Shown piece after piece: positions 1 through 64,000 of a stretch of DNA of 64,000 nt (the stretch's first letter is position 1; every line of letters begins with the position of its first letter). The notes under the pieces were generated by a model that searched no databases, was not told where the DNA came from, and saw nothing but the letters and a program-made list of their open reading frames with translations. Source of the stretch: Saxidomus purpurata. Lineage: Eukaryota > Mollusca > Bivalvia > Venerida > Veneridae. The stretch covers positions 17,784,814 to 17,848,813 of the forward strand of contig JAFMSR010000017.1 in NCBI GenBank assembly GCA_022818135.1. Direction: 5' to 3'. Position numbers and translations under genes: made by a program.

Positions 1-561
1 AGTAAACTCTGTAAAACGATATAGCGAAAATCTGGATATAAGGAACAAATTATCCCTGCTATATTTTATCTAATAAATAACATATTTCAGATATAAAAGA
101 ACTAATGTAATTGATCCCAAAAAGTTCGTTTTAAACAGGGTGTACTGTATGTATTGTGCGTGCGTGTAAGACTAAATACATGAGAGTAATTTCCAAATAT
201 TTGAATATATGATAAAAGCACGATTCACCAAAAACTTCATTGGGCTGTATCATTTGACACCAGAGCTCATGCTAGATTTATGTCTCTTAAATGCCGTACA
301 TTTATCCGATTATATTCTCGAAACTTAGATTATGTGTTCGAGTTTGGCATCAGTTATATTGTATGTATAGTACTAACTTTCAATCCTACATAAATATAGG
401 ACAAAACTCTTACTTAAAAAAGAAATACCATATGCTTGATATAGTATTCATTAAAAAAAATAAAGCATGATGTATAGCAGCTTAAGTTCAAGAAATGAAA
501 GTAGATTTGAAGTAAAAAAAAGTCTGACTTGAGAAGCTAATGCTGTGATTTTGTTTTTCAG

Positions 562-828
562 GTTACATGCCAGTATACACAGACAGATGTTATTACATCA
601 GAAATGGGCACACAGACCTCATGGGATGATATATATCCAAGTCATCATGCAGATGAACATTGTTACAGCTCTTGTAAAGTTGACATAGCTTCTAATGACT
701 TCAGTTTTAATGAAAATTTAAGGTCTCAAATTGTTAAATTGGAGCAAGATAGGCCGTATAAAGAATTACCATATACTGGATGGTGTCTTACCGTTGAGTC
801 TATCTCATATTGCTGGTCAAATATTTAG
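562..828 (+). pseudogene. unrecognised exon-like ORF with TQTD/GTQT motifs
   Basis: An acceptor (ttttgtttttcag, AG at 560-561) opens an 89-codon frame in phase 0. It contains CQYTQTD and GTQTSWDD. Repeated TQT(D) words occur in linker regions of some animal DDE-transposase and THAP-type proteins, so this may be a transposase remnant. After residue 75 or so the neighbouring frame (to 919) reads on as a plausible helical stretch, which suggests a one-base frame change near 770-790. Its phase differs from the zinc-finger exons, so it is probably not part of that gene. The function is unknown and the transposase idea is weak. Confidence 0.25.
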
Positions 829-940
829 AGTAATAGCATATTTGACTAACTTTCTCCCTCCGCTAGTAGAAGCAGACAACTCAAATACAAATCAAAGTGA
901 TGCTGGTGATTTAGCATAATAACAGATACATGTATTGACT

Positions 941-1575
941 ATTGAAATATTTGTCATATTTACTGCATCTGTTAGTCTTAACAGGTTTTTAACCGTTATG
1001 CATATATACAGCTAAGAAGAGTTTAAACAATAATGTTATCTGTATCGGGCATAATAGTTAACTATTCATATGTAAATATCAATGTGCAGTCTGTCAGTAT
1101 ACATAATGGGTGACTTATGTAAATATTATCAAGGTTCACAGACTTGATTAATTTATTGTATCTTGTTCATCACTGATGTTATCTGATAATATCACAAGGA
1201 AGACCATGGACAGACTATATAGTATATAACAATGTAGACTATGATGTTTCCTGTTTGACTCTTGAAATATTTATCATATTTACTGCATCTGTTAGTCTTA
1301 ACAGGTTTTTAACCGTTATGCATATATACCGCTAAGAAGAGTTTAAACAATAATGTAATCTGTATCGGGCATAATAGTTAACTATTCATATGTAACTATC
1401 AATGTGCAGTCTGTCGGTATACATAATGGGTGACTTATGTAAATATTATCAAGGTTCACAGACCTGATTAATTTATTGTATCTTGTTCATCACTGATGTT
1501 ATCTGATAATATCACAAGGAAGACCATGAACAGACTATATAGTATATAACAATGTAGACTATGATGTTTCCTGTT
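941..1575. repeat. tandem duplication, 320-bp unit, two copies
   Basis: Bases 941-1260 are repeated at 1261-1575 with only a handful of substitutions, for example 'attgaaatatttgtcat' against 'cttgaaatatttatcat'. The unit contains no convincing reading frame. The high identity points to a recent duplication. Confidence 0.9.
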
Positions 1576-2559
1576 AACTTTGTAATGGGAACTTGACAAA
1601 TATCAAAGTATAGTACTTAATTTATTGTTTATTGGTGTTGTCTTTGAAAATTCAGTATCTGATAATTTTGAAGTGTAGACTGTGATCAAATAAATATACT
1701 TATCAGCCAATTTTCTATGAATATTTGTGGTTAGTAACATAAACTCCTTTTCGGTCCGTATAAAAGTCTGATTGTGTTTTAAAAGTGTCACCTCTGAAAA
1801 AACTACTCAAATGGATCATAGTCTACACTGGTAACAAAACAACCATGAGATTGGTTTGAACTGAGTTTTATGTTGCAAAAGAATTTTCACTCACATATAT
1901 ACCTATATTAATTAATTATGGTTGTGGTTGTAATTTGGAAAATAAATTTCTTTTCTGTACAATTCGTTCCATTTTGTAATCATCAACTAAAAAAGTCAAT
2001 GTTGAAATATACTGACAAGCCACGTCTCTTACTGAGTGACAGTTGGCAGTTTCTTGCAGATATATGAGATGGTTCTGTACTTGTTTTAGCAAGGAATTAT
2101 TGTCTGTCACAATGGTTATGCAAACTGGCTCTTTGTTATCATGACTGAAATATTGTTGAACAGGGCATGGTTGTTAACTATATTGATAAATAGTCACAAG
2201 TTCGAGCTCTTTGGCCGACTGAGACTTGAGTAGTTTCTTGCGGATGATAGGGTTCTAGTACTGGTTTTTAAATGGAACAATGGTAAAGCAAACTGCCTCT
2301 TTGTGAATATAACTGAAATGCTGTTGAATGGGGTTGGTTTACCACATAGAGAAGCATATATATATATATATGCTAATAATAATTAAAAACCCAACTTGTC
2401 GGGCTTCAAAATATTAAAAAAATGACAGAAGAGAAAGAAATTTTGTCTGATAAATTTATACACCACGCACACTGTAATAGTTGAATAACAGTACATTCAT
2501 CGTAACATTTATATACACATAATATTGTACAGTAACAGTAGCTGTCTCAATAAAACTCA
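1576..2559. other. non-coding spacer
   Basis: No supportable gene. It is AT-rich, with a short (TA)n tract near 2356-2371. Two related stretches (about 2015-2160 and 2225-2330) share phrases such as 'agtttcttgc' and 'gcaaactg.ctctttgt', which suggests an old local duplication. Confidence 0.5.
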
Positions 2560-2807
2560 TATATTCAACATACATGTTATGCAAACATTTTCAAGTTTTT
2601 CATCCGAGTATTTCAACTCTTTCCATTGCTCAGGACTGATCAAAGATGGCGCTCTTTCAAACCGCCTGGTCAATAATTCTCATATTTAACATACATGTTA
2701 TGCAAACAATTCAGTCATTTTCAAGTTCTTCATCCAGTATTTCAACTCTTTCCATTGCTCGGGACTGATCAAAAGATAGCCCTCTTTCAAACCGCCTGGT
2801 CAAAAGC
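2560..2807 (-). repeat. tandem duplication of the 3' end of the YqaJ-like gene
   Basis: The block from 'ttcaacatacatgttatgcaaac' to 'accgcctggtca' occurs at about 2560-2672 and again at about 2686-2805. The second copy carries the real stop codon and last codons of the YqaJ frame on the minus strand. The first copy is a duplicated tail with small indels. Confidence 0.75.
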
Positions 2808-4886
2808 TCTGGCACAAAAACCCATGTATAGAACAAATCTAGAACTGGTAGATACTCCGAATACCATTGTTTTTCATCAAACAAAATGCGTTCACAGAAT
2901 ATTTCCTGCCTTCCCCAAACCACACAACAAAAGTCAATCCATTTCAATCCAGTACAAAACATTTGACCTTGCACCTGTGCATAGTAATTATGGTTTCTTT
3001 TAAGAGATATTTGTCCATGTAAGTTCTGCAAATAAAATTTTTTGTCTAAACTAGCATTAAGTGCAGAGTTTCCCTTCTGACTGACCGGGCATTTACACTC
3101 AAGTCCACCATATTGATCTTCCACAGATTTGTCGGTTACTCTTCCATCTAAACTAGCACCTAACCCGGGCCTTTCCTTCGACAGGATCAGTCCAACATCT
3201 GTCACTTCTACAGGTGTGCCTAATTTTTCTTTCATGTTTTTGTATGCCTGAACTGCATTTTTTTCATTGTCTTTTCCATACTGTATAGAGTAGCTATTGA
3301 TGTTAGTGTATAGTAGTTGCTTTATTGACTTTCAGGTTTCGACATTTAAACACTTTACCAAAGTTGGATGCGTTATTTTATGGTTGTGCCACTCTAGCCA
3401 TTCACCACTATTGGCCTGATTTCTGGTGCTTTGCTCAACATCAGATATTTGTTCCTCACTAATTTGCTCATTACTTTCACTGTTTTCACATAAGAGTTAA
3501 TAAATTGCTCATCAATATTTTCCTGATCATTAATATTGGTGTTTATTTCTATCACACACTTTGCCTGTACACTTGTCAAATCCGTATCTTCCGTTGGCAA
3601 AGAAAGATTCTTCAGTCTCTCTGAATGAGGCATTGATTGAAATATCCAGCCCTAAGCACTCACCATCAATAGTATCATAGTATTCAACATTTGGAATGGA
3701 CATTGACTCTGGGTCATCGTGGTAAAGGAAGAATCCAGAGCTTGAAGCACAATCTTGCAGGGAAGAGTGGAGCTGCTGAAGCGCATATGTGTCCAATACA
3801 CGGTCTTGTGGGGCACGAGGATCAAAATTGTTCACAGTTGTTTTTTCAATGTTAGATTTACCATAACGAAACTTTCTTATTTTCATCTCGGACAAGGGTT
3901 TGGCTTGCACATGTAAATTTCTTGGAACAATCCATTCATTCAACCTAGAAGTACTTGAGACTTTAGCCGGTTTTTCATGATTCCCTTTCGTTGTAAAATC
4001 CTCAATAGCAAAAAAGAAGGCCACCAACATGATTACATTTGCCGGCTCCACTGATGCCAAGCCTGAAAAATACCAAAAGAAAGATACATAAACTAAATGC
4101 AGATATATTAAATATACTGTCACATTACTGATTGTGATAACAAATGAGCATAATAGCTAATATCGTATAATGGATATCTTTGATGATATCCTGTTTAACA
4201 ATAATGTTAAAGCTGCTATCTCTAAGATTTTGGGGCAAAAAACTCTTGAGTCTGACACTGACGTTTCAAAAAGAATATTATAATTTATATAAATTCCTTA
4301 AATCAATCACTACCACATTCTTTTGACTATCCGGTATAAACAGACAGTCTAGCAATGCTGTTTTTTCACTGGGAACAAGCAGCTTTAACAATTTGGCGCT
4401 GACACAGAAGTAACGCTTTAAAATATGCAAGATTCTAGTATACATAATAAGACACTTCACTGATGTGACATAAGTTCAAGTCCCAATCTTTTTGCTTATT
4501 GGGTGTGATATTTTTCTACTGTACATTTTGTTTACAACTTCATACCCATTTTAAGGAATGCAAGCAAATGAAGAGGCCACTGGGAATTAGATCAAATCCT
4601 TTAAAACAAATTAAATATAAGATACAACAATATTAATTTAAGAAATAATAAATGTGTCCCTGTATTTTATCGTTTAATAAAAATACAATCAAAAAGTTTG
4701 TGGGCATAGTAATTGAATCAGGAGTATGTAGCACGAGTGATTTAATATTTCGCATCCAAACGACTGGCTGTATTTAATTAAGCAATAAAATACAGAGATG
4801 CATTTATTATTTTGATTTTAACACGAAATTGCCTTTGAAAAGTAATGTGAACTATGTTCGACGCATAGCATTTACAAGCACGCTAT

Positions 4887-4920
4887 GCGACTGGGCGCGA
4901 CTGGGCGCGACTGGACGCGT
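4887..4920. repeat. triple 10-bp GC-rich repeat
   Basis: GCGACTGGGC occurs twice and GCGACTGGAC once, head to tail. This is a GC-rich island in an AT-rich intron, and no role is evident. Confidence 0.85.
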
Positions 4921-5301
4921 ACATCATTTACTGCATGTGTTGCCCGTGGAAAATGTGATGTATCTCATCATTAGGTCATGTATAGCTTCTTTCCATCTAT
5001 ATCTATTTATTACCCTTCCATAAAATTCTTCTGATTGATCAACGATCCGTAAACATATATTGATATTTACGGGCAAGCCGGTAATATACACTTGACATAA
5101 CCCGTTACGTACCCCATGCTAAACGTGAGCTTGTTCGCGTGTACACTACGTCACTGTATAAGTCCGTGCTGATTTGTGGCGTCATGCAGTGACATTGAGG
5201 TATCATAAGGGGTTTGAAGTTCTTCTTACATTCAGGCGTAAAAATAAATAAAACATAAACGGAATCTTCCAACATTTAAGAAACGGAAGGGTAATAAAAT
5301 T

Positions 5302-5445
5302 GTTATTTGGTTTTTACGTGATATATGGGGTATATTACCCGCCTCGACATAATATTACCCTCGCCTAATGGCTCGGGTAATATAAGTCTAGGCGGATAAT
5401 ATATCCCCATTATGGGCCATATACCACTTCAAAAACCAAATAACA
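5302..5445. mobile_element. fold-back / MITE-like inverted repeat
   Basis: The left arm starts gttatttggtttttacgtg and continues through 'tggggtatattacccgcct'. The right arm is its imperfect reverse complement, ending 'accacttcaaaaaccaaataac'. The centre (tattaccc...gggtaata) forms its own hairpin, so the whole region could fold as nested stems. No transposase is present, and a non-autonomous element is the simplest reading. Confidence 0.6.
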
Positions 5446-6292
5446 TAATATCCGAAACATTGCAGATCGTGGTAGAATAAATGTCGGGTACCTAATATAA
5501 GCAACAGATCAACATAAGCAACTTGAGCTTTCCCCAACCTTTTTCACTGGAAAATTAATCATTTTCTGTTGAATTCTGGTATATTCTGTTGGTTTTTTTT
5601 ACATTTCTGCTACAGTAAATGTATACGAATTTATTTCTATACACGGATGTAAACACGATATATTTTTAATGTTTTCTATGTGACCAAATATATACATACC
5701 CGGCTGGACACTCGCATGCGCAAACTGTACATCATTGTCTTTGAATATCACAACCACCTTGTACTTCTCTTGTTTCATTGAGGCAATAACTTTACACTTG
5801 ACCCATATAAGTCCATAGCTTTTGGCAATTTCATAGCACGTGATGTGACCTTCTGCAAAGAATTGGTACGATTTCATTTTTTTGTCCGAAGCACCTGTCA
5901 GTTCACCGGATCCGTATTTGTTAGTACGTTCCACCAAGTATGAAAATAACTTGTCAAATGTAAATTTCGGAAGATCACGTAAATCGCTCGACCACAACCG
6001 ACCTTTTGTTGTAAGCATTATGTCATCATACGTCGTTTCCTTCCCTTGCATGTTACGAAGAGCACTCAACGGATCAGAATCTTTGTCAACACATGGCGGT
6101 GTCGTCACAAACTCGGTTTTCATTCTGTTTTCCTTTTGACACAACACTAAAAACACGAGCTACAAGTATGTCCTTATTTCCTACCACTGGCTGTCCATGC
6201 TTACGCAAAATATCTTTCAAATCTTTACACGTATATGTCCATAATTTATCAATATTTACATCAAGAACGTTATCTGTGTGTTTATCGGCCAT

Positions 6293-7607
6293 TGTTGTAA
6301 AAATCAATACATCCTCAGCCTCGTTTTCGATTTAGGTCAGATAAGGTCTAATCGGATTATCGGGATTGTGAAACTCGACTATTGTGCACTGGATAAGCTG
6401 TTATTATGTTTACACTGATTTCCTGAATCTGTGCAAACAAGAACTGTGCAAGTGATAAGTCCTATACATTGTTTTTGGCAATGAACGTTGTAAATGTTTA
6501 TGCTAAATAAAATATTGTTTTGTATTGTTTAATTATAGGTTGTTTACATAGATCAGGACAATAAAGAAAGGTGTATTTGTTGCAAGGTTGTGACAATTAA
6601 TGTTTTATAAGATGGAGTTAACTGAAAGTTTGTACATTGTTGTCTGTAACGTTGCAATTGTAAATTTATACTAAAGAATGACATTGTGAATGAATGGCTA
6701 GTCTAATGTTAAAGCACTGATTGAATGTACGTTGGTTTAGAAAGCTTGTGTTCACTTGCATGGTATTTATACTACTTTACTGAGGTAGCCAAAAATTTGT
6801 TTTGGTACCAAAAAAGATGCAAGTTTGTGCCAGCAACAAAATAAAAAAATGGATTGTGTTGGCTTGTGACACATGTGATTGTAGACAAAATTCATATAAA
6901 CAAACTGTAAGTAAATGATGATATTAAACAAAGGAATATATAGCCTGTAAGATAAGCAGTCAAATGTCTGTAAATATGAGAAATGTTTACTTTCAAGTTA
7001 TAACAAAATACCTCATTTAAACTGTATTATCATAGATTCAGTGACATTTGGTAGTACACAAATTGCTACAATATTGAAGAAGAACAATCACTAGGCAAAA
7101 AATACATGATGGACTTTGTTGAAAACTGTATCATTTGGCATGAACAAATAAAAGTTTTGTTCATTCATAAAGATGTTTTAGTGCAGCTCTGTGCCTATTT
7201 TCTTTATGAGCATTAAATTTTTTACATATTCAAGACTTCAAATGTAGAACATTCTTTCACTTGATGCAGTCTTAATTCTGTTGTTTAGTTAGCATACCAG
7301 GTGACTAATGTTATGAAATGACTCGGATGATTTGCATTTTCAGTTTTGTAAAGTTTATATTTTGTCTATTTCAAGAAACTTTTTTCAAATAAAGATTATT
7401 ATCTGCCGTGTGTTTTTATTCATGTACTGGTGAATGCAGTTTTAGCGCTTGTCGAATGAAGGTGTAGGCAGATTGTTCAACATAAGTTGTACATGTCCTT
7501 TCCCACAGCTTTGTTGCTTTAATTTGGTTTTCGATTTGGATGCTATTTGGGATGCATTTTACGGCAGTACGCCCAGATGCATGCTCCTATATACACACAA
7601 TTACAGA
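6293..7607. other. non-coding spacer
   Basis: No reading frame with a recognisable domain. It begins with the region 5' of the SAP-YqaJ pseudogene. No CpG-rich promoter block or clear TATA-initiator arrangement is visible. Several AATAAA words occur, for example near 6505 and 7385, but no gene can be assigned to them. Confidence 0.4.
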
Positions 7608-8415
7608 ACCAGTTTTGTAGACAAATATGCAGAACCACTTTTTGAAGCCTTTGTAGACAAATATGTAGAACCAGTTCTTGTAGCATTTGTAGACAAATAT
7701 GTAGAACCAGTCTTTTTAGCCTTTGTAGATAAATATGTATAACCAGTCTTTTTAGCCTTTGTAGACAAATATTGTAGCATTTGTAGACACATGTAGAACC
7801 ATTCAAGAAAGCCTTTGTAGACAAATATGTAGACCCAGTCTTTCTAGCCTTTGAAGACCAATATGTAGAACCAGTCTTAGTAGCCATTGTAGATAAGTAT
7901 GTAGAACCAGTCTTTCTAGCCTTTGTAGACAAATATGTAGATCTAGTCTTCTAGCCCTTGTAGACAAATACTGTAGCATTTGTAGACACATGTAGAACCA
8001 GTCTTTCTAGCCTTTGTAGACAAATTTGTAGAACCAGTCTTTCTAGCCTTTGTAGACAAATATTGTAGCATTTGTGGACATGTAGAACCAGTCTTTCTAG
8101 CCTTTGTAGACAAATTTGTAGAACAAGTCTTTCTAGCCTTTGTAGACAAATATTGTAGCATTTGTGGACACATGTAGAACCAGTCTTTCTAGCCTTTTGA
8201 CAAATATGTAGAACAAGTCTTTCTAGCCTTTGTAGACAAATATTGTAGCATTTGTGGACACATGTAGAACCAGTCTTTCTAGCCTTGTAGACAAATTTGT
8301 AGAACCAGTCTTTCTAGCCTTGTAGACAAATTGTAGAACCAGTCTTTCTAGCCTTTGTAGACAAATATGTAGAACCAGTCTTTCTAGCCTTTGTAGACAA
8401 ATATGTAGAAACCAA
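7608..8415. repeat. 36-bp minisatellite
   Basis: About twenty head-to-tail copies of a unit close to 'gtagacaaatatgtagaaccagtctttctagcctttgt'. Some units are shortened (for example 'tattgtagcatttgtggacacatgtagaacc'), which gives a higher-order mixture of two variants. The first few units are open on the plus strand as a 12-residue period (FVDKYVEPV), but later indels break the frame. I treat it as non-coding. Confidence 0.9.
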
Positions 8416-8579
8416 CCTTTGTAGACAAAAGAAAAACTATATTTTGGTACAATATAGAACCAGTTGTAGTGGATGCAGTATTTCTTTACCAGCTTCAATC
8501 TCATAATGTTTGAGAGTCAGTCCACTGCATTGTAAAGCTAAATATAAAAGAATATATAATTGCTTGGTATTGACTTGAT

Positions 8580-9300
8580 TTGGTCCTTAACACATTTTTG
8601 CTCACCTGGCCAGAGTGAGCCATTACGATCACTCGCTGTATGTCAGAGATTTACTTAAGGGAGTGCTTTACAAAACAGAATCGGTTTTTGGCAGAAATCA
8701 TTCAAATGGTTACATTAAATTCAACGAATTAGAGAGTGAAGTAGTGATGAAAGAATGATGAAAAAAGCAAGTTAAAATACTTTTGTATTGGACTACTTTT
8801 AGTAAACTGGATGAGGCTAAGAAAAAAGCTGGTCAGTGTATAGCAAGTACCTGTAAGATCAGTGTATGGTTTTGAAGAGTCTCGGAAACCAAAATTATTC
8901 CACAGTTTTTGTGTCTCCCTTTCAAATTTGACAGAATTACTCCCCTTTTTGTACTTGTTTTTTGTCACAAAACTTAACATTGGCTATAACTTTGCAATTT
9001 ATTTAGATTTCTTCAACAAACTTTCAAATTGTATTGCTTATGACAAAAGGGTTATGATGCTACCAGATGTTGTAAGTCAAGATCATATTTGACAGAGTTG
9101 TGCTTCTTTTTGTACTTAATATTTGTCACGAAAACTTATAACGTTGGCTATAACTTTACCATTTCTTAAGATTTCTTTATCAAACTTTCAAATTGTAATG
9201 CTTTTGTAGGTCAAGGTCGTATTTGATTGGTAGCTTTGAATTTACAACAAAGTTCACAAATTTTTGGGTGTAAAAGGGCCACACAAGTGTTATACTGAAC
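8580..9300. repeat. dispersed 'gctcacctggccagagtgagc' repeat with two internal units
   Basis: It starts with the 'gctcacctggccagagtgagcca' word, seen in variants elsewhere in the window. It then carries two related units of about 180 bp, both containing 'ttggctataactttgc/acc' and 'caaactttcaaattgta'. No coding capacity is seen. It is probably a non-autonomous element of the same broad class as those at 11.5 and 24.4 kb. Confidence 0.55.
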
Positions 9301-10241
9301 ACCCATCTAGTTTAAGTCTCATAGCTAACATTATTGCACTGTATAAAGCAAACTAACCACTTTTAGTATTATGGTTTAGTGATATACTTACAAGGAGTTA
9401 CACAGTCATATAGCTCGAATTCTGTGTTTTATTTCAGCTGCTGTTAAAACATCCATAAACAAATTTGCTGTACTTAATGATTCTCCTTTATTGTCTGCAC
9501 AGTGGTGTTTGACACATATAATTGTTAAGCCCTTATTTTCATTTACAGGTAAACTGTTCTCATTTACTATATTATAATCAGATAAATAATACATGAAATA
9601 TACAAGATTAATCGTTTAATTTATCTTCTTTCATATATAGATTATGATTTATGTAAACCGACAACATTTTCATATTAAATCTTTATTTTCAAGTTTGTGT
9701 TTATATTTGACTATCACACATACTTTTTTCACTACTTAAAATATTATTCACAGAGGGGGGGACTAGGAAATGTTTTAAACAAGAACAGATTTTGGCTGAA
9801 ATAATCTCAATTGAAGACTGACAAAGACAACATGACAGCAAACTTTTGTTTGAGATTTGTTGTGAAAATTGATTTCAGGGGGGGGGGGTGGGGGGAAAAG
9901 GGGGGGGTGTTTCAAATTGAAGGGTCATGATTCTTCAGTCTTAAAGTTAAAGTTCAAAATCAAATTTAAAAGAGTAAAGGTGAGAATTTTTGGGGTTTAG
10001 CTATGGGCCATAGGGTTCTTATGCGTTTTGTGTTTCCGACAATCGTGAATAACAATACACAGAGTGTGTCAAGAACTTGTCACGTCCACCACTCACTACT
10101 AATCCGTGTACAAACCTCGTTACAAAAACGCCGTCTGTTATTTTCAGTTTCATGATTGTTTATCAATTATCACATTTGATAACGACCTAAACAGGTAATG
10201 CGTTTAACAGGTAATGTCTTATTAGCTGTTCTCTCTTTCAG
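9301..10241. other. non-coding spacer with G-runs
   Basis: No gene supported. G-homopolymer runs at about 9756 and 9879-9907 interrupt otherwise AT-rich DNA. The segment ends in a good acceptor (gttctctctttcag, AG at 10240-10241). Confidence 0.4.
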
Positions 10242-10520
10242 AATTCCTACCAGAAGAGCTTTTTTGGAATAACCAGTGAGAATCTCCGAGTTGTATGACT
10301 TCATGGCCGCTCACCACTTCGATGTTAGCCAACTGGCGCGGTCAGTTTTGATTGACCGGCAAAATTGCCAGTCTCGACCATAAGGGAAAATGCCCGCGGT
10401 CAAATTGACAAACTGGACATTTTTTTTCGGGAAAGAGGTTTTACGATCAGGCACGCTGTACGGTCCGCGGCAAAAATACGGTCGGAGAACGTAAACCGCT
10501 TTTTTTAGGCCTAAAACATG

Positions 10521-10522
10521 CT

Positions 10523-10572
<50 letters not shown>

Positions 10573-10582
10573 GGGTAATTTT

Positions 10583-10633
<51 letters not shown>

Positions 10634-10720
10634 TTTGGGTAGGGATTGAGAATTATTAATATAATATTTATTAATTATTAAAAAAAAAAAAAAATATTTT
10701 TTTTTTTTTGGGGTTTTTTT
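10521..10720. other. poly-T / poly-A tracts, probable assembly artefact
   Basis: Two T-runs of roughly 50 bases each are separated by a few bases. A and T runs and 'ggggtttttttt' follow. This composition is unlike the flanks and lies inside an apparent zinc-finger exon. Confidence 0.7.
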
Positions 10721-10881
10721 TTCCTACATATTCTTTGGGAACCACCCCGTTTTTACCCCCGGGAAACCTCCGTTCGTTTCAGATCTGTAATAGAAGCTTC
10801 AATGTGAAAGGAAACTTGAGATCTCACATGACAACTCATTATAAAGTTGCAGGCGATCAGATTCTGAAAAGCACGATTGGC

Positions 10882-10882
10882 A

Positions 10883-10923
<41 letters not shown>

Positions 10924-10937
10924 GGGGTAGGGGGGGG
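10882..10937. other. poly-G tract, probable assembly artefact
   Basis: An almost pure G run of about 40 bases continues into 'ttaggggtagggggggtggg'. It directly follows the last finger remnant and probably replaces true sequence. Confidence 0.65.
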
Positions 10938-11503
10938 TGGGCACAGAATAAACGGCAAAGACGGGGATTCTTACATTTAATCGTTGGCTAGTGTATAGAC
11001 TACATTGTAATACATATTCTGATGATATAAATAGAATGTCATCTGAAAATTAGGATAGGTTTGACTTCTGAAGCATCACTACAAACTGAAAGTGGCATAC
11101 GTCATATAATGTCAGCGTAGACTTGACAATAACAGGCATTTCTATATTGTTCTCTGTTATGATACACCCTATGGTAGAAATGTGCTCTCAGAAAAAGTGT
11201 GATACTCCCTGACTGCTCTCTGATGAAGTAATAATACTTCCTATCATTGAAACATGCACTCAGATAAAATTACAACTAATTATCATAGAGATGCACACAC
11301 GGATAAACGGATATCCCAAATAAAACGTGGACTTACAATGGTTAAAGTTGTGATGCTTGTTATGAAAATGCATTATAATGATAATAATGTGGACATAATG
11401 TTATGATACTGTGATGGAAAATATGTTACGTACTTGAGATGAGTGTTTATTGACAACAACCTAGGAAATGTTACACATTACCAACCATCTGTCTTCCATT
11501 AAA

Positions 11504-12460
11504 TTTTTAGCTCACTTGAGCACAAAGTGGTCAAGCTGAGTTATTGTGATCACCTGGTGTCCGTCTGCTGTCTCTGTTCACACTTGACCTTGTGTATGTA
11601 GTAGAGATTACATTTTTCACTAGATCTTCATGAAACTTGGCCAGAAGTCTACCTTAATAAAACCTAGGTCGAGTTTGAATATGGGTCATCTAAGGGTCAA
11701 AAACTAGGTCATTGGTTATTATCCTAGAAAAACCTCGTGTATGCAATAGGGGTTGCATTTTTCATTGGACCTTAATAAACTTGGTCAGTATGATTACCTT
11801 GATAAAATCTAGGTTGAGTTGGATATGGGTCATCTTGGGTCAAAAACTAGGTCACACGGTCAAATGATAGAAAACTACCTGTTAGAGGTTGCATTTTTCA
11901 TTTGATTTTCATGAAACTTGGTCAGTGTAATTGCCTTGATAAAATCTAGCAGGGTTTTTTTAAGGATAATAACACAGAAAAAAAAAAATAAAAAGAGAAA
12001 AATTTTAAAAAACCCTTATTTATGCAATAAAAGTTGCATTTTTCGATTCATGAAAATTAGTCAGTATGATTGCTTGAATAGGAAAAGAGGATACCTTGTG
12101 TCAAGAACTTGCACAGGGTCAAATCATAGAAAACCTTGTATTTCATAGAAGTTGCATTTTCAATGGATCTTCATGAAACTTTGGTCAGTATGATATGTCT
12201 TGATAAAATTTAGGTTGAGTATGATTGTGGGTAATCTGGGGTCAAAAACTAGGTCACACGGTTAAAAGCCTTGTGTATGCCATACAGGTGACATTTTACA
12301 ACCCAATCATCATGTAAATTGGTCAGAAGGTTTGTGTGTCAAGATGAGACAGAATGTTCGTGTTTATGATGTATAGTTTAGCGTTGAAGTTTGGTCACAT
12401 ATTGTTTATAAGTAGGTCTCAAGTGAGTGATATAGGGCCATCTTAGCCCTCTTGTTTCAT
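11504..12460. mobile_element. 'agctcacttgag' element with internal ~150-bp units
   Basis: It begins tttttagctcacttgag and ends with ctcaagtgagtgatatagggccat...ccctcttgttt. The ends GCTCACTTGAG and CTCAAGTGAG are mutually inverted. In between, a unit of about 150 bp recurs: 'gttgcatttttca..ggatcttcatgaaacttggtcag', then 'gggtcaaaaactaggtca'. It has no transposase and looks like a non-autonomous DNA element. The same family recurs near 30.9 and 62.8 kb. Confidence 0.65.
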
Positions 12461-14128
12461 ATTGGTTTAAAGTCTGAAACACAAACAGATGAAAAGTTAG
12501 TTCATGTCATAAAAAGTCCTGGCTGATGCCTTGTTACAAATATTAGTACTTTAGATAGCTCATTATACTTTTGTCCTGCAGGCAAAAGGGGGGGGGGGTT
12601 TTCCTTTTGCGCTTTAAATCTATGTGCTCAATTAGACCATACTCTGTACTAAAAGAAAGCTATATTGAAAAGCTATTGTTGAATAAATTATGAGTAAATT
12701 AGTTCATGGTAATTTAAAGCAGTCTGATAGAGAACTTTACCACCTCAATCTTTTCTTCATAAATTGTGTGCCGACTTTTTCTATAAATGGCAAAAATAGT
12801 GAATGATGAAATAGTTGCGTTTCTTTTGCCTTTGAGTATATGTGTTTTAAAACGTTAAATATCTTTAATTTTGTTTATATAGTAAAGGTTTGTGAGGATT
12901 TCAGAAGAATGATGTATCATATGCTATGTGTATATGTGTAAATTGTGAAAACATGTTCATCATTGTTGAATGTGAAATAAAATATACTCAACTACAAATT
13001 TTAGATGATTTATGACCACAAAAATCTGTCATTTTGTATGTCAGAGACATGGTTTATCCTCCCAGCCCAAACAATTAAATTTTACTTCCCTGAGCACAAC
13101 TTGTCATTTAAAGCTGAATGATAAAGGGCCATCATAGTTCTGTGACCTGATATTTTAACCCTGATAAAAAAAAAACCTCGGTAAGCTTTAAGTGTCACTT
13201 GATAAGACGTGTGGTCATTGGTTAACACCAGTGTTTTGCTTGGCTTGGCTAGCCTTACATTAGAATCCAGGTGTTCAGGAAAAAAAAAATTTTTTCTTTT
13301 TTCAGAAAAACCAATAATCTGTCTGAAGTTGAATATCAGGTGAGGTCATCTGTGTCTGTTGTGATCACTAAAGTATTTAGTACATGTACTAAGCTTCTTA
13401 CAGGAAAAAGTGACCACTGACAATCTGGTTTCCAGTCTTGTAATTTACTGTTGCAATTTTATCATTTACCCCACTTAGTTTCTATGTAATGCATTTGTCC
13501 TTTCAATAAGAACAACCTCAATGATGGTATAAAATAGTTTCGTCTTCAGATGTTTCCACACACTGAATTGTTTACAGTGCAGAATGTCAAGACTGCAATG
13601 GATGGTCCGATTCTGCTTTGGCTGCAATTGCAAAATCACTTGGTAGGACATCTGTTCAGCAAACAAACCATATACATATTCTTATATTAACTACTACATG
13701 TTTAGTGCAATTGTATTCAATGAAAAATGAATTGCATCTAGTCAGAAAATGCATTTTAAATTGATTTTAATCACAACCTTTAATTTGCATTAATCTCTGA
13801 ATATGGAACATGATTAAGTTCAGCAACATTCTGTTTACCAGTAGTCTTACAAGGCATGGGGTGCATTAATTTTACATAAATGTAAACGTCTATCAGTTGT
13901 TGAGATATTTCCTTGTTTTCTCACCCGACTTATTTGTGTCTTGATTCATTTGAACTAAATATTGTGATTATTTTACTAATATTTACTAATATTTCACTTT
14001 CTGTACTTTATATAGTTTAGTTTTATTTAGTTATCTGTCCATGGGATTATGTATGAAACTCATAGCAGTATTTTAGTAAATACTAGGCCAAAATGTACAA
14101 GTAATAATTTGATTTCTTTCAATTTCAG
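12461..14128 (+). other. intron/spacer before the first intact finger exon
   Basis: AT-rich, with short homopolymers (G-run near 12588, A-runs near 13167 and 13281) and no recognised domain. It ends with the acceptor gatttctttcaatttcag of the 14.1 kb exon. Confidence 0.5.
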
Positions 14129-14541
14129 ATCATCCACCAAGATTTTTGTTTGAGAAAGAGACTTCCAAAAGGTCGTATGAGGATGAGCTCTATGACATCA
14201 TAAACACTACAGCACAACAAAGACACAGCTTTGAAAATCTAAGAACTTTTGATACGCCCCACAGAACTGTAAACTTTCTGAACAGCCCTCATACAGCAAG
14301 CCAAGTTTCATCTGATCTGGATCCCATTCTGAGCATGGACCCAGTACCTGTGCAGAAAATTGGCGGTCTTTCATTGTATAAATGTGATGAATGCGGAAAG
14401 TGTTTCTCGAGGAAGGACTTCCTAAAGAGACATGCAATAATTCATACAGGGTTACGGCCCTATGTTTGTGACATTTGCGGGCGAGGATTTAATGTCAAGA
14501 CAAATCTAGCAGTACATAGGGCTAAAATACATAAAAACTGA
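14129..14541 (+). CDS. alternative last exon 1: two C2H2 zinc fingers
   Basis: A phase-1 exon opens after tttcaatttcag; 137 codons counting the split one, then TGA. This is the longest leader in the array (about 85 residues, acidic and polar, no motif recognised). Finger 1 spans about residues 86-106 (CDECGKCF...H-x3-H), with helix residues R/D/F/R at -1, 2, 3 and 6. The linker is TGLRP. Finger 2 spans about 114-135 (CDICGRGF...) with an H-x4-H end and helix residues V/T/N/V. Both fingers keep all zinc ligands. The product would be a sequence-specific DNA-binding tail for a nuclear protein encoded upstream. It is divergent from the other exons and closest to the damaged 10.8 kb remnant. Confidence 0.85.
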
Positions 14542-16133
14542 ATTTGACTTCAAAGACCAATACATTTACTTATGTATGGTGATTGAGGATGTTTGCCTGG
14601 AATTGTATACCTGTCAGATGCTCAGTTTAGACATGACCTCACCATATTTTGAAAACTGTATTGTTGTGACATTTAGCTCAGCTGGGCTGAAGGGGTCATT
14701 CAAATCATGCAAAACCTTGTTAACACTGGCAGCCCTTATGGCCAGAAACATGAAATGAATGTTGGTCTAGATTAAATCTGGGTTGGGGTTAAAGCTAAGT
14801 TATTAGAGGTGAAAGGTGTGGGTCAGATGTCAAAAAGTAGAAGCAAACTCTCACAAATCTTATAAATTATCCCCCATTTGTGGAATTTATTTATTCTGTC
14901 TTGGTCATATCTTATCACTTTCTGTGGTGGTCTTGCTAGCTAAAGAGGACTATAAGAAATGTTGTGTGCAACAGTTTATGTAATTGATCACCTGTTTTTG
15001 CCAAATTCTTGTCTTTACAAGACATGTAACTCTCTTACAAACTTTAGAGAAACATGTCTTTGGAAACTAATGTGTGTCTACGAACAGAAAATTCCTGCAT
15101 CAGTTTGTATAATGCAAATGAGGGTTGACTAAACAGTTTTGTAAGAAACATGTGGGTAAACATTCAGACAGTATAGTTTTGGACCACCCTTTTGAACAAC
15201 AAATTGTTCTGACAAAAATTCAGAGATGACAGTTAAGCAAGGCATGCCAAAGTTAATTTAGGGGTTACTATTATGTGGGTTGCATATATACTACCTGTGC
15301 TGATACCACAGAGTTACTTGCTGGTTGTGGGGGAGGGAAGGACGTGGTCTGTAGCTTGTGTAAAATAATGAGAGAAATCAAATTGTAAAAATTAACTTTT
15401 TTGATGAAACAAAAAAATTGTGAATGTTTATTTACGTCTATTTTCATACAAAAATCATTATAACAGAGAAGTAGACATAAACATGTATTCAGGTTGTAAG
15501 CATTTAGTAAAATGTTGAAACAGTTGCCATTGGTTATTTTTTAATGGACCCTTATCCTGCTGCAGACTACATTTAGACCAGTAGTACTTTTACCAGAAGT
15601 ACTTTTACCAGTCAGTTTATCATGATACCACTACTATGGTTGTAAATGCAAATTAATATATCCCATTAAATATAACATGTTTATGAATTCAAGAGTCAAA
15701 ACATGTAATGTCTTCACTGAAGAAGAAAAGTTCAAGGTAACTACATACACTGCAAACTGTTGCAGTTTGTAAAATTGATTGATATAAACTTGTCTAAGGT
15801 AAATTAAAAATTCTACATACAAACTGATCTACAATTTTTCAGTATGTTGAGCAGTGATAATAATGAAGTAATTGTATATTAATATAGTAACTTGTTAAGC
15901 AGTTTAAATATCTTAACAGCTCAGTTTGTGATGTTCTTGTGTATGATTGTATCTAGTTTGCTTACCGCTCAAAATAAATATAATTAATAATAACGTCTTT
16001 ATTTATTGTGGATGACATATTTGGTACAAAACCAATTTTCAACATGGTCCACATGATTTTCAACATGGTCCATAACATATAAAGATGAAATATAAAAATT
16101 GAAAGATTTAAAATCAAACATATTTACTTTCAG
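14542..16133 (+). other. 3' UTR and spacer
   Basis: No further finger code. 'gaccagtagtacttttaccagaagtacttttaccagt' near 15578-15612 is a small direct repeat. A pair of 'ttttcaacatggtccacatg' words lies at 16036-16072. An AATAAA at 15973 is far from the stop (about 1.4 kb), so its use is uncertain. Confidence 0.45.
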
Positions 16134-16510
16134 GTGAAATGAGGCTTCATACAGAACACATCTCTCAGACTTTATTACCAGCATTGATGAAACCACAGGG
16201 ATGGACCGGTACAACAGACGGTGCGTACATGCATCCACCCAGTGCAAACAACCATGGTGGATTACCCGTGCGCCATCCAACCTCAACTCTACCCAACAAG
16301 TTTATGAAGCATGTCTGTAATGTGTGTGGTAAATCATTTACAAAGGAATGGGGTCTTACTCTGCACATGAGAATACACACGGGAGAAAAACCACACGAGT
16401 GTCCAGTCTGTAAGAAAAGATTTTCTCAGAGTAACAACATGAAAACTCATCTCTTTAAGCACCAACACCCTTCACTGGCGGATCAGTTTATGGAAACAAA
16501 AATCACATGA
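16134..16510 (+). CDS. alternative last exon 2: two C2H2 zinc fingers
   Basis: The acceptor catatttactttcag is followed in phase 1 by 125 codons and a TGA. The leader of about 60 residues is rich in P, H, T and G. Finger 1 (about 62-82) reads CNVCGKSF with helix residues K/W/G/L. A canonical TGEKP linker follows. Finger 2 (about 90-110) reads CPVCKKRF with Q/N/N/T and a methionine in place of the core leucine. All ligands are present. A frame-internal ATG lies at codon 3, but the array pattern makes splicing to an upstream exon the better start. Confidence 0.87.
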
Positions 16511-16725
16511 GGTCAATATCTTGATTTATTGACCTGAGAAAGTAGCATCAAGATGCAGCAAGCACATATACATGTAACATTATAATGATATTTGAATTTT
16601 AGTGAAGTCAATATTTGGATTTATTGACCTGAGAAAGTGGCATCAAGATGCAGCAGGCATATAATATAGTGATATTTGAATTTTAGTGAGGTCAATATAA
16701 GAATTTGTTGACCTGGAAAAAGAAA
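16508..16725 (+). repeat. 2.4 copies of a ~90-bp repeat in a 3' UTR
   Basis: Starting at the stop codon, 'gaggtcaatat...ttattgacctgagaaagt.gcatcaagatgcagca' recurs at about 16604 and 16689. Each copy contains ggtcaata...tattgacct, a short inverted repeat able to form a hairpin in RNA. Confidence 0.8.
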
Positions 16726-17658
16726 TATGGACGGAGTCCAAACATGTAGTGTTAATTAAATGTCTATTAATAGCCTTGCATGCATCATGTATAAAAATAC
16801 CAGCATTTTGGCACCTACCTTAGCACATAATATGTGATATTTGTAATGTATAATAGTAAGAGATCACATTATACATTATTGAGGATGATTTTGCGATTCT
16901 ACATTTGACGTTGGAGATAAGAGAATTATTCAAGGAACCTTTTCATATTGTGAAATACAGAATCTATAGTAGCTTTCAGATAAATTGCTCTTCAAAATCC
17001 ATGTAGAGTTTATCCAAGATGGTATAACTAGTTTCAAAAGTCCAGTTCTTGTACTTACATGATCTTGATCTTCATTAAATCTGTTAGTAAATCTTTTTGT
17101 TTGGTTGGACCTGCACTAATTTGTAGAAAACATTTAATAACTTCATATTTTGTGTACTTCTGACCATTGTTAAGATTTGCTCATTATTGCTTATAATATA
17201 TTACTATATGTAAGAAAATCATGTACTTTGTTTTTATAAGCCCATCTCTAGTAGAAAGATTTACCTATGATTGGCTGTTGGACATCTGTCTGACATCTTA
17301 CATTGGCCACTCTTTTAGTTTGAATACCGTTGATCCTAACTGGTCACAATGGTTATGGGCATAAAATCTATGTTTTGACAAAAAGTCAAATCACCCCAGA
17401 CACTCTACAAAGTTGAGGACCATAATTTGCGTACATTTCATCAAAAGTATCACTGCTAACTCTGTGTCATCACCGAACCTTGTCAAACTGAAGCCCTTGT
17501 TCCCACACCGTAGAAAGATTTATCTTGTTTCTTTCAAGTTTTTAATGCCAAAGCATAAATTACTTTTGTTTTTTTGTGTTGTTTGCACTTTTGCTTACTT
17601 TTGTAAGGTTATTCATGAAATGTGACATATTTTAAAGGCTTTATTTTGTCTCCTTCAG
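16726..17658 (+). other. spacer/intron
   Basis: No gene recognised. It ends in ttattttgtctccttcag, the acceptor of the next finger exon. Confidence 0.5.
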
Positions 17659-18053
17659 CTTGGCCGTCCATGATAGCCGTGCAGGGTCCTTGGTCCCATG
17701 CATCACTTAAGCCGGGCTCAGGATGGTCACACGATCAAGTTACAATAGACCAGAAACCATCACCAACAGACCTGGCTGAACTGGGCCAAGCAGCACAAAC
17801 AGGGGAACCAGCCACACCAGCAAAACCAGTAAAAGCTTATTATTGTACATTCTGTGGCAAGGCGTGTAAATGGCCGTCAGATTTGGAGAAACATTTGAGG
17901 ATCCATACTGGAGATAGACCATACTCTTGTCTGATCTGTGGAAAGAGATTTATACAGAAGAGTCATGTAAATCCCCATATGGCTATACATATCAGGAGAG
18001 GGGAGATAATTCCTTCTTATTTTTCTGAAGGACATTCAGACTTAAACAAGTAA
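17659..18053 (+). CDS. alternative last exon 3: two C2H2 zinc fingers
   Basis: After ttttgtctccttcag the phase-1 frame runs 131 codons to TAA. The leader of about 60 residues is rich in P, S, A and Q. Finger 1 (about 63-83) is CTFCGKAC: the usual core phenylalanine is a cysteine, as in the last three exons of the array. Its helix residues are W/S/D/K. The linker is TGDRP. Finger 2 (about 91-111), CLICGKRF, has Q/S/H/P with valine in place of leucine. All zinc ligands are intact. Its first finger links it to the 56-62 kb group although it sits at the other end of the array. Confidence 0.87.
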
Positions 18054-19030
18054 ATGAAAGGAGTGACTCATAATTTCCTGATAATATACATTTTTAGTGC
18101 AATATTTTTAAGGACTTAATTTTACATAAATTATATACTTCATGGTTGAGCCATTTTATCAATCTTTTGTAGTAAAACAGATGGAAAAATGTCAAACTAG
18201 TAAAAGGAAAGACTTTGGTCAAGTGATCTGTCTAAATTAGCGATGATCTGATTGGCTAGAACTGTAGCTCAGTTTCAAAACTGTCCAGCGAGGATGGAAG
18301 CATAAGTTAAGACTGGTGTCAGAGAAAAGTTTTTAATAGGTCCCGGCTATACAATCATAGGCACATAAAAGTTTATAAGCACTAAATGTATCTTTATAGT
18401 ATATCACAGGGATTAACATCAGTGTACTACAGTAAAATTGTGAAAAGTAAAGACATACATGTATATAGTTTGTTCAGGGGAAAAGGTAAATTCTTGCTGT
18501 ATGAATTACACAGGAGTGATGAACTGATTGAAGCAGAAGTATGTTGTTTTAATAACTGTCTTGGAAAAACAATATTTGCATGTGAGAACAAGACATGTTT
18601 TGATGAAGACTGCAGATACATGTTTATGAAACTGACAATTTAATGCATTTAAATGAAGTGATTTTTCTATCTGAAAAAATCTTGTGCACTTAAGAAATTC
18701 AGAGAGAGCAATAATTATTGACTATAATTACAATGTTTTTAAATTAGAGGCTGGCCCATTTTGCATTTTTATCATGTGTTTGTATTATATTAAAGTTATT
18801 GTGACATGTAAAATAGCAAATAAAATATGATTAAAAACTGTTTTAGAGGATTATTTGTTGCTGAAAGTCGAGCTTCAACATGATGAGTGGTAAAACGGCA
18901 TTTTAGTGTAGTTATATAGCTTCATAAACCCCTGCAGATAAATCTTCACTCAGAGCTTTCTTTTTACTGTCAAAATGCAATTCATGATGCAAGTGAAGTT
19001 GCACTTGAATGATTGTGTATGTTATGATTT
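18054..19030 (+). other. 3' UTR and spacer
   Basis: No second gene supported. An 85-codon open frame at 18386-18643 has scattered cysteines but no finger spacing and no acceptor. An AATAAA at 18819-18824 lies about 0.77 kb after the stop and could end the exon 3 transcript. Confidence 0.45.
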
Positions 19031-20943
19031 TTATACCCCCGAAACGAAGTTTAGGGAGGTATATAGGAGTCACCCGGTGGTTGGTCGGTCCGGCGAGCAG
19101 GTCCGTTGCATTTTCCTTGTCCGGAGCATAACTTCATACAATGGCCAAGTACATTTGGAGGAAGTGCAGTGCACAAGAACCATAACTCCATCTTGACTAA
19201 TAACAGAGTTATTGCCCATTGTTACTTTTCCTTGTCCGGAACTTGAAAACTACTGGTTGGAATTCAATACAACTTCATACAATGGTCTAGCACAATAAGA
19301 GGAAGTACAGTGTACAAGAACCATAACTCTATCTTGAGTAATTACAGAGTTATTGCCCTTTGTTACTTTTCCTTGTCCGGAGCATGACTTGAAAACCACA
19401 GGTTTGAATGCAATACAACTTCATACAATGGTCAAGCACAATGAGAGGAAGTGCAGTGTACAAGAACCATAACTCTATCTTGACTCATTACAGAGTTATT
19501 GCCAGAACAATATCTCTATTTTATTATACCCCCAAAACGAAGTTTAGGGGGGTATATAGGAGTCACCCGGTGGTTGGTCGGTTGGTCGGTCGGTTGGTCG
19601 GTCGGTCGGTCGGTCGGTCGGGCGGTCTGTTGCATTTTCCTTGTCCGGAGCATAACTTGAAAACTACTGGTTGGAATTCAATACAACTTCATACAATGAT
19701 CAAGCACACTCAGAGGAAGTGCAGTGCACAAGAACTATAACTCCATCTTGACTAATTACAGAGTTATTGCCCTTTGTTACTTTTCCTTGTCCGGAGCATA
19801 ACTTGAAAACTACTAGTTGGAATTCAATACAACTTCATACAATGGTCAAGCACATTGAGAGGAAGTGCAGTGTACAAGAACCATAACTCCATCTTGACTA
19901 ATTACAGAGTTATTGCCCTTTGTTACTTTTCCTTGTCCGGCATAACTTGAAAACTACTAGTTGGAATTCAATACAACTTCATACAATGATCAAGCACACT
20001 CAGAGGAAGTGCAGTGTACAAGAACATAACTCTACCTTGAGTATTTACTGAGTTATTGCCCTTTGTTACTTTTACTTGTCCGGAGCATAACTTGAAAAAC
20101 TACTGGTTGGAATTGAATACAACTTCATACAATGGTCAAGCACAGTGAGAGGAAGTGCAGTGCACAAGAACTATAACTCCATCTTGACTAATTACAGAGT
20201 TATTGCCCTTTGTTACTTTTCCTTGTCCGGAGCATAACTTGAAAACTACTAGTTGGAATTCAATACAACTTCATACAATGATCAAGCACACTCAGAGGAA
20301 GTGCAGGTACAATAACTATAACTCTATCTTGAATATTTACTGAGTTATTGCCCTTTTACTTTTCCTTGTCCGGAGCATAACTTGAAAACTACTAGTTGGA
20401 ATTCAGTACAACCTCATACAATGGTCAAGTACATTTAGAGGAAGTGCAGTGCACAGGAACCATAACTCCATCTTGACTCATTACAGAGTTATTACCCTTT
20501 GTTACTTTTCCTTGTCCGGAGCATAACTTGAAAACTTCTGGTTGGAATTGAATACAACTTCATACAATGGTCAAGCACAGTGAGAGGAAGTGCAGTGCAC
20601 AGGAACCATAAATCCATCTTGACTAATTACAGTGTTATTGCCCTTTGTTTCTTTTCCTTGTCTGGAGCATTTTTTGAAAACTACAAGTTGGAATTCAATA
20701 CAACTTCATACAATGGTCAAGCACAATGAGAGGAACTTCTAAGAACAATATCTCTATTTTATTTTTTGCAAGGTATTTGTTCTACGAACTTCTTCAGTTT
20801 ATAAAGCAATCCTTTTGGGGGTATTAATCACATTTAGTGATAGCTCTAGTTTTTTTTGCAAGGTATTCTGTTACTACGAACTTCCTCAGTTTATAAAGCA
20901 GTCTTTCGGGGGTATTAATCACATTTAGTGATAGGTCTAGTTC
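19031..20943. mobile_element. 'tatacccccgaaacgaag' element with 146-bp tandem units
   Basis: It starts ttatacccccgaaacgaagttta and ends ctttcgggggtattaatcac, so the ends carry an inverted CCCC(C)GAAA / TTTCGGGGG pair. A second internal start lies at about 19523, followed by a (GGTC/GGTT)n run at 19571-19626. Inside, a unit of about 146 bp containing ttgtccggagcataacttga and 'ttcatacaatggtcaagcac' recurs about eleven times. It has no coding capacity and is a non-autonomous, tandemly expanded element. Confidence 0.75.
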
Positions 20944-22209
20944 TAAATGCATTGGAATTGTGTATAATTAGGGTTGGTGATGACTTGGTCATTTGTTTTG
21001 GTAGTCTTGCACAATGTTAGGCAGATCTTATTAGGTACAAATGGATAATAATTGAAGAAAAATAATACTTGTCTTGATTTTCAGCAATCTTGGTCATATT
21101 TCCACTCCCAACTACCATAACAAATGATTATAATTTATTAGTATGTGATTCCCAGTCCTAATATTGTTGAATAAGAGGGGTCAAAGTGAAATAATTTAAA
21201 AATAAATTAAAATTAAAATCAGATGTGAAGTTGATATAAAATTAAGATTGTCTTGTAATTTTCAAAACTATGTGTTATCTTTTCATAAGAATGGAACACA
21301 ATTATGTTTTTGTACATAGTTGTCATTTTGAAGAGGAAATAAAGCTTTTTGTGGAATTATCTTTGAAGATACAAAAAGAAGTTACCCAGGAGGTCACCAG
21401 GCCTTGCATAGGGCATCTGCACACTAGAAATAATATTAAATCCAGCAACAATATTGAACTTTATCTGCATTTTTACAGCATTAACATAATGATGGCAATC
21501 TCCATGGGCCAGTATAATGTTTCTGACAAATTTGAACAATTGTATTGAATACAACTCTTTAGAAAACAGTATTTTGTATGGTCTGATCAACGTGTTGCAC
21601 AGTTTGATCTTCTAGGAATTTCTTTCCAAGTTGCAAGAAAAAACTGGAATCAGAGTTTGCTTTCAGTAATGCTGTTGTGTCAATTGTTTCTTTACATTGC
21701 TTCCAAGTAGTAATATGTTGTGGGTTTTCGTGACAGTATTGGTAATTTGTAAGTGTACTAACCAGCCTTTCTGAGTGGAAAACCAACATTGTTAACAAGC
21801 ATTGTAAATATAATATGAATACACCAAATTGCATCTTTATTGATTCCAATGACGTAGGTAATGACCTTAATGTGTTACATGGTCATGCAACCAAAGGTAG
21901 TTCTTAAACAACATTCTATACTTAAGGACAAAAGTTGTGCACTGTATAAGTATTAAAACTAACGAAAAGCCGAAATCAGATAATGTTTATTTACAATTGT
22001 AAAAACATAAAAATCTCATCATTTTTCAAATTGACAGAGAAAACTACATTTTAAACTGTACTTTATCAATAACTCAAAATTTCATTAACAATTTCCGACC
22101 TGTGCAGTACTTTTGTCCTGAAGAATATAGTTCGTTAGTCATTAATTGATAAAGTTATATATCTTTGAAATTGCTATAAAAAAAATAAATGTCAATTTTT
22201 ATATTTCAG
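20944..22209 (+). other. spacer/intron
   Basis: No gene recognised. Open frames on both strands at 21270-21849 lack domains and acceptors. It ends with atttttatatttcag, the acceptor of the next exon. Confidence 0.45.
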
Positions 22210-22448
22210 TGTTCAATCAAAGCACAGATTGGGCACAAGATCCAACATATCAACCTACTAAGACCATGAGGAAGAAGGGCTGCGAAATTTGTGGAAAGAA
22301 ATTTTGCAATGATTCGTCCCTTGCAACTCATATGCGAATCCATACAGGAGATAAACCTTTTGTTTGTGGTGTATGTGGTAAAAAGTTTAACCAGAAGAGC
22401 AACCTGCGGTCCCATCAAGTGGTTCACATGAATGATTTGCCAACATAA
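22210..22448 (+). CDS. alternative last exon 4: two C2H2 zinc fingers
   Basis: Acceptor tttttatatttcag; phase 1; 79 codons to TAA. The leader is only about 24 residues ([11 protein letters not shown]...). Finger 1 (about 25-45) is CEICGKKF with helix residues N/S/S/T. The linker is TGDKP. Finger 2 (about 53-73) is CGVCGKKF followed by NQKSNLRSH, with Q/S/N/S. This is the first of six exons (22-36 kb) whose second finger has the QKxN signature. Both fingers are complete. Confidence 0.9.
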
Positions 22449-22581
22449 AGACTTGTCATTGCTATAAACAACATGAAACTTAAATTTGTGAAAGAAATGA
22501 AGTGGATTATGGTGCGCTGTTGTTATTTCATTGAAGTGAAGTTGTAATGTTAAAACAGTCAGGTTTTTATGTGTATACAGG

Positions 22582-22587
22582 AATAAA
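22582..22587 (+). promoter_or_regulatory. candidate poly(A) signal for exon 4
   Basis: AATAAA 134 bases after the stop codon of the 22.2 kb exon. The distance is typical, but there is no transcript evidence. Confidence 0.4.
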
Positions 22588-23449
22588 AGGAAGCGGACTC
22601 AAGAGTGACTCGATAAGCTGCAAGCTTCCTTCACAATTGAGCTAAAATAAATTAGTATAAAAAAAAAAGAAAAAAAAAAGGGATGTGACTCAAATAATCA
22701 GATGATAGCAATGAACAGTTTATACTTGTAAAGCTGTCAGCTTGGTTAATGTTGGTGTTGTACAATGTTTGTTATATAAGGTGTTTCGTTAAAACTCATT
22801 CTCAGTATGGATTTGGTGAAATGGTGAAAATGTATTTGTAAAACAACAATAAGAAAGTGATTTGTAAATAGTTTTTTTTTTTTTCTTTTTCATCTTATAG
22901 CAAAAGATGCACTGACTATATGCAAAGAAAAACATGCTTGTAAAGAAATTGTCAGCTGCTACAGGAAGCATAATAAAACTGAAGCAAAACTTGTACAGTC
23001 TGTTATTGATAGCAAATATATTGCAGAATTTTCTTACAGAAAATAATCAATTCTATTAAAGAGTTTGAAAAGTGAATTGTAATGTTTACTTAATGAGTAT
23101 ACCACCTGCATGATCAGTGTATTAAACAGTACTAACCTTATCCTTGTTTGGAAAAAAAAATTTTGTTTTATGAAATATAAAGACGACATATTAATTTTAG
23201 GCCATTCTAGTTAAGGAAAAACCTTTTACTGATGAAGGCAGGGGGAGTGTGACTAGTATGTAACCCATATACGGAATCTCCGACTCACTCAATTAAATTG
23301 TAGACTATCACAGACATGTTACTTGGCCTTGGCTGTGAGTTTGTCTAGAAACAAGACACCCCAACTAAACCAAATTAATCGGAAAAAGTAATGATATGCC
23401 TATAAAATGGACTTTATACAAAATTTATCAAGTTCATTATTATTTTCAG
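22588..23449 (+). other. spacer/intron
   Basis: A-runs near 22660-22680 and a T-run near 22871. No gene recognised. It ends in ttattattttcag. Confidence 0.45.
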
Positions 23450-23679
23450 ATCCTGACCTGTACACAATTAAGTTTGCACAAAAAAGGAAGCGCAAGGTAT
23501 GCGAGGTGTGTGGCAAATCTTTCCCGAAGCCATCGGCATTGGCGATGCATATGAGAGTGCATACTGGAGATAAACCGTTTGAGTGTAACGTCTGTGGTAA
23601 AAGATTTAATCAGAAAGGGAATTTAAAGGCTCATCAAGTAACACATTTGAAGATGGACGATGCTTTCATAAACAACTAA
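23450..23679 (+). CDS. alternative last exon 5: two C2H2 zinc fingers
   Basis: Acceptor ttattattttcag; phase 1; 76 codons to TAA. The basic leader is about 17 residues (KFAQKRKRK), possibly nuclear-localising, and has no methionine before finger 1, so the exon cannot be an independent gene without an upstream start. Finger 1 (about 18-38) is CEVCGKSF with K/S/A/M. The linker is TGDKP. Finger 2 (about 46-66) is CNVCGKRF plus NQKGNLKAH, with Q/G/N/A. It is very like the 27.6 kb exon. Confidence 0.9.
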
Positions 23680-24447
23680 CCGAGAGACACCATTTACTTT
23701 GGTTGAAATAGTATGAAATATTATTCATGTACAAAGTGACTGTGGCTTGGAATTATTATTTGTTATCCAGTTCATGACTGTGATAAATTTTCGATTCATT
23801 TGACAATGGACATAACTGAAAAAGGTTAGAAATTTGCTAAAAAATGTAAGAAGAAAAATGATCAAGCAACAACGTTGTATTTGAATGCAGAGATAAAAAT
23901 GTGAGCCTGCATTTGTCTTGCATAAGTAAAGTAAATGCTGTACTGCTAAACAAAAAAACGTGTATACATGGTACATATTTGTAAATGAAGATGACATTTG
24001 AGGGCCTTTACAGAAAGTTTTGTCTTGACCTATTTGCGTTACGTCTTTTTGCGTTATGTCTTATTGTATATTCTTGTTGAATTTATTGTAGTGTACTTCT
24101 TCCAATTAAGACGATCATCAACATCGGGTAAAATATTTTAACGCAAAATAATATGACTATTGCTGGAAATTATTGAAATGGACTGAAGGTAGACAAGGGG
24201 TTTTATTATAGAATTTCATGAATGTTTGGGTGGTTTATGGTCATAATGTTGCATTGAACATAATATTTAGCATAGACCTTGTGTAGCACTGCACTTTTTC
24301 ATGTTGTGCCATGTTACATTGTCTTATTCTGAGGTTAACATATTATGTCACAGTGAAATTAGGTCATGTTTTGTATAGAAATTGTCATTTGAATGATCAT
24401 TAACACCAGTAAAATATATTACTGTTAATTTAAGTTTATATTGAGTT
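23680..24447 (+). other. 3' UTR and spacer
   Basis: AT-rich with no finger code or recognised gene. 'tttgcgttacgtctttttgcgttatgtc' near 24035-24060 is a short direct repeat. Confidence 0.45.
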
Positions 24448-25280
24448 TTAGCTAAGCTCGCTTTGCCAGGGTGAGCTTTTAGCGTCAACATTTTGCTTCA
24501 AATGACATCTCCTCTGAAAGCACTGGGCCAATGTTGATGAAACTTGGCAGTGATGTTCCTTGCATAAAGCTCTACCAAAAGTGTTCAAAGAATTCCATTC
24601 AATGCAGAACTCTGGTTGCTATGGCAAAAGATAGGAAAAACTTAAAAAATCTTTCTCTGAAACCACAAGGCCTAGAGCTTAGATATTTGGCATGTAGCAT
24701 AGTCTAATGGACCTCTACCAAGATTGTTCAAATTGTGAGCCCTGGGTCAAAATTGAAGCCGCCCAGGGTGTCACTTGGTTTTACATTGGAACTTGCTTCT
24801 CTGAAACCACAAGGCCTAGAACTTAGATATTTGGCATGTAACATTGTCTAGTGGACCTCTACAAAGATTGTTCAAATTTGCCCTTGGGGGTCAATATTGG
24901 GCCCGCCCAGGTGGGTTTACTTGTTTTACAAAGATGTATATATAAATTTAAAAATCTTCTCCAAATCTAGAAGGTTTGGAGCCTAGATATTTAGTGTGTA
25001 ACAGTGTCTAGTGGACCTCTTCAAAGTGTTTTCAAATCATGCCCCCGGGGTCAAAATTTACCCTGGCCATGGGGTCATTTGGATAAAAAAGCTTTAAAAA
25101 TCTTTTTTTCTAAAACCACAAGGCCTAGAGCTTAGATGTTTGGTATATTACAGTGTCTAGTGGTCTTCAACCTACTTTGTTCAAATCATGCCTCTGGGGT
25201 CAAAATTGACCATACCCACCAGGCAAGTGCACTTGTACTCAGGTGAGCAATATAGTGCCCTCATGGCCCTCTTGTTTTAA
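24448..25280. mobile_element. 'agctcgc..gggtgagc' element with ~150-bp units
   Basis: It begins gttttagctaagctcgctttgccagggtgagc and ends aggtgagcaatatagtgccctcatggccctcttgtttt. In between, a unit with 'accacaaggcctagagcttagatatttggcatgtaa' and 'gtctagtggacctctaccaa' repeats about four times. It is non-coding. Related partial copies lie at 47.7-48.1 and 49.5 kb. Confidence 0.65.
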
Positions 25281-25379
25281 CTTTGCTCAAAGCAGCATCT
25301 CAGCCTACATTTATCACATTTGTGACAGCCCTTGATCATATTTTCCACTTGCGAAAAAAAAAAATTAGCTCGCAGTTAG

Positions 25380-25850
25380 GAATCTGATCAATGATGAGTT
25401 TATGTGATGATCAAATGTCCATTGTACATCATCTCATCTCCAACAATGCTTCAAACGACATCTTCCTTAACCACTGGGCCATTTTCAACCAAACTTCATT
25501 GGATTATTCCTTAGATGGCCCTCTACCAAAATTGCTCAGTCGATTCCTCTCAGCTGCACATAATGGCCACCAGATGGAGTTATTTCAACTACTGAAACAT
25601 TCTGCACTGCACAAAATGGCAAATGAGGCTGAAAATAGAAAAAAATAATCCAAATAATACCTCTTTAACCACTGGTCCAATCTCATCCAAACTTCACAGG
25701 ATTGTTCCTTAGATAGTCTTCTATCAAAATTATCAAAATGGTTCAGCTTCACTGCACAACATAATGCATGGCCACCAGAGCTAAAAATAGAAAACTGTTC
25801 AAACAACAACAACTAAGCCACTGGGTGAATTAAAAAAAAAGATCACAGAA
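25380..25850. repeat. dispersed repeat units, same broad class
   Basis: Two or three units share 'aacaatgcttcaaac..catcttccttaaccactgggcca', 'ccaaacttca..ggattgttccttagat' and 'tctaccaaaattgct'. An 85-codon open frame here is part of the repeat and is not a gene. Confidence 0.5.
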
Positions 25851-27028
25851 TCTTTGCTTGGATGGTCTTCTACCAGAATTGCTGACAGAGCTTTTAGTCG
25901 TTGTAACCTGCTAATCATTTTCAAGATTTCCTAAATGTTCATTGATTGATATTTCTTACCGGGCACAAACTCTTCACTGATTAATGTTTTGACATTGTCC
26001 AGTCTAATTGACGCTTAAATTATTACACGTCGGCCAACAATCAAAACTTTTTGACTGAGGACTTTCCAGGATCTAGAGAATACCCTGATGCCGAATGCAT
26101 GCATAATCCCTGAGTAACGGAGTAATCTGCCTCAACATGGGCTTCCCAATAAATGCTATTTTTAGCATATGTGGATTTGATGGTTAAATCTGTGTGAACA
26201 AAAGTTTGAAAACAGTTTGGAAATTCCTAATTTGTGTTGTTCTGTGGAGTTTATTTTCAATTGAGGGGGGAACGAGACAGCATCATTCAGATTTGAGAAT
26301 TGTTCAATTATTTCTTAGCATGGTACTTTAGTTGGCTCGATACCAAGATTGCACTTTAGATCAGTTTATTAGTCAAAAAGCATGGTTGGTTGAGACAATG
26401 GCAATTACAGTTTCTTTTCCATAGAATAAGTCACAGATGAGAGAATTGAGCCTACAATGGAATTAATATACATCTATAAACAGATTAAGTCATCAATGCT
26501 GTGGTACCTTCTAAAGCTCTTTTGCGCATTTAGTACTCATTCCTAAAAGCAATAGCTGCACTACATAGTAAAAGAGGGATTCAGTTGTATATGAAAACTA
26601 CTGTTTTCATTTTACAACAGTTACTGTTTATACACTCCAAAACAATCTTTAGGGTAAAATTCATATTTTGTTTGTTAAGCAGCGAATGATGAGACAAAAG
26701 AGACGCAAGTATCAGGCTGTCCATAAATTAATTGGAACTAGGAACAGTTTGAATTGTTACCATACTTTATCTGCATGTTCAATAATGTCCGTGCAGTCAT
26801 TGTCTGTACTGTATTTGAAGTGATAATTTAGTTATTAATTAAACAACTTTTTAAATCTTGAAATTTATTTTTCAAATTATGTGTCAATAAAGTTGTCATT
26901 ATTTGCTTTTATACTATGTAGAATTAAAGAAGAGGTTTCCTAAAGGTAAATAAAGAATTCAAAATAACAATTTTCACTGTGTCTTTATAAGTTTCTGACT
27001 AAATACACTTTACAACTTTTACAAACGC
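25851..27028 (+). other. spacer/intron
   Basis: No gene, finger code or clear repeat recognised. Confidence 0.4.
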
Positions 27029-27284
27029 CAGGATCCGGTTGTTCGAAACTTACATAACCAGCAGTTAAACTTAAACAGTCAATTAAAATTTGGGGTTGTA
27101 CTATTTAAACATTTTGAAAGACTTTATAACATATTGTATGTATTAAGGTAAGTGAAAAACTAAAATCTCTTTAAAGTAAACTCAAGAGCACAATAGTTTT
27201 TCCCACATCAAGTAGTATTTTGTGTCAAAATTTAACCAACGGTTAACTTAACAGCCAGTTAAATTTTCGAACAACCGGTTCCTG
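27029..27284. mobile_element. MITE-like element with 20-bp terminal inverted repeats
   Basis: CAGGATCCGGTTGTTCGAAA at 27029-27048 is matched by its reverse complement at 27265-27284 with one mismatch. Weaker complementarity continues inward (cagttaaacttaa / ttaacttaacagccagtt). No open frame and no clear target-site duplication. Confidence 0.65.
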
Positions 27285-27594
27285 ATTGGAATTTAACAGT
27301 TTATGTATTACTGTGTAAAAATGCTACATTTATTGCACATTCAAAATGAAATAGACAAGCTAAGAGCTATGTTGCAAGGAAGACAAGAAATACTTATTAA
27401 GTCCATCGGTGTTTTGTTCCATATTCATTGAGGACTGCTGCAAGCTAAACTTTAGTTATGATACAAAGAATAAGTATGAAACCTACATACAAGATATATT
27501 TGCAACATTTTTGTTTTTCTCTCCCAAGTTCTTATAAATTTTATACATGGATGTTTGCAAAGATGTCAAAAAAGTTGTAATTGTTATTTTTCAG

Positions 27595-27875
27595 TTTTCG
27601 TACACGAAACTGCTCAAGATGCTCAAATACAAGGTCATCAATATGTCAGCCTACCTGTGCCAAGGAGTGCCGAGATAGAAGTTCCTTCCGAATTTGAGAA
27701 CAAGATGTGTAAAGTGTGCGGCAAATTGTTTGCCAACCGAGCGGCACTTCAAATGCATACAAGAATCCATACAGGAGATAAACCGTTCGAGTGTAACGTA
27801 TGCCATAAACGGTTCAACCAGAAAGGAAACTTGAAATCCCATAAAATTACACACTTTGATATGAAACTAATATAA
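27595..27875 (+). CDS. alternative last exon 6: two C2H2 zinc fingers
   Basis: Acceptor taattgttatttttcag; phase 1; 93 codons to TAA. The leader of about 37 residues contains an acidic stretch (EIEVPSEFE). Finger 1 (about 39-59) is CKVCGKLF with N/A/A/M. The linker is TGDKP. Finger 2 (about 67-87) is CNVCHKRF plus NQKGNLKSH, with Q/G/N/S, almost the same as the 23.4 kb exon. The pair therefore differ mainly in finger 1. Confidence 0.9.
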
Positions 27876-28187
27876 AACAATCGATCTGTTTAGCACTTTG
27901 ACTTGACTTGATTTACCTTTATTTGGAAAAAAGTCAGAAACTTGGCGGATGATGTTATAATAGCATCATCTGTTAGTTGCAGACCATTTCAAATGGTGTA
28001 TTTGACTAGAAAAGGAAGTGGATGTTGTAGTTAAAACTTGTGGTAGACTGTTGCCCTAGTCTGACTTTTAGGTCATATCTCAACATGAACACATAAACAA
28101 CATGAGATGAAACACTCGCACAACATTTCATATGTATAGTCGTATATTTGTTTTGTTTGTTTGTTATTTTGCCCAATTAATAAGCAG

Positions 28188-28193
28188 AATAAA
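28188..28193 (+). promoter_or_regulatory. candidate poly(A) signal for exon 6
   Basis: AATAAA 313 bases downstream of the stop codon. Position plausible, use untested. Confidence 0.35.
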
Positions 28194-29412
28194 ATCTAGG
28201 GCACTTTGTTATAGATATAGCTGCAAGCCGGTAGCTGCCTTGTTATATAGCTACAGTTGTTAAAGGTTTCGCTTTTATTTTGCCATGTTAAGATACGCAG
28301 TAACAAATGGCTTTTTTATGTGCATTTAATTATGGTAGTTTAATGAGATATTGCAGTGCTTTCTTATAAATACATTCAGATTCAATAGAGTGGACTTTGA
28401 ATGACCACATTTAGAACACACACACACAATTTAGAATTGATTACGCATCAAGGAGAAAAGACTGAAATTCACAGCAAAGGAAATTATACACAAATACTTT
28501 CTCCAGAACAGTGCTTGAAAAACTTTAACATCTAATTATTTTTATTTAATGAATACGAGTAGAGGATGTAACAACATTCAAAGCAATTTCTTCTGTATAA
28601 GTTTGTTATTGTATGTAGAGCTATCGTTTTACACGTTTTTGTATTTAAAGCTATTGTTTGACAGATTGTGTTCATTAATGTTACATTGAAACTCTCGCTT
28701 AATACTCTGTTTGAAGCTTTCTTTAACTGACCAAAGTCTTTGAATGCATATTAATATTGTCAACACATTATGATGCATTGATATGTTTTGATCTCATTAA
28801 TTTTCATCTGTAAATATGTGGAGATGAAAAATAGAAAACACTGTACATAAAAATAACATTCTTAAATTGTATTCTTAAGTTTATAATCTGTGAAAAAAAT
28901 ACACTTTAGTTCATAATCTTACACTTTAGTTTACATTAATTTTGTATGATTTGTGTAAAACTTGCACTTTAGTTCATAATTTGTGTTCAACTTACATCAT
29001 TTAGTTTATAATTTTTGTAAAACTTACATTTTAGTTTATAATCTGTGTTAAACATACACGTTGGTCCTTTTGTTAGTAACACAACCAATTTTACAACCAA
29101 ATTTTGTTTAAACACACTTTAAAGACTCATTGAAACACTTAGACCCATTTTGTTAAAGGTTTATCTATGTGTACAGTAGAAATGATATTTTGTTGATTGT
29201 TACCAAAATAGGTCATGCCAAGTCAATGCTTTCATTATGCCATTTCGTAAAATAATGCTATCACTTTTGTATATTTTATTTGAAGACATTATGTACAGTG
29301 TGTAATTAAAATGTATAGTTAATTTCATTTACTTTTTGTTGTCTTTTTATCCAAAATGGGTCATTATAATTATGTAAGATAATTTATCAGCATATATTTT
29401 TGTTTTTTGTAG
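28194..29412 (+). other. spacer/intron with a small repeat
   Basis: Near 28880-29060 'ttagttcataatctgtg..aaacttacact' recurs about five times in degenerate form (unit 30-50 bp). No gene recognised. It ends with ttgttttttgtag. Confidence 0.5.
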
Positions 29413-29726
29413 GGTTCCACTTGTCAGTTTTACAACATGATGAACAAGAAAGTATTCTTCATTCTGTGACACCTGCTTCTACAGAACATACACTTGCCGG
29501 CTTTGGACGGCACCAGAACAAGATTTGTACCATCTGCAGAAAGATGTTTACCAGTCCGTCTGCGTTGAACGTACATATGAGATCCCACACAGGAGATAGG
29601 CCGTATGCATGTGAAGTTTGCGGGAAGAAGTTTAGTCAGAAATGTAACCTGAAGAAACATCAGGTGGTCCACGTCTCGGAGGAGGATAGAAGCAAGCTTC
29701 ACGTCAAAACTATGACTCTCTCTTAA
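29413..29726 (+). CDS. alternative last exon 7: two C2H2 zinc fingers
   Basis: Acceptor tttttgttttttgtag; phase 1; 104 codons to TAA. The leader of about 38 residues has no methionine, again requiring an upstream start. Finger 1 (about 39-59) is CTICRKMF with S/S/A/V. The linker is TGDRP. Finger 2 (about 67-87) is CEVCGKKF plus SQKCNLKKH, with Q/C/N/K: the variable position of the QKxN helix is a cysteine. A 17-residue basic tail follows the last histidine. Confidence 0.9.
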
Positions 29727-30139
29727 TAGGGTTTGTCCCCTTTTGAGTCAAGATGCATTATCTATATTGGCTTTGTAAACAGCTTAGTAGATATTTGTGC
29801 TATAAGACTGACTGAAGTTAGATGCAAGTTGTTCAATGCAAGTTGTTCATGTTATTTCTAGGATTAAAGATAGCCATTTCTCAATCAGGCATTGTAAAGG
29901 ATTATGTGATAGTTCCTTTCTTGCTAGCTTGTCATAGACTTGTTTCAAATTATCATGTACTTATTTTATGTTAAAGGTGAGGAAAAATTTGTCATCAATT
30001 AAATCATATGGCCATTATTTAAATATGTATTTGTGTCATGACATTACATTCATTTTTTTCTCTCTTGTGATTGTCCGTCCTCGGCCATAAGCCAATACTT
30101 TAAGGGTTGTGTGTGTATTTTAGCTGTAATTTAGCTATT
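29727..30139 (+). other. 3' UTR and spacer
   Basis: Nothing coding seen. 'gatgcaagttgttcaatgcaagttgttcatg' near 29821-29850 is a 15-bp direct repeat. Confidence 0.45.
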
Positions 30140-31400
30140 TTATTTCTTTGATGGATTCTTCTCTGAAGTGCAGCGACCCAAGAACCATAGGTCTTCCTTC
30201 CCCCTTTCTAAAACATCTCCTTTTATCAGTTTTATCATCTGAAAGTATATTTGCTGGGAGCATATCTGAACAATTATTCAAGGTATTGACTTTATATTTC
30301 ACACAGAGTTGGGGGACATTGAGAGGTACAGTGACTTAAAGAACCATAACTCTTGCTTGCACAGTTGTTTAATGAAATTATGCTTGTCTGGGACATAACT
30401 CCATAACTTTGATTGATTGAGTATTTCACACAGTGGTAGTGGACATGGAGTCAAAGTGCAGTGACCAAGAACTGTAACTCTTCCTTGCACAATTTTAACT
30501 ATTTTCCTTTGTTTTGTGAAATTGCTTCTGGGACATAACTCCAAAAACTATTCAATAGGATTGATTTGCCTTTCACACAGTGGTAGAATACATGAAAAGT
30601 GCACTTTCAAAGAACCATAACTTTACCTTGCCGAGGTTTTTAATTATATCCTTTGATGTAATTGAAGACTTTGAAATGAGGAGCATCCCTTTTCCAAAGA
30701 AATTCATGTCTTTTGTTACACACTGAGTATTTATTTTATATAACAATACACAAAGCTAAGGTAATGGGGCTTGCAAGAACAGGTAGGTAGGTACACTTTC
30801 AGATCAATATTCAGTACGTGTCATAAAAAAGTGATCTTTGCAACTCTGTGGTCTTATTTGGCTTATCTGAGAATAAAGTGTTTTGATTGCCCAATATCCG
30901 TCGTCTGTCATTGTATGTTCACACTATCCTTGTGAGCACTCTAGAGGCCACATTTGAAGTCCAGTTGTAATAAAGATTTCTCAGGATGTTTGTCTCAATG
31001 ATATATTGGCTGAGTTCAAAACTGTGTCATGTAGGCTTAGAAACTAGGTCACCAGGTCAAGAAATAGAAAAACCTTGTGAACAGTATAATTGGGGCCATA
31101 TTTGACCCAAACTCAATCAATTGGGGTAAAAAACTAAGTCACCCAGTTAACTTCTAGAAAATGCTTGACTGTGATCACTGAGACTGGAAGCCATATTTTG
31201 TACTAGATCATCTTGAATATTTGGCAGAATGTTTGTCTCTCTAGGTCAGCTTCAAAACTGGGTCACATGGTCTCATAAACTAGATCACACCAAGTCAAAT
31301 CATAGAAACAAAACGTGAAGTCGCGATACTGTATATGAAGTTATTGATGAAGTCTAGGTCAAGTCCAAAACTTGGTCACTTTGGGTCAATGGTACGGGCC
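30140..31400. repeat. two dispersed repeat arrays
   Basis: 30140-30640 holds three to four units with 'aagaaccataactcttgcttgcaca..ttt' and 'ctgggacataactcc', a relative of the 19-21 kb array. 30840-31400 holds diverged units of the 11.5 kb family ('ctaggtcaccaggtcaagaaatagaaaaaccttgtga'). Neither is coding. Confidence 0.55.
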
Positions 31401-31904
31401 ATCATAAATCATATGTTCACCTCAAAATGATGCACAACACCTTTGTTCAACCATAATGTTTCAAAGTTAAGATCACAATTATATGTCAGAGTTAACATGG
31501 CTGTCTGTGTGTGTAAGCTTCTTTAACCAATTTTTGTTGACATGTTATACCAGTTCGCTGGATAAATTTTGTTAAATATTTTGTATACACAAATGTATTA
31601 TAAATTATGTAGATATAGCCCATTTAATCAAATTAATTGCTTGATTGCATGATGCAAGTGACTGCATTATAATTAAAGCACATGTTCATTTTGAAATTTA
31701 AGTTATTGGACAAATAAATGATTATGTAAAAATTTGGGCTTTTGTTATTTAATTGGATATAAGTTAAGTCTGTTTTAAAGGTTAGTTTGTTAACCCCTTT
31801 TCCCTTGATGTTTTGTTTCAAAAATACATGTATGTCTGTCCCATGACGTATAATTATGTCAACCCAGCTATACATTTTTCATTTGTCATTTTAAGGAAAG
31901 AATT
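31401..31904 (+). other. spacer
   Basis: AT-rich; no gene or distinct repeat recognised. Confidence 0.4.
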
Positions 31905-32925
31905 TAGAAATTTTTTTGACCTACAGCTCTCAAACTTCATAGGATGAATGGTCTATTGAGCAGATGATCCCTATTGTTTTTGGGGTCAGTAGTTCAAAGG
32001 TCAAGGTCACAGGACCGTTGGTCAATTTCGTTTCCGGATGATAACTAGAGTTCCTTTTGACCTACAGCCCTCAAACTTCATAGGAGATTGGTCTTATAGA
32101 GCTGAGATCCCTATTGTTTTTGGGGTCAGTAGGTCAAGGGGAAGTCAACTGACCGTTGGTCAATCTCGCTTCGGATGATAACTAGAGTTCCTTTAGACCT
32201 ACAGACCTCAAACTTCATAGGATGATTGGTCTTATAGAGCAGATGAGGTCCCTACCCTTTGGTTTTGGGGTCAGGGGGTCAAAGGTCAAGGTCACAGTGA
32301 CCGTTGGTCAATTTCTCGTGGATTTCGGATGATAACTAGAGTCCTTTTGACCTACAACCCTCAAACTGGGGGAGTCCGCCGGTCCGTCCGTCCATTCTTC
32401 GTTTCGGACGATGGTAACTAGAGTTCCTTTTGACCTACAGCTCTCAAACTTCATAGGATGAATGGTCTTATTGAGCAGGATGATCCCTATTGGTTTTGGG
32501 GTCAGTAGTTCAAAGGTCAAGGTCACAGTGACCGTTGGTCAATTTCTCGTTCCGGATGATAACTAGAGTTCCTTTTGACCTACAGCGGGGGGGCCTCAAA
32601 CTTCATAGGTGATTGGTCTTATAGAGCGATGATCCCTATTGTTTTTGGGGTCAGTAGGTCAAAGGTCAAGGTCATACTGACCGTTTGTCAATTTCGGTTC
32701 CGGTTGGGGATGATAACTAGAGTTCCTTTAGACCTACAGACCTCAAACTTCATAGGATGATTGGTCTTTTGAGCAGAGATCCCTAGTTTTTGGGGTCAGT
32801 AGTTCAAAGGTCAAGGTCACAGTGACCGTTGGTCAATTTCTCGTTATAATTTGGGGTCACTAACTCAAAGGTCAAGGTCATAAGGGGGGAGACAAGTTTT
32901 TTTGTGAAAAACAATCTCTAGTTTC
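31905..32925. repeat. ~145-bp tandem array with GGTCAAAGGTCAAGGTCA words
   Basis: About seven units share 'gataactagagttccttttgacctacag', 'ctcaaacttcatagga' and a 3' part 'ggggtcagta..tcaaaggtcaaggtcacagtgaccgttggtcaatttc'. Short G-runs disturb some units. It is non-coding. Each unit carries direct repeats of AGGTCA. Confidence 0.75.
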
Positions 32926-33292
32926 AACAGCCATACATTTTTCATTTTGTCATTTTAAGAAAAGAATTTAGAAATTTTTAGTATTGCGTACAAGATGGAA
33001 AAGGAAAATGAAGATAGGTATTTTTTATTTGTTCACAAGGGTTGTAGACAGGGTTGGTTGTTCAAGAAATTTAAATGCATGATTGATTTCTCTACTTGTG
33101 TTGAATGTGGAGCAAGAAAATAAATAAGTTCTCTCTGCTTGTTGTAAATGTGGAGCAAGAAAGTTCTCTGCATGTGAAATGGAATAAACTAAAAATTTCG
33201 TTCTCTTGTTACACCTTAGATCAGGGTTAATGTGTATTTGGTTTAAAAAATACAATAACAACTTTCACTGAACATTTATTTTCATTTCCTAG
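32926..33292 (+). other. spacer/intron
   Basis: It contains a duplicated phrase 'tgttgaatgtggagcaagaaaataaataagttctct' / 'tgttgtaaatgtggagcaagaaagttctct' at 33101-33168. It ends in tttattttcatttcctag, the acceptor of the next exon. Confidence 0.5.
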
Positions 33293-33558
33293 GTTTGAAT
33301 CAGCTAGATGAAGGTGATCTTGAGGACAATGTTTTACCTGATACTGCTGATGAGAGGCTGGAAGACATGGTGAACAAAAAATACAAGAGATGCTGTATGT
33401 GCGGAAAGAGGTTTCCTTCCCAGTCGTCGCTGGAAACCCACATGAGAGTTCATACAGGAGATAGGCCTTTTGCATGTGATGTCTGTGGAAAAAAGTTTAA
33501 CCAGAAAAGTAACTTGAAGAGGCATTTAGCTGTTCATATCACAGTAAAGGTAACATGA
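33293..33558 (+). CDS. alternative last exon 8: two C2H2 zinc fingers
   Basis: Acceptor tattttcatttcctag; phase 1; 88 codons to TGA. The leader of about 32 residues is strongly acidic (LDEGDLEDN, DTADERLED). Finger 1 (about 34-54) is CCMCGKRF with S/S/S/T. The linker is TGDRP. Finger 2 (about 62-82) is CDVCGKKF plus NQKSNLKRH, with Q/S/N/R. The code for the last helix and tail (33508-33555) is the founder of the minisatellite that follows directly, so the final six residues were partly shaped by that expansion. Confidence 0.9.
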
Positions 33559-34337
33559 CTGGGCATTTTGGTGTTCATACTTGAAGAGGCATTTCGGTGT
33601 TCATATCAGAGAAAAGTAACCTGAAGGGGCATTAATTAGGTGTTCATGTCACAGAAAAGTAACTTGAAGATGCATTTTGGTGTTTGTATCACAGAAAAAA
33701 AAATTGAAGACGCATTTTGGTGTTCATATTGTAGAAAGGTAACTTGAAGAGGATTTTCAGTGTTCATATCACAGAAAAGAAACTTGAAGAAGCATTTCAG
33801 TGTTCATATCAGAGAAAAGTAACTAGAGGAGGCATTTAGGTGTTCATATCACAGGAAAGTAACTTGAAGAGGCATTTAACTGTTAATATCTCAGAAAACT
33901 AACTTGAAGATGCATTTTGGTGTTCATATCAGAGAAAAGTAACTTGGAGAGGCAATTAGGTGTTCATATCACAGAAAAGAAACTTGAAGAAGCATTTCAG
34001 TGTTCATATCACAGAAAAGTAACTGGAAGAGGCATTTAGGTGTTCATATCACAGAAAAGGGGGGGGGGGTTTGGGGGTTTTTTTGGGGGGGGGGGTTGGG
34101 GGGGGGGGGTTTGGGGGTTTTTTTTTGGGGAGAGGTATTTGGGGGGGGATTTGTTGTTTTCTGGAAACTAACTTGAAGAGGCATTTAGGTGTTCATATCA
34201 CAGAAAAGTAACTTAAAGAGGCATTTAGGTGTTAATATCTCAGAAAACTAACTTGAAGAGGCATTTAGGTGTTCATATCTCAGAAATGTTACCTGAAGAG
34301 GCATTTCAGTGTTCATATCACAGAAAAGTGACTTGAA
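33508..34337 (+). repeat. 40-bp minisatellite derived from a zinc-finger helix
   Basis: The unit 'agtaacttgaagaggcatttaggtgttcatatcacagaaa' is the coding sequence of SNLKRHL.VHI in exon 8, repeated about eighteen times. Spacing is exactly 40 bases from 33780 to 34020 and again from 34170 to 34330. Forty is not a multiple of three, so it cannot extend the fingers in frame, and the exon stops within the second unit. The array is broken at about 34058-34165 by G and T runs. Confidence 0.9.
34058..34165. other. G/T homopolymer block, probable assembly artefact
   Basis: Long G-runs alternating with T-runs replace about two and a half minisatellite units. Repeat units resume in register afterwards. 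Confidence 0.65.
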
Positions 34338-34385
34338 GTCTTAGAAAGAAGATGTATCAGTGAGTAGTGCAAATGTAAGATTTAG

Positions 34386-34391
34386 AATAAA
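34386..34391 (+). promoter_or_regulatory. candidate poly(A) signal for exon 8
   Basis: AATAAA lies just past the minisatellite, about 0.83 kb after the stop. If used, the whole minisatellite would be 3' UTR. Confidence 0.3.
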
Positions 34392-35157
34392 TGAGTTACA
34401 CTCCCATGCTGATGACTTAATTGTTCATTCCAATACTCCTTTCTTTACAGAGTGTTACAGTGCTCGGTATACCGGTAAATGGTATTGTCTTGGAAATTTA
34501 GACTTCGAAGTCTTCAATATTTATGATTGTTAAGTTCATTATAATAATATGCAAGTTAACAAAGATACATTATGATGATGTTTGTTAATTGTCTATGTTG
34601 AAGCCTTGTGTTCTAACTAGCTGTTTCTTGGTTTGTCATGTTGTGTTTTGCAGTTTGGGGACTAAACTTTTCTTGGTTTTAATCCATTTTTCCTGACAAA
34701 GGCAGGTATTGTTTTCAACTTGACTTCCTTTACTTTGTTATCTGCTCCATAATTCTAAATAAAATTGATAAGACTAAGACTGCACCATTTGGGGTGAAGG
34801 TCATTTAACAGCTGATAGGAGTTGAACAGTGTGATTGATGGGTTAAAATTATGGCAAGCCAATTTACTCTTTGGACTGGCAACATTAACTACTGAGGCAG
34901 CAAGATCTTGATATCAAATACAGTGTGATTCAAAATTTTACATGCAGTGAATGAGTTATCATTGAAAGTAAACTTACATGCCATAGCCAATCTGAGCAGC
35001 CAACACAAATAATACTAGTTACTCTCAGTTGTATACTGAGGCAGCGAGATCCTGGTATCAAATCTATGCTTTGTATTCATTTGATTGCGTTTTCACGTTT
35101 TATTTGATTTTGAGACCTCCAATCTTAGAATAAAAACTTTGAGCAATTTCTAGCAGT
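34392..35157 (+). other. spacer with a segment shared with 40.7 and 41.8 kb
   Basis: 34850-35060 ('atggcaagccaatt..actggcaa.attaactactga.gca.cgagatc') reappears near 40750-40830. Its continuation ('gcagtgaatgagttatcattgaa..catagccaatctgagca') reappears near 41780-41840. No coding content is seen. Confidence 0.55.
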
Positions 35158-35735
35158 TTTTAGCTCACCTAAGCACTTAATGCTAAAGGTTAGCATTTGT
35201 GATTGCGTGATATCAGTCCTCCTCTGTCCGTCAACAAGTTCTTCGAATGACATCTTCACATTAACTTCACCAGACTTGGTAAGAAGCATCCTTGCATAAG
35301 GCTCTCTTAAATTTCTTCAAATGGTTTTGACATTAAGGCCACTGGGTAGTAGGTGAGATCTATAATATTCAATAACTGGAAACCATAAGGCTATGATCTT
35401 CAAACTAGATAGTGAGGTTAGTCTTGACCAGTAGATTACCCCGACTAATTTTGAGGTCACAGGGTAAAAGCCCAGGTCACTTCACCTACTGAAATACTTT
35501 ATCATGCCCCCCTTTTCGAAGAAGGAGGGATATATTGGTTTACAGATGTTGATTGGTCTGTCTGTCTACCAAGTAGTTTCCGGATAATAACTCCAGAACA
35601 CTTGGGCCTAGGATCTTGAAACTTGATGTGGAGGTTGGTTATGACCAGCAGGTGACCCCTATTGATTTTGAGGGCAGTAGGTCAAAGGTCAAGGTCACAG
35701 TAACCTGGAAAAGAAGAACGGCCATGGGCTTCTTG
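35158..35735. repeat. 'agctcacctaagcac' and 'catgcccccctttt' dispersed repeats
   Basis: It begins tttttagctcacctaagcac. A second element starts at about 35505 (atcatgccccccttttcgaagaaggagggatat) and ends with aggtcaaaggtcaaggtcac and 'ggccatgggcttcttgtt'. Both are non-coding members of the window's repeat families. Confidence 0.55.
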
Positions 35736-36035
35736 TTATTTTATTGCTTTTCTTTTTAATAAAACAATGATTGTTATAGTTAGATGCATGACTTGTGTTG
35801 ATTTTATTTCTTTTAAGTGTAGTAAACCATATTTAAAACCTAAAATTGAGTTCTGAAACTCATTCTAGCATGCATGATTTATATGGCGTGTTTGTTTACA
35901 AATATTGATATAGCTGTAAACATTAGCATGGTTATGCTGCAATTAGCAAGATCAATTATCTATTCCTATGACCTTACTTATAAGGACAAGTACGCAAATT
36001 GCCCTATTAATATGTTCTGTCCTTGCATCTTTCAG
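35736..36035 (+). other. spacer/intron
   Basis: No gene recognised. It ends with tgttctgtccttgcatctttcag. Confidence 0.45.
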
Positions 36036-36295
36036 ATATGTATCGAGATGTACGCCAATATTTTCCAAGTGGTTCCCGGTCCTTTTACAGTTCAAAGAAG
36101 ACTTTTACAAGACACAGAAATAAAACGTGTAATGTGTGTGGAAAGACGTTTATGAAGCCGTCAGCTCTTGACATACACATGCGAATTCATACCGGAGCAA
36201 AACCATATACATGTGAAATTTGCGGGAAACAGTTTAATCAGAAAAGTAACTGGAAGTCTCATCATGGGATTCACATGTTAGTGACTAAGAATTAA
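36036..36295 (+). CDS. alternative last exon 9: two C2H2 zinc fingers
   Basis: Acceptor tccttgcatctttcag; phase 1; 86 codons to TAA. The leader of about 30 residues is basic and serine-rich. Finger 1 (about 32-52) is CNVCGKTF with K/S/A/I. The linker is TGAKP. Finger 2 (about 60-80) is CEICGKQF plus NQKSNWKSH: the core helix leucine is a tryptophan, and the contact residues are Q/S/N/S. It is the last member of the QKxN group and the closest relative of the decayed exon at 44.2-44.4 kb. Confidence 0.9.
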
Positions 36296-36420
36296 GCTGA
36301 ATGAAAGAAATCAGATTGTAGTTTGAAGCCTGTGTGATGTAGAAGGCCTTTGAAAGTCCTGCAAGGTGACTTGGCCTTTAGGCAGTGTTCGTGGTTATTT
36401 AGCTAAGTGAGGCTCATTTG

Positions 36421-36615
36421 CAGTGATTTCTGCATGCCTACTGAGACAGAAGGTGACACCAGTGATTTCTGCATGCCTACTGAGACAGAAGGTGACACCA
36501 GTGATTTCTGCATGCCTACTGAGACAGAAGGTGACACCAGTGATTTCTGCATGCCTACTGAGACAGAAGGTGACACCAGTGATTTCTGCATGCCTACTGA
36601 GACAGAAGGTGACAC
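36421..36615 (+). repeat. five identical 39-bp repeats
   Basis: The unit 'cagtgatttctgcatgcctactgagacagaaggtgacac' is repeated five times with no differences seen, 126 bases after the exon 9 stop. Thirty-nine is 13 codons and the array is open in several frames on both strands. There is no start context or acceptor, so I read it as a recent 3' UTR minisatellite. Confidence 0.92.
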
Positions 36616-37659
36616 CCTTCTGATGACACCTTGAATAATGAAAAGGTTTATACTGACAATTGCATTGTCATGTTATTTCAGTAAAATGGTAATGATACAA
36701 ACTGTTATATACAGAGTGGAAAAAGATGCGAGTTTAAAAGAATTGACAATGTTTGTTCTTTGCCATGTGATAAAGTAATCGTTAATCGTTCTTAAAGTAG
36801 ATGTTTAAGACATGGATTTGTTTCTACATGTGTTACATAATTTGCCCTACTCTTGTTATGTAATGCTCCTCTTTATAACATTATGTCAGTATTTATCCCT
36901 GGATGTCATGAAAATTCTGGGACACAGTTTTTACAGAGGACGGTTAAAAGTAGTAAATTGCATTTCAACAACATTGTACATCTAGAGTAACATTGAATAT
37001 TTTGTTTTGTAATTTTGCTCTTTTCTTTTTTTTTATGTGACATGTGTATATATTCTACATCCTGTTATTGAATGGATGTTACTGTTAGTCGCTGTTTTGA
37101 CTATGATATTATTACAGAAACATTTGTCAAATTTCTATTAAATCAGTTTGTCGTGTTTTGCTTGCTGCGTGTCTTGTCAGATGCTGAACCTCTCTGGATC
37201 TGTTGAAACTTGCTACCTGTGGTAATAACTTGGCGATGGATTTTATATCGCATATGATGCGTATATTCATTCAGGGCTATTTTATAGCATTTTCTGGCAG
37301 GAATTCAACAAATTTTCGCTATAAAATGTTCAGTACCATGAGGAGATGCGCATGTTGTTTGCATGTTCCAGTTAGAGTATTTTTCACAGAAGTATTGCCC
37401 TTTGACTGCTGTATTGAATATAGATCTATAGAGCAACGTTTTTTCAGTGCTGTTTATCGGTAAGTATTACTGATGCGAATTCAAGTCAACCTTCAGTCAC
37501 AGTCAATTGAGATTTGGACCTCTCCCCTAATGATCTGCCCCTGCATAACTTCTATCACAAAGTAAACTCATGTAATACATATACAAAATATCAGTTAAAC
37601 AATATTAAATCAAGTTATGAAACAAAAAACAAATAATAGACTTTCAAGCATAATATATA
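36616..37659 (+). other. spacer
   Basis: No gene recognised. An 86-codon open frame at 37203-37463 has no domain. Confidence 0.4.
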
Positions 37660-38541
37660 TTCAAGTTATGAAACATTCTCAGAGGATCCCCCAGATTCCC
37701 CTTGCTTATGCTTGAATTTCTCTATAAAATAAAGAAGCATTGAATATCCACTGGTATCAATAAGGCAACACTTGTGCTGTAACACCAGACTAGTCTCATC
37801 GTTAAAAGTCCAAGTGTTTCATCAAAATTATTTTTAAAAGTCACTATACACATGAAAATCCCACCTCTGCGTCAAAAAAGCAACAACAATATATTCTGAA
37901 GGAGTCTGAATGAGGTCTGAGATAACTAAGATTCGCCTATTGAATGTGATTTACTTCATCAAGAGATTTAGAAATATCTGTCCAAGATGCAATGTTACAA
38001 TGAAAGTGTTCTTTTATTTTTCAAGTTTGGTATAGTTCAATTATACAGAGTGTATTGAATATAACTAATTACAGTACAAAAAGTCATGTACATTGACTTA
38101 CCTTTATAATTCTGTGGACAAACCTGATACATTTCAGTTAATTGTAACATTAACTTACATGATAACATTTGATTATCTACTTATATTACCACTCTGTCTG
38201 AAATCTCCCGGTATGTATTGACTAGACATAAGTGTATCACACTAAAATATAGCGGAGATTTATCGCGGAAATGAAGACTTTATTTCTGCTACTAGCCATT
38301 GAACGAATTTGATATTGAAATTAGTTTTGTTTGATTTGAAATAATTTTACAACATTTGATAGGATAAGTGTAAGAGTTAAGAGAACGTGTTCATCTTATA
38401 ATGTCTTTTCATCTCTTTTTCCAGATACATGGTTCAGTTCCCAAGAACCATCTCGTCGTAAGAAAGGAAAGCGTCGAAGTGCTCAGAAGATATTCAGTAG
38501 TAATCCAAAGTGCGTGTGCATGTTCTGTGGAAAGCCATTTA
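37660..38541 (+). repeat. segmental duplication, copy A
   Basis: Matches 43165-44060 in order: 'tcaagttatgaaaca', 'cttgaatttctctataaaataaa.aag', 'ggaatatc.actggt', 'gtgatttactt.at.aagagatttag', 'aagagttaagagaacgtgttcatct', then the acceptor and start of a finger exon. The offset is about 5.5 kb. Homology stops inside the first finger. Confidence 0.8.
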
Positions 38542-38600
38542 AAGGGGCAACTCTCGCTGGTATACCAGCGAGTATTTTGTTGTATGCAGCTGTAACTTGA
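38425..38600 (+). pseudogene. truncated alternative last exon (first finger cut)
   Basis: Acceptor catctctttttccag; phase 1. The leader DTWFSSQE... and AQKIFS.NPKCVC match the 43.9 kb exon closely. The first finger stops after CMFCGKPFKG, then unrelated sequence reads on to a TGA at 38598-38600. Every ligand after the first CxxC is missing. If spliced in, it would give a fingerless tail of about 59 residues. Sequence after 38541 is not homologous to copy B, so an insertion or rearrangement cut the exon here. Confidence 0.8.
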
Positions 38601-40605
38601 TACCTCTAAAACTACCTGTCAATTAAACTGGAGGAGGTTACTAGAGTGAATGAATCACAATAGCAAGCAGACGATTTTAGCGCTTGAGCTGACTAGGGGC
38701 TTCTTTACGTTTCTTATATTTTGTATCATGAGTATTTCGGAATCAGGGAAAAATTTATCCACCTCCTGAATCATTTCTTCTCACTTTCTTTTTATCCCAT
38801 GATATTCATTCATATTTTTTCTTTTTAGAAAATTTAAAGATAAATATTATGTTTCAACACCTAACTCACAGAGTCAAATTTTGCACAAGGCCTGATTTTG
38901 TGTAATTTCCTACAATATAAAACATTGTGGTAAAATGAATATGTCAGCACCCAATTAAGATAGAGTCACAAAATTAATTGGTAATTATAGCCATCGGCAG
39001 CAGGTCTGTTTTGTGTATTTTTGAAGGAAAAAAAATACAAAAAAAAAAATGATAAATGTGGCAAAAAAGGAGGGAAATTATCACAACAGTTCAAAACACA
39101 ATGTATATGCATGTAGTTGATAAGAGTAAAGTTTATATTTTAATAAAAGCATTGCAGAAAAAAGTGCATAAGAGAAAAGACATGTATTGTTTATATCAAG
39201 AGAGTAAAGGAGCTATTTGTTTAGGTTTAATGTTCCTGACATGGATTTAAAATTTCATAGTGATGATAACATGGGATTATGTAAATTTTAAAAAAACAAA
39301 AAAAAAAATAAAATGGAGAAATTATTAAAGTCAATAGTAAAAAATCAATCTAAAGCCTCATTCTTGGGTAATAATGGATCATAATATATAACGAGCCAGG
39401 ATGATATTAACGACCCTGCAGGTGGATCTTAGATGTTCTCGTCTAAGTCACATAAACATTTTTAATTTATACCGACACTTTTATGTTGCTTTATATATCT
39501 GCATACCCACGGCTTGACCAAGAAATGGAAGACTACCTGAACCAGGAAATAGTATCATACAACAAAACATTATTATAGAAAATACTGAACTATACTATAG
39601 TCAGAATGGGCTTTGAAGTAAAGTATAGATGAATGGGGGAAGAACAAAACATATTGAACCGAAAGTAAGTGAATTGTCCGTCTGTACTGGAAGTTACACA
39701 TTTATACCAAAATTAAAAAGTTCAAGATATTTGGAAAACTTATGGCAACTTGAATAGATTTTGTACAAAAACTATGCTTACGTTACATGTATCAGAAAAC
39801 TTTCAACTTACTTATTTAGGTCTTGATTACCTTAATATTCATTTTAATGAAGGATATTCTCATTTTATGGAAATAAACTTTCATAAGGTTAGTAAACTTT
39901 TTTTGTAATGCATGCCACTACTCTCAAGTGTATAAACAAACCAAAGTTTTTTTTTTTAAAAAAAAAAGTTTTTAAAAAAATACACCCCCCCCGGGAAATT
40001 TAAATCTGAGGGCGTCTGTTTTACAGGTTTATTTTTGTTCTCAAATCAATTTTAGAACTAATTATAATAATTATACTTTTCTGGAGTTGTAACTGTTATG
40101 AAATGGTCAGTTTTAACATTTCAATGGCAAGCCAATTCTGTAATTATTTTTAATAAGGGGTCTCTGATGTAAAAGATGCATGGAAAAACTCTTCATTGAA
40201 AAATCTGCCCCAGGTACATCTAGATGGATATATGCCAGTACCCTTTAAGTACAGTTAAGACAAAGTCTATGTTAAATACATATAGAGAAGATGTTTTTGT
40301 TCTAAAAATAGTAACAATATTTCATATCATTTGAAACACCACGAATTTGAAAACAGTTTGACATGATACATGGGGTTGTTCACAAATCTTTAATAAAAAG
40401 ATTCAGGGCCCCCGGGAAAATTTTGGAAGAGAAAAAAACATTAAAAATTTTTGTAGGAGACATACACATATAGTTTATGTGAGACATAACTGATATGGAC
40501 AGTAAAGTGTTTTATACTTTTTATACATACACATTATAGTTTATGCTAGAGTCATACACATGTAGTTTATGCTAAGTGACATACACATGTCAGTTTATGC
40601 TAGGA
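38542..40605. other. foreign segment separating the halves of the truncated exon
   Basis: Lies between the broken finger and a remnant of the exon's downstream flank at about 40610. It begins near a perfect 20-bp palindrome (38553-38572). There is no transposase or recognised gene. It is AT-rich, with poor-looking patches (A/T runs at 39945-39985; C-runs with 'ccccgggaaa' at 39986-40000 and 40408-40418). Near 40461-40600 'acatacacatgtagtttatgcta' recurs four times. Confidence 0.45.
38553..38572. repeat. perfect 20-bp palindrome at the exon break
   Basis: CTCGCTGGTATACCAGCGAG is its own reverse complement. It begins twelve bases after the point where homology to the intact exon ends, so it may mark the terminus of an inserted element or a breakpoint hairpin. 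Confidence 0.85.
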
Positions 40606-40890
40606 AAACCCTTCATCTTTAGACTTTATATAAAAATTGCTTGTATCAATCAACGCAAAGGGATTCCATAATGCTTGTGGTTAAAAAGTAATGCGAATGA
40701 AAGATAATTATTATACTTTTCCGGTTTGTACACTGTTATTGGTCAGTTACATTATGGCAAGCCAATTAATTATTTAAACTGGCAATATTAACTACTGAAG
40801 CAACGAGATCCTGAACCTATCAATTATACAGGTCAACTATTTAATACGGGGGTGTAAAAGGTGCATGGAAAAATTCTTCATTGAAAAATT
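40045..40890. repeat. local duplication around 40.1 and 40.75 kb
   Basis: 'attatacttttc.gg..tgtaactgttat' , 'atggcaagccaatt' and 'gtaaaag.tgcatggaaaaa.tcttcattgaaaaat' occur at 40065-40205 and again at 40705-40890, diverged by indels. Confidence 0.55.
40610..40710 (+). pseudogene. remnant of the downstream flank of the duplicated exon
   Basis: 'ctttagactttatataaaaattgctt' and 'gggattccataatgcttgtggttaaaaagtaatgcgaatgaaag' match 44340-44425, the decayed finger exon behind the 43.9 kb exon. This places the right edge of the insertion near 40.6 kb. Confidence 0.5.
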
Positions 40891-41065
40891 GAGGTACTTT
40901 TTAGAAAAAAAAAAAAAAAAAAAATAATTTTTTTTTTATGGGGTGTTCTTTGTTTTTTTTTATTCAAAAATAGGTAACAAATTTCATATCATTCCTGCCC
41001 CGAATTTAGACAGTGACGTATACATTTGTTTACAAATCTTTAATAAATCGATTCATATTATTCGA

Positions 41066-41139
41066 TAACAGTATTTTTTTTTTTTATTTATATTTTTTTT
41101 TTTTTTTTTGGTTTTTTTTTTTTTTTTTTTTTTTTTTTT
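41066..41139. other. poly-T block, probable assembly artefact
   Basis: T-runs broken by a few A and G bases. Similar runs lie at 40906-40940. Confidence 0.6.
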
Positions 41140-42109
41140 CAACAAACTCCCTGTTGGCTTTCCCCCCAATTTTATTTGTCCTCTTTTTGTTTAATTTTTA
41201 GGGAAAAAAAAGTCAACTCGTACCATTTGTAGTCAACTCATACCTTCCATTTCAAATTTAGTTTTAACCAGGAACTAAAGGAACTGATATGTAATAAAAG
41301 GTAGCCATATGGAATATATCAGATATTATTGTTTAACGTTTATATATTGACCCAGCTGATTTTTTTGTAGATTTATTTACATGTCCAGATAGATGTTTAT
41401 AGACTAATTTGCGCCAAAAGTAAGTGTTTCCTTCAGGTGAAAACGCTTGTGCAAGTGTTCTTTTCTCAAAATACAACTAAAAAATCTGAGAGAAGGTGTG
41501 GCGGCAAATATCTTAATAATATTTACCAACAACGGTGATTTCGGCAATCTGTAATAACAATTTTTTAAAGATAATCATAACTTGTTAGTTCAATGCAGCA
41601 ATAAAACGAATGCATTAGTCAAACAATGCAATTTAGAATGGGTCTCCTCGAATTCCTTTGCATGCCATGCATGCCTCAACATCAGCCATCACCAATTTCC
41701 AAAATATTCACATGTCAGTTTTGTTTGTTGGCCCGCTGTGAGACTTTGTATCACAGTTTTTCTTGTTCTAAATTTAAAATGCAGTGAGTGAGTTATCATT
41801 GAATGTACACATACAATGCATAGCCGATCTCAGCAAGAGATTCAATAATTTTAGTTTACTCACAGTGGTATACTGTAAATTTGGTAATTTTCATTGGACA
41901 AAAATTTCCACGTTTTATGAGCAAACAGACCTATAAGCAAATTTTATGTTTGCGAAAGAAGAATTTTCTTATAGTAAATCTAAAATGTAAAATTAAGTTT
42001 TCGTGAGAGTTTTGAATTGGCGAAGTACATGTTGTGAAAATTAAGACATCACAAATATTACCCTATTATACAGTAGATCTTCAAGACAGTTATTCAAGAT
42101 TTTGTCTTT
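41140..42109 (+). other. spacer
   Basis: No gene recognised. It contains a diverged copy (41775-41870) of a segment also present at 34.95 kb. Confidence 0.4.
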
Positions 42110-42740
42110 GAAAGTTAGCAATTTCCCTTCCGCTCTCTAACTGTTGAACCCCTTAAAGGATTTCGAAGAAACCTGACACAAATGTTAACCAGACTGAGAC
42201 GACGTGCAGAAGCAATGTTCCGGATGGCTGGATTCAAGGTCAAGGTCATACTTAGCGGTCAAAGGTCATATGATTTTGTTTCCCTTCCGCTCTGTAACTC
42301 TTGAACCCCTTGTGAAGGATTTCAAGAAACCTGACACAAATGTTAACCAGACTGAGACGATGTGCGAAGCAATGTTCGGGATGGCTGGATTCAAGGAAGG
42401 TCAAGTCCATAGCGGTCAAAGGTCATATGATTTTGTTTCCTTCCGTCTGTAACTCTTGAACCCCTGAAGGATGTTCAAACCTGACACAAATGTTAACCAG
42501 ACTGAGACGATGTGCAGAAGCAATGTTCCGGCGGCTGGATTCAAGGTCAAGGTCATACTTAGGGGTCAAAGGTCATATGATTTTGTTTCCCTTCCGCTCT
42601 GTAACTCTTGAACCCCGTGAAGGATTTCGAGGAAACCTGACACAATTGTTTACCACATTGAGACGATGTGCAGAAGCCATGTTCTGGATGGCTCACTTCA
42701 AGGTCAAGGTCACACTTAGGGTTCAAGCGCCATATAACTG
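42110..42740. repeat. ~150-bp tandem array, four units
   Basis: The unit has 'tttcccttccgctctgtaactcttgaacccctt', 'aaacctgacacaaatgttaaccagactgagacgatgtgcagaagcaatgttc' and 'ttcaaggtcaaggtcatactta.cggtcaaaggtcatatga'. It is non-coding; open frames here are repeat shadows. Confidence 0.8.
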
Positions 42741-43164
42741 TGTGGATATTGCTCTGCATTTGCTCTTGATTTCAGTGCTCTTGTTTTTATTTGGGAGATT
42801 CTATTTTGTTTGCTTAATTTTTTTATTGAATTACATCCCTTTTATGTTACTATCAATAGCATATTTTGTAACTTTTATTATTGGCAGTACGGAAAAACCG
42901 AGACCACTTTTCTGTGGTACAACATAAATGGTACCTCCAATTTTTTGGTGTTTTTGACATTTTGTACCAGGTTAGGATTTTCTGGTTGGGGACTTAGATT
43001 TTTTTATATAACTTCAATTTTTTATTCTTGTTCCTGTCCGTTGGGCTTCAACAGCCTAAATTTTGCTCCCATTCTCTGATACAACACTTCGGGCGTATAT
43101 TGCTGCGCTTTGCGGTGCTCTTGCTTTTTAAATCGTATGGCATAAATGTTCAGTACATCAATAT
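42741..43164 (+). other. spacer
   Basis: T-rich; no gene recognised. Confidence 0.35.
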
Positions 43165-44060
43165 ATCAAGTTATGAAACAGTTTCAACGAATCCAAAGAT
43201 TCCCATTGTGTTATTCTTGAATTTCTCTATAAAATAAATAAGTATGGAATATCAACTGGTGTCTCTCAATAAGGCAATACTAATGCTCTAAAACCTTCTA
43301 GACTCATTCTTAAAACAGGGCTGTGATAGTTCTGCGGATTCGCGGATTTCCGCGGGTCCGATCGGCCCGAGGGTCATTTTAGTGACTGACGTAAATCTGT
43401 TGAGAAATAAAAGTGCAAGCGTTCCATCAAAATATTTTTTTTTAAATCACAACCTACAAAAATTCCACATCTCTATGGCAAAAAGGCATCGAGGATATAT
43501 TTCTGAAAGAGACCGAATGAGGTCCGAGACTACTGAGGTTCGCCTTTTGAATGTGATTTACTTGATAAAGAGATTTAGAGGTATATCTATTCAGTTGTTT
43601 TTTAAAAAGGGGGTTTTTTTTTTTTTTTTAAATGGGTTTATTTCAATTATAAGGATTGTATTAGATATAATTCATTACATGCATGTATCTAATAGACTGT
43701 ATTACCATTAAAACACCTGTATTTATTGACTAGACTTAAGCGTATCACTTCTTTACTTCAGTGCTAAAATATAGTGGAGATTTATCATGGACATGAAGAT
43801 TTTAACTATGCTACTAACCATTGTATGAATTTGAAATTGAAATTTTTGTTTGATTGGAAATTATTTTACGACATTTAATAGGTTTAGTGTAAGAGTTAAG
43901 AGAACGTGTTCATCTGTTAAGGTACATTTATCTCTTTTTCCAGATACATGGTTCAGTCCACAAGAACAAGCATGTCTTCAGAAAGGACAGCTCCAGGGTG
44001 CTCAGAAGATATTTAGTATAAATCCAAAGTGTGTGTGCAAATTCTGTGGAAAGCCATTTC
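43165..44060 (+). repeat. segmental duplication, copy B
   Basis: Counterpart of 37660-38541. It contains one extra segment (about 43320-43400) with a GC-rich 'gcggattcgcggatttccgcgggtccgatcggcccgag' stretch that copy A lacks. Confidence 0.8.
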
Positions 44061-44218
44061 AGGACAGCTATGCGTTGAAAGTTCACGTAAGAATTCATAC
44101 AGGGGAAAAGCCATTTACTTGTAAAACATGTGGATTTAGTACAACGACCAAAGGAAATCTCAAATCTCATATAATGAAGCATTTGAAAACAGGTTTAGAA
44201 AAGGAATACATGGACTAG
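43944..44218 (+). CDS. alternative last exon 10: two C2H2 zinc fingers
   Basis: Acceptor ttatctctttttccag; phase 1; 91 codons to TAG. Leader of about 31 residues (DTWFSPQEQ...). Finger 1 (about 32-52) is CKFCGKPF with D/Y/A/V. The linker is TGEKP. Finger 2 (about 60-80) is [17 protein letters not shown]: the CGK.F core is replaced by GFST, and the contact residues are T/G/N/S. This second finger is nearly invariant in the next two exons. The truncated exon at 38.4 kb is its duplicate. Confidence 0.9.
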
Positions 44219-44235
44219 ACGTTGTGTTCGGAGTT

Positions 44236-44425
44236 ATCAAGAAGCAAACTGAAACCTACAACATATATCGAAAAACGTTTGAGAAAACGTCTGCAATTGA
44301 AATTCACATGATAGTTAATGCTGGAGAAACTCTATACCTTTAAACTTTATGGAAGCTCCTTAATTGGAAATTCAACACATCATGGGATTCCAATGTATGT
44401 GGTTGAAAAATAATGTGAATAAAAG
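44236..44425 (+). pseudogene. decayed zinc-finger exon related to the 36.0 kb exon
   Basis: At 44267-44343 one frame reads YRKTFEKTSAIEIHM.V.AGE.LY then a stop. This tracks exon 9's [25 protein letters not shown] with both zinc cysteines and the last histidine lost. The 3' part, 'ggaaattcaacacatcatgggattccaatg...gaataaaagaaatc', matches exon 9's last helix, stop and UTR ('tggaagtctcatcatgggattcacatg...gaatgaaagaaatc'). It is clearly non-functional. Confidence 0.7.
44418..44423 (+). promoter_or_regulatory. candidate poly(A) signal for exon 10
   Basis: AATAAA 200 bases after the exon 10 stop, at the end of the decayed exon. It differs by one base from the aligned GAATGAAAG of exon 9's UTR, so it may have arisen by mutation. 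Confidence 0.4.
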
Positions 44426-45829
44426 AAATCAAATTTTGAATAATTCTTTTTTTTTCTGGTTTTGAAGCAACTGCATTTTGTGATTGCTCCATTCAGCTTT
44501 TTATACCATGCAGAATGTTACATCACTCAGAGACAAGTGACTGTATAAATTACACTGCTATTCATGATTTCTTTTTATACTACATTTACACTTGTTTCTG
44601 TAAGCCCTTTGAGAGACTTACATGTAGTAGAGAAACTGTTGTTTCTGTATTATATATAACCTTCAGACCCATTGTAGAGATAATGGTTTCTGTCACAGGT
44701 GGAAGGAACATACCTTTAACTTTTTTTTCTTAAGCTAATGTCTTTTTCTAAGCATTTAAAAATTGATATCAGAATAGAATGATAATAAAAGAAAATTGAA
44801 AAAATTCTTTTTCTGTTCATAGCTCTTTACCATAGACAAGGTTCCCAACACACCCTATGTGAAAACAAGCATGTCGCTCCAAAAAACTCTTCCATTTCTT
44901 ACAAATTTGAGCTACGTCAAACAAATTTGTTGGACAGTTGTAGAGGGATATGACAGAGCTTTAAGAAAAAGTTTACTTCAATGGAAAATTCCAAGCCGTT
45001 TTCATTCTACAAGCGAAAATGCCAATGCTGATAATTTGTGATTTCGCTCAACCCAGATAAATGTCACACAAAAACCTCTATGATTTCCCCTCTACAATTC
45101 GTCAAAATTTATTTGAAGACTACTCAAATTTGAAACTTAATAAATTTTTCCATGGGTAGCAGAAATTCTAGTTAAATAACGCTCGACCAAATTTGATACA
45201 AATTATGGCAAATGTTCGACTTAGAATCATCTCTGTAAATATCAGATTTATTGGAAACTTCAGTGACATTAAAGTGACATTATGCGCATCTTACTGCACA
45301 TAGTGTATTTTTGGTGACAGTTTTATAAAAGCAATTTTTGGTTGCTGTTCATTTAAATGTGTTAAATTAATGATTATGCCGCATTAGTATTTGAAGTTGG
45401 TGCTATAGATATAAAAATTCGGACTGATAAAATGATAGTTGATTGTGTCTTGGTAGAGATTTCGGCAGTGGAAGGGAAGCAACTCATGCATGCAGTTAAA
45501 TTGACTCTCCCAGTCAAATAAGAAAATCAATATTTGGAAAGTTATTATTTCATACTGGTAGCGTGAAGAGTTTGGTGTATTGGGTTAAAAGCTATTTTTC
45601 CTCTACGCTTTTGTACACACACCATATTCAGCTGGATTTTTACTTGAAAAAAATGCGCATAATGTCACTTTAATGCAGATTATGAAGGTTTTAACTTTAA
45701 AAACGTTAAAAATTTTGTTTTTCATGCATGGTTATGTTATATCTATATCTCAGTAAACACATATTGGATTCATTTAAAACTATAAGAAAGTGTTGATGGA
45801 TATCGACCTTGATAATGAGAAATAGTCAC
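44426..45829 (+). other. spacer
   Basis: No gene recognised. Short open frames (44515-44733, 44859-45041) have no domains or acceptors. Confidence 0.4.
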
Positions 45830-46020
45830 AGAGTTATATGAATTTACTTGTAATTACTTGTTTATAGCCTGTCACACTTTGTTTCTGCTCAGTTAAATAA
45901 AACTTGAGATCCATATGACCCACAGTCTTCAAATTACATAGGATGATTCGTTGAATTGAGTGGATGAGCCCTTTCGTTTTTAGGGTCAGTAGGTCAAAGG
46001 TCAAGGTCAAAGTGACATAC
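45830..46020. repeat. single diverged unit of the 31.9 kb repeat family
   Basis: 'gacccacagtcttcaaattacataggatgattcg' and 'tagggtcagtaggtcaaaggtcaaggtcaaagtgaca' match units at 32-33 kb and 53 kb. Confidence 0.6.
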
Positions 46021-46641
46021 ATTAAATTTCCCTAAAGTAAATTTTTTTCAAAGTAAGTCTGGTTTAAACAATTTTGAGCCATTCTGATTGAATGTTTTTG
46101 AATGAACTATCAAACTGTTTCACATACTCCAGTATACTGTCATCTGAATTCTTATTTAATCAACCACATTGGGTTGACCAATCAGTAACATTTTTTTTTG
46201 AACAAATGAATATTGATGAAAAATGGGACTTCTTGAATTTGGACTCATTTGGAGAAAGATCAAAGAAATTCAAGAGGCCATTTTTTCGTTGTAGCTTCTC
46301 AGGACGTCACAAGATTCCCCGCCATGTATATAGACTTGTAGCAATGTTTATATGATGTTGTTATTTTACGCAGGACGTGACTTGTTCTTATTTGTTCCAA
46401 ATGTAAGAGTACTATTGAAATGCACTATGTTGTTCTTATCGTTTTCAAATATTCACTATAACACTTTCTATACAGGTTGTTTTAGAAATTATTAAAAAGA
46501 TGTACAGGGGAACAATTTACCAAGTGCACTGGTATTAATTGTTTGTCCATAAAAGTAATATTTGACATTGTAGTGACTGGTTTAAGGTTAAATGAAAATT
46601 ATTTATCTTACTTGCTTACTTTTTTCATTTTTTGTTTCCAG
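46021..46641 (+). other. spacer/intron
   Basis: An 87-codon open frame at 46092-46355 ends in RCSFSGRHKIPRHV, but no CxxC...HxxxH spacing is present and it is not assigned. The stretch ends in ttttttcattttttgtttccag. Confidence 0.4.
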
Positions 46642-46892
46642 CTACGGGGTACAGGTCACAAGAATTAGCTTATCAGCAGACGTCAAATTCCCAAAGTGCT
46701 CATGAAGTATTTAGTTTCACTCCAAAAATATGCAAATACTGTGGAAAGCCATTTTCAAGAAGCTATTCCTTAAAAGTCCATATGAGAATTCATACAGGAG
46801 AGAGACCATTTAGCTGTGAAATTTGTGGATTTAGTACAACGACCAAAGGAAATCTCCGATCTCACATGATGAAACATATCAAGAAAACTTGA
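46642..46892 (+). CDS. alternative last exon 11: two C2H2 zinc fingers
   Basis: Acceptor ttcattttttgtttccag; phase 1; 83 codons to TGA. The leader of about 29 residues (Q, S, T-rich) ends FSFTPKI, recalling the F(S/G).NPK of its sister exons. Finger 1 (about 31-51) is CKYCGKPF with R/Y/S/V. The linker is TGERP. Finger 2 (about 59-79) is [17 protein letters not shown], with T/G/N/S. A short repeat of 'gaccagaaacacattg' follows the stop (46897-46980). Confidence 0.9.
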
Positions 46893-47739
46893 GATTGGCC
46901 AGAAACACATTGCCTATATAATATATAAATTTGATGAGGTTGACCAGAAACACATTGAAGAGATTTGCCAGAAACGCATTGATCAGATATTTTATCTCGT
47001 TCGGGAAGTTTGCGTTTGATATTAACTGAATTTTTAAAATGTTACTTGGCATGGATATTCTTTGGATGATGTTTTAAGAAGTTCAAAGAATTCAATACCA
47101 TGAAGAACTATGGTTGCTGTGGCAACGGAAACAAAAAAAATATTATTATGTTACCAAACATTTCTATGCCCATGTTGTAGAGACATTGTATTTGAACTAT
47201 AGCACTGTCATGTAGTCCTGGATTTGTTCGAAGCATGATCGTAGTATCGAACTTGGACACGCCTTGCTTAGTTTTTGGCATTAGATTTACAAAGACTTGT
47301 TTAGGAAAAGTTTTACAATGTAAATATAAATTCAAAGAAAATCTTTGGTCAGCGTATGAAATTATTTGTATTCCTGAGTTTTTAGTTTAATACTATTTTA
47401 TTGTTCTATGTACAAATACACCTATAACATTTGGACAGAAACATTAAATACATTTGACAAATGGATTGGGCCACGAGTTATTATAAGCAACATCAGTAAA
47501 CAACCCTCTCCTTCAGGTAAAACTGCTTAAGAAATGTTTATTTGCGAAAAAAATGACAAGTTTTGGATTCAGCAGTTTTATTGTTTGTATGTAGAAAAGC
47601 TACTGCAGCTGAACGACAGCCTTCCAATGTTACTTTTAGTATCATAATTTAGATTAGCTATGATTTAGATACAGTTTGGCGAAAATATTTTCATAAATCG
47701 TAGTTTACACCAATAAAAAACTTAAAAAAATTTCTTCTC
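46893..47739 (+). other. 3' UTR and spacer
   Basis: Three 'g.ccagaaac.cattg' words lie just after the stop. No gene is recognised beyond. Confidence 0.45.
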
Positions 47740-49060
47740 TAGCATTGTCTAGTAGACCTCTACCAAGATTATTCAAATTATGACCCCCGGGTCAAAATTT
47801 ACTTTCGCCGGCTAGTTGGGGTAGGGGGCTAGTGGACTTACTAAGATTTCATATAGGCTTATATAGGGAAAACTTTGAACAACCACAAGGCCGACAGGCA
47901 GAGAATAGATATTTGGAATGTGTTGTAGACCTCTAAGAATTATTTACTAATAGGAATCATGACCCCATGTGTTATAGCCAAGGTAGCCAGGTGAGCGATA
48001 CAGGGCCATCATGGACCACTTGTTTAAGTTCCTATATCATGTATTGTTCAAATCATGCCTCTGGGGTCAAAATTTACCACACCCACAAGGCAAGTGGACT
48101 TGTACTCAGGTTAGCGATATAGGGCCATCATGGCCCTCTTGTTACACAAAGCTGCAAAAGAAGCAGATGCTTGAGGCAGCTTAATTGTTTTTTACTAAAA
48201 GTTGGTGTTCTTTTGTTAGAGGGATTTTCGATTTTTTTGTATTTGAATAAATGTGATGAATGAATGAGAAATAAATTGAAGTAGAAGAACTTAATCTTCA
48301 TTGTTTCTTCACAAAAAGGTTCTAAGCTTACTAATGGATGGTGGCAGCAAAACTGGGTAGTGTGTTTGCCCAAACTTGATAAGTTCAGTCTTGGATTGTA
48401 CTAAGTCAATTCAATTTGAACCTCAAAAATAACTCCAAAAGATCCACTGAAGCAAGAAATAGTGAAGTTTGAAAGTATCCAATGGTAGCCAGGTGAGCCA
48501 TATAGAGCCATCTAGGCCCTCTTGTTTCTCAAATTTGATGTCTGGTTTTATTTAAGTTGTATTTGTTCAAAAGATATTTGCTGACAATTGAAATGTTGTT
48601 TTGCTTGACAGAGAAAATATATCTTCTTATTTCACATAAGTCTAGTGTCCGTCCGTGTCTTGTGTTAGGAAAGGGGTATTACCATGAAAAGTGGTAAATA
48701 TATAGCTTGTATTATAGAGATGTAACTTGGGATTGCATTTTGGGTCCTCGGGGTAAAGGTCACTGTTACTAAAATAGAAAAACTGTTTTCAGCCAATAAC
48801 TTGTGTTTGGATTGAGTTATTTTCATGAAAATTGTTATGGTAGCTTATATGGACATGTAGCTTGGGATTGCATTTTGTTTCCCTAGGGTCAAGGCCAAGG
48901 CTGCTGTTATTTAAGTGAGCAAAAGGTTTCCGTTCAGTAACTGTAGGTAGGATTGAGACATTGCCATGAATCATGGTATGCTGAAATGTAGCTTTTGATT
49001 GTGCTTATGGTCCCTAGGGTCAGGTTTGCTGTTACTAAAATAGCAAAACAGTTGCCACCT
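47740..49060. repeat. cluster of dispersed repeat fragments
   Basis: 47740-48145: fragments of the 24.4 kb element, ending twice in 'gcgata.agggccatcatgg'. 48480-48535: 'gtagccaggtgagccatatagagccatctaggccctcttgttt', another copy of that family's end. 48650-49060: three units of about 150 bp with 'tgtagcttgggattgcattttg' and 'cctagggtcaag'. None is coding. Confidence 0.6.
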
Positions 49061-49479
49061 TTTAAACTCTTAAGAGTTAGTACATGTTATATCTAACTTC
49101 TAAATAGTTTATTTACCATGGCTGCAGGATTTATAGTGTGTGGTACGCAACTCAAATCGACCATTGCTTTCATTGGCAAAAAGGTGGAAATACATAAAAA
49201 TATTTATTTATTAAAACTTAATACAATCATGTTTTTTGTACCATTAGTCATTGAAAGTTGATATATTCATTTTATTAACAAAAAGGTTAAAGGTGTACCA
49301 ACTACAGTAAAATAGGAGTCTGCTCTTTAATAAGCATGATTGGCTTATCCAAACAGTAATGTATTTAATAATGATCAGTTTGAAATAATTTCTATTAAAA
49401 CATGTACACTTATTTGTTAATAAATTAAGCTAAATTATTCTTTGATTCTCATCATAGAGCTTCCTTTGGGTTTTGTTTT

Positions 49480-49745
49480 TAGCTCACCTGTGCCATAGTA
49501 AGCTATAAGGATCGGTAATAGTTACTACATGTAGTAGTCGTTTGGACGTTGTACGTCCTCCGTTCAAATTTTGCCTTCAAACATTAAATCTTCTCTGAAA
49601 CCACAAGACTAATGTAGATGGAACTTGGTAGGGGTGTTCCTTGCGTGAAGCCCTACCATAATTGATAAAATAATTCCATTCCATGCTGCGATGCAGAACT
49701 CTGGTTGCTATGACAACAACCAGGAAAAACTTTTTAAAAATTCCC
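49480..49745. repeat. 5' fragment of an 'agctcacctg' element
   Basis: It starts gtttttagctcacctgtgccatag and continues with 'ttctctgaaaccacaagactaatgtagatggaacttgg', the start-side sequence of the 24.4 kb element. Confidence 0.55.
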
Positions 49746-50700
49746 TAAACCATGCTGAAAATTACAGGTACCATAATGCTTTCTCTGATGGAAATCCTCC
49801 AAGAAATAGCAAATAATTGTGACTGTGACTGTGAAAATGGGTCCAGATGAGTAAAAATCACACATTTTGTTTTACATGTTTTCTAAAAGTGTGAAGTCTG
49901 TTGACTATGAATTGAAAATTTCAAGTAAATCTACCAACTACTTTTAAAGTTATGCTTGTTTTCAGATAACACACATTGTTATTCTTCACATGATGTTTGT
50001 GACGTCAAAACAGTAATTTTAACATCAATATATTTGATGTTGTAGACTGCCTTGTTACACATTCATATGGCGGTATTTTTTCTTGAAATTTCATCTGATA
50101 ACACATAATTTATTGTTTAGTATTTCGCTTGTTTTAATTTTGTTGTCATTTTTCAACTTTTCACTAAATCCTCATTTTTATTGACCGTGCCCTCATTTTC
50201 ACTTTTTCGAATGTGACAGAATTAGTGGTTGCTATGGTAATATGCTTTACGATAAAGACATGATATAATCATTTTCATGCATATTTGTGAATGCCATTTC
50301 CAATAAACATCATTTTTTAAATGGTTACGCCTAGTCGAAATTTGGTGAAAATTAGTTATTTGTCATTTTACATTTGCGAAGTAATAATTAATGCTCATCT
50401 GGACCCATTTTCTCAGTCCACGTCACGTTATGTTGACAAAAGCCTTGCTTTAAATGACAATTTAGTTGTAAGATTTTGGTATGCACAAGTTCCTTCAAAT
50501 AGATCTGTGGGTAAGTCTTGAAATTTCGCAGAGTGTTGAGATCCTATGACTTAACAAATAAACGAATTTGGCCTCTATGTAATTGGAATATTTTTCGAAT
50601 TAAAGAAAAATATTATTTGTCACTTTATGTTTATTTGTAAATCTTTCCAGATTTTAACTACTATAGCAGTAATTGGAATATTTTTATGTCTTTCTTTCAG
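49746..50700 (+). other. spacer/intron
   Basis: No gene recognised. 'gtaattggaatattttt' occurs at 50579 and again at 50670, so the acceptor region may be partly duplicated. A second, weaker acceptor (aatctttccag, ending 50650) precedes the one used (gtctttctttcag, ending 50700). Confidence 0.45.
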
Positions 50701-50954
50701 ATACGCTGTGCATTTCCAAGGAATTACCTCATTGTCAGAAAGGAAGAACCGAAGAACTTCGGAGAATGTTTGGTTTTAATCCAAAGAACGCATGCAAGTA
50801 TTGTGGAAAGCCGTTTCCAAGCAGCGCTGCCTTAAATATTCATGTGAGAATACATACAGGGGAGAGGCCATTTACTTGTAAAGTGTGTGGCTTTAGTACA
50901 ACGACAAAAGGAAATCTCAAATCTCACTGGCGGACACATTTAAAGGAAAATTGA
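50701..50954 (+). CDS. alternative last exon 12: two C2H2 zinc fingers
   Basis: Acceptor tatgtctttctttcag; phase 1; 84 codons to TGA. The basic leader is about 31 residues ([11 protein letters not shown]..., ending FGFNPKNA), aligning with the 43.9 kb exon. Finger 1 (about 32-52) is CKYCGKPF with S/A/A/I. The linker is TGERP. Finger 2 (about 60-80) is [17 protein letters not shown], with T/G/N/S. It is the third intact member of the GFSTTT group. Confidence 0.9.
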
Positions 50955-52329
50955 GACGCAAGGACTACATAAGACAAGATGTTTTGTTAGTCCACAAGTA
51001 GTTTGCATAGTTGTTTAGTAAAGATGTCCGAATGTTTGCCATTAAGTTCTTACTTCAAAAATGATATTTTGCTATCAGGAACTTATAAATATTGTGAAAT
51101 GAGGAGTAAAAAAAACAATTACATTGAAGTTACAGTTGGTTGCTTACCTTGAACTGGTTTAGGAAGAGCTCGAATTATTACTTAAGGAACTAGAAACAGA
51201 TGGAATGTACAGCATAGTTTTGGAGTAAAATATTGAGAAGGAATACGTTTTTGTGCATTCACATGAATGTAAAAGAAGGTTCACATAATTATTTCTAGTA
51301 GGTCTATTACATCCATATAGAAAATTATGTAGATCTATATTGTAGTTTACTGAATGTTGCTTCCACAACCTGTATATTACCTCACTACAGTATTTTGTAT
51401 GTGGGTTTTGTTTCTTTATTTGCTGAAACATATCTGTATTTACTGATTAAAGAAATACAATTTAAATTGACGATAAAAATCACTCGTTAGCTCATGCATA
51501 TTCTTTACGCTTTAAATTGAAAGTTGAGTTTATTTCCATTAGTCTTTCATCAAGTGCAGTTGTTCATAGTCTGTGTTTGTAAGATTTTCAAATTCTTATT
51601 TCCTGGAAAAATATATTAATGTTGTGTTGGGTAACATTGTGATATGTGACTTGCTACTTTTTACAGCAGTGTAAATTTACATCAGAATTGAATTCATGTT
51701 CGATATTACACCCAAGCTAGGTCAACAACTAAATCACTAGATAACAGAAAGAAGCTTGTGAACATACTAGAGGTCATTCACACATATAATTATCATTTAT
51801 AATTTACATATAATAATTAAATTATAATCAAATATAATTTACATCTTTATATAGACTATATATAAACATTGCAGGTCAATTCATGCATTAAGGTAGCACA
51901 CTATTTTCTGTAGTGGGTGGGGTTCATGTATTTTAAATTTTCAGTTTTTCCTTTATTATTAAATGTGTTTCATTTGGTTGGGATGCCATGATTGTAGTTT
52001 ACTGACACTAATAATTCATGTAAAGAAAAAAAAACTTATGAATTGTGAATTATTATGAAGACCAGATATATTTTGAAACATTTTCTTGCCACAACAAAGA
52101 CTGTGTGGCAGAATCAGTGGAAGTAAAAGAACTAAAACATAGTTAACAACATTATCAAGATACTCTTGTAAAAATTTCTGTTTACCAAGCCATTTAAAAG
52201 AAATATCAAAATAAAAAAATTACTGCAAGACACCCTTCATGATTTTACAGGTATGTTTTAAAGTGTGAATAAAGTACAGAATAATAAAACATGAGTTTGT
52301 TGACAGTGGTGTTACTATGTTTTATTTCC
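50955..52329 (+). other. 3' UTR and spacer
   Basis: AT-rich, with a degenerate 'ataattatcatttataatttacatataataattaaattataat' patch near 51784-51845. No gene recognised. Confidence 0.4.
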
Positions 52330-52679
52330 TTTATTATGTCTCTTCCATAGAATATGGGGGAGATATATTGTTTTTGCCATGGATGTCTGTCTCCTTAGTC
52401 CATCTGTCTGTCTGGCAAAATCGTGTCTGCTCCATATCTCCTAAACCCCTCCAAGGATTTTCATGCAACTTTGGTCAGATGTTCACCTTAACTACACGAT
52501 GTGCAGAACCCCAGAACAAACTGCAGACTCAAGGTGAAGGTCAAAGGTTTGAGCCTTGCATTTCGTGTCTGCTCCATATCTCTTAAATACCTCAAAGGAT
52601 TTTCATGAAACTTGGGTCAGATGTTCACCTCCACCAGACTCAAGGTCTTAGTCACAATTTGAGATCAAAGGTCATATGT
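52330..52679. repeat. 'gtgtctgctccatatctc' repeat, two units
   Basis: Two units share 'cgtgtctgctccatatctc.taaa.cc.tccaaggattttcatg.aactt.ggtcagatgttcacct'. A further partial unit lies at 53515-53640. Non-coding. Confidence 0.65.
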
Positions 52680-53515
52680 CTATATTTTATACCCCCGCAC
52701 AACAAAGTTGTAAGGGGGGTATACTGGAATCAGCTTGTCCGTCCGGCCGTCCGGCTGTCCGGCTGTCCGTCGGTTTTTTCTTGTCCGCCCAATAACTTAA
52801 GATTCCTTTGACCCACACTCTCCAAATTTGGCATGGAGGTTAGTCATGATTAGTAGATGACCCCTATTGATTTTGAGGTCACCAGGTCAAAGGTCAAGGT
52901 CACAGGGGCCTTGACTATAAAAGCTTGTCTGCCCAATAACTTTAGATTCCTTTGACCCACAGTCTTCATATTAGGCATGGAGGTTAGTCATGATTAGTAG
53001 ATGACCCCTTTTGATTTTGAGGTCACTGGGTCAAAGGTCAAGGTCACAGGGACTTTGACTTGGAAAGTTTGTCCGCCCAATAACTTAAGAAACCTTTGAC
53101 CCACAGTCTTCATATTTGGCATGGAGGTTAGTCATGATTAGTAGATGACCCCTATTGATTTTGAGGTCACCATGTCAAAGGTCAAGGTCACAGGGGCCTG
53201 GACTTCAAAAAGCTTGTCCGCCCAATAACTTAAGATTCCTTTGACCCACAGTCTTCATATTTGACATGGAGGTTAGTCATGATTAGTAGATGACCCCTAT
53301 TGATTTTAAGGTCACCAGGTCAAAGGTCAAGGTCACAGGGGCCTGGACTTCAAAAAGCTTGTTTGTGTACTATTAAAACAATACATTTACACAACTTATT
53401 GTATAATAACTGAAATGTATGTCCTTGTGGCCATTCCTTTCTTATGGTTGCCATACTTCTGTGACAAAGCTGTATTGTGGGGGTATAATTCGTCACTCTT
53501 GTGACAGTTCTAGTT
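52680..53515. mobile_element. 'tatacccccgcac' element with ~148-bp tandem units
   Basis: It begins ttttatacccccgcacaacaaagttgtaaggggggtatac and ends attgtgggggtataattcgtcactcttgtgacagttctagtt, so CCCCC/GGGGG-TATA ends are inverted. Four to five internal units carry 'gcttgtccgcccaataacttaagattcctttgacccaca' and 'aggtcaaaggtcaaggtcacaggg'. It has the same architecture as the 19.0 kb element with a different unit, and is non-autonomous. Confidence 0.75.
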
Positions 53516-55584
53516 TGTGTCTGCTCCATAGCTTTTGAACCCCTTGAAGGGATTTAGAATAACTCACCACAAATGTTCACCATATTGAGATGATGTGCAG
53601 AGAGCATGTAACAATCACATTGATTCATTGAAAATAGAAAAATGGTTTGTGCTCAATAACTTGAGTGTAGGTAGCTTGCATGGCGAGCAAGCTTGGGATT
53701 GCATTGCGGGCCTCTTTGGTCAAGATTTGTTTTAAAGTTATGTTTATAGTTTTGAATTGCTTCAAGCAAGGTCTTTCAAATAGCAAAAAAAGTAAAAATC
53801 GGGGCGGGGGGGGAAGTCGAGGTCACTGTTACTAAAAATATATATATATTTTTTTAATTGTGTAAAGCAAGCAAACAAAGATTTTTTCTCGGGGAGAGGG
53901 GGGGGTGAAAAGTTTGATGCAAAAAAAGAAAGAAAGGAAAAAAGTAATAACATGCACCCCACCCACTAAAAATGTTCGCTACCGTAACGATGCTCTCCTT
54001 AACGATCTTGAGCAACGTAAACTCATCATGACCCTCTGTAGTAAACATTTTAGCAAGCATAGTACATTTGTACAAACACATATGTGCAGTCGAACCGAGT
54101 GATTGATAAGACCGATTTTTATCGGATATAACTCGAACTACGACAGACTTTAGAAATAGCCAATCAGCCAAGCCTATCAAATGTGCTCATATTTTGTTGC
54201 TAGGGCCAACAACTCCAGGGCTCACTTGTTTGTGATTGACTAGATTTTTGTTTGTTAACGTGCTTATTGGGTCCACCAGCCTCGTTCAAGGTATAGACGG
54301 TACGACCCGGTGATTGACTTGAGATAAACAATGTTTGAATTTATAGCCCCTTTCAAAATGGCCATACTCTCTTATGGTCAAGTAAAATGCAAAACATATT
54401 AGTGCATGCTTTGAAAACATGACAAATAACTTGTTGTGGGGTAATTCTCCAGTAAGCAGACATCAATTAATGACGGTAAGTTTTCAAAAAATTGTTATAT
54501 ATCCTTTGGACACCGGCATATTTTGTTACACACTCGACAGACATGCATGCGTTTTTGTAAACACTGTACATCACGTTTTGGCTACTTTCGGTTTACTGCG
54601 CGTGTTGTATACGTCAGCAAATAGATTGAGCTGTAACATGAAAGTAAAATTTCCATTGGCCCACCTACAGAGGTCACGCGCAGGGGTCACCCTGCCTGCT
54701 AACCTGCGCATGGACTTCTTTTTTTCTCATAAGATGTCAATATACCTAGGTTTGAGTACGACATGTCTGCTTTATGTCTGTGAAAAAATATTTGCACGCG
54801 CTCAAAACACTATCAGACAGGGGCCTGTACGCAGACGTTGGTAAAATGAAAATTTTCAAAGCTGGTAAAATTGTGTCCAAGGTCATTTTCAAGGTCGTCT
54901 AAAAGTGTCAGCATTTGCCTCGGACGTCTGAGTTTTCAACAGTCAGGAGCCGTCGGCATAGCCTTTAAATTCATACAGACAAAACGTGTTCCATACGGTC
55001 GCTGTCACTTCTATGGAAGGCCAAACCTGTCTTAACCCGCGTATACGTTTTATTACGTTACAGGTGTTCAAAGGATATACAGTTGAACGTTTTACCTGAT
55101 TATATTATATTTTTGGCTTCGCACATCCGGGTACTGAAAAATTATTTACATTCAGGAAAGGTGATTCCTCGGCTGTCATGGCTGGTCTCTTTGCATCTTT
55201 AACTTTGAATAATATATAATAACCAAGATTATAAATGAAAGAAGCCGACGATCTTCCATTACCTTGAAACTATCATATTGCTTTTATAATAATTCTATGT
55301 TGTCAAAAGCTTTTTGTTTCGTTGTAAATAAATTTAAACTTGCATATGAGTCAACGGTAAAGACCGAGTTTCCACCTTTTACCGAAAGAAGGAATGAACG
55401 TGACCTAATAATCCGATTGGTTAAATGGTCAGCTAGGCCGAGAATTCAATTGAAATATAAAACTGTTAAAAGGTCGTGTATTTATTCTTATGTCTATGGG
55501 AATAAATCAGTGCTTAAAGTTGTTTTTGAAATTAAAACGGCCACTTTGAAAGGTAATATACCACTATCGCAAAAAATCACTTTG
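53516..55584 (+). other. spacer with a CpG-richer block
   Basis: 53515-53720 holds repeat fragments; G-runs lie at 53802 and 53893-53906. From about 54230 to 55060 the sequence is visibly richer in CG dinucleotides than the flanks and contains a 141-codon open frame (54419-54844) with no recognisable domain. It could be an old exon, a promoter-like block or an unrecognised element. I make no gene call. Confidence 0.35.
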
Positions 55585-55800
55585 TGGAGCCGTCGTTGTG
55601 CAGTGGTAGTGCGTTCGCCTCCTAGTTTCCATCCCTACCATAGCCAGGTCCCGTAGTGTCCTTGGACAAGTGACAAATATTTCCACATTGCCGCTCTCTC
55701 TTCGAGGTTGATTACATCTGGAATGAGTCTCAAGAGCGGCATTTAATATAAGTTGTAAGAACTTGTTTCGCTATCTACTGTTGTTTGAACTATAAATACT
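55585..55800 (+). mobile_element. tRNA-derived SINE-like copy
   Basis: 'gttgtgcagtggtagtgcgttcgcctcc' resembles the A-box half of a tRNA; the B box is poor or lost. It is followed by 'ccttggacaagtgacaaatatttccacattgccgctctctcttcgaggttgat', which resembles the CCTTGGGCAAG...CACATTGC tail of widespread animal SINEs. It is truncated or diverged, and the family name is uncertain. Confidence 0.45.
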
Positions 55801-56268
55801 TGCTATATGTGAAAGGAGGACAAGTTTTCTAAATATGACAATAAAGACATTTTATAACGTTTTCTTGTCAGGATCTGTTTATCACACTATGTTGATTTGT
55901 CAAAAATTGTGTCGTTATGGGACAGGAAAGCTATTTCCAGGAACAATATTTCTTTTAAATTGTCCGTGGCTTTTTATGGGATGAAATTGTCCCAGAATCT
56001 CAGTTGGAATGAATTTTATTTATTCTCCACATCTTAAAGGGAAAGGGAAGTCAGAAAGTAATTTGACTTTGAATTTAATAACTTTTTAAGAGGAACATAC
56101 TGTTGAACGAATTTCTAAAATCGGATGATTAAATATTGAATATTGAAAAATTCCAAAATGGAGGATCAAGAAGCGGCCATTTTGAATTTGTGATGTCATA
56201 GTGCTGTAATTAAATATTCATGCAGGTATAAATGCTAAGATAAAAACGGCAGCATTTTTTTCTTTCAG
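55801..56268 (+). other. spacer/intron
   Basis: No gene recognised. It ends with catttttttctttcag, the acceptor of the next exon. Confidence 0.45.
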
Positions 56269-56498
56269 GCTATTCTTTGGTTTCCAGACGTAACCTTCCA
56301 GTGACATCTGTTTGTAAACCAATCAAATCGTATGACTGTAATGTGTGTGGAAAAATGTGTTCATCGAAGTGGAAGTTGGAGACGCATATGCGTATTCATA
56401 CAGGAGAGAAACCATTTTATTGTACAGTATGTGGAAAACGGTTCAACCAGAAGTCAAATCTGAAATCTCATCTCGTCCTTCATCATGCTCCAGACTGA
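56269..56498 (+). CDS. alternative last exon 13: two C2H2 zinc fingers
   Basis: Acceptor gcatttttttctttcag; phase 1; 76 codons to TGA. Leader of about 21 residues ([11 protein letters not shown]...). Finger 1 (about 24-44) is CNVCGKMC: cysteine replaces the core phenylalanine, and the helix reads SKWKLETH with S/W/K/T. The linker is TGEKP. Finger 2 (about 52-72) is CTVCGKRF plus NQKSNLKSH, with Q/S/N/S, as in the 22-36 kb group. First of three similar exons. Confidence 0.9.
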
Positions 56499-57657
56499 TT
56501 TAAAATAATCACCGAATTTAAACAATGTAAAAGGAACTGTTTTGTATTTTGTAAACATTAGAAAAATGTGCTCCATTTAAATGTCAAGACCAGTCAGTCG
56601 ATGTTTGAATACATGGCAACTCGTGGATTATACTTCTATCTTTTGAAAAACGTTTGGAATTCTCCCCTTTTCTAGTTACATCACAAAACTCAGTACCTGT
56701 TTATTTATAAACACAGCTTTAATAAGTAGTTATTCTTACCAATTAATCAGTTTTATTCAAATCTGATTATCCATAAACTTATAATGTGTTTGTGTCCGAT
56801 TGTTGGCTCGTCTGAATTTTAAGATAACAAATTCGGTCCTCCGCGAGGTGCAATGTCACCATAACTTCTGCATTGAGGACTGGTTCTTCTCTAATTATGT
56901 ACATGTAGTTCATAGCTAGGTCAGTTTCTTGCCTTATAATTAGTTTCGTTGTATACTCTTTTTTTTCAAAAGATGTTTGTAACTTGTTTTTATTGTGCAA
57001 TCCAATGCCTCTTTTTTCAAATTTGAGCACACGATAGAAGCGTGATTTTACACGATATGTTTTAGTACATGTTCAAATCAATCTCTGGTATTTAGTTTTA
57101 AGGAAATAACATTTGCATACTTTGTTTTATATTTCTCTGCATCAATTTTGTGACTTATTTCTACCATATATTTGACTATTCACCAATTTATTAATTTCTG
57201 TTTCTTGTTTGTCTTTGTCAAATTTATATATGTAAATTGAAAGAAAATAGCTTGACCGGAGAATAACTCGAAAACTATTGAACGGGCTAAGTTGATATTT
57301 ATACATCGATAGAGGTGCAGGGACCAAAAACCATAACTCTAGCTAACCCCGTTTTAGAATTATCCGCCTGTATGGCATGGAATCTTGCTTTTCTGAAACG
57401 TATTTCTAAAACTGTCAAACAGATATTGCACATAGTGAGAATATTTTTGAAATTCAACGCAGTTTCTAATGACCTTTACTCCTGTTTAATAGTTGAAATT
57501 AGGTGCAGTGTTCAAGAATCTTAACTTTGGCTGTCCTTATGGTTGAATTACGTTATTTTATTATTTTTATTTTGTTTGTCTACAATCGAAATTTTCACAC
57601 AAATGATTTGTTACTTCTTAACTATTCATTTGAAAGAACATACATTTGAAAACGCAG
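56499..57657 (+). other. 3' UTR and spacer
   Basis: No gene recognised. 57250-57520 has fragments recalling the 'accataactct' repeats ('gtgcagggaccaaaaaccataactctagc'). Confidence 0.4.
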
Positions 57658-57902
57658 GTTACCGATGCTCTAGTTTCTGGACAGAACCGTCTATGCAATT
57701 CATCAATACGGCAGGGGTGATGAAAAAGCACAGGAATGTTTTTGTACGATTACCTGTCGATTTCTTTGTAGAAATATATGTCGTGATAGGTTGTGATGAA
57801 ATAATGCCTTTGCCTGCGTGTAATATTTCTCTAAACGTACACGGGACAGGGGAAAACAGATTTGAAAAATATCACTGCAATCCAGTTAGTTTGATTATAT
57901 GA
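57658..57902 (+). CDS. possible fingerless last exon (uncertain)
   Basis: An AG at 57656-57657 (tttgaaaacgcag, poor polypyrimidine tract) is followed in phase 1 by 81 codons to TGA, beginning YRCSSFW, of a length like the finger exons. Two of the three neighbouring finger exons also begin with tyrosine after the split codon. Cysteines and histidines are present, and NVHGTGENRFE faintly recalls a finger linker, but no CxxC...HxxxH exists. It may be a decayed finger exon, a genuine fingerless terminal exon, or chance. Low confidence. Confidence 0.22.
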
Positions 57903-59159
57903 GACAGTTGACTGTGGAGTTTTGGTGGTGTGTGGTAAACTGTGTGCTTGCACATGTCTGGAATACTGTTGAAACCCTCCCACCCCCAAATAAGTAAGCA
58001 TGACGTGTGTATGACATAAACACTAAGTAGTACACGCCTTTATTGGTTTTCTTCTTGATGGAAATTCTTCATGTACCAGGACAGTTTATAGTCTGTCGTT
58101 CGAATTTTATATTGAACTAAATTGTTTCATCGCCTACGAGGATAGAAAATATATGTAGGGACATAAATTATTTTACATGGATTATTGAACGTATTTTCAT
58201 GGAGTAAACATTTTTTTTTTACTTGTAATAATACATGTTTCCAACGAAAGTGAATGTTAACTTAGTGGCGTGTTGAATATAAATGAACGGTGAGGCAGTG
58301 CTGTGCTCCGTACTGTCTGACTGCAGGTATATAGTGTATGAAAAATTGATAGTTACGTTTCTTTTGTTCCACTCAGTTTATATTAATGTACATGTAAATA
58401 TGTTTTGAATTAAACTTGTTCATCACAATGCGAAATGTTGTCCTTTATTGGTTGTGCAATCTTTTGAAAAAAAAGTAGCAGAACACTGTCATGAGTACTC
58501 TCTTTACTTGATGATCATATCTCTGCAGTGTTTCAGTACTGAGGTTACTGATAATAAGCTAAATCGAGCTTCTGTAGTGTTTAAACTTACAACTTTTCAG
58601 TAGTGGTCGATCCATGTCTTACCACCTGTGATGACGCAAGAAAACCGATTAAAAACCTTTCAAAGTGGCCATAATTTTAAGATAGAAATTTGACTCCGAT
58701 TTAATGGAAGAAATATGAATATTACCGAAGTTAATACTAAACATGGCAATATTTATCGAGGAATTAACGCGAAATTCTTCTAAGTGTATATAGAAATAGA
58801 AACAGGATAGTGAACCCTCGATATGTACTAGTGAGTTGTTGCGTACATATAATTATTTTAAAGCATGGATTGTGCTTTATTTGACCATATTACAGTATAG
58901 CCATTTTGCAGGATTATGTAACTTTTAGTATTTATTCAACAGTTAGACATCGAGGTATATCTTTATTCAAAGTTTAAGTCGCACGAAAGAAGGAATCTGA
59001 GGGGCAACCGAAGCTGGAAAACTATTTATTGAACCATGACTATAAATGTCGACCGTTTTAAAACGAAATACATTGATTAAGGATTCTTAGTTTGTGATAA
59101 GTTGTAGAATGTTGTCGTGTTTGGAATAAGGGGTAACTGATATCTTTATTGTTTTACAG
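57903..59159 (+). other. spacer/intron
   Basis: No gene recognised. It ends in atctttattgttttacag. Confidence 0.45.
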
Positions 59160-59401
59160 GTTATTCAGTGGATCGTGTTATGACAGGGATATCTGAAGAT
59201 GCTCATCGTATCAGAGTGTTTATTTGCAATATTTGCGGGAAAGGGTGTCCTTCCCAGTGGAAGTTAGACAGACATATGCACACACATACAGGGGAGCGGC
59301 CATTTGAATGTGGTGTGTGCGGTAAAAGATTTACACAGAAAAGTAACATGAAATCACACCAGAGCAGGAACCATCCCGGTGTGTTTAATGAGAGAAGTTG
59401 A
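59160..59401 (+). CDS. alternative last exon 14: two C2H2 zinc fingers
   Basis: Acceptor tctttattgttttacag; phase 1; 80 codons to TGA. Leader of about 20 residues (YSVDRVMTGISED...). Finger 1 (about 23-43) is CNICGKGC with SQWKLDRH, residues S/W/K/R, again with cysteine in the phenylalanine position. The linker is TGERP. Finger 2 (about 51-72) is CGVCGKRF plus TQKSNMKSH and an H-x4-H end (HQSRNH). All ligands are kept. Confidence 0.9.
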
Positions 59402-60306
59402 GAAGGAACTAAACTTGAATGCTAAATGAAATATAAGACTTGCTCACCAGAAGTGACATGTGTTTTGTGAGTTTTTTTGTCGGTGAATTGTATTTGTCGT
59501 GTTTTTTTTCTTTATATATCATTTTTCAATTACAATTACTACTATTAAGTTATTAGTATGTTTTCAAACTGTATCCAAAGAATGAGCACATTTAGGGAAA
59601 AAAAATTGTGCAAGCGTAACACTAGCTTCCATGATTATAGTTTACTTAAGTACTTTTTCTCAACGATACATAACGCAATAAGTTCATTGCAATTAAAAGA
59701 CTTTAATTACTAGCAGTTGTTATTGCTGTTAAAATGCAACTATTCCGTGGAGATAGTTTGAAAATGGAAACGTAAAAGAAAAGCGACTACGCTTGATTTG
59801 AAATTTGTTTTCACTAATTGTTAAAAATATAATGCAAGATGAAGAAAATAATCTGGTATTGAAAACAGACATGTATCTATAAGGAAATACATTGTATCTA
59901 GAAACGTATAAAAACATTCTATATTGATACAAAGAATTTTGGATATAGCGAAAGAAGTCATGAGAACACTGAAGGATTTCGTCACAAGCGTGCTCCTGTG
60001 GATATGGTTACACAATCGACATCAATGATATATTTGAAATTTACATAGATTATACAGGTTAACCAAGCATCGATATTTTATGAACGATTGTATAGAACTT
60101 GCTCCAGTATGTGTTGAGCTGATACTTCTATGTGAAATGTTATGAAACAACAATTTGCTGATAATATACGGATACCAATGACTTTTACACCAACCATATC
60201 GTGACCTTTAAAGTTTTTAAATAATCGTTTTCCTTAAAAATATTAAGACTGATATAGCAAATGAATTGATAAAATTTATATTATGTTTATATTGTGTGCT
60301 TCCAAG
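59402..60306 (+). other. 3' UTR and spacer
   Basis: No gene recognised; AT-rich. Confidence 0.4.
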
Positions 60307-60337
60307 CTTCTTCTTCTTCTTCTTCTTCTTCTTCTTC

Positions 60338-60397
<60 letters not shown>

Positions 60398-60454
60398 TTC
60401 TTCTTCTTCTTCTTCTTCTTCTTCTTCTTCTTCTTCTTCTTCTTCTTCTTCTTC
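60307..60454. repeat. compound trinucleotide microsatellite (CTT)n(CAT)n(CTT)n
   Basis: About 11 CTT, then about 19 CAT, then about 19 CTT repeats, nearly uninterrupted. Long open frames on both strands here are artefacts of the repeat. Confidence 0.95.
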
Positions 60455-60610
60455 AAGGTCTTAATATCTCACACAACAATTTATTTAAACCAGTCAGAGA
60501 TGGCAGTCCCTGTTCTTGTGACAACTTACATTTTGTGAGCGAGCTATTCTACACCGTTATACTTTAATAACGCAACACTTGGATAACCCTCTTTAAAAAT
60601 AATGTATTTA

Positions 60611-60827
60611 ACAATATTAAATGAAAACCTATTTAGTATAGAAATTAATTTTTATCTAGTATCACTGTTGTAACCAAACATTCAATATTTGGTATAGCCA
60701 ACGTTAGCGTGAATGTAGGCCACATTTTGAAATTTGTGTTAATCATTATTGGGCTGCTGTTAAATTTGGACACAACAGTGATACTAGATTAAATTTCTAT
60801 ACTAAATAGGTTTTCATTTAATATTGT
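60611..60827. mobile_element. MITE with ~56-60-bp terminal inverted repeats
   Basis: ACAATATTAAATGAAAACCT... (60611-60671) is matched by its reverse complement at 60772-60827, with one indel of five bases. TTA flanks both ends as a direct repeat, a three-base target duplication typical of PIF/Harbinger (Tourist-like) elements. The internal 100 bp has no coding capacity. Confidence 0.75.
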
Positions 60828-61552
60828 TTAATAAACCATTTTTACAGAGTTTTTTTTCCAATTGTTGAATTGGTGCTCGTGTCAGCGCCGGAACAATATA
60901 TATCTCTGTCGCTTCAGTTTAAACTTCAGTATAGTGTTAAGTCAGAATTTGGTTGAAATTCCCGGTAATATAGTTACAAGCTTTCGATATGTGAAAGCTG
61001 AAGTAGCCACTAGTGAAAGTCACGCTTATTCTCTTAACTAACGTGTTGCTGATAACTGTTTTGAATCTTGATTTTGTTGAGTGCCAATGTTATTGGTAAG
61101 AAGTAGCAATTTGTCTCTGATCTCTTACCATAATGTTGGTTTCGGTCTTTTTGATTATCGTTTGATATATAAAGAAATATGGTGTTTGTCGCTTGATGAA
61201 ACCAGCAATTATTTAGATGGGCATTTTCTAGAAACGATGAACGCCAATGCAAATTCCCTGTGCAAAACAAAGTACAAAACAGATCTTAGAGGCCAAATTC
61301 ATACATACATGTAAGCAAATACTTGTATTTAAACGCAATAACTGCCAGTCAGCCATTTGAAATTTGTTAGCGACACCCTCATATATAAATATGTATGATT
61401 GACAATACATACTATTTTATATGAAACTTCTTATAGTCCCTTGATTAAAGTCTCTTGGTTGATACTAGTATTAGATATTTTATGTATTTAGTATAGAAGA
61501 ATGTAGATTTTAAAAATCCAACTAGTTAACGTCTTCTATTTATGAATTTCAG
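60828..61552 (+). other. spacer/intron
   Basis: No gene recognised. It ends with gtcttctatttatgaatttcag. Confidence 0.45.
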
Positions 61553-61794
61553 ACATACATTGGCTTGCGCCACAACAGGTATCTATGGCTACAGGACAGC
61601 TACCAACAGTGAAGGGGAGAATGAACGTGTACATATGTAACATGTGCGGTAAAGTATGTTCATCCAACTGGAAGCTGCAGAGACACGAACGCACGCACAC
61701 TGGAGATCGACCTTACGCCTGTACCTTATGTGATAAACGTTTCATTGAGAACAATAAGTTGAAGGCTCACATGATTACTCACATGAAATATTAA
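61553..61794 (+). CDS. alternative last exon 15: two C2H2 zinc fingers
   Basis: Acceptor cttctatttatgaatttcag; phase 1; 80 codons to TAA. Leader of about 26 residues (IHWLAPQQVSM...). Finger 1 (about 29-49) is CNMCGKVC with SNWKLQRH, residues S/W/K/R, and cysteine in the phenylalanine position. The linker is TGDRP. Finger 2 (about 57-77) is CTLCDKRF plus IENNKLKAH, with E/N/K/A. It is the only finger 2 from 22 kb onward that breaks both the QKxN and TTKGN signatures. An in-frame ATG at 61585 exists, but the phase-1 pattern favours splicing. Confidence 0.88.
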
Positions 61795-62739
61795 AGACTA
61801 CTTCGTTGATTTTCGTGAAATACTCACACTGCTATGTATTCTAAGTGTGAGGTAAAATTTATCAAGATAGATAATGTGATATTATCATTTACCAGACTGT
61901 CCATGGTCTATATTAGTGTGGTCTATGTTAGTGCTAGCTGTTTCCTTATCCTGGAATTTCTTTATCAACTATCCCGATAAATTTAAAAAAATGGACTTGT
62001 CTGTTAATTTTGATAGTGCCGCTTATTGCTGCAAGGGTTTCCCTGCGAAAGTTAAGTGACTGATCAGAGACCAGTGTAGGTGATGATCAGACCGCGCGGA
62101 TACACAGGCTCATCGTTATCTGTTCTAGTCGCAAAGGCAGATTCATGTTGCCGCCAGTACTATAAGATGTTAAAATGCTTTAATTTTCATAGATAGCTGC
62201 CAACACGTTAATCAGATAACATGGTCTCAGAAGAAAACTTATACTGATTATAACATCGAAAAGCTCAGCTATGATGCATATTGGACCTCATGTAGATCTA
62301 CTTTTCATTATACCCTCAGATACAAGGTTAATAAGGACTGTATTGTAATCACGCACGTCCGTCTGTTTGTCCATTTTTAAACAAAATTTGTGCGGACTGT
62401 TTCTCGGGAACCACTATCCAGAATTCAGTGACCTTATCAATGGGAAACTACCAATTCCAGTTGTAGATATCGTCTGCATGCTGTACATGTTGAGTAACTG
62501 CTCTTTGATATTTTCATACATATATATACTTAGTGATGTTTGTTTTGGTTGTTTCTCTACATCCACTTGCCGGGATTCAACGAAAATACGCAGGAGTTAA
62601 TAGTACCCAGCAAATGTGTATAGATTGTCAGCATAAGCGAATATAATTTACCTGTCCGTCCGAATACTTTCTGTGCGGAGCATAACTCAAAGTGTTAAAG
62701 GGATTTAGTTGATACGCAATGCAGTGACAAAGAACGTTA
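61795..62739 (+). other. 3' UTR and spacer
   Basis: 'tccatggtctatattagtgtggtctatgttagtgctagc' near 61901-61940 is a small direct repeat. No gene recognised. Confidence 0.4.
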
Positions 62740-63475
62740 GCAATAGCTTTCCCAATTTTAGCTCAATGTCAGAATCAGTGACTTTATCTAGCTCGAATAT
62801 GGGTCATCTCAGGTCAAAAACTAGATCACCAGGTCAATCATAGAAAAAACTGTGTGTATCCAAAAGAGGCTGCATTTTTTAATGGATCTTTGCGAGACAT
62901 TGTCATGATGAGTCTTTTGATGAAACCTAGGTTTTGCTAGAACATGGGTTAATTATGTCTTAGAAAAACCTAATAAATGTAATAGAGGTTGCATTTTTCA
63001 CTGGATCTTCATGGAACTTTGTCAGTATGAGTCTTGATGAAACCTAGATTTTGCTAGAACATGGGTATAATTAGTCTTAGAAAAACCTAATATATGTAAT
63101 AGAGGTTGCATTTTTCACTGGATCTTCATGGAACTAAATATATGTAATAGAGGTTGCATTTTTCACTGGATCTGCATGGAACTAAATATATGTAATAGAG
63201 GTTGCATTTTACACTGGATCTTCATGGAACTTTGTCAGAATGAGTCTTTTGATGAAACCTAGATTTTTCTAGAACATGGGTTAATTATGTCTTAGAAAAA
63301 CCTAATATATGTAATAGAGGTTGCATTTTTCACTGGATCTTCATGGAACTAAATATATGTAATAGAGGTTGCATTTTTCACTGGATCTTCATGGAACTAA
63401 ATATATGTAATAGAGGTTGCATTTTTCACTGGATCTTCATGGAACTTTGTCAGAATGAGTCTCTTGATAAAACCT
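62740..63475. repeat. 11.5-kb-family repeat with nested 48-bp units
   Basis: Units of the 11.5 kb element ('gggtcatctcaggtcaaaaactagatca', 'gttgcatttttcactggatcttcatggaactttgtcag') are themselves expanded. A 48-bp piece, 'ctaaatatatgtaatagaggttgcatttttcactggatcttcatggaa', is reiterated at about 63134-63185 and 63347-63440. Non-coding. Confidence 0.75.
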
Positions 63476-64000
63476 ATATAAATATGCTTGTTTTCGGTGA
63501 TTCGGCCGGTGGGTTTGGTTCGTTTTTATTTTTTCTATTTTGCCTTTTATGTTCAAAACACTTGGAAAATTGGTCTTTTTATCATTTCCCAATAAAATGT
63601 TGAGGTTCAGTACTGTATTGACTTAGATCTACAACTAGTGTACAGTACAGATGTATTTATACTTTTTATTACTTTGAAACTGTACTCTATCAAGTTAATG
63701 TACTTTATAACATTTGTTTTAAAGAATTACCAACTGCCGACGTAAAGATTTGGCAAAATACGTTGTATATTTCTATAAATGTCCGATCTAATAAACCGTC
63801 TGAAATATGACTGATTTGTTGTTATTGGCGCCGCCGCTGACGGCGGCGGCCTATTATGGAATAGTTTTTCCGGAAGTACATGGTAGGAGCGGTTATTAGA
63901 ATGCGAAGAAAAATGGTTTTAACTGTATGCTAAAATAATACGAAATAGACATTAAAATATTGATTATACACATTTCCTTCATTAAAACGTAATTGTTTAA
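63476..64000 (+). other. spacer at the window end
   Basis: No gene or finger exon in the last 2.2 kb of the window, so the array may or may not continue to the right. Confidence 0.4.
63829..63848. repeat. GC-only hairpin
   Basis: CGCCGCCG-CTGA-CGGCGGCG, an 8-bp perfect stem with a 4-base loop, isolated in AT-rich DNA. Confidence 0.8.

Follow-up and report, generated by a model that had tools for sequence, protein, structure and literature searches.

Two convergent clam loci that look like common N-terminal parts followed by arrays of alternative two-zinc-finger last exons

Fifteen exons, each encoding two C2H2 zinc fingers and its own stop codon, lie on one strand of the 64,000-nucleotide stretch of clam DNA analysed here (the window), and very probably belong to the middle of one transcription-factor gene that joins a constant N-terminus to any of 34 alternative last exons. 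Given the paired common parts, the strands on which they lie and the matching phases, this gene and a neighbour appear to be convergent genes that each combine a shared N-terminus with a set of last exons. By the choice of a last exon, a few genes could yield dozens of different DNA-binding proteins. If transcribed as proposed, the array would mean that a bivalve reached the plan of Drosophila lola and mod(mdg4) independently, with a non-BTB N-terminus and on a larger scale, and that swapping of DNA-binding ends through last exons is a recurrent route to the multiplication of transcription factors.

Two facing arrays of finger exons

A six-frame pattern scan of the window (1-64000) found 15 C2H2 finger pairs, all on the + strand, and confirmed the fifteen intact exons recognized in a sequence-only reading, every one of which has an acceptor, a leader, two C2H2 fingers and its own stop:

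14129..14541, + strand, putative alternative last exon 1 in the window, made up (like those below) of leader, two C2H2 fingers and stop
16134..16510, + strand, putative alternative last exon 2
17659..18053, + strand, putative alternative last exon 3
22210..22448, + strand, putative alternative last exon 4
23450..23679, + strand, putative alternative last exon 5
27595..27875, + strand, putative alternative last exon 6
29413..29726, + strand, putative alternative last exon 7
33293..33558, + strand, putative alternative last exon 8
36036..36295, + strand, putative alternative last exon 9
43944..44218, + strand, putative alternative last exon 10
46642..46892, + strand, putative alternative last exon 11
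50701..50954, + strand, putative alternative last exon 12
56269..56498, + strand, putative alternative last exon 13
59160..59401, + strand, putative alternative last exon 14
61553..61794, + strand, putative alternative last exon 15
10780..10845, + strand, degenerate sixteenth copy, only finger 2 recognizable

Finger 1 of the degenerate copy is unreadable, and the surrounding stretch is of low complexity and possibly error-laden. The same scan returned two spacing matches on the minus strand and two more on the plus strand (50038/50041, entered twice), which are not finger-like. Pfam assigned the 5 of 15 window exons that were searched to zinc-finger families only; in clustered C2H2 genes, each finger array has a start exon and an effector domain (KRAB, ZAD or similar) of its own. 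None of ten longer non-finger frames in 14129-64000 rose above the Pfam cut-off (best EpoR_lig-bind, E 0.013); the earlier statement that no other intact gene lies among the exons stands for these frames, the part tested. One frame to the left of the window array encodes a YqaJ-type nuclease.

When the region was widened to 264 kb (the window plus 100 kb per side), the window exons proved to be the middle part of a + strand array of 34 two-finger exons (15 in the window, 19 outside), the ends of which lie at window coordinates of about -28.9 kb and +69.7 kb. A further 30 two-finger exons lie on the opposite strand, starting about 7.6 kb past the right end of the window. The earlier count of fifteen and the earlier absence of opposite-strand members hold inside the window and not for the locus around it. 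The finger pattern (C-X2-4-C-X12-H-X3-5-H/C, with a linker that is usually TG(E/D)(K/R)P) gives two fingers in 63 of the 64 exons of the 264 kb, and the contact residues are distinct in all 63 exons readable that way.

The acceptors chosen for the 15 window exons all lie 2 nt before the reading frame, as expected of a phase-1 intron. Across the 264 kb the best-scoring acceptor, by a simple in-house score, was in phase 1 in 64 of 64 finger exons. Because 176 other open frames split evenly over the three phases (51/63/62), the single acceptor phase is not due to chance. Besides the T-rich tract and TTTCAG, k-mer counts for a common intron motif before the acceptors gave weak enrichments only, the top 6-mer occurring in 6 of 64 exons. 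Several window exons also have weaker AGs, of identical or other phases.

A common 5′ part without a recognizable BTB domain

The sequence-only reading had predicted a shared 5′ part to the left that ends in phase 1, and a candidate of this kind was found, together with a paralogous gene of the same plan on the opposite strand. In window coordinates (genome position = 17784813 + window coordinate, contig C17, + strand) the candidate exons are:

-42198..-42109, + strand, common exon a of the + gene
-41297..-41141, + strand, common exon b of the + gene
-40571..-39792, + strand, common exon c of the + gene
161947..161858, - strand, common exon a of the opposite-strand gene
157003..156847, - strand, common exon b of the opposite-strand gene
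150717..149896, - strand, common exon c of the opposite-strand gene

These exons could be found because both loci share them: the translations of exons a, b and c from the left + strand can be aligned with those from the right - strand, and the splice sites are consistent in both. The three exons of the + gene comprise 342 codons, some 40-42 kb left of the window; those of the opposite-strand gene encode 356 amino acids and lie to the right of its finger exons. Exon c of the + gene ends in a phase-1 donor (A|GTAAGT) that fits every acceptor, and a phase-1 GTAAG donor ends each of the six copies of exon c that were examined: those of the two genes, a near-identical copy and three more. From exon c it is about 10.9 kb to the first array exon and about 109 kb to the last, distances that imply a long transcription unit and count against the array model.

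The 342-residue common part begins with a conserved N-terminal block that holds no known domain. Judged by eye, a charged segment comes next, and then a long linker rich in serine and acidic residues, which is probably disordered and holds short lysine motifs of the SUMO-site type. The earlier proposal that this part is a BTB domain was rejected. Neither common part matched Pfam at better than E 0.25, and a BTB profile built on eight BTB exons from the same genome, of which two are identical, had no match in the 264 kb (best E 0.21). In the genome-wide BTB search, with 150 of 363 candidates scored, the nearest listed matches were about 2.1 and 3.7 Mb off on C17. The first 102 residues matched nothing in the PDB at better than E 0.53, nor did a 54-position profile at better than E 0.49.

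Possible modes of joining

For the array genes, the sequence shows the exons with their phases, stops and donors, the paralogy and the strand order; we infer transcription, splice choice, DNA binding and the function of the N-terminus. As proposed, the exon c donor would be joined to one of the 34 acceptors, and the chosen last exon would add its leader, two fingers and stop, with cleavage of the RNA downstream of that exon. One N-terminus, which would bind partners or effectors, would be common to all isoforms, and the DNA-contacting residues would vary; the paralogous gene, with its 30 last exons, would run towards the + gene. The locus would offer a natural test of how one splice donor picks among 34 acceptors over about 100 kb. 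Further results weigh against the array model. AATAAA is not enriched within 600 bases after the stops (48% versus 53% in the control; AATAAA plus ATTAAA within 400 bases, 61% versus 55%), a search with the joined leaders drew nothing at E 1 or better from 3150 candidate proteins, and 34 of the 64 leaders contain an in-frame Met.

Trans-splicing, as at mod(mdg4), would instead give groups of last exons their own promoters and join them in trans to the a-b-c RNA, perhaps between both convergent genes. Both donors and both arrays are in one phase, so that any of the 64 ends could fit either start, the distances are very long, and mod(mdg4), with exons on both strands, is a precedent. However, each array is found downstream of its own common part and on that part's strand, which is enough for cis-splicing, and the opposite-strand exons own a separate a-b-c; we consider this mode unlikely here.

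Splicing of the exons in series into one or a few poly-finger proteins would agree with database models from Mya arenaria and Dreissena polymorpha that string two-finger units together, and when the donor rule is relaxed, a donor-like GT stands close to the stop in 3 of the 15 window exons. None of these three sites combines a position upstream of the stop with phase 1. A stop closely follows finger 2 in every exon (median tail 7 codons, longest 33), and GTRAG occurs between finger 2 and the stop in just 1 of 64 exons, in another phase, which makes serial joining very improbable. The fused database models look instead like gene-prediction artefacts that skip stops.

It is equally improbable that every finger exon belongs to a small two-finger gene of its own, with a private promoter and 5′ exon. 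An in-frame Met does precede the fingers in 34 of the 64 leaders, but the other 30 have none, which means that their exons require coding sequence from an exon upstream; moreover, one acceptor phase is common to all 64, and the arrays are one-stranded and downstream of a-b-c at many loci. That the arrays are functionless rows of decayed copies, as might be suspected from the degenerate copy at 10780-10845 and from a segment elsewhere that may be duplicated, is scarcely credible, given 64 open frames with intact acceptors despite synonymous saturation in 17 of the 25 closest exon pairs, and a dN/dS of 0.10-0.54 in the 8 pairs with measurable dS.

Known systems, bivalve relatives and a family of loci

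One-from-many exon choice also generates the repertoire of the clustered protocadherins, in which every variable exon has a promoter and all of them precede the constant exons; that order is the reverse of the clam array. The alternative last exons of lola and mod(mdg4) share one acceptor phase, and broad varies a two-finger unit with few alternatives.

The clam array works like lola and mod(mdg4) but is not a member of their BTB group. Of the layout proposed earlier after these genes, what stands is the set of one-phase last exons with stops and the matching same-strand upstream exon; the BTB part does not. Like the clam genes, lola joins a constant N-terminal part to alternative C2H2 last exons; it starts with a TTK-type BTB, and 17 of its 20 isoforms have different C2H2 ends, according to PMC11426971. 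The clam loci differ in that no BTB was found, in their 34 and 30 ends and in forming a family. At mod(mdg4), over 30 alternative 3′ ends on a common part likewise come from exons on both strands; one paper gives over 30 mRNAs, all trans-spliced (PMC12692577), another at least 18 isoforms that appear trans-spliced (PMC4528330). Its isoforms mostly carry FLYWCH domains, with a BTB start and trans-spliced ends, whereas the clam opposite-strand exons have their own paralogous start. The broad gene has a constant BTB part with variable zinc-finger domains; in the clam start no BTB was found.

The first two of the 120 best proteins listed in a protein search were Mya arenaria models, which makes the earlier attribution to a mollusc plausible. 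The fused poly-finger models (Mya arenaria, Dreissena polymorpha: P0004, P0005, P0009, P0117; P0032, P0051) consist of two-finger units with leaders and are annotated as single proteins; if the array model is true, published models of related bivalves would seem to merge many isoforms into false poly-finger proteins. Taken unit by unit, P0004 (5 units) and P0032 (4 units, with one tie) find their best matches in the order of the opposite-strand gene, with inversions in 0 of 10 and 0 of 6 pairs. P0004 is also free of inversions against the + gene (0 of 10, one tie), and therefore does not tell the two genes apart. Against the opposite-strand gene, P0005, P0009 and P0051 had 3/6, 5/10 and 3/3 inversions, so that order is not shown for them; P0117 yielded one unit.

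The common exons constitute a family whose members are mostly on a single chromosome. Across the genome, 125 of the 138 short-frame two-finger hits have a same-strand common exon no more than 160 kb upstream (35 of the 125 belonging to the two genes described here), as against 3% of random C17 places and 33 of 138 after a strand flip. The other 13, without a same-strand upstream common exon, count against the array model; ten of them fall in what seems to be a duplicated segment at 17.599-17.631 Mb. We speculate, with considerable doubt, that one chromosome holds a transcription-factor repertoire of roughly a dozen paralogous loci, which would all share one new N-terminal module and have as many as 34 alternative two-finger last exons apiece. 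Well over a hundred, perhaps several hundred, specificities might then arise from a handful of promoters, chosen by cell or stage and perhaps trans-spliced between neighbours, an exchange suggested by the one phase of all donors and two-finger acceptors checked. At a further locus, C17 20.6 Mb, all six two-finger exons are in phase 1 and downstream of its exon c. In a multi-finger frame at C17:20.619 Mb, the acceptor opening the whole frame is in phase 1 (3 of 5 rows) and an internal AG is in another phase (2 rows).

Arrays of probable two-finger last exons

A six-frame pattern scan of the window identified 15 C2H2 finger pairs, every one on the + strand, and inspection of the exons bore out the open frames, acceptors and stops that a sequence-only reading had described for fifteen interchangeable last exons. 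Searching the window with a profile of these 15 pairs revealed a degenerate extra copy at 10780-10845; the other matches were weak, many of them inside a minisatellite. We then extended the region by 100 kb on either side of the window, which spans C17:17784814-17848813. The profile detected 16 further two-finger exons on the left and, on the right, 3 that share the strand of the window exons and 30 that run the other way (71.6 to 140.7 kb), giving 34 + 30 = 64 intact pairs.

Within the open frame of each exon we selected the acceptor with the highest score, blind to phase. Two bases separate this acceptor from the reading frame in 15/15 window exons and in 64/64 overall, compared with a split of 51, 63 and 62 over the three phases when the same procedure was applied to a further 176 open frames from this region. 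In-frame methionines are absent from 30/64 finger exons, donors before the stops are lacking, and AATAAA is not enriched after the stops.

Common start and proposed choice of last exon

Besides repeats, the left flank of the + array and the right flank of the opposite-strand array share three coding stretches (exons a, b and c) in an open-frame comparison. Their splice sites are consistent, and once joined they span 342 and 356 codons, each with one extra base: exon a opens with ATG, a joins b in phase 0, b joins c in phase 1, and the donor of c, A|GTAAGT, is again of phase 1. The third exons are splice-site consistent open frames (window coordinates):

-40571..-39792, + strand: exon c of the + gene
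150717..149896, - strand: exon c of the opposite-strand gene

Aligned over 330 residues, the two common-part proteins share 73% identity. Between the genes, exons a and b are 84% identical with a dS of 2.8, whereas dS at the end of exon c is only 0.20, which suggests gene conversion there. A BTB/POZ exon ending in phase 1 had been predicted to the left; exon c has that phase, but the BTB part of the prediction failed, as no Pfam family matched the common-part proteins better than E 0.25. Among PDB entries, neither residues 1-102 of one protein nor a 54-position profile found a match better than E 0.49. A loose pattern picks out 3 and 4 lysine motifs in the two proteins (for example, IKIE, VKSE and VKLE), which we take to be of SUMO type.

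Gene anatomy makes it most likely that one common pre-mRNA would begin left of the window and that the exon-c donor would then be spliced to a single last exon out of 34. Phase, strand, order, the exons without methionine and the missing donors favour this choice; the AATAAA result is neutral or counts against it. Trans-splicing of the two ends is a possible alternative that would leave no trace in DNA, and mod(mdg4) of Drosophila employs it, according to three papers (PMC11426971, PMC12692577, PMC4528330), which also give lola ~20 and mod(mdg4) over 30 isoforms, both with a BTB start. With last-exon choice the clam locus would work like these genes, but because it failed the BTB test we do not file it among lola/mod(mdg4) members. 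The title of PMC11426971 terms the TTK-type BTB domain Arthropoda-specific, and the open literature, mostly at title and abstract level, yielded no description of such arrays in molluscs. Elsewhere in the genome there are clusters of partial BTB-domain frames that cover roughly positions 1 to 70 of the BTB profile (G000:C13:6607317-6673448, C1:38931438-39057994, C12:44655431-44761741 and C19:27483460-27712750).

Growth of the arrays and related loci

For 30/64 exons the closest relative in the set is the adjacent exon (2.0 expected; at most 9 in 2000 shuffles), and for 57/64 it lies on the same strand, indicating that the arrays expanded largely through local duplication. Among the 25 most similar exon pairs, dS is measurable in 8 (dN/dS 0.10-0.54) and saturated in 17. 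The finger exons appear old yet intact, which argues for their use. DNA-contact residues differ among 63/63 readable exons, and finger 2 has Q, N and S at -1, 3 and 6 in 10 exons.

The first two of the 120 protein matches listed, and some lower ones, come from the bivalves Mya and Dreissena, whose protein models are strings of such two-finger units. The genome, in which the contig numbers of matches with megabase positions reach C19, is probably that of a bivalve. Across six models compared, the units of P0004 and P0032 run in the same order as the exons of the opposite-strand gene; three others do not keep this order and one gave a single unit only. As P0004 also follows the exon order of the + gene, and given the three models that depart from it, conservation of exon order between species is only hinted at.

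Across the 1.135-Gb genome, the exon c end has 14 matches (11 on C17) and exons a and b have 55, of which 35 are exon b (16 on C17); 6/6 exon-c copies examined carry the same phase-1 donor. One finger exon as query gave 151 matches, of which 150 were used; finger-exon counts are lower bounds, since the best 150 of 2576 candidates were scored. Among the 150, 138 have frames no longer than 180 residues. For 125 of these, which form 13 groups, a common exon on the same strand is located upstream at a distance of up to 160 kb; both limits were set after the list was inspected. The corresponding figures are 3% for random C17 places, 33/138 with strands flipped and 1/12 for long frames. The two genes here account for 35 of the 125, and two groups hold one match each, both on C4. 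Ten of the 13 short-frame misses sit at 17.599-17.631 Mb, near a copy of the exon-c stretch with 98% identity over 2483 bases. Exon c and finger exons in G000:C17:17583066-17631000 repeat those at 17.85-17.94 Mb, with paired scores of the finger matches, perhaps as a recent duplication or an uncollapsed second haplotype. Downstream of another exon-c copy, at C17:20.6 Mb, a 30-kb stretch contains one multi-finger frame along with six two-finger exons, each of phase 1.

Repeats and probable mobile elements

Other features of the window are:

2711-3331, - strand: open frame encoding a nuclease domain of the YqaJ viral-recombinase type (E 1.5e-12)
33579-34338: 40-base minisatellite, ~19 copies, directly after exon 8 (the eighth finger exon)
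19130-20735, 31914-32845, 52780-53362: satellite-like arrays of ~137-146-base units, between finger exons

The minisatellite unit matches the finger-2 coding sequence of exon 8 at 45/48 bases, and the repeat apparently derives from a coding exon. The YqaJ-type frame probably belongs to a mobile element. Between exon c and the array, a 348-residue open frame (L015; about -36912..-35869, + strand) presumably resembles a Crypton/KIAA1958-type recombinase.
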